Shown piece after piece: positions 1-64,000 of a DNA stretch of 64,000 nucleotides. The translations under genes were made by a program, and so were the position numbers. The stretch comes from Crossaster papposus. Lineage: Eukaryota; Echinodermata; Asteroidea; Velatida; Solasteridae. The stretch's first letter is position 1, and the number at the start of each line of letters is the position of its first letter. The stretch spans positions 434,001 through 498,000 of the forward strand of contig JBAIAA010000783.1 of NCBI GenBank assembly GCA_037893245.1, read 5' to 3'. Below the pieces are notes generated by a model. It was not told where the DNA came from and made no database searches. It saw only the letters and a list, made by a program, of their open reading frames with translations.

Positions 1-11
1 TCGGTCTGCTC
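1..11 (+). pseudogene. 3' tail of a C-type tRNA-iMet-like sequence
   Basis: The first 11 bases equal the end of the C-type sequences at 2165-2236 and 2563-2634, and are followed by the same 49-bp spacer before the next A-type copy. The repeat therefore extends to the left of the window. Confidence 0.7.
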
Positions 12-60
12 AGCATAATTATTTCCTTGAAAGGGATTTCATTTTCATTACAAATAGTTA

Positions 61-88
61 CGCAGAGTGGTGCAGTGGGAGCGTGATG
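61..88 (+). pseudogene. 5' part of an A-type tRNA-iMet split by an insertion
   Basis: Acceptor strand, D arm and the first bases of the anticodon stem match the A-type copies at 2286 and 2684. The sequence then breaks into unrelated DNA at 89. The remainder of the tRNA resumes at 1915, so this copy cannot give a tRNA. Confidence 0.85.
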
Positions 89-92
89 TATA

Positions 93-196
93 GGAGAATA
101 CACGAGAAAGTGTGGATTCGTAATTACGAATTCACGAGGCGCGAAGCGCCGAGTGGATTCTTAAATACGAATCCACACTTGCGAGTGTATTCTCCG
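93..196. repeat. 104-bp fold-back palindrome
   Basis: GGAGAATACAC at the left is matched by GTGTATTCTCC at the right. The arms of about 50 bp pair almost throughout, around a short GGCGCGAAGCGCC centre. It sits exactly at the left edge of the insertion in the tRNA-iMet copy. Confidence 0.85.
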
Positions 197-402
197 ACTT
201 AAACCATTGCGTCAAAAGAAGTATTGTCATTAACTACCCAGTTGAGTGGAGATGAAAAGGCATGCATGTATCGTGGCCATAGACGTAATTTACATAAGGC
301 CAACTAACAAAACAAAAAGTTTAGCGTCACCGCCCGCTTCTTTTTTTAGAGGCCGCCTCCTTTTCTTTTTTTTCACAAAAATAATAAATTTTATTATCTT
401 AA

Positions 403-423
403 AAAATAATAATAATAATAATA
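403..423. repeat. AAT trinucleotide microsatellite
   Basis: About seven AAT units in a row, within AT-rich DNA of the insertion. Confidence 0.85.
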
Positions 424-743
424 ACTAGAACTACGTCTGTTCGAGGAACAGAACATAGGGCCTTTTCGCATTTTTTCCCCCGTAAAAACCATTCAAAAGG
501 AATTTTAAACACATTAAAAGTAATCAAAACGAATTTAGGTTATTTAAACAGATTAAAGGTAATTTAAAGTGATTAAAACGATAACGTCACACATTTGTAA
601 ACTTTTGGTGAACTACCTAACCAACCCAATACACAATTATTTTTATTTTAGCATGATCCGTTGCTGAGATATGGCTTCAAGGTCTTACAACGTAATAAAT
701 CACATTATTGAATGATGTCTTTTCATTCTAACTTCCAGTCTGG

Positions 744-1175
744 TGACGTCATATTTTTTTTCTCCCGGTCAAATTGTTTCTAACATGAAGCTATTATATA
801 CATCAATTATAAAGTGATTTCAGCAAACTTCGCCACACACATCAACTGAATATTAATTTTGAACCTGCCGCCAGAGGGTGCTATAACATGTTATGACGTC
901 GCCGGTAATTTTTTTTGAAAAGTACATCTAGCCAAACACTAACATCGTTTAAAGTAAGTTCATATCATTTTTCACTTTCAAATTATAAGGCACTTTCGGT
1001 TTGGACCGAAAGGAAGGGTCACGTGATTTCTCACACACGAAATAAAATGAAGATCCTGGATTATCCTATCAATTGCCACAAACCTAAAGTCCCGGTCTTT
1101 TGCGCGTGATTTGTTATTGATTTTCAAAGATTAAATAATTTTAATATGACGTCACGTTACCCCCTGATGACGTCA
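744..1175. promoter_or_regulatory. Cluster of palindromic TGACGTCA (CRE/ATF-type) sites
   Basis: Perfect 8-bp palindromes lie at 744-751, 1147-1154 and 1168-1175; a fourth is at 1893-1900 at the right end of the same insertion. A near match (TGACGTCG) lies around 893. By chance one would be expected per roughly 65 kb. They could bind CREB/ATF-type bZIP factors or simply be part of the element's repeats. Confidence 0.45.
868..882 (+). promoter_or_regulatory. CTCF-like core motif
   Basis: CCGCCAGAGGGTGCT differs at one position from the common animal CTCF core form ending GGGCGCT. It is a single site seen by eye; occupancy is unknown, and related motifs are carried by many animal transposons. 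Confidence 0.35.
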
Positions 1176-1914
1176 CCCTGCTAGACACGAGCTCACTATA
1201 GATTCTTCACTTGGGTAAAGTTTTGTTTGGATACGACATGTTATGAAAAGTGCTTGTACGAAAGAACGTGTACAAAGTCTATTGCATTTTGGTCCCAAAA
1301 AGAAAAAGAAAAAATAAGTAAAACAAAAATCAGAACAAAAACAAAGGCTTTTTCGCAAAATTGTGAAAAAGCCAATTAAAAAAGATAATACAATTTTAAG
1401 ATCGTAATTTGGACATGCATCACTGTGTACATGCTGTGAAAATACGTTTCTAATGGGAAGGCTAGGGTGTGACGTGTATGGTGCATACATGATCGACCCA
1501 CATGAATTTTGATTTTTATTCGTGGGTGAGACATGTTTTAATTTCAAATAGAAAGATAGGGGGTGACAGGTTCACTACATGACCTATATTAAAATGTGTC
1601 GAGCGGCTATTAAAAAATAAAAGAAAAAAAGGCCTCCTCCTTTCTTCAAAAAAAAAGACAAACATGTTGTTTTTATTATTTGGCCTAAAGGGAGGTTCTC
1701 GAGGCTCTTACGTAATCAGGGTTGGATTAGGGTTGAGGAATTGAATAACTGTGGATTCGTAATTGTTACAAATGTAGGCAAGATAAAAACCGTTCCGAAT
1801 CCACACTTTACTTAAGATTCGTAGATACGAATCCACTGTTATTGTCCAAAGCGTTGATTCTTAGATACGAATCCACACTTTTAACAATAGCGTGACGTCA
1901 TAGCAATGGTTTAA

Positions 1915-1959
1915 GGGCCCATAACCCAGAGGCCCGAGGACCGAAACCTCGCTCTGCTA
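1915..1959 (+). pseudogene. 3' part of the split A-type tRNA-iMet
   Basis: Contains the CAT anticodon loop, variable loop, T arm with the intact B-box form GGACCGAAACC, and the 3' acceptor strand CTCTGCT. This is the best-preserved T arm among the A-type copies, yet it has lost its 5' half to the insertion. Confidence 0.85.
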
Positions 1960-2061
1960 AAGAGGTATTTTTGCTTCACTGTAATTCAAATTTAATACAT
2001 ATTTTAGAATGTTTTTAGAATGTCTGCTTTTATTTTGTTTGTTGTTTCTAAATTTACATGA

Positions 2062-2133
2062 GGCATGGTGGCGCAGTGGAAGCTTGCTGGGCCTATAACC
2101 CAGAGTGCCGATGATCAAAATCTCGCTCTGCTA
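2062..2133 (+). pseudogene. B-type tRNA-iMet-like copy, anticodon TAT
   Basis: The anticodon arm is CTGGG-CCTATAA-CCCAG, so the initiator anticodon CAT has become TAT. The T stem (CGATG against TCTCG) has a mismatch and the B box is altered. The acceptor stem has a mismatch at the fifth pair. Probably a pseudogene. Confidence 0.7.
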
Positions 2134-2164
2134 ACAACGTTTTGGTATGACATGAGGTACTCGA

Positions 2165-2236
2165 CTCAGAGTGACAAAGTAGACCCTTTCTTGGTCAGTA
2201 ACCGAGAGTTCGGATGATCACAACCTCGGTCTGCTC
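2165..2236 (+). pseudogene. C-type, strongly diverged tRNA-iMet-like copy
   Basis: Alignable to tRNA-iMet end to end with constant spacing to its neighbours. The anticodon loop reads TCAGTAA (anticodon AGT, with the initiator-type C at 33), and the D arm is decayed. Not expected to be a functional tRNA. Confidence 0.6.
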
Positions 2237-2285
2237 AGGATAATTTGTTATTTGAGAGGGATTTCATTTTCATTAAAAATAGTTA

Positions 2286-2357
2286 CGCAGAGTGGTGCAG
2301 TGGGAGCGTGATGGGCCCATAACCCAGAGGTCCGAGGACCAAAACCTCGCTTTGATA
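2286..2357 (+). pseudogene. A-type tRNA-iMet(CAT)-like copy
   Basis: Keeps GGGCCCATAACCC with anticodon CAT, but the first acceptor base is C instead of the A1 typical of initiators. The 3' acceptor strand is CTTTGAT rather than CTCTGCT, and the B box reads GGACCAAAACC. Confidence 0.65.
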
Positions 2358-2459
2358 ACGAGGTATTTTAGCTTCACTGCTATTCACATTTAATAAATAT
2401 TGTAGAATGTTTTTAGAATGTCTGCTTTCATATTGTTTGCATTTTCTAAATTTACATGA

Positions 2460-2531
2460 GGCATAGTGGCGCACTTGAAGCGTGCTGGGCCCATAACCCA
2501 GAGGTCCGAGGATTGAAACCTCGCTCTGCCA
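2460..2531 (+). tRNA. B-type tRNA-iMet(CAT)-like copy, possibly functional
   Basis: The anticodon arm CTGGG-CCCATAA-CCCAG is intact, with CAT and C33. The T stem CGAGG/CCTCG is intact, with B box GGATTGAAACC. The acceptor has a mismatch and the D loop is changed (GCACTTGAAGC). It is one of the less damaged iMet-like copies, but a decayed status is more likely than not. Confidence 0.45.
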
Positions 2532-2562
2532 ACAACCTTTTGGTATGACATGAGGTACTCGA

Positions 2563-2634
2563 CTCAGAGTGACAAAGTAGACACTTTCTTGGTCAGTACC
2601 CGAGAGTTTGGTTGACCACAACCTCGGTCTGCTC
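2563..2634 (+). pseudogene. C-type diverged tRNA-iMet-like copy
   Basis: Same layout as the copy 398 bp upstream, with anticodon loop TCAGTAC and further substitutions in the T arm. Confidence 0.6.
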
Positions 2635-2683
2635 AGAATAATTATTTCCTTGAAACTGATTTCATTTTCATTACAAATAGTTA

Positions 2684-2755
2684 CGCAGAGTGGTGCAGTG
2701 GGAGCGTGATGGGCCCATAACCCAGAGGCCCGAGGACCAAAACCTCGCTCTGCTA
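2684..2755 (+). tRNA. A-type tRNA-iMet(CAT)-like copy
   Basis: CAT anticodon arm intact, T stem CGAGG/CCTCG intact, acceptor GCAGAG/CTCTGC paired apart from the first pair (C opposite T). The B box is GGACCAAAACC, deviating from GGTTCGAANCC. It is the most complete A-type copy. A TATTTTTG T run lies just downstream. Confidence 0.5.
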
Positions 2756-2857
2756 AAGAGGTATTTTTGCTTCACTGTTATTCAAATTTAATAAATATTT
2801 TAGAATGTTTTTAGAATGTCTGCTTTTATTTTGTTTGTTGTTTCTAAATTTACATGA

Positions 2858-2929
2858 GGCATGGTGGCGCAGTGGAAGCTTGCTGGGCCTATAACCCAGA
2901 GAGCCGAGGATCAAAACCTCGCTCTGCTG
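2858..2929 (+). pseudogene. B-type tRNA-iMet-like copy, anticodon TAT
   Basis: Like the copy at 2062 it reads GGGCCTATAACCC (CAT to TAT), with the same acceptor mismatch, but its T stem is repaired to CGAGG/CCTCG. Confidence 0.65.
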
Positions 2930-2963
2930 CTAATAAGTTTTTGGTATGACTTGAAGTACTCGA

Positions 2964-2986
2964 CTCAGAGTGACAAAGTAGACCCT
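2964..2986 (+). pseudogene. Truncated C-type copy at the array boundary
   Basis: The acceptor and start of the D arm match the other C-type copies. The sequence then passes within a shared TT into the spacer of the tRNA-Arg array (TTAACAATTATTATAAAAAG, as at 6295). This is the breakpoint between the two tRNA repeats. Confidence 0.7.
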
Positions 2987-3561
2987 TAACAATTATTATA
3001 AAAAGCCTTGTTGTGATGAATTCTTGTAAGAAAAATTTACTGCAGTTATAAAGACAAAATATCTCATCCACGCTTGGATTCGAACCCAGAACCTTTGAAT
3101 TAGAAGTCAAACGCGCTGATCCGTTGCGCCACGGGGACTGGGGAAACTTTGTAACTTTTATTTCGAAAAGCCTTGCTGTGATCAATTCTTGTAAGAAAAT
3201 TTATACAGCAGTTATAAAGACAAAATATCTCATCCCCGCTGGGATTCGAACCCAGAACCTTTGAATTAGAAGTCCACGCGCTGATCCGTTGCGCCACGGG
3301 GACTGGCGAAATTTTGTAACAATTATTTTAAAAAGTCTTGTTGTGATGAATTCTTGTAAGAACATTTATACTGCAGTTATAACGACAAAATATCTCATCC
3401 CCGCTGGGATTTGAACCCAGAACCTTTGAATTAGAAGTCAAACGCGCTGATCCGTTGCGCCAAAGGGACTGGAGAAATTGTGTAACAATTATTTTAAAAA
3501 GCCTTGTTGTGATCAATTCTTCTAAGAAAATTTATACTGCAGTTATAAAGTCAAAGTATCT

Positions 3562-3635
3562 TATCCCCGCTGGGATTCGAACACAGAACCTTTGTATTAT
3601 AAGTCCAACGCGCTGATCCGTTGCGCCACGGGGAC
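3562..3635 (-). pseudogene. Array unit with anticodon TAT (Ile-type)
   Basis: The anticodon (3601-3599) reads TAT instead of TCT, a single C35 to A change. The T stem is also damaged (CCCAG to TGTG form), so this copy is probably inactive. Confidence 0.6.
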
Positions 3636-6600
3636 TGGAGAAACTTTGTAACAATTATTTTAAAAAGCCTTGCTGTGATCAATTCTTGTAAGAAAATGTA
3701 TACAGCAGTTATAAAGAAAAAATATCTCATCCCCGCTTGGATTCGAACCCAGAACCTTTGAATTAGAAGTCCAACGCGCTGATCAGTTGCGCCCCGGGGA
3801 CTTGATAAACTTTGTAACAATTATTTTAAAAAGCCTTGTTGTGATCAATTCTTCTAAGAAAATGTATACTGCAGTTATAAAAACAAAGTATCTTATCTCC
3901 GCTGGGTTTCGAACCCAGAACCTTTGTATTAGAAGTCCAACGCGCTGATCCGTTGCGCCACGGGGACTGGAGAAACTTTGTAACAATTATTTTAAAAAGC
4001 CTTGCTGTGATCAATTCTTGTAAGAAAATGTATACAGCAGTTATAAAGACAAAATATCTCATCCCCGCTAGGATTTGAACCCAGAACCTTTGAATTAGAA
4101 GTCCAACGCGCTGATCAGTTGCGCCACGGGGACTCGATAAACTTTGTAACAATTATTTTAAAAAGCCTTGCTGTGATCAATTCTTGTAAGAAAATGTATA
4201 CAGCAGTTATAAAGACAAAATATCTCATCCCCGCTAGGATTTGAACCCAGAACCTTTGAATTAGAAGTCCAACGCGCTGATCAGTTGCGCCACGGGGACT
4301 CGATAAACTTTGTAACATTTATTTAAAAAAGCCTTGTTGTGATCAATTCTTGTAAGAAAATTTATACTGCAGTTATAAAGAAAAAATATCTCATCCCCGC
4401 TGGGATTCGAACCCAGAACCTTTGTATTAGAAGTCAGACTGATCTGTTGCGCCACGGGGACTGGAGAAACGTTGTAACAATTATTTTAAAAAGCCTTGTT
4501 GTGATGAATTGTTGTGAGAAAGTTTTACTGCAGTTATAAAGACAAAATATCTCATCCCCGCTGGGATTCGAACCCAGAACCTTTGAATTAGAAGTCAAAC
4601 GCGCTGATCCGTGGCGCCAAAGGGACTGGAGAAATTGTGTAACAATTATTTTAAAAATGCTTGTTGTGATCAATTTTTCTAAGAAATTTATAGTGCAGTT
4701 ATAAAGACAAAGTATCTTATCCCCGATGGGATTCAAACACAGAGCCTTTGTATTAGAAGTCCAACGCGCTGATCCGTTGAGCCACGGGGACTGGAGAAAC
4801 TTTGTAACAATTATTTTAAAAAGCCTTGCTGTAATCAATTCTTGTAAGAAAATTTATACTGCAGTTATAAAAAAAAAATATCTCATCCCCGCTGGGATTC
4901 GAACCCAGAACCTTTGAATTAGAAGTAAAACGCGCTGATCAGTTGCGCCACAGGGACTTGATAAACTTTGTAACAATTATTTTAAAAAGCCTTGTTGTGT
5001 TCAATTCTTGTAAGAACATTTATACTGCAGTTATAAAGACAAAATATCTCAACGCCGCTGGGATTCGAACCCAGAACCTTTGAATTAGAATGCTAACGCG
5101 CTGATCCGTTGTGCCACGGGGACTGGAGAAATGGTGTAACACTTATTTTAAAAAGCCTTGTTGTGATCAATTCTTCTAAGAAAAATTATACTGCAGTTAT
5201 AAAGACAAAATATCTCATCCCCGCTGGGATTCGAACCCAGAACAATTGAATTAAAAGTCCAACTGATCCGTTGCGCCACGGGGACTGGAGAGACTTTGTA
5301 ACAATTATTTTAAAAAGCCTTGTTGTGATGAATTGTTGTGAGAAAGTTTTACTGCAGTTATAAAGACAAAATATCTCATCCCCGCTGGGATTCGAACCCA
5401 GAACCTTTAAATTAGAAGTCAAACGCGCTGATCCGTTGCGCCAAAGGGACTGGAGAAATTGTGTAACAATTATTTTAAAAAGCCTTGCTGTGATCAATTC
5501 TTGTAAGAAAATGTATACAGCGGTTATAATGACAAAATATCTCATCTCCGCTGGGATTCGAACCCAGAACCTTTGAATTAGAAGTCCAACGCGCTGATCT
5601 GTTGCGCCACGGGGACTGGAGAAACTTTGTAACAATTATTTTAAAAAGCCTTGTTGTGATCAATTCTTGTAAAAAAATGTATACTGAAGTTATAAAGACA
5701 AAATATGTCATCCCCGCTAGGATTCGAACCCAGAACATTTGAATTAGAAGTCCAACGCCCTGATCCGTTGGGCCACGGGGACTGGAAAAACTGTGTAACA
5801 TTTATTTTAAAAAGCCTTGTTGTGATCAATTCTTGTAAGAAAATTTATACTGCAGTTATAAAGACAAAAAAATTTCATCCCCGCTGGAATTCGAACCCAG
5901 AACCTTTGAATTAGAAGTCCAACGCGCTGATCCGTTGCGCCACCGGAACTGGAGAAACTTTGTAAAAAAATATTTTTAAAAGCCTTGTTGTGATCAATTC
6001 TTGTAAGACAATTTATACTGCAGTTATAAATACAAAAAAACTCATCCCCGCTGGGATTCGAACCCAGAACCTTTGAATTAGAAGTCCAACGCGCTGATCC
6101 GTTGTGCCCCGGGACTGGATAAACTTTGTAAGAAATTGTTTTAAAAAGCCTTGTTGTAATCAATTCTTGTCAGGAAATTTATACTGCAGTTATAAAGACA
6201 AAATATCTCATCCACGCTTTGATTCGAACCCAGAACCTTTGAATTAGAAGTCCAACGCGCTGATCCGTTGCGCCACGGGGACTGGCGAAACTTTTTAACA
6301 ATTATTATAAAAAGCCTTGTTGTGATGAATTCTTGTAATAAAAATTTACTGCAGTTATAAAGACAAAATATCTCATCCCCGCCAGGATTCGAACCCAGAA
6401 CATTTGAATTAGAAGTCAAACGCGCTGATCCGTTGCGCCACGGGGACTGAAAAAACTGTGTAACATTTTTTTTTAAAAGCCTTGTTGTGATCAATTTTTG
6501 TAAGAAAATTTATACTGCAGTTATAAAGACAAAATATCTCATCCCCGTTAGGATTCGAACCCAGAACATTTGAATTAGAAGTCCAACGCCCTGATCCGTT

Positions 6601-8021
6601 GCGCCACGGGGACTGGAAAAACTGTGTAACATTTATTTTAAAAAGCCTTGTTGTGGTCAATTCTTGTAAGAAAATTTATACTGCAGTTATAAAGACAAAA
6701 AAATCTCATCCCCGCTGGAATTCGAACCCAGAACCTTTGAATTAGAAGTCCAACGCGCTGATCCGTTGCGCCACCGGGACTGGAGAAACTTTGTAAAAAT
6801 ATATTTTAAAAAGCCTTGTTGTGATGAATTCTTGTAATAAAAATTTACTGCAGTTATAAAGACAAAATATCTCATCCCCGCTAGGATTCGAACCCAGAAC
6901 ATTTGAATTAGAAGTCCAACGCGCTGATCCGTTGCGCCACGGGGACTGTAGAAACTTTGTAAGAAATTATTTTAAAAAGAATTGTTGTGATCAATTCTTG
7001 TAAGAAAATGTATACTGCAGTTATAAAGACAAAGTATCTTATCACCGCTGGGATTCGAACCCAGAACCTTTGAATTAGAAGTCCAACGCGCTGATCCGTT
7101 GCGCCACGGGGACTGGAAAAACTTTGTAACAATTATTTTAAAAAGCCTTGCTGTGATTAAATCTTGTAAGAAAATGTATACAGCAGTTATAAAGACAATA
7201 TATCTCATCCCCGCTTGGATTAGAACCCAGAACATTTGAATTAGAAGTCCAACGCGCTGATCAGTTGCGCCACAGGGACTCGATAAACTTTGTAACAATT
7301 ATTTTAAAAAGCCTTGTGATCAATTCTTGTAAGAAAATGTATACTGCAGTTATAAAGACAAAATATCTCATCCCCGCTGGGATTCGAACCCAAAACCTTT
7401 GGATTAGAAGTCAAACTGATCCGTTGCGCCACGGGGAGTGGAGAAACTTTGTAACAATTATTTTAAAAAGCTTTGTTGTGATGATTTCTTTTGTGAAAGT
7501 TTTACTGCAGTTATAAAGACAAAATATCTCATCCCCGCTGGGATTCCAACCCAGAACCTTTGAATTAGAATGCTAACGCGCTGATCCGTTGTGCCACGGG
7601 GACTGGAGAAACTGTGTAACATTTATTTTAAAAAGCCTTGTTGTGATCAATTCTTGTAAGAAAATTTATACTGCAGTTATAAAGAAAAAATATCTCATCC
7701 CCGTGGGATTCGAACCCAGAACCTTTGTGTTAGAAGTCAAACTGATCCGTTGCGCCACAGGGACTGGAGAAACTTTGTAACAATTATTTTAAAAAGCCTT
7801 GTTGTGATGAATTCTTGTGAGAAAGTTTTACTGCAGTTATAAAGACAAAATATCTCATCCCCAGTGGGATTTGAACCCAGAACCTTTGAATTAGAAGTCA
7901 AACGCGCTGATCCGTTGCGCCAAAGACAGTGGAGAAATTGTGTAACAATTATTTTAAAAAGCCTTGTTGTGATCAATTCTTCTAAGAACATTTATACTGC
8001 AGTTATAAAGACAAAATATCT

Positions 8022-8095
8022 CATCCCCGCTGGGATTCGAACCCAGAACAATTGAATTAAAAGTCCAACGCGCTGATCCGTTGCGCCACGGGGAC
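8022..8095 (-). tRNA. Array unit with anticodon TTT (Lys-type), intact fold
   Basis: The anticodon (8061-8059) reads TTT. All other arms are close to consensus: acceptor GTCCCCG/CGGGGAT, D stem GCGC/GCGC, T arm CTGGG-TTCGAAT-CCCAG. AAC-to-CAA changes next to the anticodon arm accompany it. If charged by sequence identity this would be a chimera of Arg body and Lys anticodon. Confidence 0.65.
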
Positions 8096-8686
8096 TGGAG
8101 AAACTTTGTAACAATTATTTTAAAAAGCTTTGTTGTGTTGAATTCTTTTGTGAAAGTTTTACTGCAGTTATAAAGACAAAATATCTCATCCCCGCTGGGA
8201 TTCGAAGCCAGAACCTTTGAATTAGAAGTCAAACGCGCTGATCCGTTTCGCCAAAGGGACTGGAGAAATTGTGTAACAATTATTTTAAAAAGCCTTGTTG
8301 TGATCAATTCTTCTAAGAAAATGTATACTGCAGTTATAAAGACAAAGTATCTTATCCCCGCTGGGATTCGAACACAGAACCTTTGTATTAGAAGTCCAAC
8401 GCGCTGATCCGTTGCGCCATGGGGACTGGAAAAACTTGGTAACAATTATTTTAAAAAGCCTTGCTGTGATCAATTCTTGTAAGAAAATGTATACAGCGGT
8501 TATAATGACAAAATATCTCATCTCCGCTGGGATTCGAACCCAGAACCTTTGAATTAGAAGTCCAACGCGCTGATCCGTTGCGCCACGGGGACTGGAGAAA
8601 CTTTGTAAGACATTATTTTAAAAAGCCTTGTTGTGATTAATTCTTGTCAGGAAATTTATACTGCAGTTATAAATACAAAAAAATCT

Positions 8687-8760
8687 CATCCCCGCTGGGA
8701 TTCGAACCCAGAACCTTTGAATTAGAAGTCCAACGCGCTGATCCGTTGCGCCACGGGGAC
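8687..8760 (-). tRNA. tRNA-Arg(UCU), exact consensus copy
   Basis: Identical to the 74-nt consensus described at 50244. A seven-T run follows the 3' end, a stronger pol III stop than the four Ts of most units. Its duplicate is at 13155. Confidence 0.9.
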
Positions 8761-11700
8761 TGGAGAAACTTTGTAAGACATTATTTTAAAAAGCCTTGTT
8801 GTGATCAATTCTTGTCAGGAAATTTATACTGCAGTTATAAAGACAAAATATCTCATCCACGCTTGGATTCGAACCCAGAACCTTTGAATTAGAAGTCCAA
8901 CGCGATGATCCGTTGCGCCACGGGGACTGGCGAAACTTTTTTTAAATTATTATAAAAAGCCTTGTTGTGATGAATTCTTGTAAGAAAAAATTACTGCAGT
9001 TATGAAGACAAAATATCTCATCCACGCTTGGATTCGAACCCAGAACCTTTGAATTAGAAGTCCAACGCGCTGATCCGTTGAGCCACGGGGACTGGAGAAA
9101 TGGTGTAACACTTATTTTAAAAAGCCTTGTTGTGATCAATTCTTCTAAGAAAAATTATACTGCAGTTATAAATACAAAAAATCTCATCCCCGCTGGGATT
9201 CGAACCCAGAACAATTGAATTAGAAGTCCAACGCGCTGATCCGTTGCGCCACGGGGACTGGAGAAACTTTGTAAGACATTATTTTAAAAAGCCTTGTTGT
9301 GATCAATTCTTGTCAGGAAATTTATACTGCAGTTATAAAGACAAAATATCTCATCCACGCTTGGATTCGAACCCAGAACCTTTGAATTAGAAGTCCAACG
9401 CGATGATCCGTTGCGCCACGGGGACTGGCGAAACTTTTTTTAAATTATTTTAAAAAGCCTTGTTGTGTTCAATTCTTGTAAGAACATTTATACTGCAGTT
9501 ATAAAGACAAAATATCTCAACGCCGCTGGGATTCGAACCCAGAACCTTTGAATTAGAATGCTAACGCGCTGATCCGTTGTGCCACGGGGACTGGAGAAAT
9601 GGTGTAACACTTATTTTAAAAAGCCTTGTTGTGATCAATTCTTCTAAGAAAAATTATACTGCAGTTATAAAGACAAAATATCTCATCCCCGCTGGGATTC
9701 GAACCCAGAACAATTGAATTAAAAGTCCAACTGATCCGTTGCGCCACGGGGACTGGAGAGACTTTGTAACAATTATTTTAAAAAGCCTTGTTGTGATGAA
9801 TTGTTGTGAGAAAGTTTTACTGCAGTTATAAAGACAAAATATCTCATCCCCGCTGGGATTCGAACCCAGAACCTTTAAATTAGAAGTCAAACGCGCTGAT
9901 CCGTTGCGCCAAAGGGACTGGAGAAATTGTGTAACAATTATTTTAAAAAGCCTTGCTGTGATCAATTCTTGTAAGAAAATGTATACAGCGGTTATAATGA
10001 CAAAATATCTCATCTCCGCTGGGATTCGAACCCAGAACCTTTGAATTAGAAGTCCAACGCGCTGATCTGTTGCGCCACGGGGACTGGAGAAACTTTGTAA
10101 CAATTATTTTAAAAAGCCTTGTTGTGATCAATTCTTGTAAAAAAATGTATACTGAAGTTATAAAGACAAAATATGTCATCCCCGCTAGGATTCGAACCCA
10201 GAACATTTGAATTAGAAGTCCAACGCCCTGATCCGTTGGGCCACGGGGACTGGAAAAACTGTGTAACATTTATTTTAAAAAGCCTTGTTGTGATCAATTC
10301 TTGTAAGAAAATTTATACTGCAGTTATAAAGACAAAAAAATTTCATCCCCGCTGGAATTCGAACCCAGAACCTTTGAATTAGAAGTCCAACGCGCTGATC
10401 CGTTGCGCCACCGGAACTGGAGAAACTTTGTAAAAAAATATTTTTAAAAGCCTTGTTGTGATCAATTCTTGTAAGACAATTTATACTGCAGTTATAAATA
10501 CAAAAAAACTCATCCCCGCTGGGATTCGAACCCAGAACCTTTGAATTAGAAGTCCAACGCGCTGATCCGTTGTGCCCCGGGACTGGATAAACTTTGTAAG
10601 AAATTGTTTTAAAAAGCCTTGTTGTAATCAATTCTTGTCAGGAAATTTATACTGCAGTTATAAAGACAAAATATCTCATCCACGCTTTGATTCGAACCCA
10701 GAACCTTTGAATTAGAAGTCCAACGCGCTGATCCGTTGCGCCACGGGGACTGGCGAAACTTTTTAACAATTATTATAAAAAGCCTTGTTGTGATGAATTC
10801 TTGTAATAAAAATTTACTGCAGTTATAAAGACAAAATATCTCATCCCCGCTAGGATTCGAACCCAGAACATTTGAATTAGAAGTCAAACGCGCTGATCCG
10901 TTGCGCCACGGGGACTGAAAAAACTGTGTAACATTTTTTTTTTAAAGCCTTGTTGTGATCAATTTTTGTAAGAAAATTTATACTGCAGTTATAAAGACAA
11001 AATATCTCATCCCCGTTAGGATTCGAACCCAGAACATTTGAATTAGAAGTCCAACGCCCTGATCCGTTGCGCCACGGGGACTGGAAAAACTGTGTAACAT
11101 TTATTTTAAAAAGCCTTGTTGTGGTCAATTCTTGTAAGAAAATTTATACTGCAGTTATAAAGACAAAAAAATCTCATCCCCGCTGGAATTCGAACCCAGA
11201 ACCTTTGAATTAGAAGTCCAACGCGCTGATCCGTTGCGCCACCGGGACTGGAGAAACTTTGTAAAAATATATTTTAAAAAGCCTTGTTGTGATGAATTCT
11301 TGTAATAAAAATTTACTGCAGTTATAAAGACAAAATATCTCATCCCCGCTAGGATTCGAACCCAGAACATTTGAATTAGAAGTCCAACGCGCTGATCCGT
11401 TGCGCCACGGGGACTGTAGAAACTTTGTAAGAAATTATTTTAAAAAGAATTGTTGTGATCAATTCTTGTAAGAAAATGTATACTGCAGTTATAAAGACAA
11501 AGTATCTTATCACCGCTGGGATTCGAACCCAGAACCTTTGAATTAGAAGTCCAACGCGCTGATCCGTTGCGCCACGGGGACTGGAAAAACTTTGTAACAA
11601 TTATTTTAAAAAGCCTTGCTGTGATTAAATCTTGTAAGAAAATGTATACAGCAGTTATAAAGACAATATATCTCATCCCCGCTTGGATTAGAACCCAGAA

Positions 11701-12489
11701 CATTTGAATTAGAAGTCCAACGCGCTGATCAGTTGCGCCACAGGGACTCGATAAACTTTGTAACAATTATTTTAAAAAGCCTTGTGATCAATTCTTGTAA
11801 GAAAATGTATACTGCAGTTATAAAGACAAAATATCTCATCCCCGCTGGGATTCGAACCCAAAACCTTTGGATTAGAAGTCAAACTGATCCGTTGCGCCAC
11901 GGGGAGTGGAGAAACTTTGTAACAATTATTTTAAAAAGCTTTGTTGTGATGATTTCTTTTGTGAAAGTTTTACTGCAGTTATAAAGACAAAATATCTCAT
12001 CCCCGCTGGGATTCCAACCCAGAACCTTTGAATTAGAATGCTAACGCGCTGATCCGTTGTGCCACGGGGACTGGAGAAACTGTGTAACATTTATTTTAAA
12101 AAGCCTTGTTGTGATCAATTCTTGTAAGAAAATTTATACTGCAGTTATAAAGAAAAAATATCTCATCCCCGTGGGATTCGAACCCAGAACCTTTGTGTTA
12201 GAAGTCAAACTGATCCGTTGCGCCACAGGGACTGGAGAAACTTTGTAACAATTATTTTAAAAAGCCTTGTTGTGATGAATTCTTGTGAGAAAGTTTTACT
12301 GCAGTTATAAAGACAAAATATCTCATCCCCAGTGGGATTTGAACCCAGAACCTTTGAATTAGAAGTCAAACGCGCTGATCCGTTGCGCCAAAGACAGTGG
12401 AGAAATTGTGTAACAATTATTTTAAAAAGCCTTGTTGTGATCAATTCTTCTAAGAACATTTATACTGCAGTTATAAAGACAAAATATCT

Positions 12490-12563
12490 CATCCCCGCTG
12501 GGATTCGAACCCAGAACAATTGAATTAAAAGTCCAACGCGCTGATCCGTTGCGCCACGGGGAC
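12490..12563 (-). tRNA. Array unit with anticodon TTT, duplicate of 8022
   Basis: Same sequence as 8022-8095 displaced by 4,468 bp; the anticodon lies at 12529-12527. Confidence 0.65.
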
Positions 12564-13154
12564 TGGAGAAACTTTGTAACAATTATTTTAAAAAGCTTTG
12601 TTGTGTTGAATTCTTTTGTGAAAGTTTTACTGCAGTTATAAAGACAAAATATCTCATCCCCGCTGGGATTCGAAGCCAGAACCTTTGAATTAGAAGTCAA
12701 ACGCGCTGATCCGTTTCGCCAAAGGGACTGGAGAAACTTTGTAACAATTATTTTAAAAAGCCTTGTTGTGATCAATTCTTCTAAGAAAATGTATACTGCA
12801 GTTATAAAGACAAAGTATCTTATCCCCGCTGGGATTCGAACACAGAACCTTTGTATTAGAAGTCCAACGCGCTGATCCGTTGCGCCATGGGGACTGGAAA
12901 AACTTGGTAACAATTATTTTAAAAAGCCTTGCTGTGATCAATTCTTGTAAGAAAATGTATACAGCGGTTATAATGACAAAATATCTCATCTCCGCTGGGA
13001 TTCGAACCCAGAACCTTTGAATTAGAAGTCCAACGCGCTGATCCGTTGCGCCACGGGGACTGGAGAAACTTTGTAAGACATTATTTTAAAAAGCCTTGTT
13101 GTGATTAATTCTTGTCAGGAAATTTATACTGCAGTTATAAATACAAAAAAATCT

Positions 13155-13228
13155 CATCCCCGCTGGGATTCGAACCCAGAACCTTTGAATTAGAAGTCCA
13201 ACGCGCTGATCCGTTGCGCCACGGGGAC
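13155..13228 (-). tRNA. tRNA-Arg(UCU), exact consensus copy
   Basis: Duplicate of 8687-8760 in the second 4,468-bp copy, with the same seven-T stop. Confidence 0.9.
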
Positions 13229-14322
13229 TGGAGAAACTTTGTAAGACATTATTTTAAAAAGCCTTGTTGTGATCAATTCTTGTCAGGAAATTTATACTGC
13301 AGTTATAAAGACAAAATATCTCATCCACGCTTGGATTCGAACCCAGAACCTTTGAATTAGAAGTCCAACGCGATGATCCGTTGCGCCACGGGGACTGGCG
13401 AAACTTTTTTTAAATTATTATAAAAAGCCTTGTTGTGATGAATTCTTGTAAGAAAAAATTACTGCAGTTATGAAGACAAAATATCTCATCCACGCTTGGA
13501 TTCGAACCCAGAACCTTTGAATTAGAAGTCCAACGCGCTGATCCGTTGAGCCACGGGGACTGGAAAAGTTTTGTATGAAAATATTTTAAAAAGCCTTGTT
13601 GTGATCAATTCTTGTAGGACAATTTATACTGCCGATATAAATACAAAAAAATCTTATCCCCGCTGGGATTCGAACCCAGAACCTTTGAATTAGAAGTCCA
13701 ACGCGCTGATTCGTTGCGCAACGGGGACTGGAGAAACTTTGTAAGACATTATTTTAAAAAGCCTTGTTGTGATCAATTCTTGTCAGGAAATTTATACTGC
13801 AGTTATAAAGACAAAATATTTCATCCACGCTTGGATTCGAACCCAGAACCTTTGAATTAGAAGTCCAACACGCTGATCCGTTGAGCCACGGGGACTGGAT
13901 AAACTGTGTAACTTTTATTTCAAAAAGCCTTGTTGTGATCAATTCTTGTAAGAAAATTTATACTGCAGTTATAAAGACAAAATATCTCATCCCCGCTAGG
14001 ATTCGAAACCAGAAAATTTGAATTAGAAGTCCAACGCGCTGTTCCGTTGCGCCACGGAGACTGGAAAAATTGTGTAACATTTATTTTAAAAAGCCTTGTT
14101 GTGATCAATTCTTGTAAGAAAATTTATACTGCAGTTATAAAGACACAAAAGTATCATCCCCGCTGGGATTCGAACCCAGAACCTTTGAATTAGAAGTCCA
14201 ACGCGCTGATCCGTTGCGCAACGGGGACTGGATAAACTTTGTAAAAAATTATTTTAAAAAGCCTTGTTGTGATCAATTCTTGTAAGAAAATGTATACTGC
14301 AGTTATAAAGACAAACAAATCT

Positions 14323-14396
14323 CATCCCCGCTGGGATTCGAACCCAGAACCTTTGAATTATAAGTCCAACGCGCTGATCCGTTGCGCCACGGGGAC
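14323..14396 (-). tRNA. tRNA-like unit, Arg body with anticodon TAT (Ile-type)
   Basis: Differs from the 74-nt consensus only at the middle anticodon base (14362-14360 reads TAT). All stems, A box and B box are intact, so if transcribed this should fold as a tRNA with an isoleucine UAU anticodon on an arginine-type body. Only three Ts follow directly, so termination may be weak. Confidence 0.8.
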
Positions 14397-14457
14397 AGAA
14401 CAAAACTTTGTAAGAAAATATTTTAAAAAGCCTTGTTGTGATCAATTCTTGTAATCT

Positions 14458-14531
14458 CATCCCCGCTGGGATTCGAACCCAGAACCTTTGAATTAGAAGT
14501 CCAACGCGCTGATCCGTTGCGCCACGGGGAC
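14458..14531 (-). tRNA. tRNA-Arg(UCU), exact consensus copy with shortened 3' spacer
   Basis: Consensus tRNA, but the downstream spacer has lost the segment that normally holds the T run and CTGCAG. The first T run is now the one near the next unit's upstream region, about 30 nt on. Confidence 0.85.
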
Positions 14532-14954
14532 TGGAGAAACTTTGTAAGACATTATTTTAAAAAGCCTTGTTGTGATCAATTCTTGTGAGGAAATTTATAC
14601 TGCAGTTATAAAGACAAAATATCTCATCCACGCTTGGATTCGAACCCAGAACCTTTGAATTAGAAGTCCAACGCGCTGATCCGTTGAGCCAAGGTCTGGA
14701 TAAAGTTTGTAACTTTTATTTCAAAAAGCCTTGTTGTGATCAATTCTTGTAAGAAAATTTATACTGCAGTTATAACGACAAAATATCTAATCCCCGCTAG
14801 GATTCGAACCCAGAACATTTGAATTAGAAGTCCAACGCGCTGATCCGTTGCGCCACGGGGACTGGAGAAACTTTGTAACAGTTATTTTAAAAAGCCTTGT
14901 TGTGATCAATTCTTGTAAGAAAATTTATACTGCAGTTATAAAGACAAAATATCT

Positions 14955-15028
14955 CATCCCCGCTGGGATTCGAACCCAGAACCTTTGAATTAGAAGTCCA
15001 ACGCGCTGATCCGTTGCGCCACGGGGAC
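14955..15028 (-). tRNA. tRNA-Arg(UCU), exact consensus copy
   Basis: Matches the consensus; the usual four-T run follows in GATATTTTGTC. Confidence 0.9.
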
Positions 15029-15110
15029 TGGAGAAATTGTTTAACATTTATTTTAAAAAGCCTTGTTGTGATCAATTCTTGTAAGAAAATGTATACTGCA
15101 GTTAATATCT

Positions 15111-15184
15111 CATCCCCGCTGGGATTCAAACACAGAACCTTTGTATTCGAAGTCCAACGCGCTGATCCGTTGCGCCACGGGGAC
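15111..15184 (-). tRNA. Array unit with anticodon TCG (Arg-UCG type)
   Basis: The anticodon (15150-15148) reads TCG, which would still be an arginine anticodon (CGN family instead of AGR). The B box is changed (TTTGAATCC, with CTGTG in the T stem) and the downstream spacer lacks the T run, so expression is doubtful. Confidence 0.6.
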
Positions 15185-15275
15185 TCGAGCAACTTTGTAA
15201 CAATTATTTTAAAAAGTATTGCTGTGATCAATTTAATAAGAAAATGTATACTACAGTTATAAAGACAACATATCT

Positions 15276-15349
15276 CATCCCCGCTGGGATTCGAACCCAG
15301 GACCTTTGAATTAGAAGTCCAACGCGCTGATCCGTTGCGCCACGGGGAC
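15276..15349 (-). tRNA. tRNA-Arg(UCU), one substitution from consensus
   Basis: Only the base before the T stem differs (TCCTGGG for TTCTGGG). The fold and both internal promoter boxes are intact. The T run is interrupted (ATGTTGTC). Confidence 0.8.
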
Positions 15350-15441
15350 TGTAGAAACTTTGTAACAATTATTTAAAAAAGCCTTGTTGTGATCAATTCT
15401 TGTAAGAAAATTTATACTGCTGTTATAAAGACAAAATATCT

Positions 15442-15661
15442 CATCCCCGCTGGGGGAACCTTTGAATTAGAAGTCCAACGCGCTGATCCGTTGCGCCACG
15501 GGGACTGTAGAAACTTTGTAACAATTATTTAAAAAAGCCTTGTTGTGATCAATTCTTGTAAGAAAATTTATACTGCAGTTATAAAGACAAAATATCTCAT
15601 CCCCGCTGGGAAAACCTTTGAATTAGAAGTCCAACGCGCTCATCCGTTGCGCCACGGGGAC
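15442..15661 (-). pseudogene. Two tandem units lacking the B box
   Basis: The units 15442-15505 and 15598-15661 are 64 nt instead of 74. The T loop and one T-stem strand (the GGTTCGAAT region) are deleted while the acceptor, D and anticodon arms remain. Without a T arm and B box neither normal pol III recruitment nor a cloverleaf is expected. Confidence 0.85.
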
Positions 15662-16587
15662 TGTAGAAACTTTGTAACAATTATTTAAAAAAGCCTTGTT
15701 GTGATCAATTCTTGTAAGAAAATGTATACTGCAGTTATAAAGAAAAAATATCTCATCCCCGCAAGGATTCGAACCCAGAACCTTTGAATTAGAATTCCAA
15801 CGCGCTGATCCTTTGCGCCACGGGGACTGGAGAAACTTTGTAACAATTATTTTAAAAAGCCTTGTTGTGATCAATTCTTGTAAGAAAACATTTATACTGC
15901 AGTTATAAAGACAAAATATCTCATCCCCGCTGGGATTCGAATCCACAACTTTTGAATTAGAAGTCCAATGCGCTGATCCGTTGCGCCACGGGAACTGGAG
16001 AAACTTTGTAACAATTATTTAAAAAAGCCTTGTTGTGATCAATTCTTTTAAGAAAATTTATACTGCAGTTATAAAGACAAAATATCTCATCCCCGCTGGG
16101 ATTGGGACCCAGAACCTTTGAATTAGAAGTCGAACGCGCTGATCCGTTGCGTCAAAGGGACTGGAGAAATTGTGTAACAATTATTTTAAAAAGCCTTGTT
16201 GTGATCAATTCTTGTAAGAAAACATTTATACTGCAGTTATAAAGACAAAATATCTCATCCCCGCTGGGATTCGAATCCACAACTTTTGAATTAGAAGTCC
16301 AATGCGCTGATCCGTTGCGCCACGGGGACTGGAGAAACTTTGTAACAATTATTTAAAAAAGCCTTGTTGTGATCAATTCTTGTAAGAAAATTTATACTGC
16401 AGTTATAAAGACAAAAAATATCATCCCCGCTGGGATTCGAAACCAGAACCTTTGAATTAGAAGTCCAACACGCTGATCCGTTGAGCCACGGGGACTGGAT
16501 AAACTTTGTAACATTTATTTCAAAAAGCCTTGTTGTGATCAATTCTTGTAAGCAAATTTATACTGCAGTTATAGAGACAAAATATCT

Positions 16588-16661
16588 CATCCCCGCTGGG
16601 ATTCGAACCCAGAACCTTTGAATTAGAAGTCCAACGCGCTGATCCGTTGCGCCACGGGGAC
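16588..16661 (-). tRNA. tRNA-Arg(UCU), exact consensus copy
   Basis: Consensus tRNA followed by a four-T run and a spacer with the CTCTATAAC variant. Its twin is at 19884. Confidence 0.9.
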
Positions 16662-18400
16662 TGGAAAAACTTTGTAACAATTATTTTAAAAAGCCTTGTT
16701 GTGATCAATTCTTGTAAGAACATTTATACTGCAGTTATAAAGAAAAAATATCTCATCCACGCTTGGATTCGAACCCAGAACCTTTGAATTAGAAGTCCAA
16801 CGCGCTGATCTGTTGCGCCACGGGGACTGGCGAAACTTTTTAACAATTATTATAAAAAGCCTTGTTGTGATGAATTCTTGCAAGAAAAATTTACTGCAGT
16901 TATAAAGACAAAATATCTCATCCACGCTTGGAATCGAACGCAGAACCTTTGAATTAGAAGTCCAACGCGCTGATCCGTTGAGCCACGGGGACTGGATAAA
17001 CTTTGTAACTTTTATTTCAAAAATCCTTGTTGTGATCAATTCTTGTAAGAAAATTTATACTGCAGTTATAACGACAAAATATCTCATCCCCGCTAGGATT
17101 CGAACCCAGAACATTTGAATTAGAAGTCCAACGCGCTGATCCGTTGCGCCACGGGGACTGGAGAAACTTTGTAACAGTTATTTTAAAAAGCCTTGTTGTG
17201 ATCAATTCTTGTAAGAAAATTTATACTGCAGTTATAAAGACAAATATCTCATCCCCGCTGGGATTCGAACCCAGAACCTTTGAATTAGAAGTCAAACGCG
17301 CTGATCCGTTGCGCCAAAGGGACTGGAGAAATTGTGTAACAATTATTTTAAAAAGCCTTGTTGTGATCAATTCTTCTAAGAAAATTTATACTGCAGTTAT
17401 AAAGACAAAGTATCTTATCCCCGCTGGGATTCGAACACAGAACCTTTGTATTAGAAGTCCAACGCGCTGATCAGTTGCGCCCCGGGGACTCGATCAACTT
17501 TGTAACAATTATTTTAAAAAGCCTTGTTGTGATCAATTCTTCTAAGAAAATTTATACTGCAGTTATAAAGACAAAGTATCTTATCCCCGCTGGGATTCGA
17601 ACCCAGAACCTTTGAATTAGAAGTCCAACGCGCTGATGCGTTGCGCCACGGGGACTCGAGAAACTTTGTAACAATTATTTTAAAAAGGCTTGCTGTGATC
17701 AATTCTTGTAAGCAAATTTATACTGCAGTTATAGAGACAAAATATCTCATCCCCGCTGGGATTCGAACCCAGGACCTTTGAATTAGAAGTCCAACGCGCT
17801 GATTCGTTGCACCACGGGGACTGGAGAAACTTTGTAACAATTATTTTAAAAAGCCTTGTTGTGATGAATTCTTGTAAGAAAAATTTACTGCAGTTATAAA
17901 GACAAAATATCTCATCCACGCTTGGATTCGAACCCAGAACCTTTGAATTAGAAGTCCAACGAGCTGATCCGTTGAGCCACGGGGACTGGATAAACTTTGT
18001 AACTTTTATTTCAAAAATCCTTGTTGTGATCAATTCTTGTAAGAAAATTTATACTGCCGTTATAACGACAAAATATCTCATCCCCGCTAGGATTCGAACC
18101 CAGAACATTTGAATTAGAAGTCCAACGCGCTGATCCGTTGCGCCACGGGGACTGGAGAAACTTTGTAACAGTTATTTTAAAAAGCCTTGTTGTGATCAAT
18201 TCTTGTAAGAAAATTTATACTGCAGTTATAAAGACAAAATATCTCATCCCAGCTAGGATTCGAACCCAGAACATTGGAATTAGAAGTCCAACGCGCTGAT
18301 CCGTTGCGCCACGGGGACTGGAGAAACTTTGTAACAGTTATTTTAAAAAGCCTTGTTGTGATCAATTCTTGTAAGAAAATGTATACTGCAGTTAATATCT

Positions 18401-18474
18401 CATCCCCGCTGGGATTCAAACACAGAACCTTTGTATTCGAAGTCCAACGCGCTGGTCCGTTGCGCCACGGGGAC
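18401..18474 (-). tRNA. Array unit with anticodon TCG
   Basis: Close relative of 15111, with an added substitution in the D arm (GACCAGCGC). The anticodon lies at 18440-18438 and the downstream T run is missing. Confidence 0.55.
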
Positions 18475-18893
18475 TCGAGCAACTTTGTAACAATTATTTT
18501 AAAAAGCCTTGTTGTGATCAATTTTTGTACGAAAATTTATACTGCAGTTATAAAGACAAAATATCTCATCCCCGCTGGGTGTCGAACCCAGAACAATTGA
18601 ATTAAAAGTCCAACTGATCCGTTGCGCCACGGGGACTGGAGAGACTTTGTAACAATTATTTTAAAAAGCCTTGTTGTGATGAATTGTTGTGAGAAAGTTT
18701 TACTGCAGTTATAAAGACAAAATATCTCATCCCCGCTGGGATTCGAACCCAGAACCTTTGAATTAGAAGTCAAACGCGCTGATCCGTTGCGCCAAAGGGA
18801 CTGGAGAAATTGTGTAACAATTATTTAAAAAAGCCTTGTTGTGATCAATTCTTGTAAGAAAATTTATACTGCAGTTATAAAGACAAAATATCT

Positions 18894-18957
18894 CATCCCC
18901 GCTGGGAAAACCTTTGAATTAGAAGTCCAACGCGCTCATCCGTTGCGCCACGGGGAC
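18894..18957 (-). pseudogene. B-box-deleted unit
   Basis: 64-nt unit, the +3,296 copy of 15598-15661, with the same TCATCC-to-CTCATC change in the D loop. Confidence 0.85.
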
Positions 18958-19883
18958 TGTAGAAACTTTGTAACAATTATTTAAAAAAGCCTTGTTGTGA
19001 TCAATTCTTGTAAGAAAATGTATACTGCAGTTATAAAGAAAAAATATCTCATCCCCGCAAGGATTCGAACCCAGAACCTTTGAATTAGAATTCCAACGCG
19101 CTGATCCTTTGCGCCACGGGGACTGGAGAAACTTTGTAACAATTATTTTAAAAAGCCTTGTTGTGATCAATTCTTGTAAGAAAACATTTATACTGCAGTT
19201 ATAAAGACAAAATATCTCATCCCCGCTGGGATTCGAATCCACAACTTTTGAATTAGAAGTCCAATGCGCTGATCCGTTGCGCCACGGGAACTGGAGAAAC
19301 TTTGTAACAATTATTTAAAAAAGCCTTGTTGTGATCAATTCTTTTAAGAAAATTTATACTGCAGTTATAAAGACAAAATATCTCATCCCCGCTGGGATTG
19401 GGACCCAGAACCTTTGAATTAGAAGTCGAACGCGCTGATCCGTTGCGTCAAAGGGACTGGAGAAATTGTGTAACAATTATTTTAAAAAGCCTTGTTGTGA
19501 TCAATTCTTGTAAGAAAACATTTATACTGCAGTTATAAAGACAAAATATCTCATCCCCGCTGGGATTCGAATCCACAACTTTTGAATTAGAAGTCCAATG
19601 CGCTGATCCGTTGCGCCACGGGGACTGGAGAAACTTTGTAACAATTATTTAAAAAAGCCTTGTTGTGATCAATTCTTGTAAGAAAATTTATACTGCAGTT
19701 ATAAAGACAAAAAATATCATCCCCGCTGGGATTCGAAACCAGAACCTTTGAATTAGAAGTCCAACACGCTGATCCGTTGAGCCACGGGGACTGGATAAAC
19801 TTTGTAACATTTATTTCAAAAAGCCTTGTTGTGATCAATTCTTGTAAGCAAATTTATACTGCAGTTATAGAGACAAAATATCT

Positions 19884-19957
19884 CATCCCCGCTGGGATTC
19901 GAACCCAGAACCTTTGAATTAGAAGTCCAACGCGCTGATCCGTTGCGCCACGGGGAC
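19884..19957 (-). tRNA. tRNA-Arg(UCU), exact consensus copy
   Basis: The +3,296 twin of 16588-16661, including its spacer variant. Confidence 0.9.
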
Positions 19958-21696
19958 TGGAAAAACTTTGTAACAATTATTTTAAAAAGCCTTGTTGTGA
20001 TCAATTCTTGTAAGAACATTTATACTGCAGTTATAAAGAAAAAATATCTCATCCACGCTTGGATTCGAACCCAGAACCTTTGAATTAGAAGTCCAACGCG
20101 CTGATCTGTTGCGCCACGGGGACTGGCGAAACTTTTTAACAATTATTATAAAAAGCCTTGTTGTGATGAATTCTTGCAAGAAAAATTTACTGCAGTTATA
20201 AAGACAAAATATCTCATCCACGCTTGGAATCGAACGCAGAACCTTTGAATTAGAAGTCCAACGCGCTGATCCGTTGAGCCACGGGGACTGGATAAACTTT
20301 GTAACTTTTATTTCAAAAATCCTTGTTGTGATCAATTCTTGTAAGAAAATTTATACTGCAGTTATAACGACAAAATATCTCATCCCCGCTAGGATTCGAA
20401 CCCAGAACATTTGAATTAGAAGTCCAACGCGCTGATCCGTTGCGCCACGGGGACTGGAGAAACTTTGTAACAGTTATTTTAAAAAGCCTTGTTGTGATCA
20501 ATTCTTGTAAGAAAATTTATACTGCAGTTATAAAGACAAATATCTCATCCCCGCTGGGATTCGAACCCAGAACCTTTGAATTAGAAGTCAAACGCGCTGA
20601 TCCGTTGCGCCAAAGGGACTGGAGAAATTGTGTAACAATTATTTTAAAAAGCCTTGTTGTGATCAATTCTTCTAAGAAAATTTATACTGCAGTTATAAAG
20701 ACAAAGTATCTTATCCCCGCTGGGATTCGAACACAGAACCTTTGTATTAGAAGTCCAACGCGCTGATCAGTTGCGCCCCGGGGACTCGATCAACTTTGTA
20801 ACAATTATTTTAAAAAGCCTTGTTGTGATCAATTCTTCTAAGAAAATTTATACTGCAGTTATAAAGACAAAGTATCTTATCCCCGCTGGGATTCGAACCC
20901 AGAACCTTTGAATTAGAAGTCCAACGCGCTGATGCGTTGCGCCACGGGGACTCGAGAAACTTTGTAACAATTATTTTAAAAAGGCTTGCTGTGATCAATT
21001 CTTGTAAGCAAATTTATACTGCAGTTATAGAGACAAAATATCTCATCCCCGCTGGGATTCGAACCCAGGACCTTTGAATTAGAAGTCCAACGCGCTGATT
21101 CGTTGCACCACGGGGACTGGAGAAACTTTGTAACAATTATTTTAAAAAGCCTTGTTGTGATGAATTCTTGTAAGAAAAATTTACTGCAGTTATAAAGACA
21201 AAATATCTCATCCACGCTTGGATTCGAACCCAGAACCTTTGAATTAGAAGTCCAACGAGCTGATCCGTTGAGCCACGGGGACTGGATAAACTTTGTAACT
21301 TTTATTTCAAAAATCCTTGTTGTGATCAATTCTTGTAAGAAAATTTATACTGCCGTTATAACGACAAAATATCTCATCCCCGCTAGGATTCGAACCCAGA
21401 ACATTTGAATTAGAAGTCCAACGCGCTGATCCGTTGCGCCACGGGGACTGGAGAAACTTTGTAACAGTTATTTTAAAAAGCCTTGTTGTGATCAATTCTT
21501 GTAAGAAAATTTATACTGCAGTTATAAAGACAAAATATCTCATCCCAGCTAGGATTCGAACCCAGAACATTGGAATTAGAAGTCCAACGCGCTGATCCGT
21601 TGCGCCACGGGGACTGGAGAAACTTTGTAACAGTTATTTTAAAAAGCCTTGTTGTGATCAATTCTTGTAAGAAAATGTATACTGCAGTTAATATCT

Positions 21697-21770
21697 CATC
21701 CCCGCTGGGATTCAAACACAGAACCTTTGTATTCGAAGTCCAACGCGCTGGTCCGTTGCGCCACGGGGAC
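21697..21770 (-). tRNA. Array unit with anticodon TCG
   Basis: The +3,296 twin of 18401-18474. Confidence 0.55.
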
Positions 21771-24184
21771 TCGAGCAACTTTGTAACAATTATTTTAAAA
21801 AGCCTTGTTGTGATCAATTTTTGTACGAAAATTTATACTGCAGTTATAAAGACAAAATATCTCATCCCCGCTGGGTGTCGAACCCAGAACAATTGAATTA
21901 AAAGTCCAACTGATCCGTTGCGCCACGGGGACTGGAGAGACTTTGTAACAATTATTTTAAAAAGCCTTGTTGTGATGAATTGTTGTGAGAAAGTTTTACT
22001 GCAGTTATAAAGACAAAATATCTCATCCCCGCTGGGATTCGAACCCAGAACCTTTGAATTAGAAGTCAAACGCGCTGATCCGTTGCGCCAAAGGGACTGG
22101 AGAAATTGTGTAACAATTATTTTAAAAAGCCTTGTTGTGATCAATTCTTCTAAGAAAATTTATACTGCAGTTATAAAGACAAAGTATCTTATCCCCGCTG
22201 GGATTCGAACACAGAACCTTTGTATTAGAAGTCCAACGCGCTGATCCGTTGCGCCACGGGGACTAAAAAAACTTGGTAACAATTATTTTAAAAAGCCTTG
22301 CTGTGATCAATTCTTGTAAGAAAATGTATACAGCGGTTATAATGAGAAAATATCTCATCTCCGCTGGGATTCGAACCCAGAACCTTTGAATTAGAAGTCC
22401 AACGCACTGATCTGTTGCGCCACGGGGACTGGAGAAACTTTGTAACAATTACTTTAAAAAGCCTTGCTGTGATCAATTCTTGTAAGACAATGTATACAGC
22501 AGTTATAAAGACAAAATATTTAATACCCGCTTGGATTCGAACCCAGAACGTTTGAATTAGAAGTCCAACGCGCTGATCAGTTGCGCCACGGGGACTCGAG
22601 AAACTTTGTAACAATTATTTTAAAAAGGCTTGCTGTGATCAATTCTTGTAAGAAAATGTATACAGCAGTTATAAAGACAAAATATCTCATCCCCGCTTGG
22701 ATTCGAACCCAGAACCTTTGAATTAGAAGTCCAACGCGATGATCAGTTGCGCCACGGGGACTTGATAAACTTTGTAACAATTATTTAAAAAAGCCTTGTT
22801 GTGATCAATTCTTCTAAGAAAATTTATACTGCAGTTATAAAGACAAAATATCTCATCCCCGCTGGGATTCGAACCCAGAACCTTTGAATTAGAAGTCAAA
22901 CGCGCTGATCCGTTGCGCCAAAGGGACTGGAGAAATTGTGTAACAATTATTTTAAAAAGCCTTGTTGTGATCAATTCTTCTAAGAAAATTTATACTGCAG
23001 TTATAAAGACAAAGTATCTTATCCCCGCTGGGATTCGAACACAGAACCTTTGTATTAGAAGTCCAACGCGCTGATCTGTTGCGCCACGGGGACTGGAGAA
23101 ACGTTGTAACAATTATTTTAAAAAGCCTTGTTGTGATCAATTCTTGTAAAAAAATGTATACTGAAGTTATAAAGACAAAATATCTCATCCCCGCTAGGAT
23201 TCGAACCCACAACATTTGAATTAGAAGTCCAACGCCCTGATCCGTTGCGCCACGGGGACTGGAAAAACTGTGTAACATTTATTTTAAAAAGCCTTGTTGT
23301 GATCAATTCTTGTAAGAAAATTTATACTGCAGTTATAAAGACAAAAAAATCTCATCCCCGCTGGAATTCGAACACAGAACCTTTGAATTAGAAGTCCAAC
23401 GCGCTGATCCGTTGCGCCACCGGGGTGGAGAAACTTTGTAAAAAATTATTTTAAAAAGCCTTGTTGTGATCAATTCTTGTAAGACAATTTATACTGCAGT
23501 TATAAATACAAAAAAATTTCATCCCCGCTGGGATTCGAACCCAGAACCTTTGAATTAGAAGTCCAACGCGCTGATCCGTTGTGCCCCGGGACTGGATAAA
23601 CTTGGTAAGAAATTGTTTTAAAAAGCCTTGTTGTTATCAATTCTTGTCAGGAAATTTATACTGCAGTTATAAAGACAAAATATCTCATCCACGCTTTGAT
23701 TCGAACCCAAAACCTTTGAATTAGAAGTCCAACGCGCTGATCCGTTGCGCCACGGGGACTGGCGAAACTTTTTAACAATTATTATAAAAAGCCTTGTTGT
23801 GATGAATTCTTGTAAGAAAAATTTACTGCAGTTATAAAGACAAAATACCTCATCCCCGCTAGGATTCGAACCCAGAACATTTGAATTAGAAGTCCAACGC
23901 GCTGATCCGTTGCGCCACGGGGACTGGAAAAACTGTGTAACATTTTTTTTTAAAAGCCTTGTTGTGATCAATTCTTGTAAGAAAGTTTATACTGCAGTTA
24001 TAATGACAAAAAAATCTCATCCCCGCTGGGATTTGAACCCAGAACCTTTGAATTAGAAGTCCAACGCGCTGATTCGTTGCGCCACGGGGACTGTAGAAAC
24101 TTTGTAAGAAATTATTTTAAAAAGCCTTGTTGTGATCAATTCTTGTAAGAAAATTTATACTGCAGTTATAAAGACAAAATATCT

Positions 24185-24404
24185 CATCCCCGCTGGGAGA
24201 ACCTTTGAATTAGAAGTCCAACGCGCTGATCCGTTGCGCCACGGGGACTGTAGAAACTTTGTAACAATTATTTAAAAAAGCCTTGTTGTGATCAATTCTT
24301 GTAAGAAAATTTATACTGCAGTTATAAAGACAAAATATCTCATCCCCGCTGGGAGAACCTTTGAATTAGAAGTCCAACGCGCTGATCCGTTGCGCCACGG
24401 GGAC
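24185..24404 (-). pseudogene. Two tandem B-box-deleted units
   Basis: Units 24185-24248 and 24341-24404 lack the same 10 nt of the T arm, leaving GGTTCTCCCAGC on the sense strand. Both carry the CTACAG leader instead of CTCCAG, the marker of this deletion class. Confidence 0.85.
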
Positions 24405-27164
24405 TGTAGAAACTTTGTAACAATTATTTAAAAAAGCCTTGTTGTGATCAATTCTTGTAAGAAAATTTATACTGCAGTTATAAAGACAAAATATCTCATC
24501 CCCGCAAGGATTCGAACCCAGAACCTTTGAATTAGAATTCCAACGCGCTGATCCTTCGCGCAACGGGGACTGGAGAAACTTTGTAACAATTATTTTAAAA
24601 AGCCTTGTTGTGATCAATTCTTGTAAGAAAACATTTATACTGCAGTTATAAAGACAAAATATCTCATCCCCGCTGGGATTCGAATCCACAACTTTTGAAT
24701 TAGAAGTCCAATGCGCTGATCCGTTGCGCCACGGGAACTGGAGAAACTTTGTAACAATTATTTAAAAAAGCCTTGTTGTGATCAATTCTTGTAAGAAAAT
24801 TTATACTGCAGTTATAAAGACAAAATATCTCATCCCCGCTGGGATTGGGACCCAGAACCTTTGAATTAGAAGTCGAACGCGCTGATCCGTTGCGTCAAAG
24901 GGACTGGAGAAATTGTGTAACAATTATTTTAAAAAGCCTTGTTGTGATCAATTCTTGTAAGAAAACATTTATACTGCAGTTATAAAGACAAAATATCTCA
25001 TCCCCGCTGGGATTCGAATCCACAACTTTTGAATTAGAAGTCCAATGCGCTGATCCGTTGCGCCACGGGGACTGGAGAAACTTTGTAACAATTATTTAAA
25101 AAAGCCTTGTTGTGATCAATTCTTGTAAGAAAATTTATACTGCAGTTATAAAGACAAAAAATATCATCCCCGCTGGGATTCGAAACCAGAACCTTTGAAT
25201 TAGAAGTCCAACGCGATGATCAGTTGCGCCACGGGGACTCGATAAACTTTGTAACAATTATTTAAAAAAGCCTTGTTGTGATCAATTCTTCTAAGAAAAT
25301 TTATACTGCAGTTATAAAGACAAAATATCTCATCCCCGCTGGGATTCGAACCCAGAACCTTTGAATTAGAAGTCAAACGCGCTGATCCGTTGCGCCAAAG
25401 GGACTGGAGAAATTGTGTAACAATTATTTTAAAAAGCCTTGTTGTGATCAATTCTTGTAAGAAAACATTTATACTGCAGTTATAAAGACAAAGTATCTTA
25501 TCCCCGCTGGGATTCGAATCCACAACTTTTGAATTAGAAGTCCAATGCGCTGATCCGTTGCGCCACGGGGACTGGAGAAACTTTGTAACAATTATTTTAA
25601 AAAGCCTTGTTGTCATCAATTCTTGTAAGAATATTTATACTGCAGTTATACAGACAAAAAATATCATCCCCGCTGGGATTCGAACCCAGAACCTTTGAAT
25701 TAGAAGTCCAACGCGATGATCAGTTGCGCCACGGGGACTCGATAAACTTTGTAACAATTATTTAAAAAAGCCTTGTTGTGATCAATTCTTCTAAGAAAAA
25801 TTTATACTGCAGTTATAAAGACAAAATATCTCATCCCCGCTGGGATTCGAACCCAGAACCTTTGAATTAGAAGTCAAACGCGCTGATCCGTTGCGCCAAA
25901 GGGACTGGAGAAATTGTGTAACAATTATTTTAAAAAGCCTTGTTGTGATCAATTCTTCTAAGAAAATTTATACTGCAGTTATAAAGACAAAGTATCTTAT
26001 CCCCGCTGGGATTCGAACACAGAACCTTTGTATTAGAAGTCCAACGCGCTGATCTGTTGCGCCACGGGGACTGGAGAAACGTTGTAACAATTATTTTAAA
26101 AAGCCTTGTTGTGATCAATTCTTGTAAAAAAAAAGAAAACTGAAGTTATAAAGACAAAATATCTCATCCCCGCTAGGAATCGAACCCACAACATTTGAAT
26201 TAGAAGTCCAACGCCCTGATCCGTTGCGCCACGGGGACTGGAAAAACTGTGTAACATTTATTTTAAAAAGCCTTGTTGTGATCAATTCTTGTAAGAAAAT
26301 TTATACTGCAGTTATAAAGACAAAAAAATCTCATCCCCGCTGGAATTCGAACACAGAACCTTTGAATTAGAAGTCCAACGCGCTGATCCGTTGCGCCACC
26401 GGGACTGGAGAAACTTTGTAAAAAATTATTTTAAAAAGCCTTGTTGTGATGAATTCTTGTAAGACAATTTATACTGCAGTTATAAATACAAAAAAATCTC
26501 ATCCCCGCTGGGATTCGAACCCAGAACCTTTGAATTAGAAGTCCAACGCGCTGATCCGTTGTGCCCCGGGACTGGATAAACTTGGTAAGAAATTGTTTTA
26601 AAAAGCCTTGTTGTTATCAATTCTTGTCAGGAAATTTATACTGCAGTTATAAAGACAAAATATCTCATCCACGCTTTGATTCGAACCCAAAACCTTTGAA
26701 TTAGAAGTCCAACGCGCTGATCCGTTGCGCCACGGGGACTGGCGAAACTTTTTAACAATTATTATAAAAAGCCTTGTTGTGATGAATTCTTGTAAGAAAA
26801 ATTTACTGCAGTTATAAAGACAAAATACCTCATCCCCGCTAGGATTCGAACCCAGAACATTTGAATTAGAAGTCCAACGCGCTGATCCGTTGCGCCACGG
26901 GGACTGGAAAAACTGTGTAACATTTTTTTTTAAAAGCCTTGTTGTGATCAATTCTTGTAAGAAAGTTTATACTGCAGTTATAATGACAAAAAAATCTCAT
27001 CCCCGCTGGGATTTGAACCCAGAACCTTTGAATTAGAAGTCCAACGCGCTGATTCGTTGCGCCACGGGGACTGTAGAAACTTTGTAAGAAATTATTTTAA
27101 AAAGCCTTGTTGTGATCAATTCTTGTAAAAAAATTTATACTGCAGTTATAAAGACAAAATATCT

Positions 27165-27541
27165 CATCCCCGCTGGGAGAACCTTTGAATTAGAAGTCCA
27201 ACGCGCTGATCCGTTGCGCCACGGGGACTGTAGAAACTTTGTAAGAAATTATTTTAAAAAGCCTTGTTGTGATCAATTCTTGTAAAAAAATTTATACTGC
27301 AGTTATAAAGACAAAATATCTCATCCCCGCTGGGAGAACCTTTGAATTAGAAGTCCAACGCGCTGATCCGTTGCGCCACGGGGACTGTAGAAACTTTGTA
27401 ACAATTATTTAAAAAAGCCTTGTTGTGATCAATTCTTGTAAGAAAATTTATACTGCAGTTATAAAGACAAAATATCTCATCCCCGCTGGGAGAACCTTTG
27501 AATTAGAAGTCCAACGCGCTGATCCGTTGCGCCACGGGGAC
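27165..27541 (-). pseudogene. Three tandem B-box-deleted units
   Basis: Units 27165-27228, 27322-27385 and 27478-27541, all 64 nt with the CTACAG leader. The related run at 24185 has two, so one unit was gained or lost since the blocks diverged. Confidence 0.85.
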
Positions 27542-28963
27542 TGTAGAAACTTTGTAACAATTATTTAAAAAAGCCTTGTTGTGATCAATTCTTGTAAGAA
27601 AATTTATACTGCAGTTATAAAGACAAAATATCTCATCCCCGCAAGGATTCGAACCCAGAACCTTTGAATTAGAATTCCAACGCGCTGATCCTTCGAGCAA
27701 CGGGGACTGGAGAAACTTTGTAACAATTATTTTAAAAAGCCTTGTTGTGATCAATTCTTGTAAGAAAACATTTATACTGCAGTTATAAAGACAAAATATC
27801 TCATCCCCGCTGGGATTCGAATCCACAACTTTTGAATTAGAAGTCCAATGCGCTGATCCGTTGCGCCACGGGGACTGGAGAAACTTTGTAACAATTATTT
27901 AAAAAAGCCTTGTTGTGATCAATTCTTGTAAGAAAATTTATACTGCAGTTATAAAGACAAAATATCTCATCCCCGCTGGGATTGGGACCCAGAACCTTTG
28001 AATTAGAAGTCCAACGCGCTGATCCGTTGAGTCAAAGGGACTGGAGAAATTGTGTAACAATTATTTTAAAAAGCCTTGTTGTGATCAATTCTTCTAAGAA
28101 AATGTATACTGCAGTTATAAAGACAAAATATATCATCCCCGCTGGGATTCGAACCCAGAACCTTTGAATTAGAAGTCAAACGCGCTGATCCGTTGCGCCA
28201 AAGGGACTGGAGAAATTGTGTAACAATTATTTTAAAAAGCCTTGTTGTGATCAATTCTTCTAAGAAAATTTATACTGCAGTTATAAAGACAAAGTATCTT
28301 ATCCCCGCTGGGATTCGAACACAGAACCTTTGTATTAGAAGTCCAACGCGCTGATCCGTTGCGCCACGGGGACTGGAGAAACTTTGTAACAATTACTTTA
28401 AAAAGCCTTGCTGTGATCAATTCTTGTAAGAAAATGTATACAGCAGTTATAAAGACAAAATATTTAATCCCCGCTTGGATTCGATCCCAGAACGTTTGAA
28501 TTAGAAGTCCAACGCGCTGATCAGTTGCGCCCCGGGGACTCGATCAACTTTGTAACAATTATTTTAAAAAGCCTTGTTGTGATCAATTCTTCTAAGAAAA
28601 TTTATACTGCAGTTATAAAGACAAAGTATCTTATCCCCGCTGGGATTCGAACCCAGAACCTTTGAATTAGAAGTCCAACGAGCTGATGCGTTGCGCCACG
28701 GGGACTCGAGAAACTTTGTAACAATTATTTTAAAAAGGCTTGCTGTGATCAATTCTTGTAAGAAAATGTATACAGCAGTTATAAAGACAAAATATCTCAT
28801 CCCCGCTTGGATTGGAACCCAGAACCTTTGAATTAGAAGTCCAACGCGATGATCAGTTGCGCCACGGGGACTCGATAAACTTTGTAACAATTATTTAAAA
28901 AAGCCTTGTTGTGATCAATTCTTCTAAGAAAATTTATACTGCAGTTATAAAGACAAAATATCT

Positions 28964-29033
28964 CATCCCCGCTGGGATTCGAACCCAGAACAATTGAATT
29001 AAAAGTCCAACTGATCCGTTGCGCCACGGGGAC
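28964..29033 (-). pseudogene. Unit with D-stem deletion and TTT anticodon
   Basis: 70 nt long: the 3' strand of the D stem (GCGC) is deleted, so the D arm cannot form, and the anticodon is TTT. The same class occurs near 5218, 9686, 18568 and 21864; TCT versions with this deletion occur near 7420, 31657, 39040 and 43699. Confidence 0.7.
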
Positions 29034-29879
29034 TGGAGAGACTTTGTAACAATTATTTTAAAAAGCCTTGTTGTGATGAATTGTTGTGAGAAAGTTTTAC
29101 TGCAGTTATAAAGACAAAATATCTCATCCCCGCTGGGATTCGAACCCAGAACCTTTGAATTAGAAGTCAAACGCGCTGATCCGTTGCGCCAAAGGGACTG
29201 GAGAAATTGTGTAACAATTATTTTAAAAAGCCTTGTTGTGATCAATTCTTCTAAGAAAATTTATACTGCAGTTATAAAGACAAAGTATCTTATCCCCGCT
29301 GGGATTCGAACACATAACCTTTGTATTAGAAGTCCAACGCGCTGATCCGTTGCGCCACGGGGACTGGAAAAACTTGGTAACAATTATTTTAAAAAGCCTT
29401 GCTGTGATCAATTCTTGTAAGAAAATGTATACAGCGGTTATAATGAGAAAATATCTCATCTCCGCTGGGATTCGAACCCAGAACCTTTGAATTAGAAGTC
29501 CAACGCGCTGATCTGTTGCGCCACGGGGACTGAAGAAACTTTGTAACAATTATTTTAAAAAGCCTTGTTGTGATCAATTCTTCTAAGAAAATTTATACTG
29601 CAGTTATAAAGACAAAGTATCTTATCCCCGCTGGGATTCGAACCCAGAACCTTTGAATTAGAAGTCCAACGCGCTGATCCGTTGCGCCACAAGGACTGGA
29701 GAATCTTTGTAACAATTATTTTAAAAAGCCTTGCTGTGATTAAATCTTGTAAGAAAATGTATACAGCAGTTATAAAGACAAAATATCTCATCCCCGCTTG
29801 GATTCGAATCCAGAACATTTGAATTAGAAGTCCAACGCGCTGATCAGTTGCGCCACGGGGACTGGATAAACTTTGTAAC

Positions 29880-31377
29880 AATTATTTTAAAAAGCCTTGC
29901 TGTGATCAATTCTTGTAAGACAATTTATACTGCAGTTATAAATACAAAAAAATCTCATCCCCGCTGGGATTCGAACCCAGAACCTTTGAATTAGAAGTCC
30001 AACGCGCTGATCCGTTGTGCCCCGGGACTGGATAAACTTGGTAAGAAATTGTTTTAAAAAGCCTTGTTGTTATCAATTCTTGTCAGGAAATTTATACTGC
30101 AGTTATAAAGACAAAATATCTCATCCACGCTTTGATTCGAACCCAAAACCTTTGAATTAGAAGTCCAACGCGCTGATCCGTTGCGCCACGGGGACTGGCG
30201 AAACTTTTTAACAATTATTATAAAAAGCCTTGTTGTGATGAATTCTTGTAAGAAAAATTTACTGCAGTTATAAAGACAAAATACCTCATCCCCGCTAGGA
30301 TTCGAACCCAGAACATTTGAATTAGAAGTCCAACGCGCTGATCCGTTGCGCCACGGGGACTGGAAAAACTGTGTAACATTTTTTTTTAAAAGCCTTGTTG
30401 TGATCAATTCTTGTAAGAAAATTTATACTGCAGTTATAAAGACAAAGTATCTTATCCCCGCTGGGATTCGAATCCACAACTTTTGAATTAGAAGTCCAAT
30501 GCGCTGATCCGTTGCGCCACGGGGACTGGAGAAACTTTGTAACAATTATTTAAAAAAGCCTTGTTGTGATCAATTCTTGTAAGAAAATTTATACTGCAGT
30601 TATAAAGACAAAAAAATCTCATCCCCGCTGGAATTCGAACCCAGAACCTTTGAATTAGAAGTCCAACGCGCTGATCCGTTGCGCCACGGGGACTGTAGAA
30701 ACTTTGTAAGAAATTATTTTAAAAAGCCTTGTTGTGATCAATTCTTGTAAGGAAATTTATACTGCAGTTATAAAGACAAAATATCTCATCCCCGCTGGGA
30801 TTGGGACCCAGAACCTTTGAATTATAAGTCAAACGCGCTGATCCGTTGCGCCACGGGGACTGGAGGAACTTTGCAACAATTATTTTAAAAAGGCTGGCTG
30901 TGATCAATTCTTGTCTGAAAATGTATACAGCAGTTATAAAGACAAAATATCTCATCCCCGCTTGGATTCGAAGCCAGAACCTTTGAAGTAGAAGTCCAAC
31001 GCGCTGATCAGTTGCGCCCCGGGGACTCGATAAACTTTGTAACAATTATTTGAAAAAGCCTTGTTGTGATCAATTCTTCTAAGAAAATTTATACTGCAGT
31101 TATAAAGACAAAGTATCTTATCCCCGCTGGGATTCGAACCCAGAACCTTTGAATTAGAAGTCCAACGCGCTGATCCGTTGCGCCACAAGGACTGGAGAAT
31201 CTTTGTAACAATTATTTTAAAAAGCCTTGCTGTGATTAAATCTTGTAAGAAAATGTATACAGCAGTTATAAAGACAAAATGTCTCATCCCCGCTTGGATT
31301 CGAACCCAGAACATTTGAATTAGAAGTCCAACGCGCTGATCAGTTGCGCCACGGGGACTGGATAAGCTTTGTAACAA
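29880..31377 (-). repeat. Eight- to nine-unit block, paralogue 0 of the transposon target
   Basis: This block recurs at 33025-33932 plus 37012-37433 (interrupted by the transposon) and at 37434-38763. It has one extra unit relative to the others and contains the uninterrupted site CTCATCCCCG, with CAT at 30953-30955. Confidence 0.75.
30787..30860 (-). pseudogene. Unit with anticodon TAT and altered B box
   Basis: The anticodon (30826-30824) is TAT, and the T loop is TCCCAAT instead of TTCGAAT, which destroys the B box. The same unit recurs at 33764 and 38173. Confidence 0.75.
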
Positions 31378-33596
31378 TTATATTAAAAAGCCTTGCTGTG
31401 ATTAATTCTTGTAAGAAAATGTATACAGCAGTTATAAAGACAAAATATCTTATCCCCGCTTGGATTAGAACCCAGAACATTTGAATTAGAAGTCCAACGC
31501 GCTGATCAGTTGCGCCACGGGGACTCGATAAACTTTATAACAATTATTTTAAAAAGCCTTGTGATCAATTCTTGTAAGAAAATGTATACTGCAGTTATAA
31601 AGAAAAAATATCTCATCCCCGATGGGATTCGAACCCAGAAACTTTGTATTAGAAGTCAAACTGATCCGTTGTGCCACGGGGAGTGGAGAAACTTTGTAAC
31701 AATTATTTTAAAAAGCATTGTTGTGATGAATTGTTGTGAACAAGTTTTACTGCAGTTATAAAGACAAAATATCTCATCCCCGCTGGGATTCGAACCCAGA
31801 ACCTTTGAATTAGAATGCTAACGCGCTGATCCGTTGTGCCACGGGGACTGGAGAAACTGTGTAACATTTATTTTAAAAAGCCTTGTTGTGATCAATTCTT
31901 GTAAGAAAATTTATACTGCAGTTATAAAGAAAAAATATCTCATCCCCGTGGGATTCGAACCCAGAACCTTTGTATTAGAAGTCAAACTGATCCGTTGCGC
32001 CACAGGGACTGGAGAAACTTTGTAACAATTATTTTAAAAAGCCTTGTTGTGATGAATTCTTGTGAGAAAGTTTTACTGCAGTTATAAAGACAAAATATCT
32101 CATCCCCGCTGGGATTCGAACCCAGAACCTTTGAATTAGAAGTCAAACGCGCTGATCCGTTGCGCCAAAGACAGTGGAGAAATTGTGTAACAATTATTTT
32201 AAAAAGCCTTGTTGTGATCAATTCTTCTAAGAACATTAATACTGCAGTTATAAAGACAAAATATCTCATCCCCGCTGGGATTCGAACCCAGAACCTTTGA
32301 AATAGAAGTCAAACGCGCTGATCCGTTGCGCCAAAGGGACTGGAGAAATTGTGTAACAATTATTTTAAAAAGCCTTGTTGTGATCAATTCTTCTAAGAAA
32401 ATTTATACTGCAGTTATAAAGACAAAGTATCTTATCCCCGCTGGGATTCGAACACAGAACCTTTGTATTAGAAGTCCAACGCGCTGATCCGTTGCGCCAC
32501 GGGGACTGGAAAAACTTGGTAACAATTATTTTAAAAAGCCATGCTGTGATCAATTCTTGTAAGAAAATGTATACAGCGGTTATAATGAGAAAATATCTCA
32601 TCTCCGCTGGGATTCGAACCCAGAACCTTTGAATTAGAAGTCCAACGCGCTGATCTGTTGCGCCACGGGGACTGGAGAAACTTTGAAACAATTACTTTAA
32701 AAAGCCTTGCTGTGATCAATTCTTGTAAGAAAATGTATACAGCAGTTATAAAGACAAAATATTTAATCCCCGCTTGGATTCGAACCCAGAACGTTTGAAT
32801 TAGAAGTCCAACGCGCTAATCAGTTGCGCCCCGGGGACTCGATCAACTTTGTAACAATTATTTTAAAAAGCCTTGTTGTGATCAATTCTTCTAAGAAAAT
32901 TTATACTGCAGTTATAAAGACAAAGTATCTTATCCCCGCTGGGATTCGAACCCAGAACCTTTGAATTAGAAGTCCAACGCGCTGATCCGTTGCGCCACCG
33001 GGACTGGAGAAACTTTGTAAAAAAAATTTTTTTAAAGCCTTGTTGTGATCAATTCTTGTAAGACAATTTATACTGCAGTTATAAATACAAAAAAATCTCA
33101 TCCCCGCTGGGATTCGAACCCACAACCTTTGAATTAGAAGTCCAACGCGCTGATCCGTTGTGCCCCGGGACTGGATAAACTTGGTAAGAAATTGTTTTAA
33201 AAAGCCTTGTTGTTATCAATTCTTGTCAGGAAATTTATACTGCAGTTATAAAGACAAAATATCTCATCCACGCTTTGATTCGAACCCAAAACCTTTGAAT
33301 TAGAAGTCCAACGCGCTGATCCGTTGCGCCACGGGGACTGGCGAAACTTTTTAACAATTATTATAAAAAGCCTTGTTGTGATGAATTCTTGTAAGAAAAA
33401 TTTACTGCAGTTATAAAGACAAAATACCTCATCCCCGCTAGGATTCGAACCCAGAACATTTGAATTAGAAGTCCAACGCGCTGATCCGTTGCGCCACGGG
33501 GACTGGAAAAACTGTGTAACATTTTTTTTTTAAAGCCTTGTTGTGATCAATTCTTGTAAGAAAAGTTATACTGCAGTTATAAAGACAAAAAAATCT

Positions 33597-33670
33597 CATC
33601 CCCGCTGGGATTCGAACCCAGAACCTTTGAATTAGAAGTCCAACGCGCTGATCCGTTGCGCCACGGGGAC
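33597..33670 (-). tRNA. tRNA-Arg(UCU), exact consensus copy
   Basis: Consensus tRNA with a seven-T stop, two units from the transposon insertion. Its paralogue is at 38006. Confidence 0.9.
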
Positions 33671-33763
33671 TGTAGAAACTTTGTAAGAAATTATTTTAAA
33701 AAGCCTTGTTGTGATCAATTCTTGTAAGGAAATTTATACTGCAGTTATAAAGACAAAATATCT

Positions 33764-33837
33764 CATCCCCGCTGGGATTGGGACCCAGAACCTTTGAATT
33801 ATAAGTCAAACGCGCTGATCCGTTGCGCCACGGGGAC
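33764..33837 (-). pseudogene. Unit with anticodon TAT and altered B box, next to the transposon
   Basis: Same variant as 30787 (anticodon at 33803-33801). It is the last complete unit before the insertion. Confidence 0.75.
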
Positions 33838-33929
33838 TGGAGAAACTTTGTAACAATTATTTTAAAAAGGCTGGCTGTGATCAATTCTTGTCTGAAAATG
33901 TATACAGCAGTTATAAAGACAAAATATCT

Positions 33930-33932
33930 CAT
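33930..33932. other. Target-site duplication, left (CAT)
   Basis: CAT here and at 37009-37011 flank the element. Both empty paralogous sites (30953-30955 and 38339-38341) have a single CAT in the same context. Confidence 0.85.
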
Positions 33933-34100
33933 TAGTCCTGCAGATTACTACAATAATATTGCATTTAGTGATACAAGCACCAAAATTGGCACACATGCTC
34001 ATTTTGGGTCACTTTATACAAAAACCCCGTTAGCCAAATTAAAATCCAAGATGGCCGCCATTTTTGAAGATGGCCGCCAATGAAGGCCAAATATCACCGA
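33933..34100 (+). repeat. Transposon terminal inverted repeat, left
   Basis: Shares with the right end the blocks AATATTGCATTT, GATACAAGCACCAAAATTGG, GGGTCACT, CCCGTTAGCCAAATTAAAAT and GGCCGCCA, in the same order. Confidence 0.85.
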
Positions 34101-34380
34101 AATATTGATGTACGGATGGATAGAATGGCAATACAAGCACAAAACTTGGCATTCTGTTTGGTCTCCCTGTTGTTGGCATATCCAAAACAGTATATTAGGC
34201 ACTTGACAATTTAAGATGGCCGCCATTTTCCAAAATGGTCGCCACTGAATGGCTGGTAGTAGTGTTACCAAAGATCAAACAGTAATACAAGGACCAAAAT
34301 GGGCGTTTTGAATCCAATATTATGCTAAAATTGTCAACCACTTGGTAATTCAAGATGGCTATCATTTTTAAAGATGGCCG
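34048..34380. repeat. AAGATGGCCGCC palindromic motifs, left side
   Basis: Repeated near 34048-34079, 34212-34243 and 34352-34382, each as two close or opposed GATGGCCGCC/AAATGG elements. The GCCAT core resembles a YY1-type site, but the flanks deviate, so binding is only a possibility. Confidence 0.5.
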
Positions 34381-34710
34381 CCACAAGATGACTCAGCATA
34401 TATGTTACAAAAAGTGACACATAAATCGTAACATATCTGGTACAAAGACATACAACACACTCTAAAAACAGATTGGTTGAAAATAACCAATATATTGGTC
34501 GATTTCAACCAATCCAGTTGGTAGATATGTGGATAACCAAAATATTGGTTAAAATAACCAATCTGATATTGGTTACCTAGTCAATCCATATGCAATGTTG
34601 GTTAATTTAACCAATCCACAATGGACTCCAACCAATTTGTATTGGTAATTTGTCTTGGTTATAGCACTAACCAATACATAATAGTAGGGCTGCATATTCA
34701 TATTGGTTAA

Positions 34711-34826
34711 CACGCAACCAATTTGCATAACACCAACCAATACAATATTTAATTCAAAGGTTCCCACGCAACCAATTTGCATAACACCAACCAATACAAT
34801 ATTTAATTCAAAGGTTCCCACGCAAC
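34711..34826. repeat. 54-bp tandem duplication
   Basis: Two identical 54-bp copies start at 34711 and 34765 with CACGCAACCAATTTGC, followed by a partial third. Confidence 0.95.
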
Positions 34827-35100
34827 CAATTACATAACGTGGACAAATTACGTAATGAAATAATACCTTATTACTTATTACATATTGCAATCATGCATAC
34901 ATACAATAATAACCTATTCCTACATGTATTAGATATTAGCTACTGACCACGCATTCGCATTTTTGTATCACTGTGGAGACATGGCTTTGTTCTCGTGTAC
35001 AAAATGGTTAGAAAGTCGAGCACGTTTTTCAAAATGCTCCCATTTTAACCATATTTTTTTTCCTGGGTTGAAATTTCGACCCAATATACCCTATATTATA

Positions 35101-35140
35101 CCCTAACCCAAACACTAACCCTAACCCACATCCTAATCCT
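35101..35140. repeat. Short telomere-like CCCTAA run
   Basis: Degenerate CCCTAACCC / CTAACCCTAACCC over about 40 bp inside the transposon. It is too short and irregular to be a telomere remnant by itself. Confidence 0.4.
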
Positions 35141-35220
35141 AGTTTTTGAGTAATTTAAGTAAAATCCAAAAATCTAATTCGTGAAATTCCCAGTGGAGAC
35201 CTATTCATCTATAGAAATTT

Positions 35221-35280
35221 ACCCTCCGGAGACGTTTTGTCTCCATTGTACACATTGTGTTCATGTCTCCAGAGGGTACC
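35221..35280. repeat. Inverted repeat around GGAGAC
   Basis: ACCCTCCGGAGACG at the left faces GTCTCCAGAGGGTACC at the right, a stem of about 14 bp, with an extra GTCTCC inside the loop. Confidence 0.7.
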
Positions 35281-35727
35281 GTATTTCGCACCACTTACTA
35301 CACACTTAGCTACTGCCGTTGTTAGTTTTTATATTTCGCTTTTTTGTCCACGACGAAGTCACAGCTATTTTTTTATGAATAATGTTGAATACGGATGAAA
35401 TTTAATGTCAATTTTCACTATGTTAGCACAAACATCTAAATTCAATCATGGAATCGTTTGAATAATTACATGTTATGGTAAAAAAAAGTGCATTTTGGAC
35501 TATTGTAAATACCACAATTTAACATCGACTATTGTCAAAACAAATTTTCTCACTTCTGATTAGTCAGTTGCTGTAGGTACATTTCCTACATTATGAATAA
35601 CCAATAGATTGGTTAATACCTTGATTACAAGCTCAACCAATATGACTGGTTGAAGGACAACCAACATCGGTTATGAATGACCAATATATTGTATTATAGC
35701 AATTCCAGAAAAATGTCCAAGTCCAAA

Positions 35728-36355
35728 TATTACTGTTATTACCCTGTTGAAACCGACATTTTAGCGAGTTATAACAGGGTAATAAGAGGTAATGGGTAAC
35801 ATTTTACCGAGTTAATAACATGGAAATGCCGGAAATGCCGGAAATGCCAAAAATATTGTTACATTCTCCTTGGTAATATTTGGTAAATAGGGTAATATCA
35901 GGGGGTAATATCAGGTGGTAATAACACGGCAATGCCAGGAATACATTATCCCTGGTAATATTGGGTAAATGGGGTAATATCGGGTGACCTGAATTTACAT
36001 GTTGACCCCAAGTGGGCGTGATCAACTTTGGTGAAACATTTGTGTCACTTGTTCTACATTAACGTTATGTTTTGCGTAATAGCGATACGTTTAGGGTGTT
36101 TTCGTAGAGATAATTGTGTAATATTTATTTATTCCAAGTCTCAAAGAAACAAATTTGCCAAAAAAGCCAACACACAAATAAATTAACAAAAAAATGCAAT
36201 AACAATGCAATGCCAGAAATATCGGTAACATTCTCCCTGGTAACAGGGGGTAATATCGGGTGGTAATAACAGGGAAATATTGGTCTACTATTTCCCCGTT
36301 ATTACCCATTAATTACTCGTTACAGCCCAGGTAATGTCGGTATGTTACCCAGTAA
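35728..36355. repeat. GGTAATA-rich repeats with inverted ends
   Basis: Imperfect repeats such as GGGTAATATCAGG, GGTGGTAATAACA and GGAAATGCC fill the region. Outer parts with ACCGACATT and CGAGTTAT face inverted counterparts near 36310-36350, so it may be a nested MITE. ORFs of about 72 codons here are repeat-derived. Confidence 0.45.
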
Positions 36356-36530
36356 TGACGCTAAGTATGCATTCAAATGTTCAGTAACGCAAATACAACA
36401 TAAAGAGTTAATCTTGGAAAGCAATTACAACAGTAATGGTAAGAATCTCAAGTCGGGTCGCAATTCTTGTCACCATTTTCTTCTTTACTGACACCCGCTA
36501 TTGTTATAAATTGGTATTGTACGTACGTGT

Positions 36531-36880
36531 TGGCAGCCATTTTGAAAAATGGCGGCCATCTTTGATTTCCAGTTATTTATGATTTGTTTATTATAAATGA
36601 CCAACGAGAGGTAAATTGCAGCTTTATTGTATGACGATTTCGTTTCTTTTGTAAAATAACCAATGTATGTCATTCGATGAAAGCAATCTTGGAAAACATG
36701 GCCGCCATCTTGAAAAAATGGCCGCCATCTTGAATGTTTAAAGTTGTTTCTATTTTTGAAAATGATAAGGGGTACATTTGGTGGATAGTTGCAACTGTTG
36801 GTGCTTGTATGACCAATTAATCCAATGTAACATTAAGTGTTACCATTTAGTGGCGGCCATCTTGAAAACAATGGCCGCCA
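36531..36880. repeat. GGCGGCCATCTT palindromic motifs, right side
   Basis: Counterparts of the left-side motifs at 36531-36562, 36698-36732 and 36851-36880, in mirror orientation, as expected for an element with long inverted ends. Confidence 0.55.
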
Positions 36881-37008
36881 AATTGGATTTTAATTTGGCT
36901 AACGGGTTTTTTGTGTACAGTGACCCCAAAAGAGTAGTTATGCCAATTTTGGTGCTTGTATCATCAAATGCAATATTGTGGTAAAAAAAATATTAATCTG
37001 CAGGACTA
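36841..37008 (-). repeat. Transposon terminal inverted repeat, right
   Basis: Reverse complement matches the left end; the terminal 15 bp are identical. It has a small insertion (a poly-T tract on the reverse strand) after the first 15 bp relative to the left end. Confidence 0.85.
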
Positions 37009-38005
37009 CATCCCCGCTTGGATTCGAAGCCAGAACCTTTGAAGTAGAAGTCCAACGCGCTGATCAGTTGCGCCCCGGGGACTCGATAAACTTTGTAACA
37101 ATTATTTGAAAAAGCCTTGTTGTGATCAATTCTTCTAAGAAAATTTATACTGCAGTTATAAAGACAAAGTATCTTATCCCCGCTGGGATTCGAACCCAGA
37201 ACCTTTGAATTAGAAGTCCAACGCGCTGATCCGTTGCGCCACAAGGACTGGAGAATCTTTGTAACAATTATTTTAAAAAGCCTTGCTGTGATTAAATCTT
37301 GTAAGAAAATGTATACAGCAGTTATAAAGACAAAATATCTCATCCCCGCTTGGATTCGAACCCAGAACATTTGAATTAGAAGTCCAACGCGCTGATCAGT
37401 TGCGCCACGGGGACTGGATAAACTTTGTAACAATTATTTTAAAAAGCCTTGCTGTGATCAATTCTTGTAAGACAATTTATACTGCAGTTATAAATACAAA
37501 AAAATCTCATCCCCGCTGGGATTCGAACCCAGAACCTTTGAATTAGAAGTCCAACGCGCTGATCCGTTGTGCCCCGGGACTGGATAAACTTGGTAAGAAA
37601 TTGTTTTAAAAAGCCTTGTTGTTATCAATTCTTGTCAGGAAATTTATACTGCAGTTATAAAGACAAAATATCTCATCCACGCTTTGATTCGAACCCAAAA
37701 CCTTTGAATTAGAAGTCCAACGCGCTGATCCGTTGCGCCACGGGGACTGGCGAAACTTTTTAACAATTATTATAAAAAGCCTTGTTGTGATGAATTCTTG
37801 TAAGAAAAATGTACTGCAGTTATAAAGACAAAATACCTCATCCCCGCTAGGATTCGAACCCAGAACATTTGAATTAGAAGTCCAACGCGCTGATCCGTTG
37901 CGCCACGGGGACTGGAAAAACTGTGTAACATTTTTTTTTTAAAGCCTTGTTGTGATCAATTCTTGTAAGAAAATTTATACTGCAGTTATAAAGACAAAAA
38001 AATCT

Positions 38006-38079
38006 CATCCCCGCTGGGATTCGAACCCAGAACCTTTGAATTAGAAGTCCAACGCGCTGATCCGTTGCGCCACGGGGAC
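38006..38079 (-). tRNA. tRNA-Arg(UCU), exact consensus copy
   Basis: Paralogue of 33597 in the uninterrupted block; seven-T stop. Confidence 0.9.
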
Positions 38080-38172
38080 TGTAGAAACTTTGTAAGAAAT
38101 TATTTTAAAAAGCCTTCTTGTGATCAATTCTTGTAAGGAAATTTATACTGCAGTTATAAAGACAAAATATCT

Positions 38173-38246
38173 CATCCCCGCTGGGATTGGGACCCAGAAC
38201 CTTTGAATTATAAGTCAAACGCGCTGATCCGTTGCGCCACGGGGAC
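38173..38246 (-). pseudogene. Unit with anticodon TAT and altered B box
   Basis: Third copy of the variant at 30787 and 33764; anticodon at 38212-38210. Confidence 0.75.
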
Positions 38247-39326
38247 TGGAGAAACTTTGTAACAATTATTTTAAAAAGGCTGGCTGTGATCAATTCTTGT
38301 CTGAAAATGTATACAGCAGTTATAAAGACAAAATATCTCATCCCCGCTTGGATTCGAAGCCAGAACCTTTGAAGTAGAAGTCCAACGCGCTGATCAGTTG
38401 CGCCCCGGGGACTCGATAAACTTTGTAACAATTATTTGAAAAAGCCTTGTTGTGATCAATTCTTCTAAGAAAATTTATACTGCAGTTATAAAGACAAAGT
38501 ATCTTATCCCCGCTGGGATTCGAACCCAGAACCTTTGAATTAGAAGTCCAACGCGCTGATCCGTTGCGCCACAAGGACTGGAGAATCTTTGTAACAATTA
38601 TTTTAAAAAGCCTTGCTGTGATTAAATCTTGTAAGAAAATGTATACAGCAGTTATAAAGACAAAATGTCTCATCCCCGCTTGGATTCGAACCCAGAACAT
38701 TTGAATTAGAAGTCCAACGCGCTGATCAGTTGCGCCACGGGGACTGGATAAACTTTGTAACAATTATATTAAAAAGCCTTGCTGTGATTAATTCTTGTAA
38801 GAAAATGTATACAGCAGTTATAAAGACAAAATATCTCATCCCCGCTTGGATTAGAACCCAGAACATTTGAATTAGAAGTCCAACGCGCTGATCAGTTGCG
38901 CCACGGGGACTCGATAAACTTTATAACAATTATTTTAAAAAGCCTTGTGATCAATTCTTGTAAGAAAATGTATACTGCAGTTATAAAGAAAAAATATCTC
39001 ATCCCCGATGGGATTCGAACCCAGAAACTTTGTATTAGAAGTCAAACTGATCCGTTGTGCCACGGGGAGTGGAGAAACTTTGTAACAATTATTTTAAAAA
39101 GCATTGTTGTGATGAATTGTTGTGAGAAAGTTTTACTGCAGTTATAAAGACAAAATATCTCATCCCCGCTGGGATTCGAACCCAGAACCTTTGAATTAGA
39201 AGTCAAACGCGCTGATCCGTTGCGCCAAAGACAGTGGAGAAATTGTGTAACAATTATTTTAAAAAGCCTTGTTGTGATCAATTCTTCTAAGAACATTTAT
39301 ACTGCAGTTATAAAGACAAAATATCT

Positions 39327-39400
39327 CATCCCCGCTGGGATTCGAACCCAGAACAATTGAATTAAAAGTCCAACGCGCTGATCCGTTGCGCCACGGGGAC
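39327..39400 (-). tRNA. Array unit with anticodon TTT (Lys-type)
   Basis: Anticodon at 39366-39364, otherwise the same class as 8022. Both promoter boxes are intact and a four-T run follows. Confidence 0.65.
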
Positions 39401-41318
39401 TGGAGAAACTTTGTAACAATTATTTTAAAAAGCCTTGCTGTGATCAATTCTTGTAAGAAAATGTATACAGCAGTTATAAAGACAACAAAAATCTCATCCC
39501 CGCTGGGATTCAAACCCAGAACCTTTGAATTAGAAGTCCAACGCGCTGATCCGTTGCGCCACAGGGACTGGAGTAACTTTGTAAGAAATTATTTTAAAAA
39601 GCCTTGTTGTGATCAATTATTGTAAGGAAATTTATAGTGCAGTTATAAATACAAAATATCTCATCCACGCTGGGATTTGAACCCAGAACCTTTGAATTAG
39701 AAGTCCAACGCGCTGATCCGTTGCGCCACGGGGACTGGAGAAACTTTGTAACAATTATTTAAAAAAGCCTTGTTGTGATCAATTCTTGTAAGAAAATGTA
39801 TACTGAAGTTATAAAGACAAAAAAAATCTCATCCCCGCTGGGATTCAAACCCAGAACCTTTGAATTAGAAGTCCAACGCGCTGATCCGTTGCGCCACAGG
39901 GACTGTAGAAACTTTGTAAGAAATTATTTTAAAAAGCCTTGTTGTGATCAATTCCTGTAAGGAAATGTATACAGCAGTTATACAGACAAAATATCTCATC
40001 CCCGCTGGGATTGGGACCCAGAACTTTTGAATTAGAAGTCAAACGCGCTGATCCGTTGCGCCAAAGGGAATGGAGAAATTGTCTAACAATTATTTTAAAA
40101 AGCCTTGTTGTGATCAATTCTTCTAAGAAAATTTATACTGCAGTTATAAAGACAAAATATCTTATCCCTGCTGGGATTCGAACCCAGAACCTTTGAATTA
40201 GAAGTCCAACGCGCTGATCCGTTGCCCCACGGGGACTGGATAAACTTTATAACAATTATTTTAAAAAGCCTTGCTGTGATTAATTCTTGTAAGAAAATGT
40301 ATACAGCAGTTATAAAGACAAAATATATCATCCCCGCCTGGATTTGAACCCAGAACATTTGAATTAGAAGTCCAACGCGCTGATCAGTTGCGCCACGGGG
40401 TCTCGATAAACTTTGTAACAATTATTTTAAAAAGCCTTGTGATCAATTCTTGTAAGAAAATGTATACTGCAGTTATAAAGAAAAAATATCTCATCCCCGC
40501 TGGGATTCGAACCCAGAACCTTTGTATTATAAGTCAAACTGATCCGTTGAGCCACGGGGACTGGAGAAATTTGTAACAATTATTTTAAAAAGCTTTGTTG
40601 TGATGAATTCTTGTGTGAAAGTTTTACTTCAGTTATAAAGACAAAATATCTCATCCCCTCTGGGATTCGAAGCCAGAACCTTTGAATTATAAGTCAAACG
40701 CGCTGATCTGTTGCGCCAAAGGGACTGGAGAAATTGTGTAACAATTATTTTAAAAAGCCTTGCTGTGATCAATTCTTGTAAGAAAATGTATACTGCAGTT
40801 ATAAAGACAAAGTATCTCATCCCCGCTAGGATTCGAACACAGAACCTTTGTTTTAGAAGTCCAACGCGCTGATCCGTTGCGCCACGGGGACTGGAGAAAC
40901 TTTGTAACAATTATTTTAAAAAGCCTTGCTGTGATCAATTCTTGTCAGGAAATTTATACTGCAGTTATAAAGACAAAATATCTCATCCCCGCTAGGATTC
41001 GAACCCAGAAAATTTGAATTAGAAGTCCAACGCGCTGTTCCGTTGCGCCACGGAGACTGGACAAATTGTGTAACATTTATTTTAAAAAGCCTTGTTGTGA
41101 TCAATTCTTGTAAGAAAATTTATACTGCAGTTATAAAGACACAAAAATATCATCCCCGCTGTGATTCGAACCCAGAACCTTTGAATTAGAAGTCCAACGC
41201 GCTGATCCGTTGCGCAACGGGGACTGGATAAACTTTGTAAGAAATTATTTTAAAAAGCCTTGTTGTGATCAATTCTTGTAAGAAAATGTATACTGCAGTT
41301 ATAAAGACAAAAATATCT

Positions 41319-41392
41319 CATCCCCGCTGGGATTCGAACCCAGAACCTTTGAATTAGAAGTCCAACGCGCTGATCCGTTGCGCCACGGGGAC
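41319..41392 (-). tRNA. tRNA-Arg(UCU), exact consensus copy
   Basis: Five-T stop directly 3'. Twin at 45977. Confidence 0.9.
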
Positions 41393-41820
41393 TGGAGAAA
41401 CTTTGTAAGACATTATTTTAAAAAGCCTTGTTGTGATCAAATCTTGTCAGGAAATTTATACTGCAGTTATAAAGACAAAATATCTCATCCACGCTTGGAT
41501 TCGAACCCAGAACCTTTGAATTAGAAGTCCAACGCGCTGATCCGTTGAGCCACGGGGACTGGAGAAACTGTGTAACATTTATTTTAAAAAGCCTTGTTGT
41601 GATCAATTCTTGTAAGAAAATGTATACTGCAGTTATAAAGACAAACAAATTTCATCCCCGCTGGGATTCGAACCCAGAACCTTTGAATTAGAAGTCCAAC
41701 GTGCTGATCCGTTGCGCCACGGGGACTGGAAAAGCTTTGTAAGAAAATATTTTAAAAAGCCTTGTTGTGATCAATTCTTGTAAGACAATTTATACTGCAG
41801 ATATAAATACAACAAAATCT

Positions 41821-41894
41821 CATCCCCGCTGGGATTCGAACCCAGAACCTTTGAATTAGAAGTCCAACGCGCTGATCCGTTGCGCCACGGGGAC
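41821..41894 (-). tRNA. tRNA-Arg(UCU), exact consensus copy
   Basis: Four-T stop here, whereas its twin at 46479 has seven Ts. Confidence 0.9.
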
Positions 41895-42488
41895 TGGAGA
41901 AACTTTGTAAGACATTATTTTAAAAAGCCTTGTTGTGATCAATTCTTGTCAGGAAATTTATACTGCAGTTATAAAGACAAAATATCTCATCCACGCTTGG
42001 ATTCGAACCCAGAACCTTTGAATTAGAAGTCCAACGCGCTGATCCGTTGAGCCACGGGGACTGGATAAACTTTGTAACTTTTATTTCGAAAAGCCTTGTT
42101 GTGATCAATTCTTGTAAGAAAATTTATACTGCAGTTATAAAGACAAAATATCTCATCCCCGCTAGGATTCGAACCCAGAAAATTTGAATTAGAAGTCCAA
42201 CGCGCTGTTCCGTTGCGCCACGGAGACTGGACAAATTGTGTAACATTTATTTTAAAAAGCCTTGTTGTGATCAATTCTTGTAAGAAAATTTATACTGCAG
42301 TTATAAAGACACAAAAATATCATCCCCGCTGGGATTCGAACCCAGAACCTTTGAATTAGAAGTCCAACGCGCTGATCCGTTGCGCAACGGGGACTGGATA
42401 AACTTTGTAAGAAATTATTTTAAAAAGCCTTGTTGTGATCAATTCTTGTAAGAAAATGTATACTGAAGTTATAAAGACAAACAAATCT

Positions 42489-42562
42489 CATCCCCGCTGG
42501 GATTCGAACCCAGAACCTTTGAATTAGAAGTCCAACGCGCTGATCCGTTGCGCCACGGGGAC
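42489..42562 (-). tRNA. tRNA-Arg(UCU), exact consensus copy, weak stop
   Basis: Only three-T runs (GATTTGTTTGTC) follow the tRNA, so read-through into the spacer is likely if it is transcribed. Twin at 47147. Confidence 0.88.
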
Positions 42563-43324
42563 TGGAGAAACTTTGTAAGAAAATATTTTAAAAAGCCTTG
42601 TTGTGATCAATTCTTGTCAGGAAATTTATACTGCAGTTATAAAGACAAAATCTCTCATCCACGCTTGGATTCGAACCCAGAACCTTTGAATTAGAAGTCC
42701 AACGCGCTGATCCGTTGAGCCACGGGGACTGGATAAACTTTGTAACTTTTATTTCAAAAAGCCTTGTTGTGATCAATTCTTGTAAGAAAATTTATACTGC
42801 AGTTATAAAGACAAAATATCTCATCCCCGCTAGGATTCGAACCCAGAAAATTTGAATTAGAAGTCCAACGCGCTGTTCCGTTGCGCCACGGAGACTGGAC
42901 AAATTGTGTAACATTTATTTTAAAAAGCCTTGTTGTGATCAATTCTTGTAAGAAAATTTATACTGCAGTTATAAAGACACAAAAATATCATCCCCGCTGG
43001 GATTCGAACCCAGAACCTTTGAATTAGAAGTCCAACGCGCTGATCCGTTGCGCAACGGGGACTGGATAAACTTTGTAAGAAATTATTTTAAAAAGCCTTG
43101 TTGTGATCAATTCTTGTAAGAAAATGTATACTGCAGTTATAAAGACAAACAAATCTCATCCCCGCTGGGATTCGAACCCAGAACCTTTGATTTAGAAGTC
43201 CAACGCGCTGATCCGTTGCGCCACGGGGACTGGAAAAACTTTGTAAGAAAATATTTTAAAAAGCCTTATTGTGATCAATTCTTGTAAGACAATTTATACT
43301 GCAGATATAAATACAAAAAAATCT

Positions 43325-43398
43325 CATCCCCGCTGGGATTCGAACCCAGAACCTTTGAATTAGAAGTCCAACGCGCTGATCCGTTGCGCCACGGGGAC
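43325..43398 (-). tRNA. tRNA-Arg(UCU), exact consensus copy
   Basis: Seven-T stop; twin at 47983. Confidence 0.9.
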
Positions 43399-43984
43399 TG
43401 GAGAAACTTTGTAAGACATTATTTTAAAAAGCCTTGTTGTGATCAATTCTTGTCAGGAAATTTATACTGCAGTTATAAAGACAAAATATCTCATTCACGC
43501 TTGGATTCGAACCCAGAACCTTTGAATTAGAAGTCCAACGCGCTGATCCGTTGAGCCACGGGGACTGGAGAAACTGTGTAACATTTATTTTAAAAAGCCT
43601 TGTTGTGATCAATTCTTGTAAGAAAATGTATACTGCAGTTATAAAGAAAAAATATCTCATCCCCGATGGGATTCGAACCCAGAAACTTTGTATTAGAAGT
43701 CAAACTGATCCGTTGTGCCACGGGGAGTGGAGAAACTTTGTAACAATTATTTTAAAAAGCATTGTTGTGATGAATTGTTGTGAGAAAGTTTTACTGCAGT
43801 TATAAAGACAAAATATCTCATCCCCGCTGGGATTCGAACCCAGAACCTTTGAATTAGAAGTCAAACGCGCTGATCCGTTGCGCCAAAGACAGTGGAGAAA
43901 TTGTGTAACAATTATTTTAAAAAGCCTTGTTGTGATCAATTCTTCTAAGAACATTTATACTGCAGTTATAAAGACAAAATATCT

Positions 43985-44058
43985 CATCCCCGCTGGGATT
44001 CGAACCCAGAACAATTGAATTAAAAGTCCAACGCGCTGATCCGTTGCGCCACGGGGAC
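43985..44058 (-). tRNA. Array unit with anticodon TTT
   Basis: The +4,658 twin of 39327-39400; anticodon at 44024-44022. Confidence 0.65.
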
Positions 44059-45976
44059 TGGAGAAACTTTGTAACAATTATTTTAAAAAGCCTTGCTGTG
44101 ATCAATTCTTGTAAGAAAATGTATACAGCAGTTATAAAGACAACAAAAATCTCATCCCCGCTGGGATTCAAACCCAGAACCTTTGAATTAGAAGTCCAAC
44201 GCGCTGATCCGTTGCGCCACAGGGACTGGAGTAACTTTGTAAGAAATTATTTAAAAAAGCCTTGTTGTGATCAATTATTGTAAGGAAATTTATAGTGCAG
44301 TTATAAATACAAAATATCTCATCCACGCTGGGATTTGAACCCAGAACCTTTGAATTAGAAGTCCAACGCGCTGATCCGTTGCGCCACGGGGACTGGAGAA
44401 ACTTTGTAACAATTATTTAAAAAAGCCTTGTTGTGATCAATTCTTGTAAGAAAATGTATACTGAAGTTATAAAGACAAAAAAAATCTCATCCCCGCTGGG
44501 ATTCAAACCCAGAACCTTTGAATTAGAAGTCCAACGCGCTGATCCGTTGCGCCACGGGGACTGTAGAAACTTTGTAAGAAATTATTTTAAAAAGCCTTGT
44601 TGTGATCAATTCCTGTAAGGAAATGTATACAGCAGTTATACAGACAAAATATCTCATCCCCGCTGGGATTGGGACCCAGAACTTTTGAATTAGAAGTCAA
44701 ACGCGCTGATCCGTTGCGCCAAAGGGAATGGAGAAATTGTCTAACAATTATTTTAAAAAGCCTTGTTGTGATCAATTCTTCTAAGAAAATTTATACTGCA
44801 GTTATAAAGACAAAATATCTTATCCCTGCTGGGATTCGAACCCAGAACCTTTGAATTAGAAGTCCAACGCGCTGATCCGTTGCCCCACGGGGACTGGATA
44901 AACTTTATAACAATTATTTTAAAAAGCCTTGCTGTGATTAATTCTTGTAAGAAAATGTATACAGCAGTTATAAAGACAAAATATATCATCCCCGCCTGGA
45001 TTTGAACCCAGAACATTTGAATTAGAAGTCCAACGCGCTGATCAGTTGCGCCACGGGGTCTCGATAAACTTTGTAACAATTATTTTAAAAAGCCTTGTGA
45101 TCAATTCTTGTAAGAAAATGTATACTGCAGTTATAAAGAAAAAATATCTCATCCCCGCTGGGATTCGAACCCAGAACCTTTGTATTATAAGTCAAACTGA
45201 TCCGTTGAGCCACGGGGACTGGAGAAATTTGTAACAATTATTTTAAAAAGCTTTGTTGTGATGAATTCTTGTGTGAAAGTTTTACTTCAGTTATAAAGAC
45301 AAAATATCTCATCCCCTCTGGGATTCGAAGCCAGAACCTTTGAATTATAAGTCAAACGCGCTGATCTGTTGCGCCAAAGGGACTGGAGAAATTGTGTAAC
45401 AATTATTTTAAAAAGCCTTGCTGTGATCAATTATTGTAAGAAAATGTATACTGCAGTTATAAAGACAAAGTATCTCATCCCCGCTAGGATTCGAACACAG
45501 AACCTTTGTTTTAGAAGTCCAACGCGCTGATCCGTTGCGCCACGGGGACTGGAGAAACTTTGTAACAATTATTTTAAAAAGCCTTGCTGTGATCAATTCT
45601 TGTCAGGAAATTTATACTGCAGTTATAAAGACAAAATATCTCATCCCCGCTAGGATTCGAACCCAGAAAATTTGAATTAGAAGTCCAACGCGCTGTTCCG
45701 TTGCGCCACGGAGACTGGACAAATTGTGTAACATTTATTTTAAAAAGCCTTGTTGTGATCAATTCTTGTAAGAAAATTTATACTGCAGTTATAAAGACAC
45801 AAAAATATCATCCCCGCTGTGATTCGAACCCAGAACCTTTGAATTAGAAGTCCAACGCGCTGATCCGTTGCGCAACGGGGACTGGATAAACTTTGTAAGA
45901 AATTATTTTAAAAAGCCTTGTTGTGATCAATTCTTGTAAGAAAATGTATACTGCAGTTATAAAGACAAAAATATCT

Positions 45977-46050
45977 CATCCCCGCTGGGATTCGAACCCA
46001 GAACCTTTGAATTAGAAGTCCAACGCGCTGATCCGTTGCGCCACGGGGAC
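45977..46050 (-). tRNA. tRNA-Arg(UCU), exact consensus copy
   Basis: Twin of 41319, five-T stop retained. Confidence 0.9.
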
Positions 46051-46478
46051 TGGAGAAACTTTGTAAGACATTATTTTAAAAAGCCTTGTTGTGATCAAAT
46101 CTTGTCAGGAAATTTATACTACAGTTATAAAGACAAAATATCTCATCCACGCTTGGATTCGAACCCAGAACCTTTGAATTAGAAGTCCAACGCGCTGATC
46201 CGTTGAGCCACGGGGACTGGAGAAACTGTGTAACATTTATTTTAAAAAGCCTTGTTGTGATCAATTCTTGTAAGAAAATGTATACTGCAGTTATAAAGAC
46301 AAACAAATTTCATCCCCGCTGGGATTCGAACCCAGAACCTTTGAATTAGAAGTCCAACGTGCTGATCCGTTGCGCCACGGGGACTGGAAAAGCTTTGTAA
46401 GAAAATATTTTAAAAAGCCTTGTTGTGATCAATTCTTGTAAGACAATTTATACTGCAGATATAAATACAAAAAAATCT

Positions 46479-46552
46479 CATCCCCGCTGGGATTCGAACC
46501 CAGAACCTTTGAATTAGAAGTCCAACGCGCTGATCCGTTGCGCCACGGGGAC
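46479..46552 (-). tRNA. tRNA-Arg(UCU), exact consensus copy
   Basis: Twin of 41821, but with a seven-T stop. Confidence 0.9.
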
Positions 46553-47146
46553 TGGAGAAACTTTGTAAGACATTATTTTAAAAAGCCTTGTTGTGATCAA
46601 TTCTTGTCAGGAAATTTATACTGCAGTTATAAAGACAAAATATCTCATCCACGCTTGGATTCGAACCCAGAACCTTTGAATTAGAAGTCCAACGCGCTGA
46701 TCCGTTGAGCCACGGGGACTGGATAAACTTTGTAACTTTTATTTCGAAAAGCCTTGTTGTGATCAATTCTTGTAAGAAAATTTATACTGCAGTTATAAAG
46801 ACAAAATATCTCATCCCCGCTAGGATTCGAACCCAGAAAATTTGAATTAGAAGTCCAACGCGCTGTTCCGTTGCGCCACGGAGACTGGACAAATTGTGTA
46901 ACATTTATTTTAAAAAGCCTTGTTGTGATCAATTCTTGTAAGAAAATTTATACTGCAGTTATAAAGACACAAAAATATCATCCCCGCTGGGATTCGAACC
47001 CAGAACCTTTGAATTAGAAGTCCAACGCGCTGATCCGTTGCGCAACGGGGACTGGATAAACTTTGTAAGAAATTATTTTAAAAAGCCTTGTTGTGATCAA
47101 TTCTTGTAAGAAAATGTATACTGAAGTTATAAAGACAAACAAATCT

Positions 47147-47220
47147 CATCCCCGCTGGGATTCGAACCCAGAACCTTTGAATTAGAAGTCCAACGCGCTG
47201 ATCCGTTGCGCCACGGGGAC
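47147..47220 (-). tRNA. tRNA-Arg(UCU), exact consensus copy, weak stop
   Basis: Twin of 42489. It differs just upstream of the tRNA 5' end (CTCTAG instead of CTCCAG). Confidence 0.88.
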
Positions 47221-47982
47221 TAGAGAAACTTTGTAAGAAAATATTTTAAAAAGCCTTGTTGTGATCAATTCTTGTCAGGAAATTTATACTGCAGTTATAA
47301 AGACAAAATCTCTCATCCACGCTTGGATTCGAACCCAGAACCTTTGAATTAGAAGTCCAACGCGCTGATCCGTTGAGCCACGGGGACTGGATAAACTTTG
47401 TAACTTTTATTTCAAAAAGCCTTGTTGTGATCAATTCTTGTAAGAAAATTTATACTGCAGTTATAAAGACAAAATATCTCATCCCCGCTAGGATTCGAAC
47501 CCAGAAAATTTGAATTAGAAGTCCAACGCGCTGTTCCGTTGCGCCACGGAGACTGGACAAATTGTGTAACATTTATTTTAAAAAGCCTTGTTGTGATCAA
47601 TTCTTGTAAGAAAATTTATACTGCAGTTATAAAGACACAAAAATATCATCCCCGCTGGGATTAGAACCCAGAACCTTTGAATTAGAAGTCCAACGCGCTG
47701 ATCCGTTGCGCAACGGGGACTGGATAAACTTTGTAAGAAATTATTTTAAAAAGCCTTGTTGTGATCAATTCTTGTAAGAAAATGTATACTGCAGTTATAA
47801 AGACAAACAAATCTCATCCCCGCTGGGATTCGAACCCAGAACCTTTGATTTAGAAGTCCAACGCGCTGATCCGTTGCGCCACGGGGACTGGAAAAACTTT
47901 GTAAGAAAATATTTTAAAAAGCCTTATTGTGATCAATTCTTGTAAGACAATTTATACTGCAGATATAAATACAAAAAAATCT

Positions 47983-48056
47983 CATCCCCGCTGGGATTCG
48001 AACCCAGAACCTTTGAATTAGAAGTCCAACGCGCTGATCCGTTGCGCCACGGGGAC
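47983..48056 (-). tRNA. tRNA-Arg(UCU), exact consensus copy
   Basis: Twin of 43325, seven-T stop. Confidence 0.9.
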
Positions 48057-48645
48057 TGGAGAAACTTTGTAAGACATTATTTTAAAAAGCCTTGTTGTGA
48101 TCAATTCTTGTCAGGAAATTTATACTGCAGTTATAAAGACAAAATATCTCATTCACGCTTGGATTCGAACCCAGAACCTTTGAATTAGAAGTCCAACGCG
48201 CTGATCCGTTGAGCCACGGGGACTGGAGAAACTGTGTAACATTTATTTTAAAAAGCCTTGTTGTGATCAATTCTTGTAAGAAAATGTATACTGCAGTTAT
48301 AAAGACAAAATATCTCATCCACGCTTGGATTCGAACCCATAACCTTTGAATTAGAAGTCCAACGCGCTGATCCGTTGAGCCAAGGTCTGGATAAACTTTG
48401 TAACTTTTATTTCAAAAAGCCTTGTTGTGATCAATTCTTGTAAGAAAATTTATACTGCAGTTATAAAGACAAAATATCTCATCCCCGCTGGGATTCGAAC
48501 TCAGAACATTTGAATTAGAAGTCCAACGCTCTGATCCGTTGCGCCACGGGGACTGGAGAAACTTTGTAACATTTATTTCAAAAAGCCTTGTTGTGATCAA
48601 TTCTTGTAAGCAAATTTATACTGCAGTTATAGAGACAAAATATCT

Positions 48646-48719
48646 CATCCCCGCTGGGATTCGAACCCAGAACCTTTGAATTAGAAGTCCAACGCGCTGA
48701 TCCGTTGCGCCACGGGGAC
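48646..48719 (-). tRNA. tRNA-Arg(UCU), exact consensus copy
   Basis: Shares the CTCTATAAC spacer variant with 16588 and 19884, so these units descend from one ancestor although 29-32 kb apart. Confidence 0.9.
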
Positions 48720-49815
48720 TGGAGAAACTTTGTAACCATTATTTAAAAAAGCCTTGTTGTGATCAATTCTTGTAAGAACATTTATACTGCAGTTATAAAG
48801 AAAAAATATCTCATCCCCGCTGGGATTTGAACCCAGAACCTTTGAATTAGAAGTCCAACACGCTGATCCGTTGAGCCACGGGGACTGGATAAACTTTGTA
48901 ACATTTATTTCAAAAAGCCTTGTTGTGATCAATTCTTGTAAGCAAATTTATACTGCAGTTATAGAGACAAAATATCTCATCCCCGCTGGGATTCGAACCA
49001 AGAACCTTTGAATTAGAAGTCCAACGCGCTGATCCGTTGCGCCACGGGGACTGGAGAAACTTTGTAACAATTATTTAAAAAAGCCTTGTTGTGATCAATT
49101 CTTGTAAGAACATTTATTCTGCAGTTATAAAGAAAAAATATCTCATCCCCGCTGGGATTTGAACCCAGAACCTTTGAATTAGAAGTCCAATGCGCTGATC
49201 CGTTGCGCCACGGGGACTGGCGAAACTTTTTTTTAATTATTATAAAAAGCCTTGTTGTGATGAATTCTTGTAAGAAAAATTTACTGCAGTTATGAAGACA
49301 AAATATCTCATCCACGCTTGGATTCGAACCCAGAACCTTTGAATTAGAAGTCCAACGCGCTGATCCGTTGAGCCACGGGGACTGGATAAACTTTGTAACT
49401 TTTATTTCAAAAAGCCTTGTTGTGATCAATTCTTGTAAGAAAATTTATACTGCAGTTATAAAGACAAAATATCTCATCTCCGCTAGGATTCGAATTCGAA
49501 CCTAGAAAATTTGAATTAGAAGTCCAACGCGCTGTTCCGTTGCGCCACGGAGACTGGACAAATTGTGTAACATTTATTTTAAAAAGCCTTGTTGTGATCA
49601 ATTCTTGTAAGAAAATTTATACTGCAGTTATAAAGACACAAAAATATCATCCCCGCTGGGATTCGAACCCAGAACCTTTGAATTAGAAGTCCAACGCGCT
49701 GATCCGTTGCGCAACGGGGACTGGATAAACTTTGTAAGAAATTATTTTAAAAAGCCTTGTTGTGATCAATTCTTGTAAGAAAATGTATACTGCAGTTATA
49801 AAGACAAACAAATCT

Positions 49816-49868
49816 CATCCCCGCTGGGATTCGAACCCAGAACCTTTGAATTAGAAGTCCAACGCGCT
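49816..49868 (-). pseudogene. Truncated tRNA-Arg unit at the strand switch
   Basis: The 3' half (T arm, variable loop, anticodon arm with TCT) is consensus. The sequence breaks in the D stem after AACGCGCT and continues as plus-strand spacer ACAACAAGGC. Confidence 0.92.
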
Positions 49869-50212
49869 ACAACAAGGCTTTTTAAAATAAATGTTACAAA
49901 GTTTATCAAGTCCCCGAGGCGCAACGGATCAGCGAGTTTGACGTCTAATTCAAATGTTCTGGGTTCGAATCCCAGCGGGGATGAGATATTTTGTCTTTAT
50001 AACTGCAGTATACATTTTCTTACAAGAATTGATCACAACAAGGCTTTCCAAAATAAATGTTAAAAAGTGTCTCCAGTCCCCGTGGCGCAACGGATCAGCG
50101 CATTGGACTTCTAATTCAAAAGTTCTAGATTCGAATCCCAGCGGGGATGAGATATTTTGTCTTTATAACTGCAGTATACATTTTTTCTTACAAGAATTGA
50201 TCACAACAAGGC

Positions 50213-50224
50213 TTTTTAAAATAA
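50213..50224 (+). promoter_or_regulatory. TATA-like upstream element of an array unit
   Basis: TTTTTAAAATAA lies 20-31 bp before the tRNA at 50244, the distance at which TFIIIB contacts DNA upstream of tRNA genes. It is conserved in most units. A role in start-site choice is inferred. Confidence 0.5.
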
Positions 50225-50243
50225 TTGTTACAAAGTTTCTCCA

Positions 50244-50317
50244 GTCCCCGTGGCGCAACGGATCAGCGCGTTGGACTTCTAATTCAAAGGTTCTGGGTTC
50301 GAATCCCAGCGGGGATG
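50244..50317 (+). tRNA. tRNA-Arg(UCU), exact consensus copy (reference description)
   Basis: 74 nt. The acceptor GTCCCCG pairs with CGGGGAT (G-T first pair), discriminator G, no encoded CCA. D arm GCGC-AACGGATCA-GCGC; anticodon arm TTGGA-CTTCTAA-TTCAA with one G-T pair, anticodon TCT at 50278-50280, U33 and A37; variable loop AGGTT; T arm CTGGG-TTCGAAT-CCCAG without mismatch. The A box begins TGGCGCAACGG at 50251, and the B box GGTTCGAATCC is at 50296-50306. It should decode the AGA/AGG arginine codons. There is no intron, unlike several vertebrate tRNA-Arg-UCU genes. It closely resembles the animal tRNA-Arg-UCU sequence known to me. TTTT follows at 50323. Confidence 0.93.
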
Positions 50318-50322
50318 AGATA

Positions 50323-50326
50323 TTTT
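50323..50326 (+). terminator. Pol III-type T run of the reference unit
   Basis: TTTT starts six bases past the tRNA 3' end (GAGATATTTTGTC). Across the array this run varies from three (CTTTG, TTTGTTTG forms) to seven Ts. Confidence 0.7.
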
Positions 50327-50743
50327 GTCTTTATAACTGCAGTATAAATTTTCTTACAAGAATTGATCACAACAAGGCTTTTTGAAATAAATGTTACAAA
50401 GTTTATCCAGTCTCCGAGGCGCAACGGATCAGCGTGTTGGACTTCTAATTCAAAGGTTCTGGGTTCGAATCCCAGCGGGGATAAGATATTTTGTATTTAT
50501 AACTGCAGTATACATTTTCTTATAAGAATTGATCACAACAAGGCTTTCTAAAATAAATGTTAAAAAGTGTCTCCAGTCCCCGTGGCGCAACGGATCAGCG
50601 CATTGGACTTCTAATTCAAAAGTTCTAGATTCGAATCCCAGCGGGGATGAGATATTTTGTCTTTATAACTGCAGTATACATTTTTTCTTACAAGAATTGA
50701 TCACAACAAGGCTTTTTAAAATAATTGTTACAAAGTTTATCCA

Positions 50744-50817
50744 GTCCCCGTGGCGCAACGGATCAGCGCGTTGGACTTCTAATTCAAAGGTTCTGGGTTC
50801 GAATCCCAGCGGGGATG
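50744..50817 (+). tRNA. tRNA-Arg(UCU), exact consensus copy
   Basis: Consensus tRNA with the usual four-T stop; leader variant TTTATCCA. Confidence 0.9.
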
Positions 50818-51243
50818 AGATATTTTGTCTTTATAACTGCAGTATAAATTTTCTTACAAGAATTGATCACAACAAGGCTTTTTTAAATAATTGTTACAAA
50901 GTTTCTCCAGTCCCCGTGGCGCAACGGATCAGCGCATTGGACTTCTAATTCAAAAGTTGTGGATTCGAATCCCAGCGGGGATGAGATATTTTGTCTTTAT
51001 AACTGCAGTATAAATGTTTTCTTACAAGAATTGATCACAACAAGGCTTTTTAAAATAATTGTTACAAAGTTTCTCCAGTCCCCGTGGCGCAAAGGATCAG
51101 CGCGTTGGAATTCTTATTCAAAGGTTCTGGGTTCGAATCCTTGCGGGGATGAGATATTTTGTCTTTATAACTGCAGTATAAATTTTCTTACAAGAATTGA
51201 TCACAACAAGGCCTTTTAAAATAATTGTTACAAAGTTTCTACA

Positions 51244-51463
51244 GTCCCCGTGGCGCAACGGATCAGCGCGTTGGACTTCTAATTCAAAGGTTCTCCCAGC
51301 GGGGATGAGATATTTTCTCTTTATAACTGCAGTATAAATTTTCTTACAAGAATTGATCACAACAAGGCTTTTTTAAATAATTGTTACAAAGTTTCTACAG
51401 TCCCCGTGGCGCAACGGATCAGCGCGTTGGACTTCTAATTCAAAGGTTTCCCCAGCGGGGATG
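51244..51463 (+). pseudogene. Two tandem B-box-deleted units
   Basis: Units 51244-51307 (GGTTCTCCCAGC) and 51400-51463 (GGTTTCCCCAGC) lack 10 nt of the T arm and carry the CTACAG leader. Confidence 0.85.
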
Positions 51464-51886
51464 AGATATTTTGTCTTTATAACTGCAATATAAATTTTCT
51501 TACTAGAATTGATCACAACAAGGCTTTTTAAAATAATTGTTACAAAGTTTCTCCAGTCCCCGTGGCGCAACAGGGAAGCGCGTTGGAGTTCTAATTTAAA
51601 GGTTCTGGGTTCGAATCCTTGCGGGGATGAGATATTTTGTCTTTATAACTGCAGTATAAATTTTCTTACAAGAATTGATCACAACAAGGCTTTTTTAAAT
51701 AATTGTTACAAAGTTTCTACAGTCCCCGTGGCGCAACGGATCAGCGCGTTTGACTTCTAATTCAAAGGTCCTGGGTTCGAATCCCAGCGGGGATGAGATA
51801 TGTTGTCTTTATAACTCTAGTATACATTTTCTTATTAAATTGATCACAGCAAGGCTTTGTAAAATAATTGTTACAAAGTTGCTCGA

Positions 51887-51960
51887 GTCCCCGTGGCGCA
51901 ACGGATCAGCGCGTTGGACTTCGAATACAAAGGTTCTGTGTTTGAATCCCAGCGGGGATG
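51887..51960 (+). tRNA. Array unit with anticodon TCG
   Basis: Plus-strand member of the TCG class (anticodon 51921-51923). T stem CTGTG and loop TTTGAAT weaken the B box. The spacer deletion after the tRNA removes the T run, exactly as in the minus-strand copies. Related units with an extra C in the acceptor lie at 57151, 57961 and 59112. Confidence 0.55.
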
Positions 51961-52042
51961 AGATATTAACTGCAGTATACATTTTCTTACAAGAATTGAT
52001 CACAACAAGGCTTTTTAAAATAAATGTTAAACAATTTCTCCA

Positions 52043-52116
52043 GTCCCCGTGGCGCAACGGATCAGCGCGTTGGACTTCTAATTCAAAGGTTCTGGGTTCG
52101 AATCCCAGCGGGGATG
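52043..52116 (+). tRNA. tRNA-Arg(UCU), exact consensus copy
   Basis: Consensus tRNA downstream of the TCG-class unit, the same neighbour order as on the minus strand (14955 beside 15111). Confidence 0.9.
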
Positions 52117-53369
52117 AGATATTTTGTCTTTATAACTGCAGTATAAATTTTCTTACAAGAATTGATCACAACAAGGCTTTTTAAAATAACTGTTACAAAG
52201 TTTCTTCAGTCCCCGTGGCGCAACGGATCAGCGCGTTGGACTTCTAATTCAAATGTTCTGGGTTCGAATCCTAGCGGGGATGAGATATTTTGTCGTTATA
52301 ACTGCAGTATAAATTTTCTTACAAGAATTGATCACAACAAGGATTTTTGAAATAAAAGTTACAAAGTTTATCCAGTCCCCGTGGCTCAACGGATCAGCGC
52401 GTTGGACTTCTAATTCAAAGGTTCTGGGTTCGAATCTAAGCGTGGATGAGATATTTTGTCTTTATAACTGCAGTAAATTTTTCTTACAAGAATTCATCAC
52501 AACAAGGCTTTTTATAATAATTGTTAAAAAGTTTCGCCAGTCCCCGTGGCGCAACAGATCAGCGCGTTGGACTTCTAATTCAAAGGTTCTGGGTTCGAAT
52601 CCAAGCGTGGATGAGATATTTTGTCTTTATAACTGCAGTATAAATGTTCTTACAAGAATTGATCACAACAAGGCTTTCTAAAATAATTGTTACAAAGTTT
52701 CTCCAGTCCCCGTGGCGCAACGGATCAGAGCGTTGGACTTCTAATTCAAATGTTCTGGGTTCGAATCCCAGCGGGGATGAGATATTTTGTCTTTATAACT
52801 GCAGTATAAAATTTCTTACAAGAATTGATCACAACAAGGCTTTTTGAAATAAAAGTTACAAAGTTTATCCAGACCTTGGCTCAACGGATCAGCGCGTTGG
52901 ACTTCTAATTCAAAGGTTATGGGTTCGAATCCAAGCGTGGATGAGATATTTTGTCTTTATAACTGCAGTATACATTTTCTTACAAGAATTGATCACAACA
53001 AGGCTTTTTAAAATAATTTCTTACAAAGTTTCTCCAGTCCCCGTGGCGCAACGGATCAGCGCGTTGGACTTCTAATTCAAAGGTTCTGGGTTCGAATTCC
53101 AGCGGGGATGATATTTTTGTGTCTTTATAACTGCAGTATAAATTTTCTTACAAGAATTGATCACAACAAGGCTTTTTAAAATAAATGTTACACAATTTTT
53201 CCAGTCCCCGTGGCGCAACGGAACAGCGCGTTAGACTTCTAATTCAAATTTTCTAGGTTAGAATCCTAGCGGGGATGAGATATTTTGTCTTTATAACTGC
53301 AGTATAAATTTTCTTACAAGAATTGATCACAACAAGGCTTTCTAAAATAAATGTTAAAAAGTTTCTCCA

Positions 53370-53443
53370 GTCCCCGTGGCGCAACGGATCAGCGCGTTGG
53401 ACTTCTAATTCAAAGGTTCTGGGTTCGAATCCCAGCGGGGATG
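53370..53443 (+). tRNA. tRNA-Arg(UCU), exact consensus copy
   Basis: Consensus with the four-T stop; the upstream spacer has the CTTTCTAAAATAAATG variant. Confidence 0.9.
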
Positions 53444-53703
53444 AGATATTTTGTCTTTATAACTGCAGTATAAATGTTTTCTTACAAGAATTGACCACAA
53501 CAAGGTTTTTTAAAATAATTGTTACAAAGTTTCTCCAGTCCCCGTGGCGCAAAGGATCAGCGCGTTGGAATTCTAATTCAAAGGTTCTGGGTTCGAATCC
53601 TTGCGGGGATGAGATATTTTGTCTTTATAACTGCAGTATAAATTTTCTTACAAGAATTGATCACAACAAGGCTTTTTTAAATAATTGTTACAAAGTTTCT
53701 ACA

Positions 53704-53923
53704 GTCCCCGTGGCGCAACGGATCAGCGCGTTGGACTTCTAATTCAAAGGTTCTCCCAGCGGGGATGAGATATTCTGTCTTTATAACTGCAGTATAAATT
53801 TTCTTACAAGAATTGATCACAACAAGGCTTTTTTAAATAATTGTTACAAAGTTTCTACAGTCCCCGTGGCGCAACGGATCAGCGCGTTGGACTTCTAATT
53901 CAAAGGTTCCCCCAGCGGGGATG
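53704..53923 (+). pseudogene. Two tandem B-box-deleted units
   Basis: Units 53704-53767 and 53860-53923; they recur 2,307 bp later at 56011-56230. Confidence 0.85.
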
Positions 53924-56010
53924 AGATATTTTGTCTTTATAACTGCAGTATAAATTTTCTTACAAGAATTGATCACAACAAGGCTTTTTAAAATAATTGT
54001 TACAAATTTTCTCCAGTCCCCGTGGCGCAACGGATCAGAGCGTTGGAATTCTAATTCAAATGTTCTGGGTTCGAATCCCAGCGGGGATGAGATATTTTGT
54101 CTTTATAACTGTAGTATAAATTTTCTTACAAGAATTGATCACAACAAGGCTTTTTAAAATAATTGTTACAAAGTTTCTCCAGTCCCCGTGGCGCAACAGG
54201 GAAGCGCGTTGGAATTCTAATTTAAAGGTTCTGGGTTCGAATCCTTGCGGAGATTAGATATTTTGTCTTTATAACTGCAGTATCAATTTTCTTACAAGAA
54301 TTGATCACAACAAGGCTTTTTTAAATAATTGTTACAAAGTTTCTACAGTCCCCGTGGCGCAACGGATCAGCGCGTTTGACTTCTAATTCAAAGGTCCTGG
54401 GTTCGAATCCCAGCGGGGATGAGATATGTTGTCTTTATAACTCTAGTATACATTTTCTTATTAAATTGATCACAGCAAGGCTTTTTAAAATAATTGTTAC
54501 AAAGTTGCTCGAGTCCCCCGTGGCGCAACGGATCAGCGCGTTGGACTTCTAATTCAAAGGTTCTGGGTTCGAATCCAAGCGTGGATGAGATATTTTGTTT
54601 TTATAACTGCAGTATAAATGTTCTTACAAGAATTGATCACAACAAGGCTTTTTAAAATAATTGTTACAAAGTTTCTCTAGTCCCCGTGGCGCAACGGATC
54701 AGAGCGTTGGACTTCTAATTCAAATGTTCTGGGTTCGAATCCCAGCGGGGATGAGATATTTTGTCTTTATAACTGCAGTATAAAATTTCTTACAAGAATT
54801 GATCACAACAAGGCTTTTTGAAATAAAAGTTACAAAGTTTATCCAGACCTTGGCTCAACGGATCAGCGCGTTGGACTTCTAATTCAAAGGTTATGGGTTC
54901 GAATCCAAGCGTGGATGAGATATTTTGTCTTTATAACTGCAGTATACATTTTCTTACAAGAATTGATCACAACAAGGCTTTTTAAAATAATTTCTTACAA
55001 AGTTTCTCCAGTCCCCGTGGCGCAACGGATCAGCGCGTTGGACTTCTAATTCAAAGGTTCTGGGTTCGAATTCCAGCGGGATGATATTTTTGTGTCTTTA
55101 TAACTGCAGTATAAATTTTCTTACAAGAATTGATCACAACAAGGCTTTTTAAAATAAATGTTACACAATTTTTCCAGTCCCCGTGGCGCAACGGAACAGC
55201 GCGTTAGACTTCTAATTCAAATTTTCTAGGTTAGAATCCTAGCGGGGATGAGATATTTTGTCTTTATAACTGCAGTATAAATTTTCTTACAAGAATTGAT
55301 CACAACAAGGCTTTCTAAAATAAATGTTAAAAAGTGTCTCCAATCCCCGTGGCGCAACGGATCAGCGCATTGGACTTCTAATTCAAAAGTTCTAGATTCG
55401 AATCCCAGCGGGGATGAGATATTTTGTCTTTATAACTGCAGTATACATTTTTTCTTACAAAAATTGATCACAACAAGGCTTTTTAAAATAATTGTTACAA
55501 GGTTTCTCCAGTCCCCGTGGCGGAACGGATCAGCGCGTTGGACTTCTAATTCAAAGGTTCTGGGTTCGAATCCCAGCGGGGATGAGATATTTTGTCTTTA
55601 TAACTGCAGTATAAATTTTTTTACAAGAATTGATCACAACAAGGCTTTTCAAAATAATTGTTACAAAGTTTCTCCATTCCCCGTGGCGCAACGGATCAGC
55701 GCATTGGACTTCTAATTCAAAAGTTGTGGATTCGAATCCCAGCGGGGATGAGATATTTTGTCTTTATAACTGCAGTATAAATGTTTTCTTACAAGAATTG
55801 ATCACAACAAGGTTTTTTAAAATAATTGTTACAAAGTTTCTCCAGTCCCCGTGGCGCAAAGGATCAGCGCGTTGGAATTCTAATTCAAAGGTTCTGGGTT
55901 CGAATCCTTGCGGGGATGAGATATTTTGTCTTTATAACTGCAGTATAAATTTTCTTACAAGAATTGATCACAACAAGGCTTTTTTAAATAATTGTTACAA
56001 AGTTTCTACA

Positions 56011-56230
56011 GTCCCCGTGGCGCAACGGATCAGCGCGTTGGACTTCTAATTCAAAGGTTCTCCCAGCGGGGATGAGATATTCTGTCTTTATAACTGCAGT
56101 ATAAATTTTCTTACAAGAATTGATCACAACAAGGCTTTTTTAAATAATTGTTACAAAGTTTCTACAGTCCCCGTGGCGCAACGGATCAGCGCGTTGGACT
56201 TCTAATTCAAAGGTTCCCCCAGCGGGGATG
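56011..56230 (+). pseudogene. Two tandem B-box-deleted units
   Basis: Units 56011-56074 and 56167-56230, duplicates of the pair at 53704. Confidence 0.85.
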
Positions 56231-57639
56231 AGATATTTTGTCTTTATAACTGCAGTATAATTTTTCTTACAAGAATTGATCACAACAAGGCTTTTTAAAA
56301 TAATTGTTACAAATTTTCTCCAGTCCCCGTGGCGCAACGGATCAGAGCGTTGGAATTCTAATTCAAATGTTCTGGGTTCGAATCCCAGCGGGGATGAGAT
56401 ATTTTGTCTTTATAACTGCAGTATAAAATTTCTTACAAGAATTGATCACAACAAGGCTTTTTGAAATAAAAGTTACAAAGTTTATCCAGACCTTGGCTCA
56501 ACGGATCAGCGCGTTGGACTTCTAATTCAAAGGTTATGGGTTCGAATCCAAGCGTGGATGAGATATTTTGTCTTTATAACTGCAGTATACATTTTCTTAC
56601 AAGAATTGATCACAACAAGGCTTTTTAAAATAATTTCTTACAAAGTTTCTCCAGTCCCCGTGGCGCAACGGATCAGCGCGTTGGACTTCTAATTCAAAGG
56701 TTCTGGGTTCGAATCCTTGCGGGGATGAGATATTTTGTCTTTATAACTGCAGTATAAATTTTCTTACAAGAATTGATCACAACAAGGCTTTTTAAAATAA
56801 TTGTTACAAAGTTTCTCCAGTCCCCGTGGCGCAACAGGGAAGCGCGTTGGAATTCTAATTTAAAGGTTCTGGGTTCGAATCCTTGCGGAGATGAGATATT
56901 TTGTCTTTATAACTGCAGTATCAATTTTCTTACAAGAATTGATCACAACAAGGCTTTTTTAAATAATTGTTACAAAGTTTCTACAGTCCCCGTGGCGCAA
57001 CGGATCAGCGCGTTTGACTTCTAATTCAAAGGTCCTGGGTTCGAATCCCAGCGGGGATGAGATATGTTGTCTTTATAACTCTAGTATACATTTTCTTATT
57101 AAATTGATCACAGCAAGGCTTTTTAAAATAATTGTTACAAAGTTGCTCGAGTCCCCCGTGGCGCAACGGATCAGCGCGTTGGACTTCGAATACAAAGGTT
57201 CTGTGTTTGAATCCCAGCGGGGATGAGATATTAACTGCAGTATACATTTTCTTACAAGAATTGATCACAACAAGGCTTTTTAAAATAAATGTTAAACAAT
57301 TTCTCCAGTCCCCGTGGCGCAACGGATCAGCGCGTTGGACTTCTAATTCAAAGGTTCTGGGTTTGTATCCCAGCGGGGATGAGATATTTTGTCTTTATAA
57401 CTGCAGTATAAATTTTCTTACAAGAATTGATCACAACAAGGCTTTTTAAAATAACTGTTACAAAGTTTCTCCAGTCTCCGTGGCGCAACGGATCAGCGCG
57501 TTGGACTTCTAATTCAAAGGTTCTGGGTTCGAATCCCAGCGGGGATGAGATATTTTGTCTTTATAACTGCAGTATAAATTTTCTTACAAGAATTGATCAC
57601 AACAAGGCTTTTTTAAATAATTGTTACAAAGTTTCTACA

Positions 57640-57703
57640 GTCCCCGTGGCGCAACGGATCAGCGCGTTGGACTTCTAATTCAAAGGTTCTCCCAGCGGGG
57701 ATG
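57640..57703 (+). pseudogene. B-box-deleted unit
   Basis: 64 nt with CTACAG leader. The following spacer reads GATATATT in place of GAGATATT. Confidence 0.85.
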
Positions 57704-58117
57704 ATATATTTTGTCTTTATAACTGCAGTATAAATTTTCTTACAAGAATTGATCACAACAAGGCTTTTTTAAATAATTGTTACAAAGTTTCTACAGTCCC
57801 CGTGGCGCAACGGATCAGCGCGTTTGACTTCTAATTCAAAGGTCCTGGGTTCGAATCCCAGCGGGGATGAGATATGTTGTCTTTATAACTCTAGTATACA
57901 TTTTCTTATTAAATTGATCACAGCAAGGCTTTTTAAAATAATTGTTACAAAGTTGCTCGAGTCCCCCGTGGCGCAACGGATCAGCGCCTTGGACTTCGAA
58001 TACAAAGGTTCTGTGTTTGAATCCCAGCGGGGATGAGATATTAACTGCAGTATACATTTTCTTACAAGAATTGATCACAACAAGGCTTTTTAAAATAAAT
58101 GTTAAACAATTTCTCCA

Positions 58118-58191
58118 GTCCCCGTGGCGCAACGGATCAGCGCGTTGGACTTCTAATTCAAAGGTTCTGGGTTCGAATCCCAGCGGGGATG
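58118..58191 (+). tRNA. tRNA-Arg(UCU), exact consensus copy
   Basis: Consensus; downstream of a TCG-class unit, as at 52043. Confidence 0.9.
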
Positions 58192-59553
58192 AGATATTTT
58201 GTCTTTATAACTGCAGTATAAATGTTCTTACAAGAATTGATCACAACAAGGCTTTTTAAAATAATTGTTACAAATTTTCTCCAGTCGCCGTGGCGCAACG
58301 GATCAGAGCGTTGGACTTCTAATTCAAATGTTCTGGGTTCGAATCCCAGCGGGGATGAGATATTTTGTCTTTATAACTGCAGTATAAAATTTCTTACAAG
58401 AATTGATCACAACAAGGCTTTTTGAAATAAAAGTTACAAAGTTTATCCAGACCTTGGCTCAACGGATCAGCGCGTTGGACTTCTAATTCAAAGGTTATGG
58501 GTTCGAATCCAAGCGTGGATGAGATATTTTGTCTTTATTACTGCAGTATACATTTTCTTACAAGAATTGATCACAACAAGGCTTTTTAAAATAATTTCTT
58601 ACAAAGTTTCTCCAGTCCCCGTGGCGCAACGGATCAGCGCGTTGGACTTCTAATTCAAAGGTTCTGGGTTCGAATCCTTGCGGGGATGAGATATTTTGTC
58701 TTTATAACTGCAGTATAAATTTTCTTACAAGAATTGATCACAACAAGGCTTTTTAAAATAATTGTTACAAAGTTTCTCCAGTCCCCGTGGCGCAACAGGG
58801 AAGCGCGTTGGAATTCTAATTTAAAGGTTCTGGGTTCGAATCCTTGCGGAGATGAGATATTTTGTCTTTATAACTGCAGTATCAATTTTCTTACAAGAAT
58901 TGATCACAACAAGGCTTTTTTAAATAATTGTTACAAAGTTTCTACAGTCCCCGTGGCGCAACGGATCAGCGCGTTTGACTTCTAATTCAAAGGTCCTGGG
59001 TTCGAATCCCAGCAGGGATGAGATATGTTGTCTTTATAACTCTAGTATACATTTTCTTATTAAATTGATCACAGCAAGGCTTTTTAAAATAATTGTTACA
59101 AAGTTGCTCGAGTCCCCCGTGGCGCAACGGATCAGCGCCTTGGACTTCGAATACAAAGGTTCTGTGTTTGAATCCCAGCGGGGATGAGATATTAACTGCA
59201 GTATACATTTTCTTACAAGAATTGATCACAACAAGGCTTTTTAAAATAAATGTTAAACAATTTCTCCAGTCCCCGAGGCGCAACGGATCAGCCCGTTGGA
59301 CTTCTAATTCAAAGGTTCTGGGTTCGAATCCCAGCGGGGATGAGATATTTTGTCTTTATAACTGCAGTATAAATTTTCTTACAAGAATTGATCACAACAA
59401 GGCTTTTTAAAATAACTGTTACAAAGTTTCTCCAGTCCCCGTGGCGCAACGGATCAGCGCGTTGGACTTCTAATTCAAATGTTCTGGGTTCGAATCCTAG
59501 CGGGGATGAGATATTTTGTCGTTATAACTGCAGTATAAATTTTCTTACAAGAA

Positions 59554-60137
59554 TTGATCACAACAAGGATTTTTGAAATAAAAGTTACAAAGTTTATCCA
59601 GTCCCCGTGGCTCAACGGATCAGCGCGTTGGACTTCTAATTCAAAGGTTCTGGGTTCGAATCTAAGCGTGGATGAGATATTTTGTCTTTATAACTGCAGT
59701 AAATTTTTCTTACAAGAATTCATCACAACAAGGCTTTTTATAATAATTGTTAAAAAGTTTCGCCAGTCCCCGTGGCGCAACAGATCAGCGCGTTGGACTT
59801 CTAATTCAAAGGTTCTGGGTTCGAATCCAAGCGTGGATGAGATATTTTGTTTTTATAACTGCAGTATAAATGTTCTTACAAGAATTGATCACAACAAGGC
59901 TTTTTAAAATAATTGTTAAAAAGTTTCGCCAGTCCCCGTGGCGCAACAGATCAGCGCGTTGGACTTCTAATTCAAAGGTTCTGGGTTCGAATCCAAGCGT
60001 GGATGAGATATTTTGTCTTTATAACTGCAGTATACATTTTCTTACAAGAATTGATCACAACAAGGCTTTTTAAAATAATTTCTTACAAAGTTTCTCCAGT
60101 CCCCGTGGCGCAACGGATCAGCGCGTTGGACTTCTAA
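59554..60137 (+). repeat. Duplicated plus-strand block, copy 1 (offset 1,832 bp)
   Basis: Units here recur at about 61386-61969, including the GGATTTTTGAAATAAAAG spacer and CAACAGATCAGCG D loop. It also mirrors minus-strand units around 16700-17200. Confidence 0.8.
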
Positions 60138-61100
60138 TTCAAAGGTTCTGGGTTCGAATTCCAGCGGGGATGATATTTTTGTGTCTTTATAACTGCAGTA
60201 TAAATTTTCTTACAAGAATTGATCACAACAAGGCTTTTTAAAATAAATGTTACACAATTTTTCCAGTCCCTGTGGCGCAACGGAACAGCGCGTTAGACTT
60301 CTAATTCAAATTTTCTAGGTTAGAATCCTAGCGGGGATGAGATATTTTGTCTTTATAACTGCAGTATAAATTTTCTTACAAGAATTGATCACAACAAGGC
60401 TTTCTAAAATAAATGTTAAAAAGTGTCTCCAGTCCCCGTGGCGCAACGGATCAGCGCATTGGACTTCTAATTCAAAAGTTCTAGATTCGAATCCCAGCGG
60501 GGATGAGATATTTTGTCTTTATAACTGCAGTATACATTTTTTCTTACAAGAATTGATCACAACAAGGCTTTTTAAAATAATTGTTACAAAGTTTCTCCAG
60601 TCCCCGTGGCGCAACGGATCAGCGCGTTGGACTTCTAATTCAAAGGTTCTGGGTTCGAATTCCAGCGGGGATGATATTTTTGTGTCTTTATAACTGCAGT
60701 ATAAATTTTCTTACAAGAATTGATCACAACAAGGCTTTTTAAAATAAATGTTACACAATTTTTCCAGTCCCCGTGGCGCAACGGAACAGCGCGTTAGACT
60801 TCTAATTCAAATTTTCTAGGTTAGAATCCTAGCGGGGATGAGATATTTTGTCTTTATAACTGCAGTATAAATTTTCTTACAAGAATTGATCACAACAAGG
60901 CTTTCTAAAATAAATGTTAAAAAGTGTCTCCAGTCCCCGTGGCGCAACGGATCAGCGCATTGGACTTCTAATTCAAAAGTTCTAGATTCGAATCCCAGCG
61001 GGGATGAGATATTTTGTCTTTATAACTGCAGTATACATTTTTTCTTACAAGAATTGATCACAACAAGGCTTTTTAAAATAATTGTTACAAAGTTTCTCCA

Positions 61101-61174
61101 GTCCCCGTGGCGCAACGGATCAGCGCGTTGGACTTCTAATTCAAAGGTTCTGGGTTCGAATCCCAGCGGGGATG
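61101..61174 (+). tRNA. tRNA-Arg(UCU), exact consensus copy
   Basis: First of two adjacent exact copies, 166 bp apart. Confidence 0.9.
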
Positions 61175-61266
61175 AGATATTTTGTCTTTATAACTGCAGT
61201 ATAAATTTTCTTACAAGAATTGATCACAACAAGGCTTTTTAAAATAATTGTTACAAAGTTTCTCCA

Positions 61267-61340
61267 GTCCCCGTGGCGCAACGGATCAGCGCGTTGGACT
61301 TCTAATTCAAAGGTTCTGGGTTCGAATCCCAGCGGGGATG
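61267..61340 (+). tRNA. tRNA-Arg(UCU), exact consensus copy
   Basis: Second of two adjacent exact copies. The downstream spacer has GTCGTTATAAC. Confidence 0.9.
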
Positions 61341-63265
61341 AGATATTTTGTCGTTATAACTGCAGTATAAATTTTCTTACAAGAATTGATCACAACAAGG
61401 ATTTTTGAAATAAAAGTTACAAAGTTTATCCAGTCCCCGTGGCTCAACGGATCAGCGCGTTGGACTTCTAATTCAAAGGTTCTGGGTTCGAATCTAAGCG
61501 TGGATGAGATATTTTGTCTTTATAACTGCAGTAAATTTTTCTAACAAGAATTCATCACAACAAGGCTTTTTATAATAATTGTTAAAAAGTTTCGCCAGTC
61601 CCCGTGGCGCAACAGATCAGCGCGTTGGACTTCTAATTCAAAGGTTCTGGGTTCGAATCCAAGCGTGGATGAGATATTTTGTTTTTATAACTGCAGTATA
61701 AATGTTCTTACAAGAATTGATCACAACAAGGCTTTTTAAAATAATTGTTAAAAAGTTTCGCCAGTCCCCGTGGCGCAACAGATCAGCGCGTTGGACTTCT
61801 AATTCAAAGGTTCTGGGTTCGAATCCAAGCGTGGATGAGATATTTTGTCTTTATAACTGCAGTATACATTTTCTTACAAGAATTGATCACAACAAGGCTT
61901 TTTAAAATAATTTCTTACAAAGTTTCTCCAGTCCCCGTGGCGCAACGGATCAGCGCGTTGGACTTCTAATTCAAAGGTTCTGGGTTCGAATTCCAGCGGG
62001 GATGATATTTTTGTGTCTTTATAACTGCAGTATAAATTTTCTTACAAGAATTGATCACAACAAGGCTTTTTAAAATAAATGTTACACAATTTTTCCAGTC
62101 CCCGTGGCGCAACGGAACAGCGCGTTAGACTTCTAATTCAAATATTCTAGGTTAGAATCCTAGCGGGGATGAGATATTTTGTCTTTATAACTGCAGTATA
62201 AATTTTCTTACAAGAATTGATCACAACAAGGCTTTCTAAAATAAATGTTAAAAAGTGTCTCCAGTCCCCGTGGCGCAACGGATCAGCGCATTGGACTTCT
62301 AATTCAAAAGTTCTAGATTCGAATCCCAGCGGGGATGAGATATTTTGTCTTTATAACTGCAGTATACATTTTTTCTTACAAGAATTGATCACAACAAGGC
62401 TTTTTAAAATAATTGTTACAAAGTTTCTCCAGTCCCCGTGGCGCAACTGATCAGCGCGTTGGACTTCTAATTCAAAGGTTCTGGGTTCGAATCCCAGCGG
62501 GGATGAGATATTTTGTCTTTATAACTGCAGTATAAATTTTCTTACAATAATTGATCACAACAAGGCTTTTTAAAATAATTGTTACAAAGTTTCTCCAGTC
62601 CCCGTGGCGCAACGGATCAGCGCATTGGACTTCTAATTCAAAAGTTGTGGATTCGAATCCCAGCGGGGATGAGATATTTTGTCTTTATAACTGCAGTATA
62701 AATGTTTTCTTACAAGAATTGATCACAACAAGGTTTTTTAAAATAATTGTTACAAAGTTTCTCCAGTCCCCGTGGCGCAAAGGATCAGCGCGTTGGAATT
62801 CTAATTCAAAGGTTCTGGGTTCGAATCCTTGCGGGGATGAGATATTTTGTCTTTATAACTGCAGTATAAATTTGCTTACAAGAATTGATCACAACAAGGC
62901 TTTTTTAAATAATTGTTACAAAGTTTCTCCAGTCCCCGTGGCGCAACGGATCAGCGCATTGGACTTCTAATTCAAAAGTTGTGGATTCGAATCCCAGCGG
63001 GGATGAGATATTTTGTCTTTATAACTGCAGTATAAATGTTTTCTTACAAGAATTGATCACAACAAGGTTTTTTAAAATAATTGTTACAAAGTTTCTCCAG
63101 TCCCCGTGGCGCAAAGGATCAGCGCGTTGGAATTCTAATTCAAAGGTTCTGGGTTCGAATCCTTGCGGGGATGAGATATTTTGTCTTTATAACTGCAGTA
63201 TAAATTTTCTTACAAGAATTGATCACAACAAGGCTTTTTTAAATAATTGTTACAAAGTTTCTACA

Positions 63266-63329
63266 GTCCCCGTGGCGCAACGGATCAGCGCGTTGGACTT
63301 CTAATTCAAAGGTTCTCCCAGCGGGGATT
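63266..63329 (+). pseudogene. B-box-deleted unit
   Basis: 64 nt with CTACAG leader; followed by GATTAGATATTTTG. Confidence 0.85.
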
Positions 63330-64000
63330 AGATATTTTGTCTTTATAACTGCAGTATAAATTTGCTTACAAGAATTGATCACAACAAGGCTTTTTGAAAT
63401 AAAAGTTACAAAGTTTATCCAGACCTTGGCTCAACGGATCAGCGCGTTGGACTTCTAATTCAAAGGTTATGGGTTCGAATCCAAGCGTGGATGAGATATT
63501 TTGTCTTTATTACTGCAGTATACATTTTCTTACAAGAATTGATCACAACAAGGCTTTTTAAAATAATTTCTTACAAAGTTTCTCCAGTCCCCGTGGCGCA
63601 ACGGATCAGCGCGTTGGACTTCTAATTCAAAGGTTCTGGGTTCGAATCCTTGCGGGGATGAGATATTTTGTCTTTATAACTGCAGTATAAATTTTCTTAC
63701 AAGAATTGATCACAACAAGGCTTTTTAAAATAATTGTTACAAAGTTTCTCCAGTCCCCGTGGCGCAACAGGGAAGCGCGTTGGAATTCTAATTTAAAGGT
63801 TCTGGGTTCGAATCCTTGCGGAGATGAGATATTTTGTCTTTATAACTGCAGTATCAATTTTCTTACAAGAATTGATCACAACAAGGCTTTTTTAAATAAT
63901 TGTTACAAAGTTTCTACAGTCCCCGTGGCGCAACGGATCAGCGCGTTTGACTTCTAATTCAAAGGTCCTGGGTTCGAATCCCAGCAGGGATGAGATATGT

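Follow-up and report, generated by a model that had tools for sequence, protein, structure and literature searches.

Results

Architecture of the array

The window analyzed here, a stretch of 64,000 nucleotides on contig JBAIAA010000783.1 (C783) of Crossaster papposus, carries a tandem array of tRNA-Arg(UCU) units that adjoins an initiator-tRNA(Met) satellite and is interrupted by a transposon-like insert. Its features, in window coordinates, are as follows.

1 to 2987, plus strand: initiator-tRNA(Met) satellite, degenerate modules with a period of about 398 bp, insertion at about 89-1,914
2986 to 33932, minus strand: minus block of the tRNA-Arg(UCU) satellite, portion before the insert
5124 to 13560, minus strand: tandemly repeated block, offset 27 units; 24 units match, with 4 substitutions over 3,969 aligned bp
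8687 to 8760, minus strand: an exact tRNA-Arg(UCU) gene with full pairing, given as an example, 66.2 bits
15507 to 22097, minus strand: 20-unit block and its tandem duplicate, 3 substitutions in 3,296 aligned bp
33933 to 37008: transposon-like insert of 3,076 bp with perfect inverted ends of 15 bp and a 3-bp duplication (CAT)
37009 to 49869, minus strand: minus block of the tRNA-Arg(UCU) satellite, portion after the insert
39070 to 48223, minus strand: tandemly repeated block, offset 28 units; 27 units match, with 7 substitutions over 4,496 aligned bp
49869 to 49870: strand switch inside truncated units
49870 to 64000, plus strand: tRNA-Arg(UCU) satellite, plus block, running past the window
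50244 to 50317, plus strand: example of a tRNA-Arg(UCU) gene of the plus block, 66.2 bits

With one 166-bp unit as the query, nhmmer matched 352 units in the window at an E value of at most 1e-5 (2,986 to 63,998), 266 on the minus strand and 86 on the plus strand, which bears out the first-pass annotation's estimate of about 350 units of 166 bp built around one tRNA-Arg(UCU). The monomer is composed of a 74-bp tRNA-Arg(UCU) gene with Pol III boxes and a T-run, plus a 92-bp spacer; the consensus unit includes a pre-gene region with a TTTTTAAAATAA motif and lacks an A-rich tail. The consensus period is 166 bp, and 168 of the roughly 350 steps between same-strand neighbors measure exactly 166 bp. 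There are 236 distinct unit sequences among the 352, and Tandem Repeats Finder (TRF) at a score of 50 listed no short tandem repeats inside the array units.

The array lies on the minus strand up to 49,869 and on the plus strand thereafter, and a further strand flip is found near 510.65 kb of the contig. Followed beyond the window, the whole array on C783 comprises 482 head-to-tail units of about 166 bp over 82.5 kb and ends at about 519.46-519.52 kb. The array initially placed at 2988 to 64000 is real, but it is split by the insert at 33,933-37,008 and continues past 64,000. The longest listed reading frame within the insert is 105 amino acids. Stretches of initiator-tRNA(Met) satellite bound the Arg array on both sides. 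Sampled pieces of the contig also hold tandem repeats of 584, 942, and 43 bp, which are only suggestive of a heterochromatic or centromeric setting.

Much of the array is organized at a higher level than the monomer. Runs of at least four units repeated at 97% or more take in 267 of the 352 units, and three large multi-kilobase blocks are doubled at 99.8-99.9% identity.

State of the tRNA-Arg(UCU) genes

The count of 24 genes exact over 74 nt was reproduced in the window, with 7 on the plus strand and 17 on the minus strand. ARAGORN called 304 tRNAs in the window under the bacterial code, and the Rfam tRNA family RF00005 gave, at 29 bits or more, 336 array matches (11 + 125 + 110 + 90) together with three initiator-Met modules. 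The 90 array matches that reach 60 bits by a hand count include some with an altered anticodon; the anticodon TCT is kept in 326 of the 352 units and the A box is present in 307.

A strict cloverleaf test, in which indels in the gene were scored as failure, is passed by 59 of the 352 units and failed by 293. An A box, a B box, and a TTTT within 10 nt are found together in 46 of the 59 strictly intact units, and the 352 units carry 155 distinct gene sequences. Judged from sequence, a minority of units appear to resemble working tRNA genes, and most appear decayed. The array is not the near-total collection of pseudogenes named earlier as the outcome that would count against it, although a clear majority of units are defective by the strict test.

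Genome-wide distribution of the Arg unit

Exact searches of the 1.02-Gb genome returned 1,929 copies of an Arg 24-mer and 465 exact whole tRNA-Arg(UCU) genes. The same 24-mer and 74-mer read backward occur 0 times, which excludes a chance origin. Arg unit arrays are present on at least three contigs (C163, C729, and C783), and the matches listed all lie in tandem arrays on these contigs, except for one broken dimer on C17. The Arg satellite family totals roughly 0.5-0.75 Mb. A first genome-wide pattern for an ordinary dispersed tRNA-Arg(UCU) found 0 places, and a second found one outside the arrays among the 100 listed of its 180 matches.

Initiator-tRNA(Met) satellite and other tRNA arrays

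The first 2,987 bases of the window are initiator-tRNA(Met) satellite rather than unrelated flank and hold five initiator-Met-like modules; the period of 398 bp was measured over 1915-2987, and the Rfam tRNA matches lie at 2460-2531, 2684-2755, and 2858-2929. Exact initiator-tRNA 25-mers number 14,181 genome-wide (0 for the reversed-pattern control), and the family totals roughly 8-15 Mb.

Fully paired initiator-Met modules number 0 of 397 in the sampled pieces of C783. The idea that all modules have decayed is ruled out by a 3-kb piece of C146, picked for its sound initiator-Met 5' halves, in which 5 of 19 modules are fully paired (5 of 15 at the threshold used for C783) and one is identical to the 72-nt reference. 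A 33-mer from this sound half matches at 4,731 places with no more than one mismatch.

The same genome contains Lys(UUU) arrays. The earlier description of an array for a single isoacceptor accordingly holds for the Arg array alone and fails genome-wide, where initiator-Met and Lys(UUU) arrays are present too. The tRNA-Lys/Asn genes on C8 (L002, L003) were set aside as bacterial, having CCA at the gene ends.

Constraint on gene and spacer

In the window array, parsimony changes per site amount to 4.43 in the gene versus 4.76 in the spacer (permutation p 0.32), on a tree built as if units never recombined, an assumption that probably does not hold strictly; with reversions left out, the gene/spacer divergence ratio is 0.97 (CI 0.75-1.23). 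Transitions make up 103 of the 298 distinct variants, so that there is no transition bias.

Stem covariation beyond that of shuffles was not found in the window array: paired cells amount to 92.5% versus 92.5%, and the covariation score is 0.044 versus 0.043, with 173 of 500 shuffles scoring as high. Among 71 stem variants, 56 break a pair (mean 9.6 copies) and 15 keep it (mean 12.1 copies), so that variants of the two kinds have been amplified to much the same extent. An excess of pair-keeping stem changes (62 of 191, expected 45.4, P 0.0002) was considered as a sign of selection and not retained; it lacks support from covariation and weakens when reversions are left out (46 of 172, expected 38.1, P 0.057), a value at which weak constraint is possible. 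The window array shows a near-neutral pattern, with no clear conservation of the gene beyond its spacers.

The array on C729 may be more constrained than that of the window, as its gene/spacer ratio is 0.63 (CI 0.40-1.06, p 0.053) and 20 of its 68 units are strictly intact. Each of the four samples of the Arg array family gives a ratio under 1, none of them significantly.

As a positive control, the genes of a tRNA-Lys array elsewhere in this genome show no change: across 14 distinct units, 0 of 1,022 gene cells differ, versus 140 of 7,519 flank cells. The loci were picked by a top-scoring neighbor, and the 14 units were not themselves used in the picking. The 100 columns nearest the gene also vary little (3 columns, 8 of 1,400 cells), so that it is the more distant flank that provides the contrast.

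Discussion

Relation to known tRNA arrays and satellites

The Arg array has the marks of a satellite: a long array of a short monomer, drift (less clear on C729), homogenization by blocks, and occurrence in several places. Higher-order repeats of the alpha-satellite type combine a monomer of near-nucleosome length with multi-monomer block duplication, inversions, and transposon insertion. The Arg array is akin to them in all four respects, but its monomer is a recognizable Pol III gene and its large blocks are each only doubled.

The closest published case that we describe is the maize tRNASAT_ZM of Repbase, which the accessible text of the source places in a 91.95-kb array among ordinary satellites on chromosome 4L (PMC10335936). 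This, too, is a tRNA-related satellite in a single long array of similar length, and with it already in print, a tRNA satellite as such is not new. The maize case, likened here by its description rather than by sequence, comes from a plant, whereas the Crossaster unit is spread over at least three contigs and adjoins a far larger initiator-tRNA satellite. The unusual part is the nesting of the Arg array within this megabase-scale satellite. Neither a tRNA-Arg satellite nor an initiator-tRNA one turned up among the listed results of a literature search that did not reach most subscription journals.

In Entamoeba, according to the accessible parts of the source, units that each carry a single tRNA gene or a few of them form long tandem arrays, with about 4,500 copies; these are mostly uniform and show no clear sign of pseudogenes, and short tandem repeats separate the genes (PMC2652664). 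Long tandem tRNA-gene units and several arrays for different tRNAs are common to both systems. In contrast to that account, most units of the Crossaster window array are defective by the strict test (59 of 352 intact, 155 gene sequences), and the Arg array has block duplications, a single isoacceptor, and no short repeats by TRF. Animals such as Nematostella and zebrafish carry thousands of tRNA genes and pseudogenes, with clusters of at least 50 and rapid turnover, and the legend of one figure refers to an Arg(TCT)/Thr cluster that includes pseudogenes (PMC2888827); the available portion of that study describes neither a block-duplicated single-isoacceptor 166-bp satellite nor a megabase-scale initiator-tRNA satellite.

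Echinoderm assemblies are reported, in the excerpts available, to hold 14,926 tRNAs in Asterias (PMC10625585), 5,836 in Holothuria scabra (PMC11082199), and, in Apostichopus, 4,963 against 1,127 in an older assembly (PMC10344927) or 1,032 (PMC8580430). These totals are large and method-dependent, and they are annotation totals for which those excerpts do not describe the arrangement.

Origin of the array

We consider it probable that tandem tRNA-Arg(UCU) genes have turned into a satellite in which selection per copy is too weak to keep most of them intact. At the outset, a functional tRNA-Arg(UCU) gene would have been duplicated in tandem, and unequal exchange together with multi-kilobase block duplication may then have expanded the array and spread it to several contigs. 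Among hundreds of copies, a single one would be under selection too weak to oppose decay, so that gene and spacer would drift much alike and broken copies would be duplicated along with intact ones. The intact minority, presumably a source of cellular tRNA, would owe its state to a recent origin from sound copies, perhaps aided by weak selection acting on the whole pool. The earlier suggestion that a tRNA gene was recruited as a satellite is supported by the lack of clear constraint on gene versus spacer, the lack of covariation, the similar amplification of pair-breaking and pair-keeping variants, the block duplications, and the presence on several contigs.

The other possibility raised at first, a massive amplification of decoding capacity, finds less support, as 293 of the 352 units fail the strict test, yet the 465 exact genes genome-wide form a large pool. 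A working high-dose array, with many units transcribed for a very large tRNA-Arg(UCU) need and the defective ones tolerated as passengers, would also agree with the strictly intact units of the window and their promoter and terminator elements, with the denser intact units of C729, and with the low yield of ordinary dispersed genes among the listed matches of the two patterns. We regard it as unlikely, since gene constraint in the window array is not clear, defective variants are copied to about the same degree as sound ones, and demand hardly explains an initiator-tRNA family of this size with no fully paired module in the C783 sample. The three blocks doubled at near identity might be mimicked by haplotype duplication, but copy number or block duplications made by the assembler are a very unlikely explanation of an array with so many distinct units, strand switches, an insert with its own target duplication, and counterparts on other contigs.

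SINE-derived satellites are known, and a tRNA head of about 74 bp with a tail of about 92 bp is the shape that a tRNA-derived retroposon turned tandem would have. The consensus nevertheless lacks an A-rich tail and includes the pre-gene region with its motif, and the matches listed are tandem save for the single broken dimer, which makes this origin highly improbable. Returning to tRNA genes turned satellite, a broader and quite unlikely proposal is that whole tRNA genes, chiefly of the initiator tRNA, are the raw material of major satellites in this genome, and that their residual Pol III promoters may now have a role in chromosome structure (in heterochromatin, at the centromere, or as boundaries), whether in place of translation or in addition to it.

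Significance

Repeat-masking ahead of tRNA annotation, the order followed in a sea cucumber study according to its accessible text (PMC8580430), could remove or hide arrays such as these, and raw tRNA counts are not necessarily a measure of decoding capacity. The Crossaster array would represent a gene family caught on its way to satellite DNA, and, with sound Lys, half-decayed Arg, and partly sound initiator-Met arrays in one genome, the steps along that way can be compared.

Extent and composition of the array

The first-pass annotation described a tandem array of about 350 units of 166 bp, each built around a tRNA-Arg(UCU) gene, with at least 24 exact copies over 74 nt. In the window, which is C783:434,001-498,000, nhmmer found 352 matches to one 166-bp unit (minus strand, 266; plus strand, 86), spanning 2,986-63,998, and the 74-nt gene occurs 24 times without any mismatch. 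ARAGORN called 304 tRNAs in the window, and the Rfam tRNA model scored above its cut-off at 336 array places, 90 of which reach at least 60 bits by hand count. The earlier observation is therefore right, with corrections: the array reported at 2988..64000 is broken by an insert, flips strand, and runs beyond the window. Together with the adjoining pieces of the same contig (C783), it comprises 482 units in 82.5 kb and ends at about 519.5 kb, with strand switches at C783 positions 483,869 and near 510,650. The insert is the sole large gap among the unit matches in the window, and its longest frame listed is 105 amino acids.

Features of the array, its surroundings, and the tRNA-Lys arrays (L numbers are examined contig pieces)
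Window 33933-37008: transposon-like insert in the Arg array, 3,076 bp, whose 15-bp ends are perfect inverted copies of each other and whose CAT target is duplicated
Window 1-2987, and L010-L013, L016-L021, L024, L031, L047: initiator-tRNA(Met) (iMet) satellite
Window 89-1914: second insertion, within an iMet module, with abundant 'gattcgta' / 'tacgaatc' inverted motifs
C783, sampled at 200-396 kb (L009, L010, L027, L028, L029): 584-bp satellite that contains an inverted repeat
L001, L004, L005 (C479), L034 (C424): tRNA-Lys(UUU) arrays, units of 576 to 770 bp

Ungapped 74-nt genes are present in 292 of the 352 window units, genes with indels being scored as failing intactness. No mispair is seen in 86 of the 292, 59 of which also have the TCT anticodon and the invariant positions; an A box, a B box, and TTTT within 10 nt are retained in 46 of these. 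Strictly intact units number 15/129 in the remainder of the array beyond the window, 13/46 on contig C163, and 20/68 on contig C729.

Surroundings and genome-wide abundance

The iMet satellite, whose periods are near 398, 805, and 1,203 bp, flanks the Arg array on both sides. It is decayed in the examined C783 pieces, where 0/397 of its tRNA-like modules are fully paired, with sound genes on contig C146 (5/19 fully paired, in one piece picked for its sound genes). For the 584-bp satellite, Rfam scans of three pieces (L028, L029, L009) gave no match, and repeats of 942 bp and 43 bp occur at other places on C783. Tandem repeat makes up much of the sampled contig, not all, and TRF found none in L030 and L032.

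The assembly searched holds 1.02 Gb in 1,841 contigs. Exact matches number 1,929 for an Arg 24-mer, 465 for the whole Arg gene, 703 for a Lys 27-mer, and 14,181 for an iMet 25-mer, and the iMet 5' half occurs 4,731 times with at most one mismatch; each of these patterns reversed gave 0 matches. Among the matches listed, the contigs with Arg arrays are C783, C163, and C729, the last with near-matches from 5 to 243 kb. Scaled by match density in the examined tracts, the Arg satellite totals about 0.50-0.75 Mb (3,000-4,500 units), and the iMet satellite about 15 Mb from the C783 tracts (68 matches in 73,231 bp) or 8.5 Mb from a 3-kb C146 piece (5 matches), all of these being rough totals because density differs several-fold among tracts.

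Outside the arrays seen, a lone near-match among those listed to an ordinary tRNA-Arg(UCU) T arm (C699:202541-202574) could be a dispersed gene or a relic. Contig C1841 (16,330 bp) encodes a COX1 whose best reading, as judged by a conserved motif, assigns AAA to Asn and ATA to Ile, as in the echinoderm-type mitochondrial code. The 5.3-Mb contig C8 (L002, L003, L037, L039, L040), whose oxidase genes stay open under the ordinary code and whose tRNA genes have CCA encoded at their ends, is probably the chromosome of a bacterial cobiont or symbiont within the assembly.

Growth of the array

Three blocks are doubled in tandem at lags of 27, 20, and 28 units; compared over 3.3-4.5 kb, their copies show 4, 3, and 7 substitutions. 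Neighboring units are no closer than random pairs (likeness of 0.887 versus 0.883), which argues for spread by blocks and not by single units. For a C163 piece of 29 units, best-match identity is 0.977 on C783, where 477 units were open to comparison, versus 0.972 within the piece; for a second piece of 15 units, it is 0.947 versus 0.952. The simplest account, which we infer, is that the array would have expanded via unequal exchange or block duplication, combined with transfer between contigs. Variants in the array (window 2986-64000) show no transition bias, with 103 transitions among 298 distinct variants. Hindrance of replication forks by tRNA genes, and the association of these genes with instability, are discussed in PMC2888827.

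Relation to known tRNA arrays

The Arg array behaves as a satellite, and the satellite features tested were found in it. Since a tRNA satellite is in print for maize, with a 91.95-kb array on chromosome 4L (PMC10335936), the kind is not new; the likeness drawn here is that both are tRNA satellites. An Entamoeba-type array, with uniform copies and short repeats between genes, is ruled out as the identity of the Arg array because both features are absent here, and a SINE origin is unlikely. In the papers searched, we found no description of such an array nested in a Mb-scale initiator-tRNA satellite. The tRNA totals for three echinoderm assemblies run from 4,963 to 14,926 (PMC10625585, PMC11082199, PMC10344927), whereas Apostichopus counts that are older or repeat-filtered stand at 1,127 (PMC10344927) and 1,032 (PMC8580430).

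Selection on the Arg genes

The tRNA-Lys(UUU) array served as a positive control for gene constraint. Across 14 distinct units, none itself used for locus choice, 0/1,022 gene cells and 140/7,519 flank cells differ, the flank closest to the gene showing little variation as well; 16 of the 19 Lys genes score 72-79 bits and the remaining three 66.5, 66.5, and 61.8 (L001, L004, L005, L034). A tree of 234 distinct Arg units gives 4.43 changes per site for the gene versus 4.76 for the spacer (p 0.32), and the gene/spacer ratio is 0.97 (CI 0.75-1.23) for changes away from consensus only. The plain-mismatch ratios are 0.88 in the window (p 0.24), 0.77 in the part of the array beyond the window (p 0.13), 0.74 on C163 (p 0.09), and 0.63 on C729 (p 0.053), none of them significant.

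Pairing and covariation in 127 distinct ungapped genes equal those of shuffles, with none beyond, and the 71 stem variants seen of 126 possible include 15 that keep the pair, which is not above chance (P 0.24). Pointing the other way, pair-keeping stem changes are in excess in a first test (P 0.0002) and marginal in a second, limited to changes away from consensus (P 0.057). The C783 array is at odds with strong selection acting on every copy, and the Arg copies may form a pool under weak selection.
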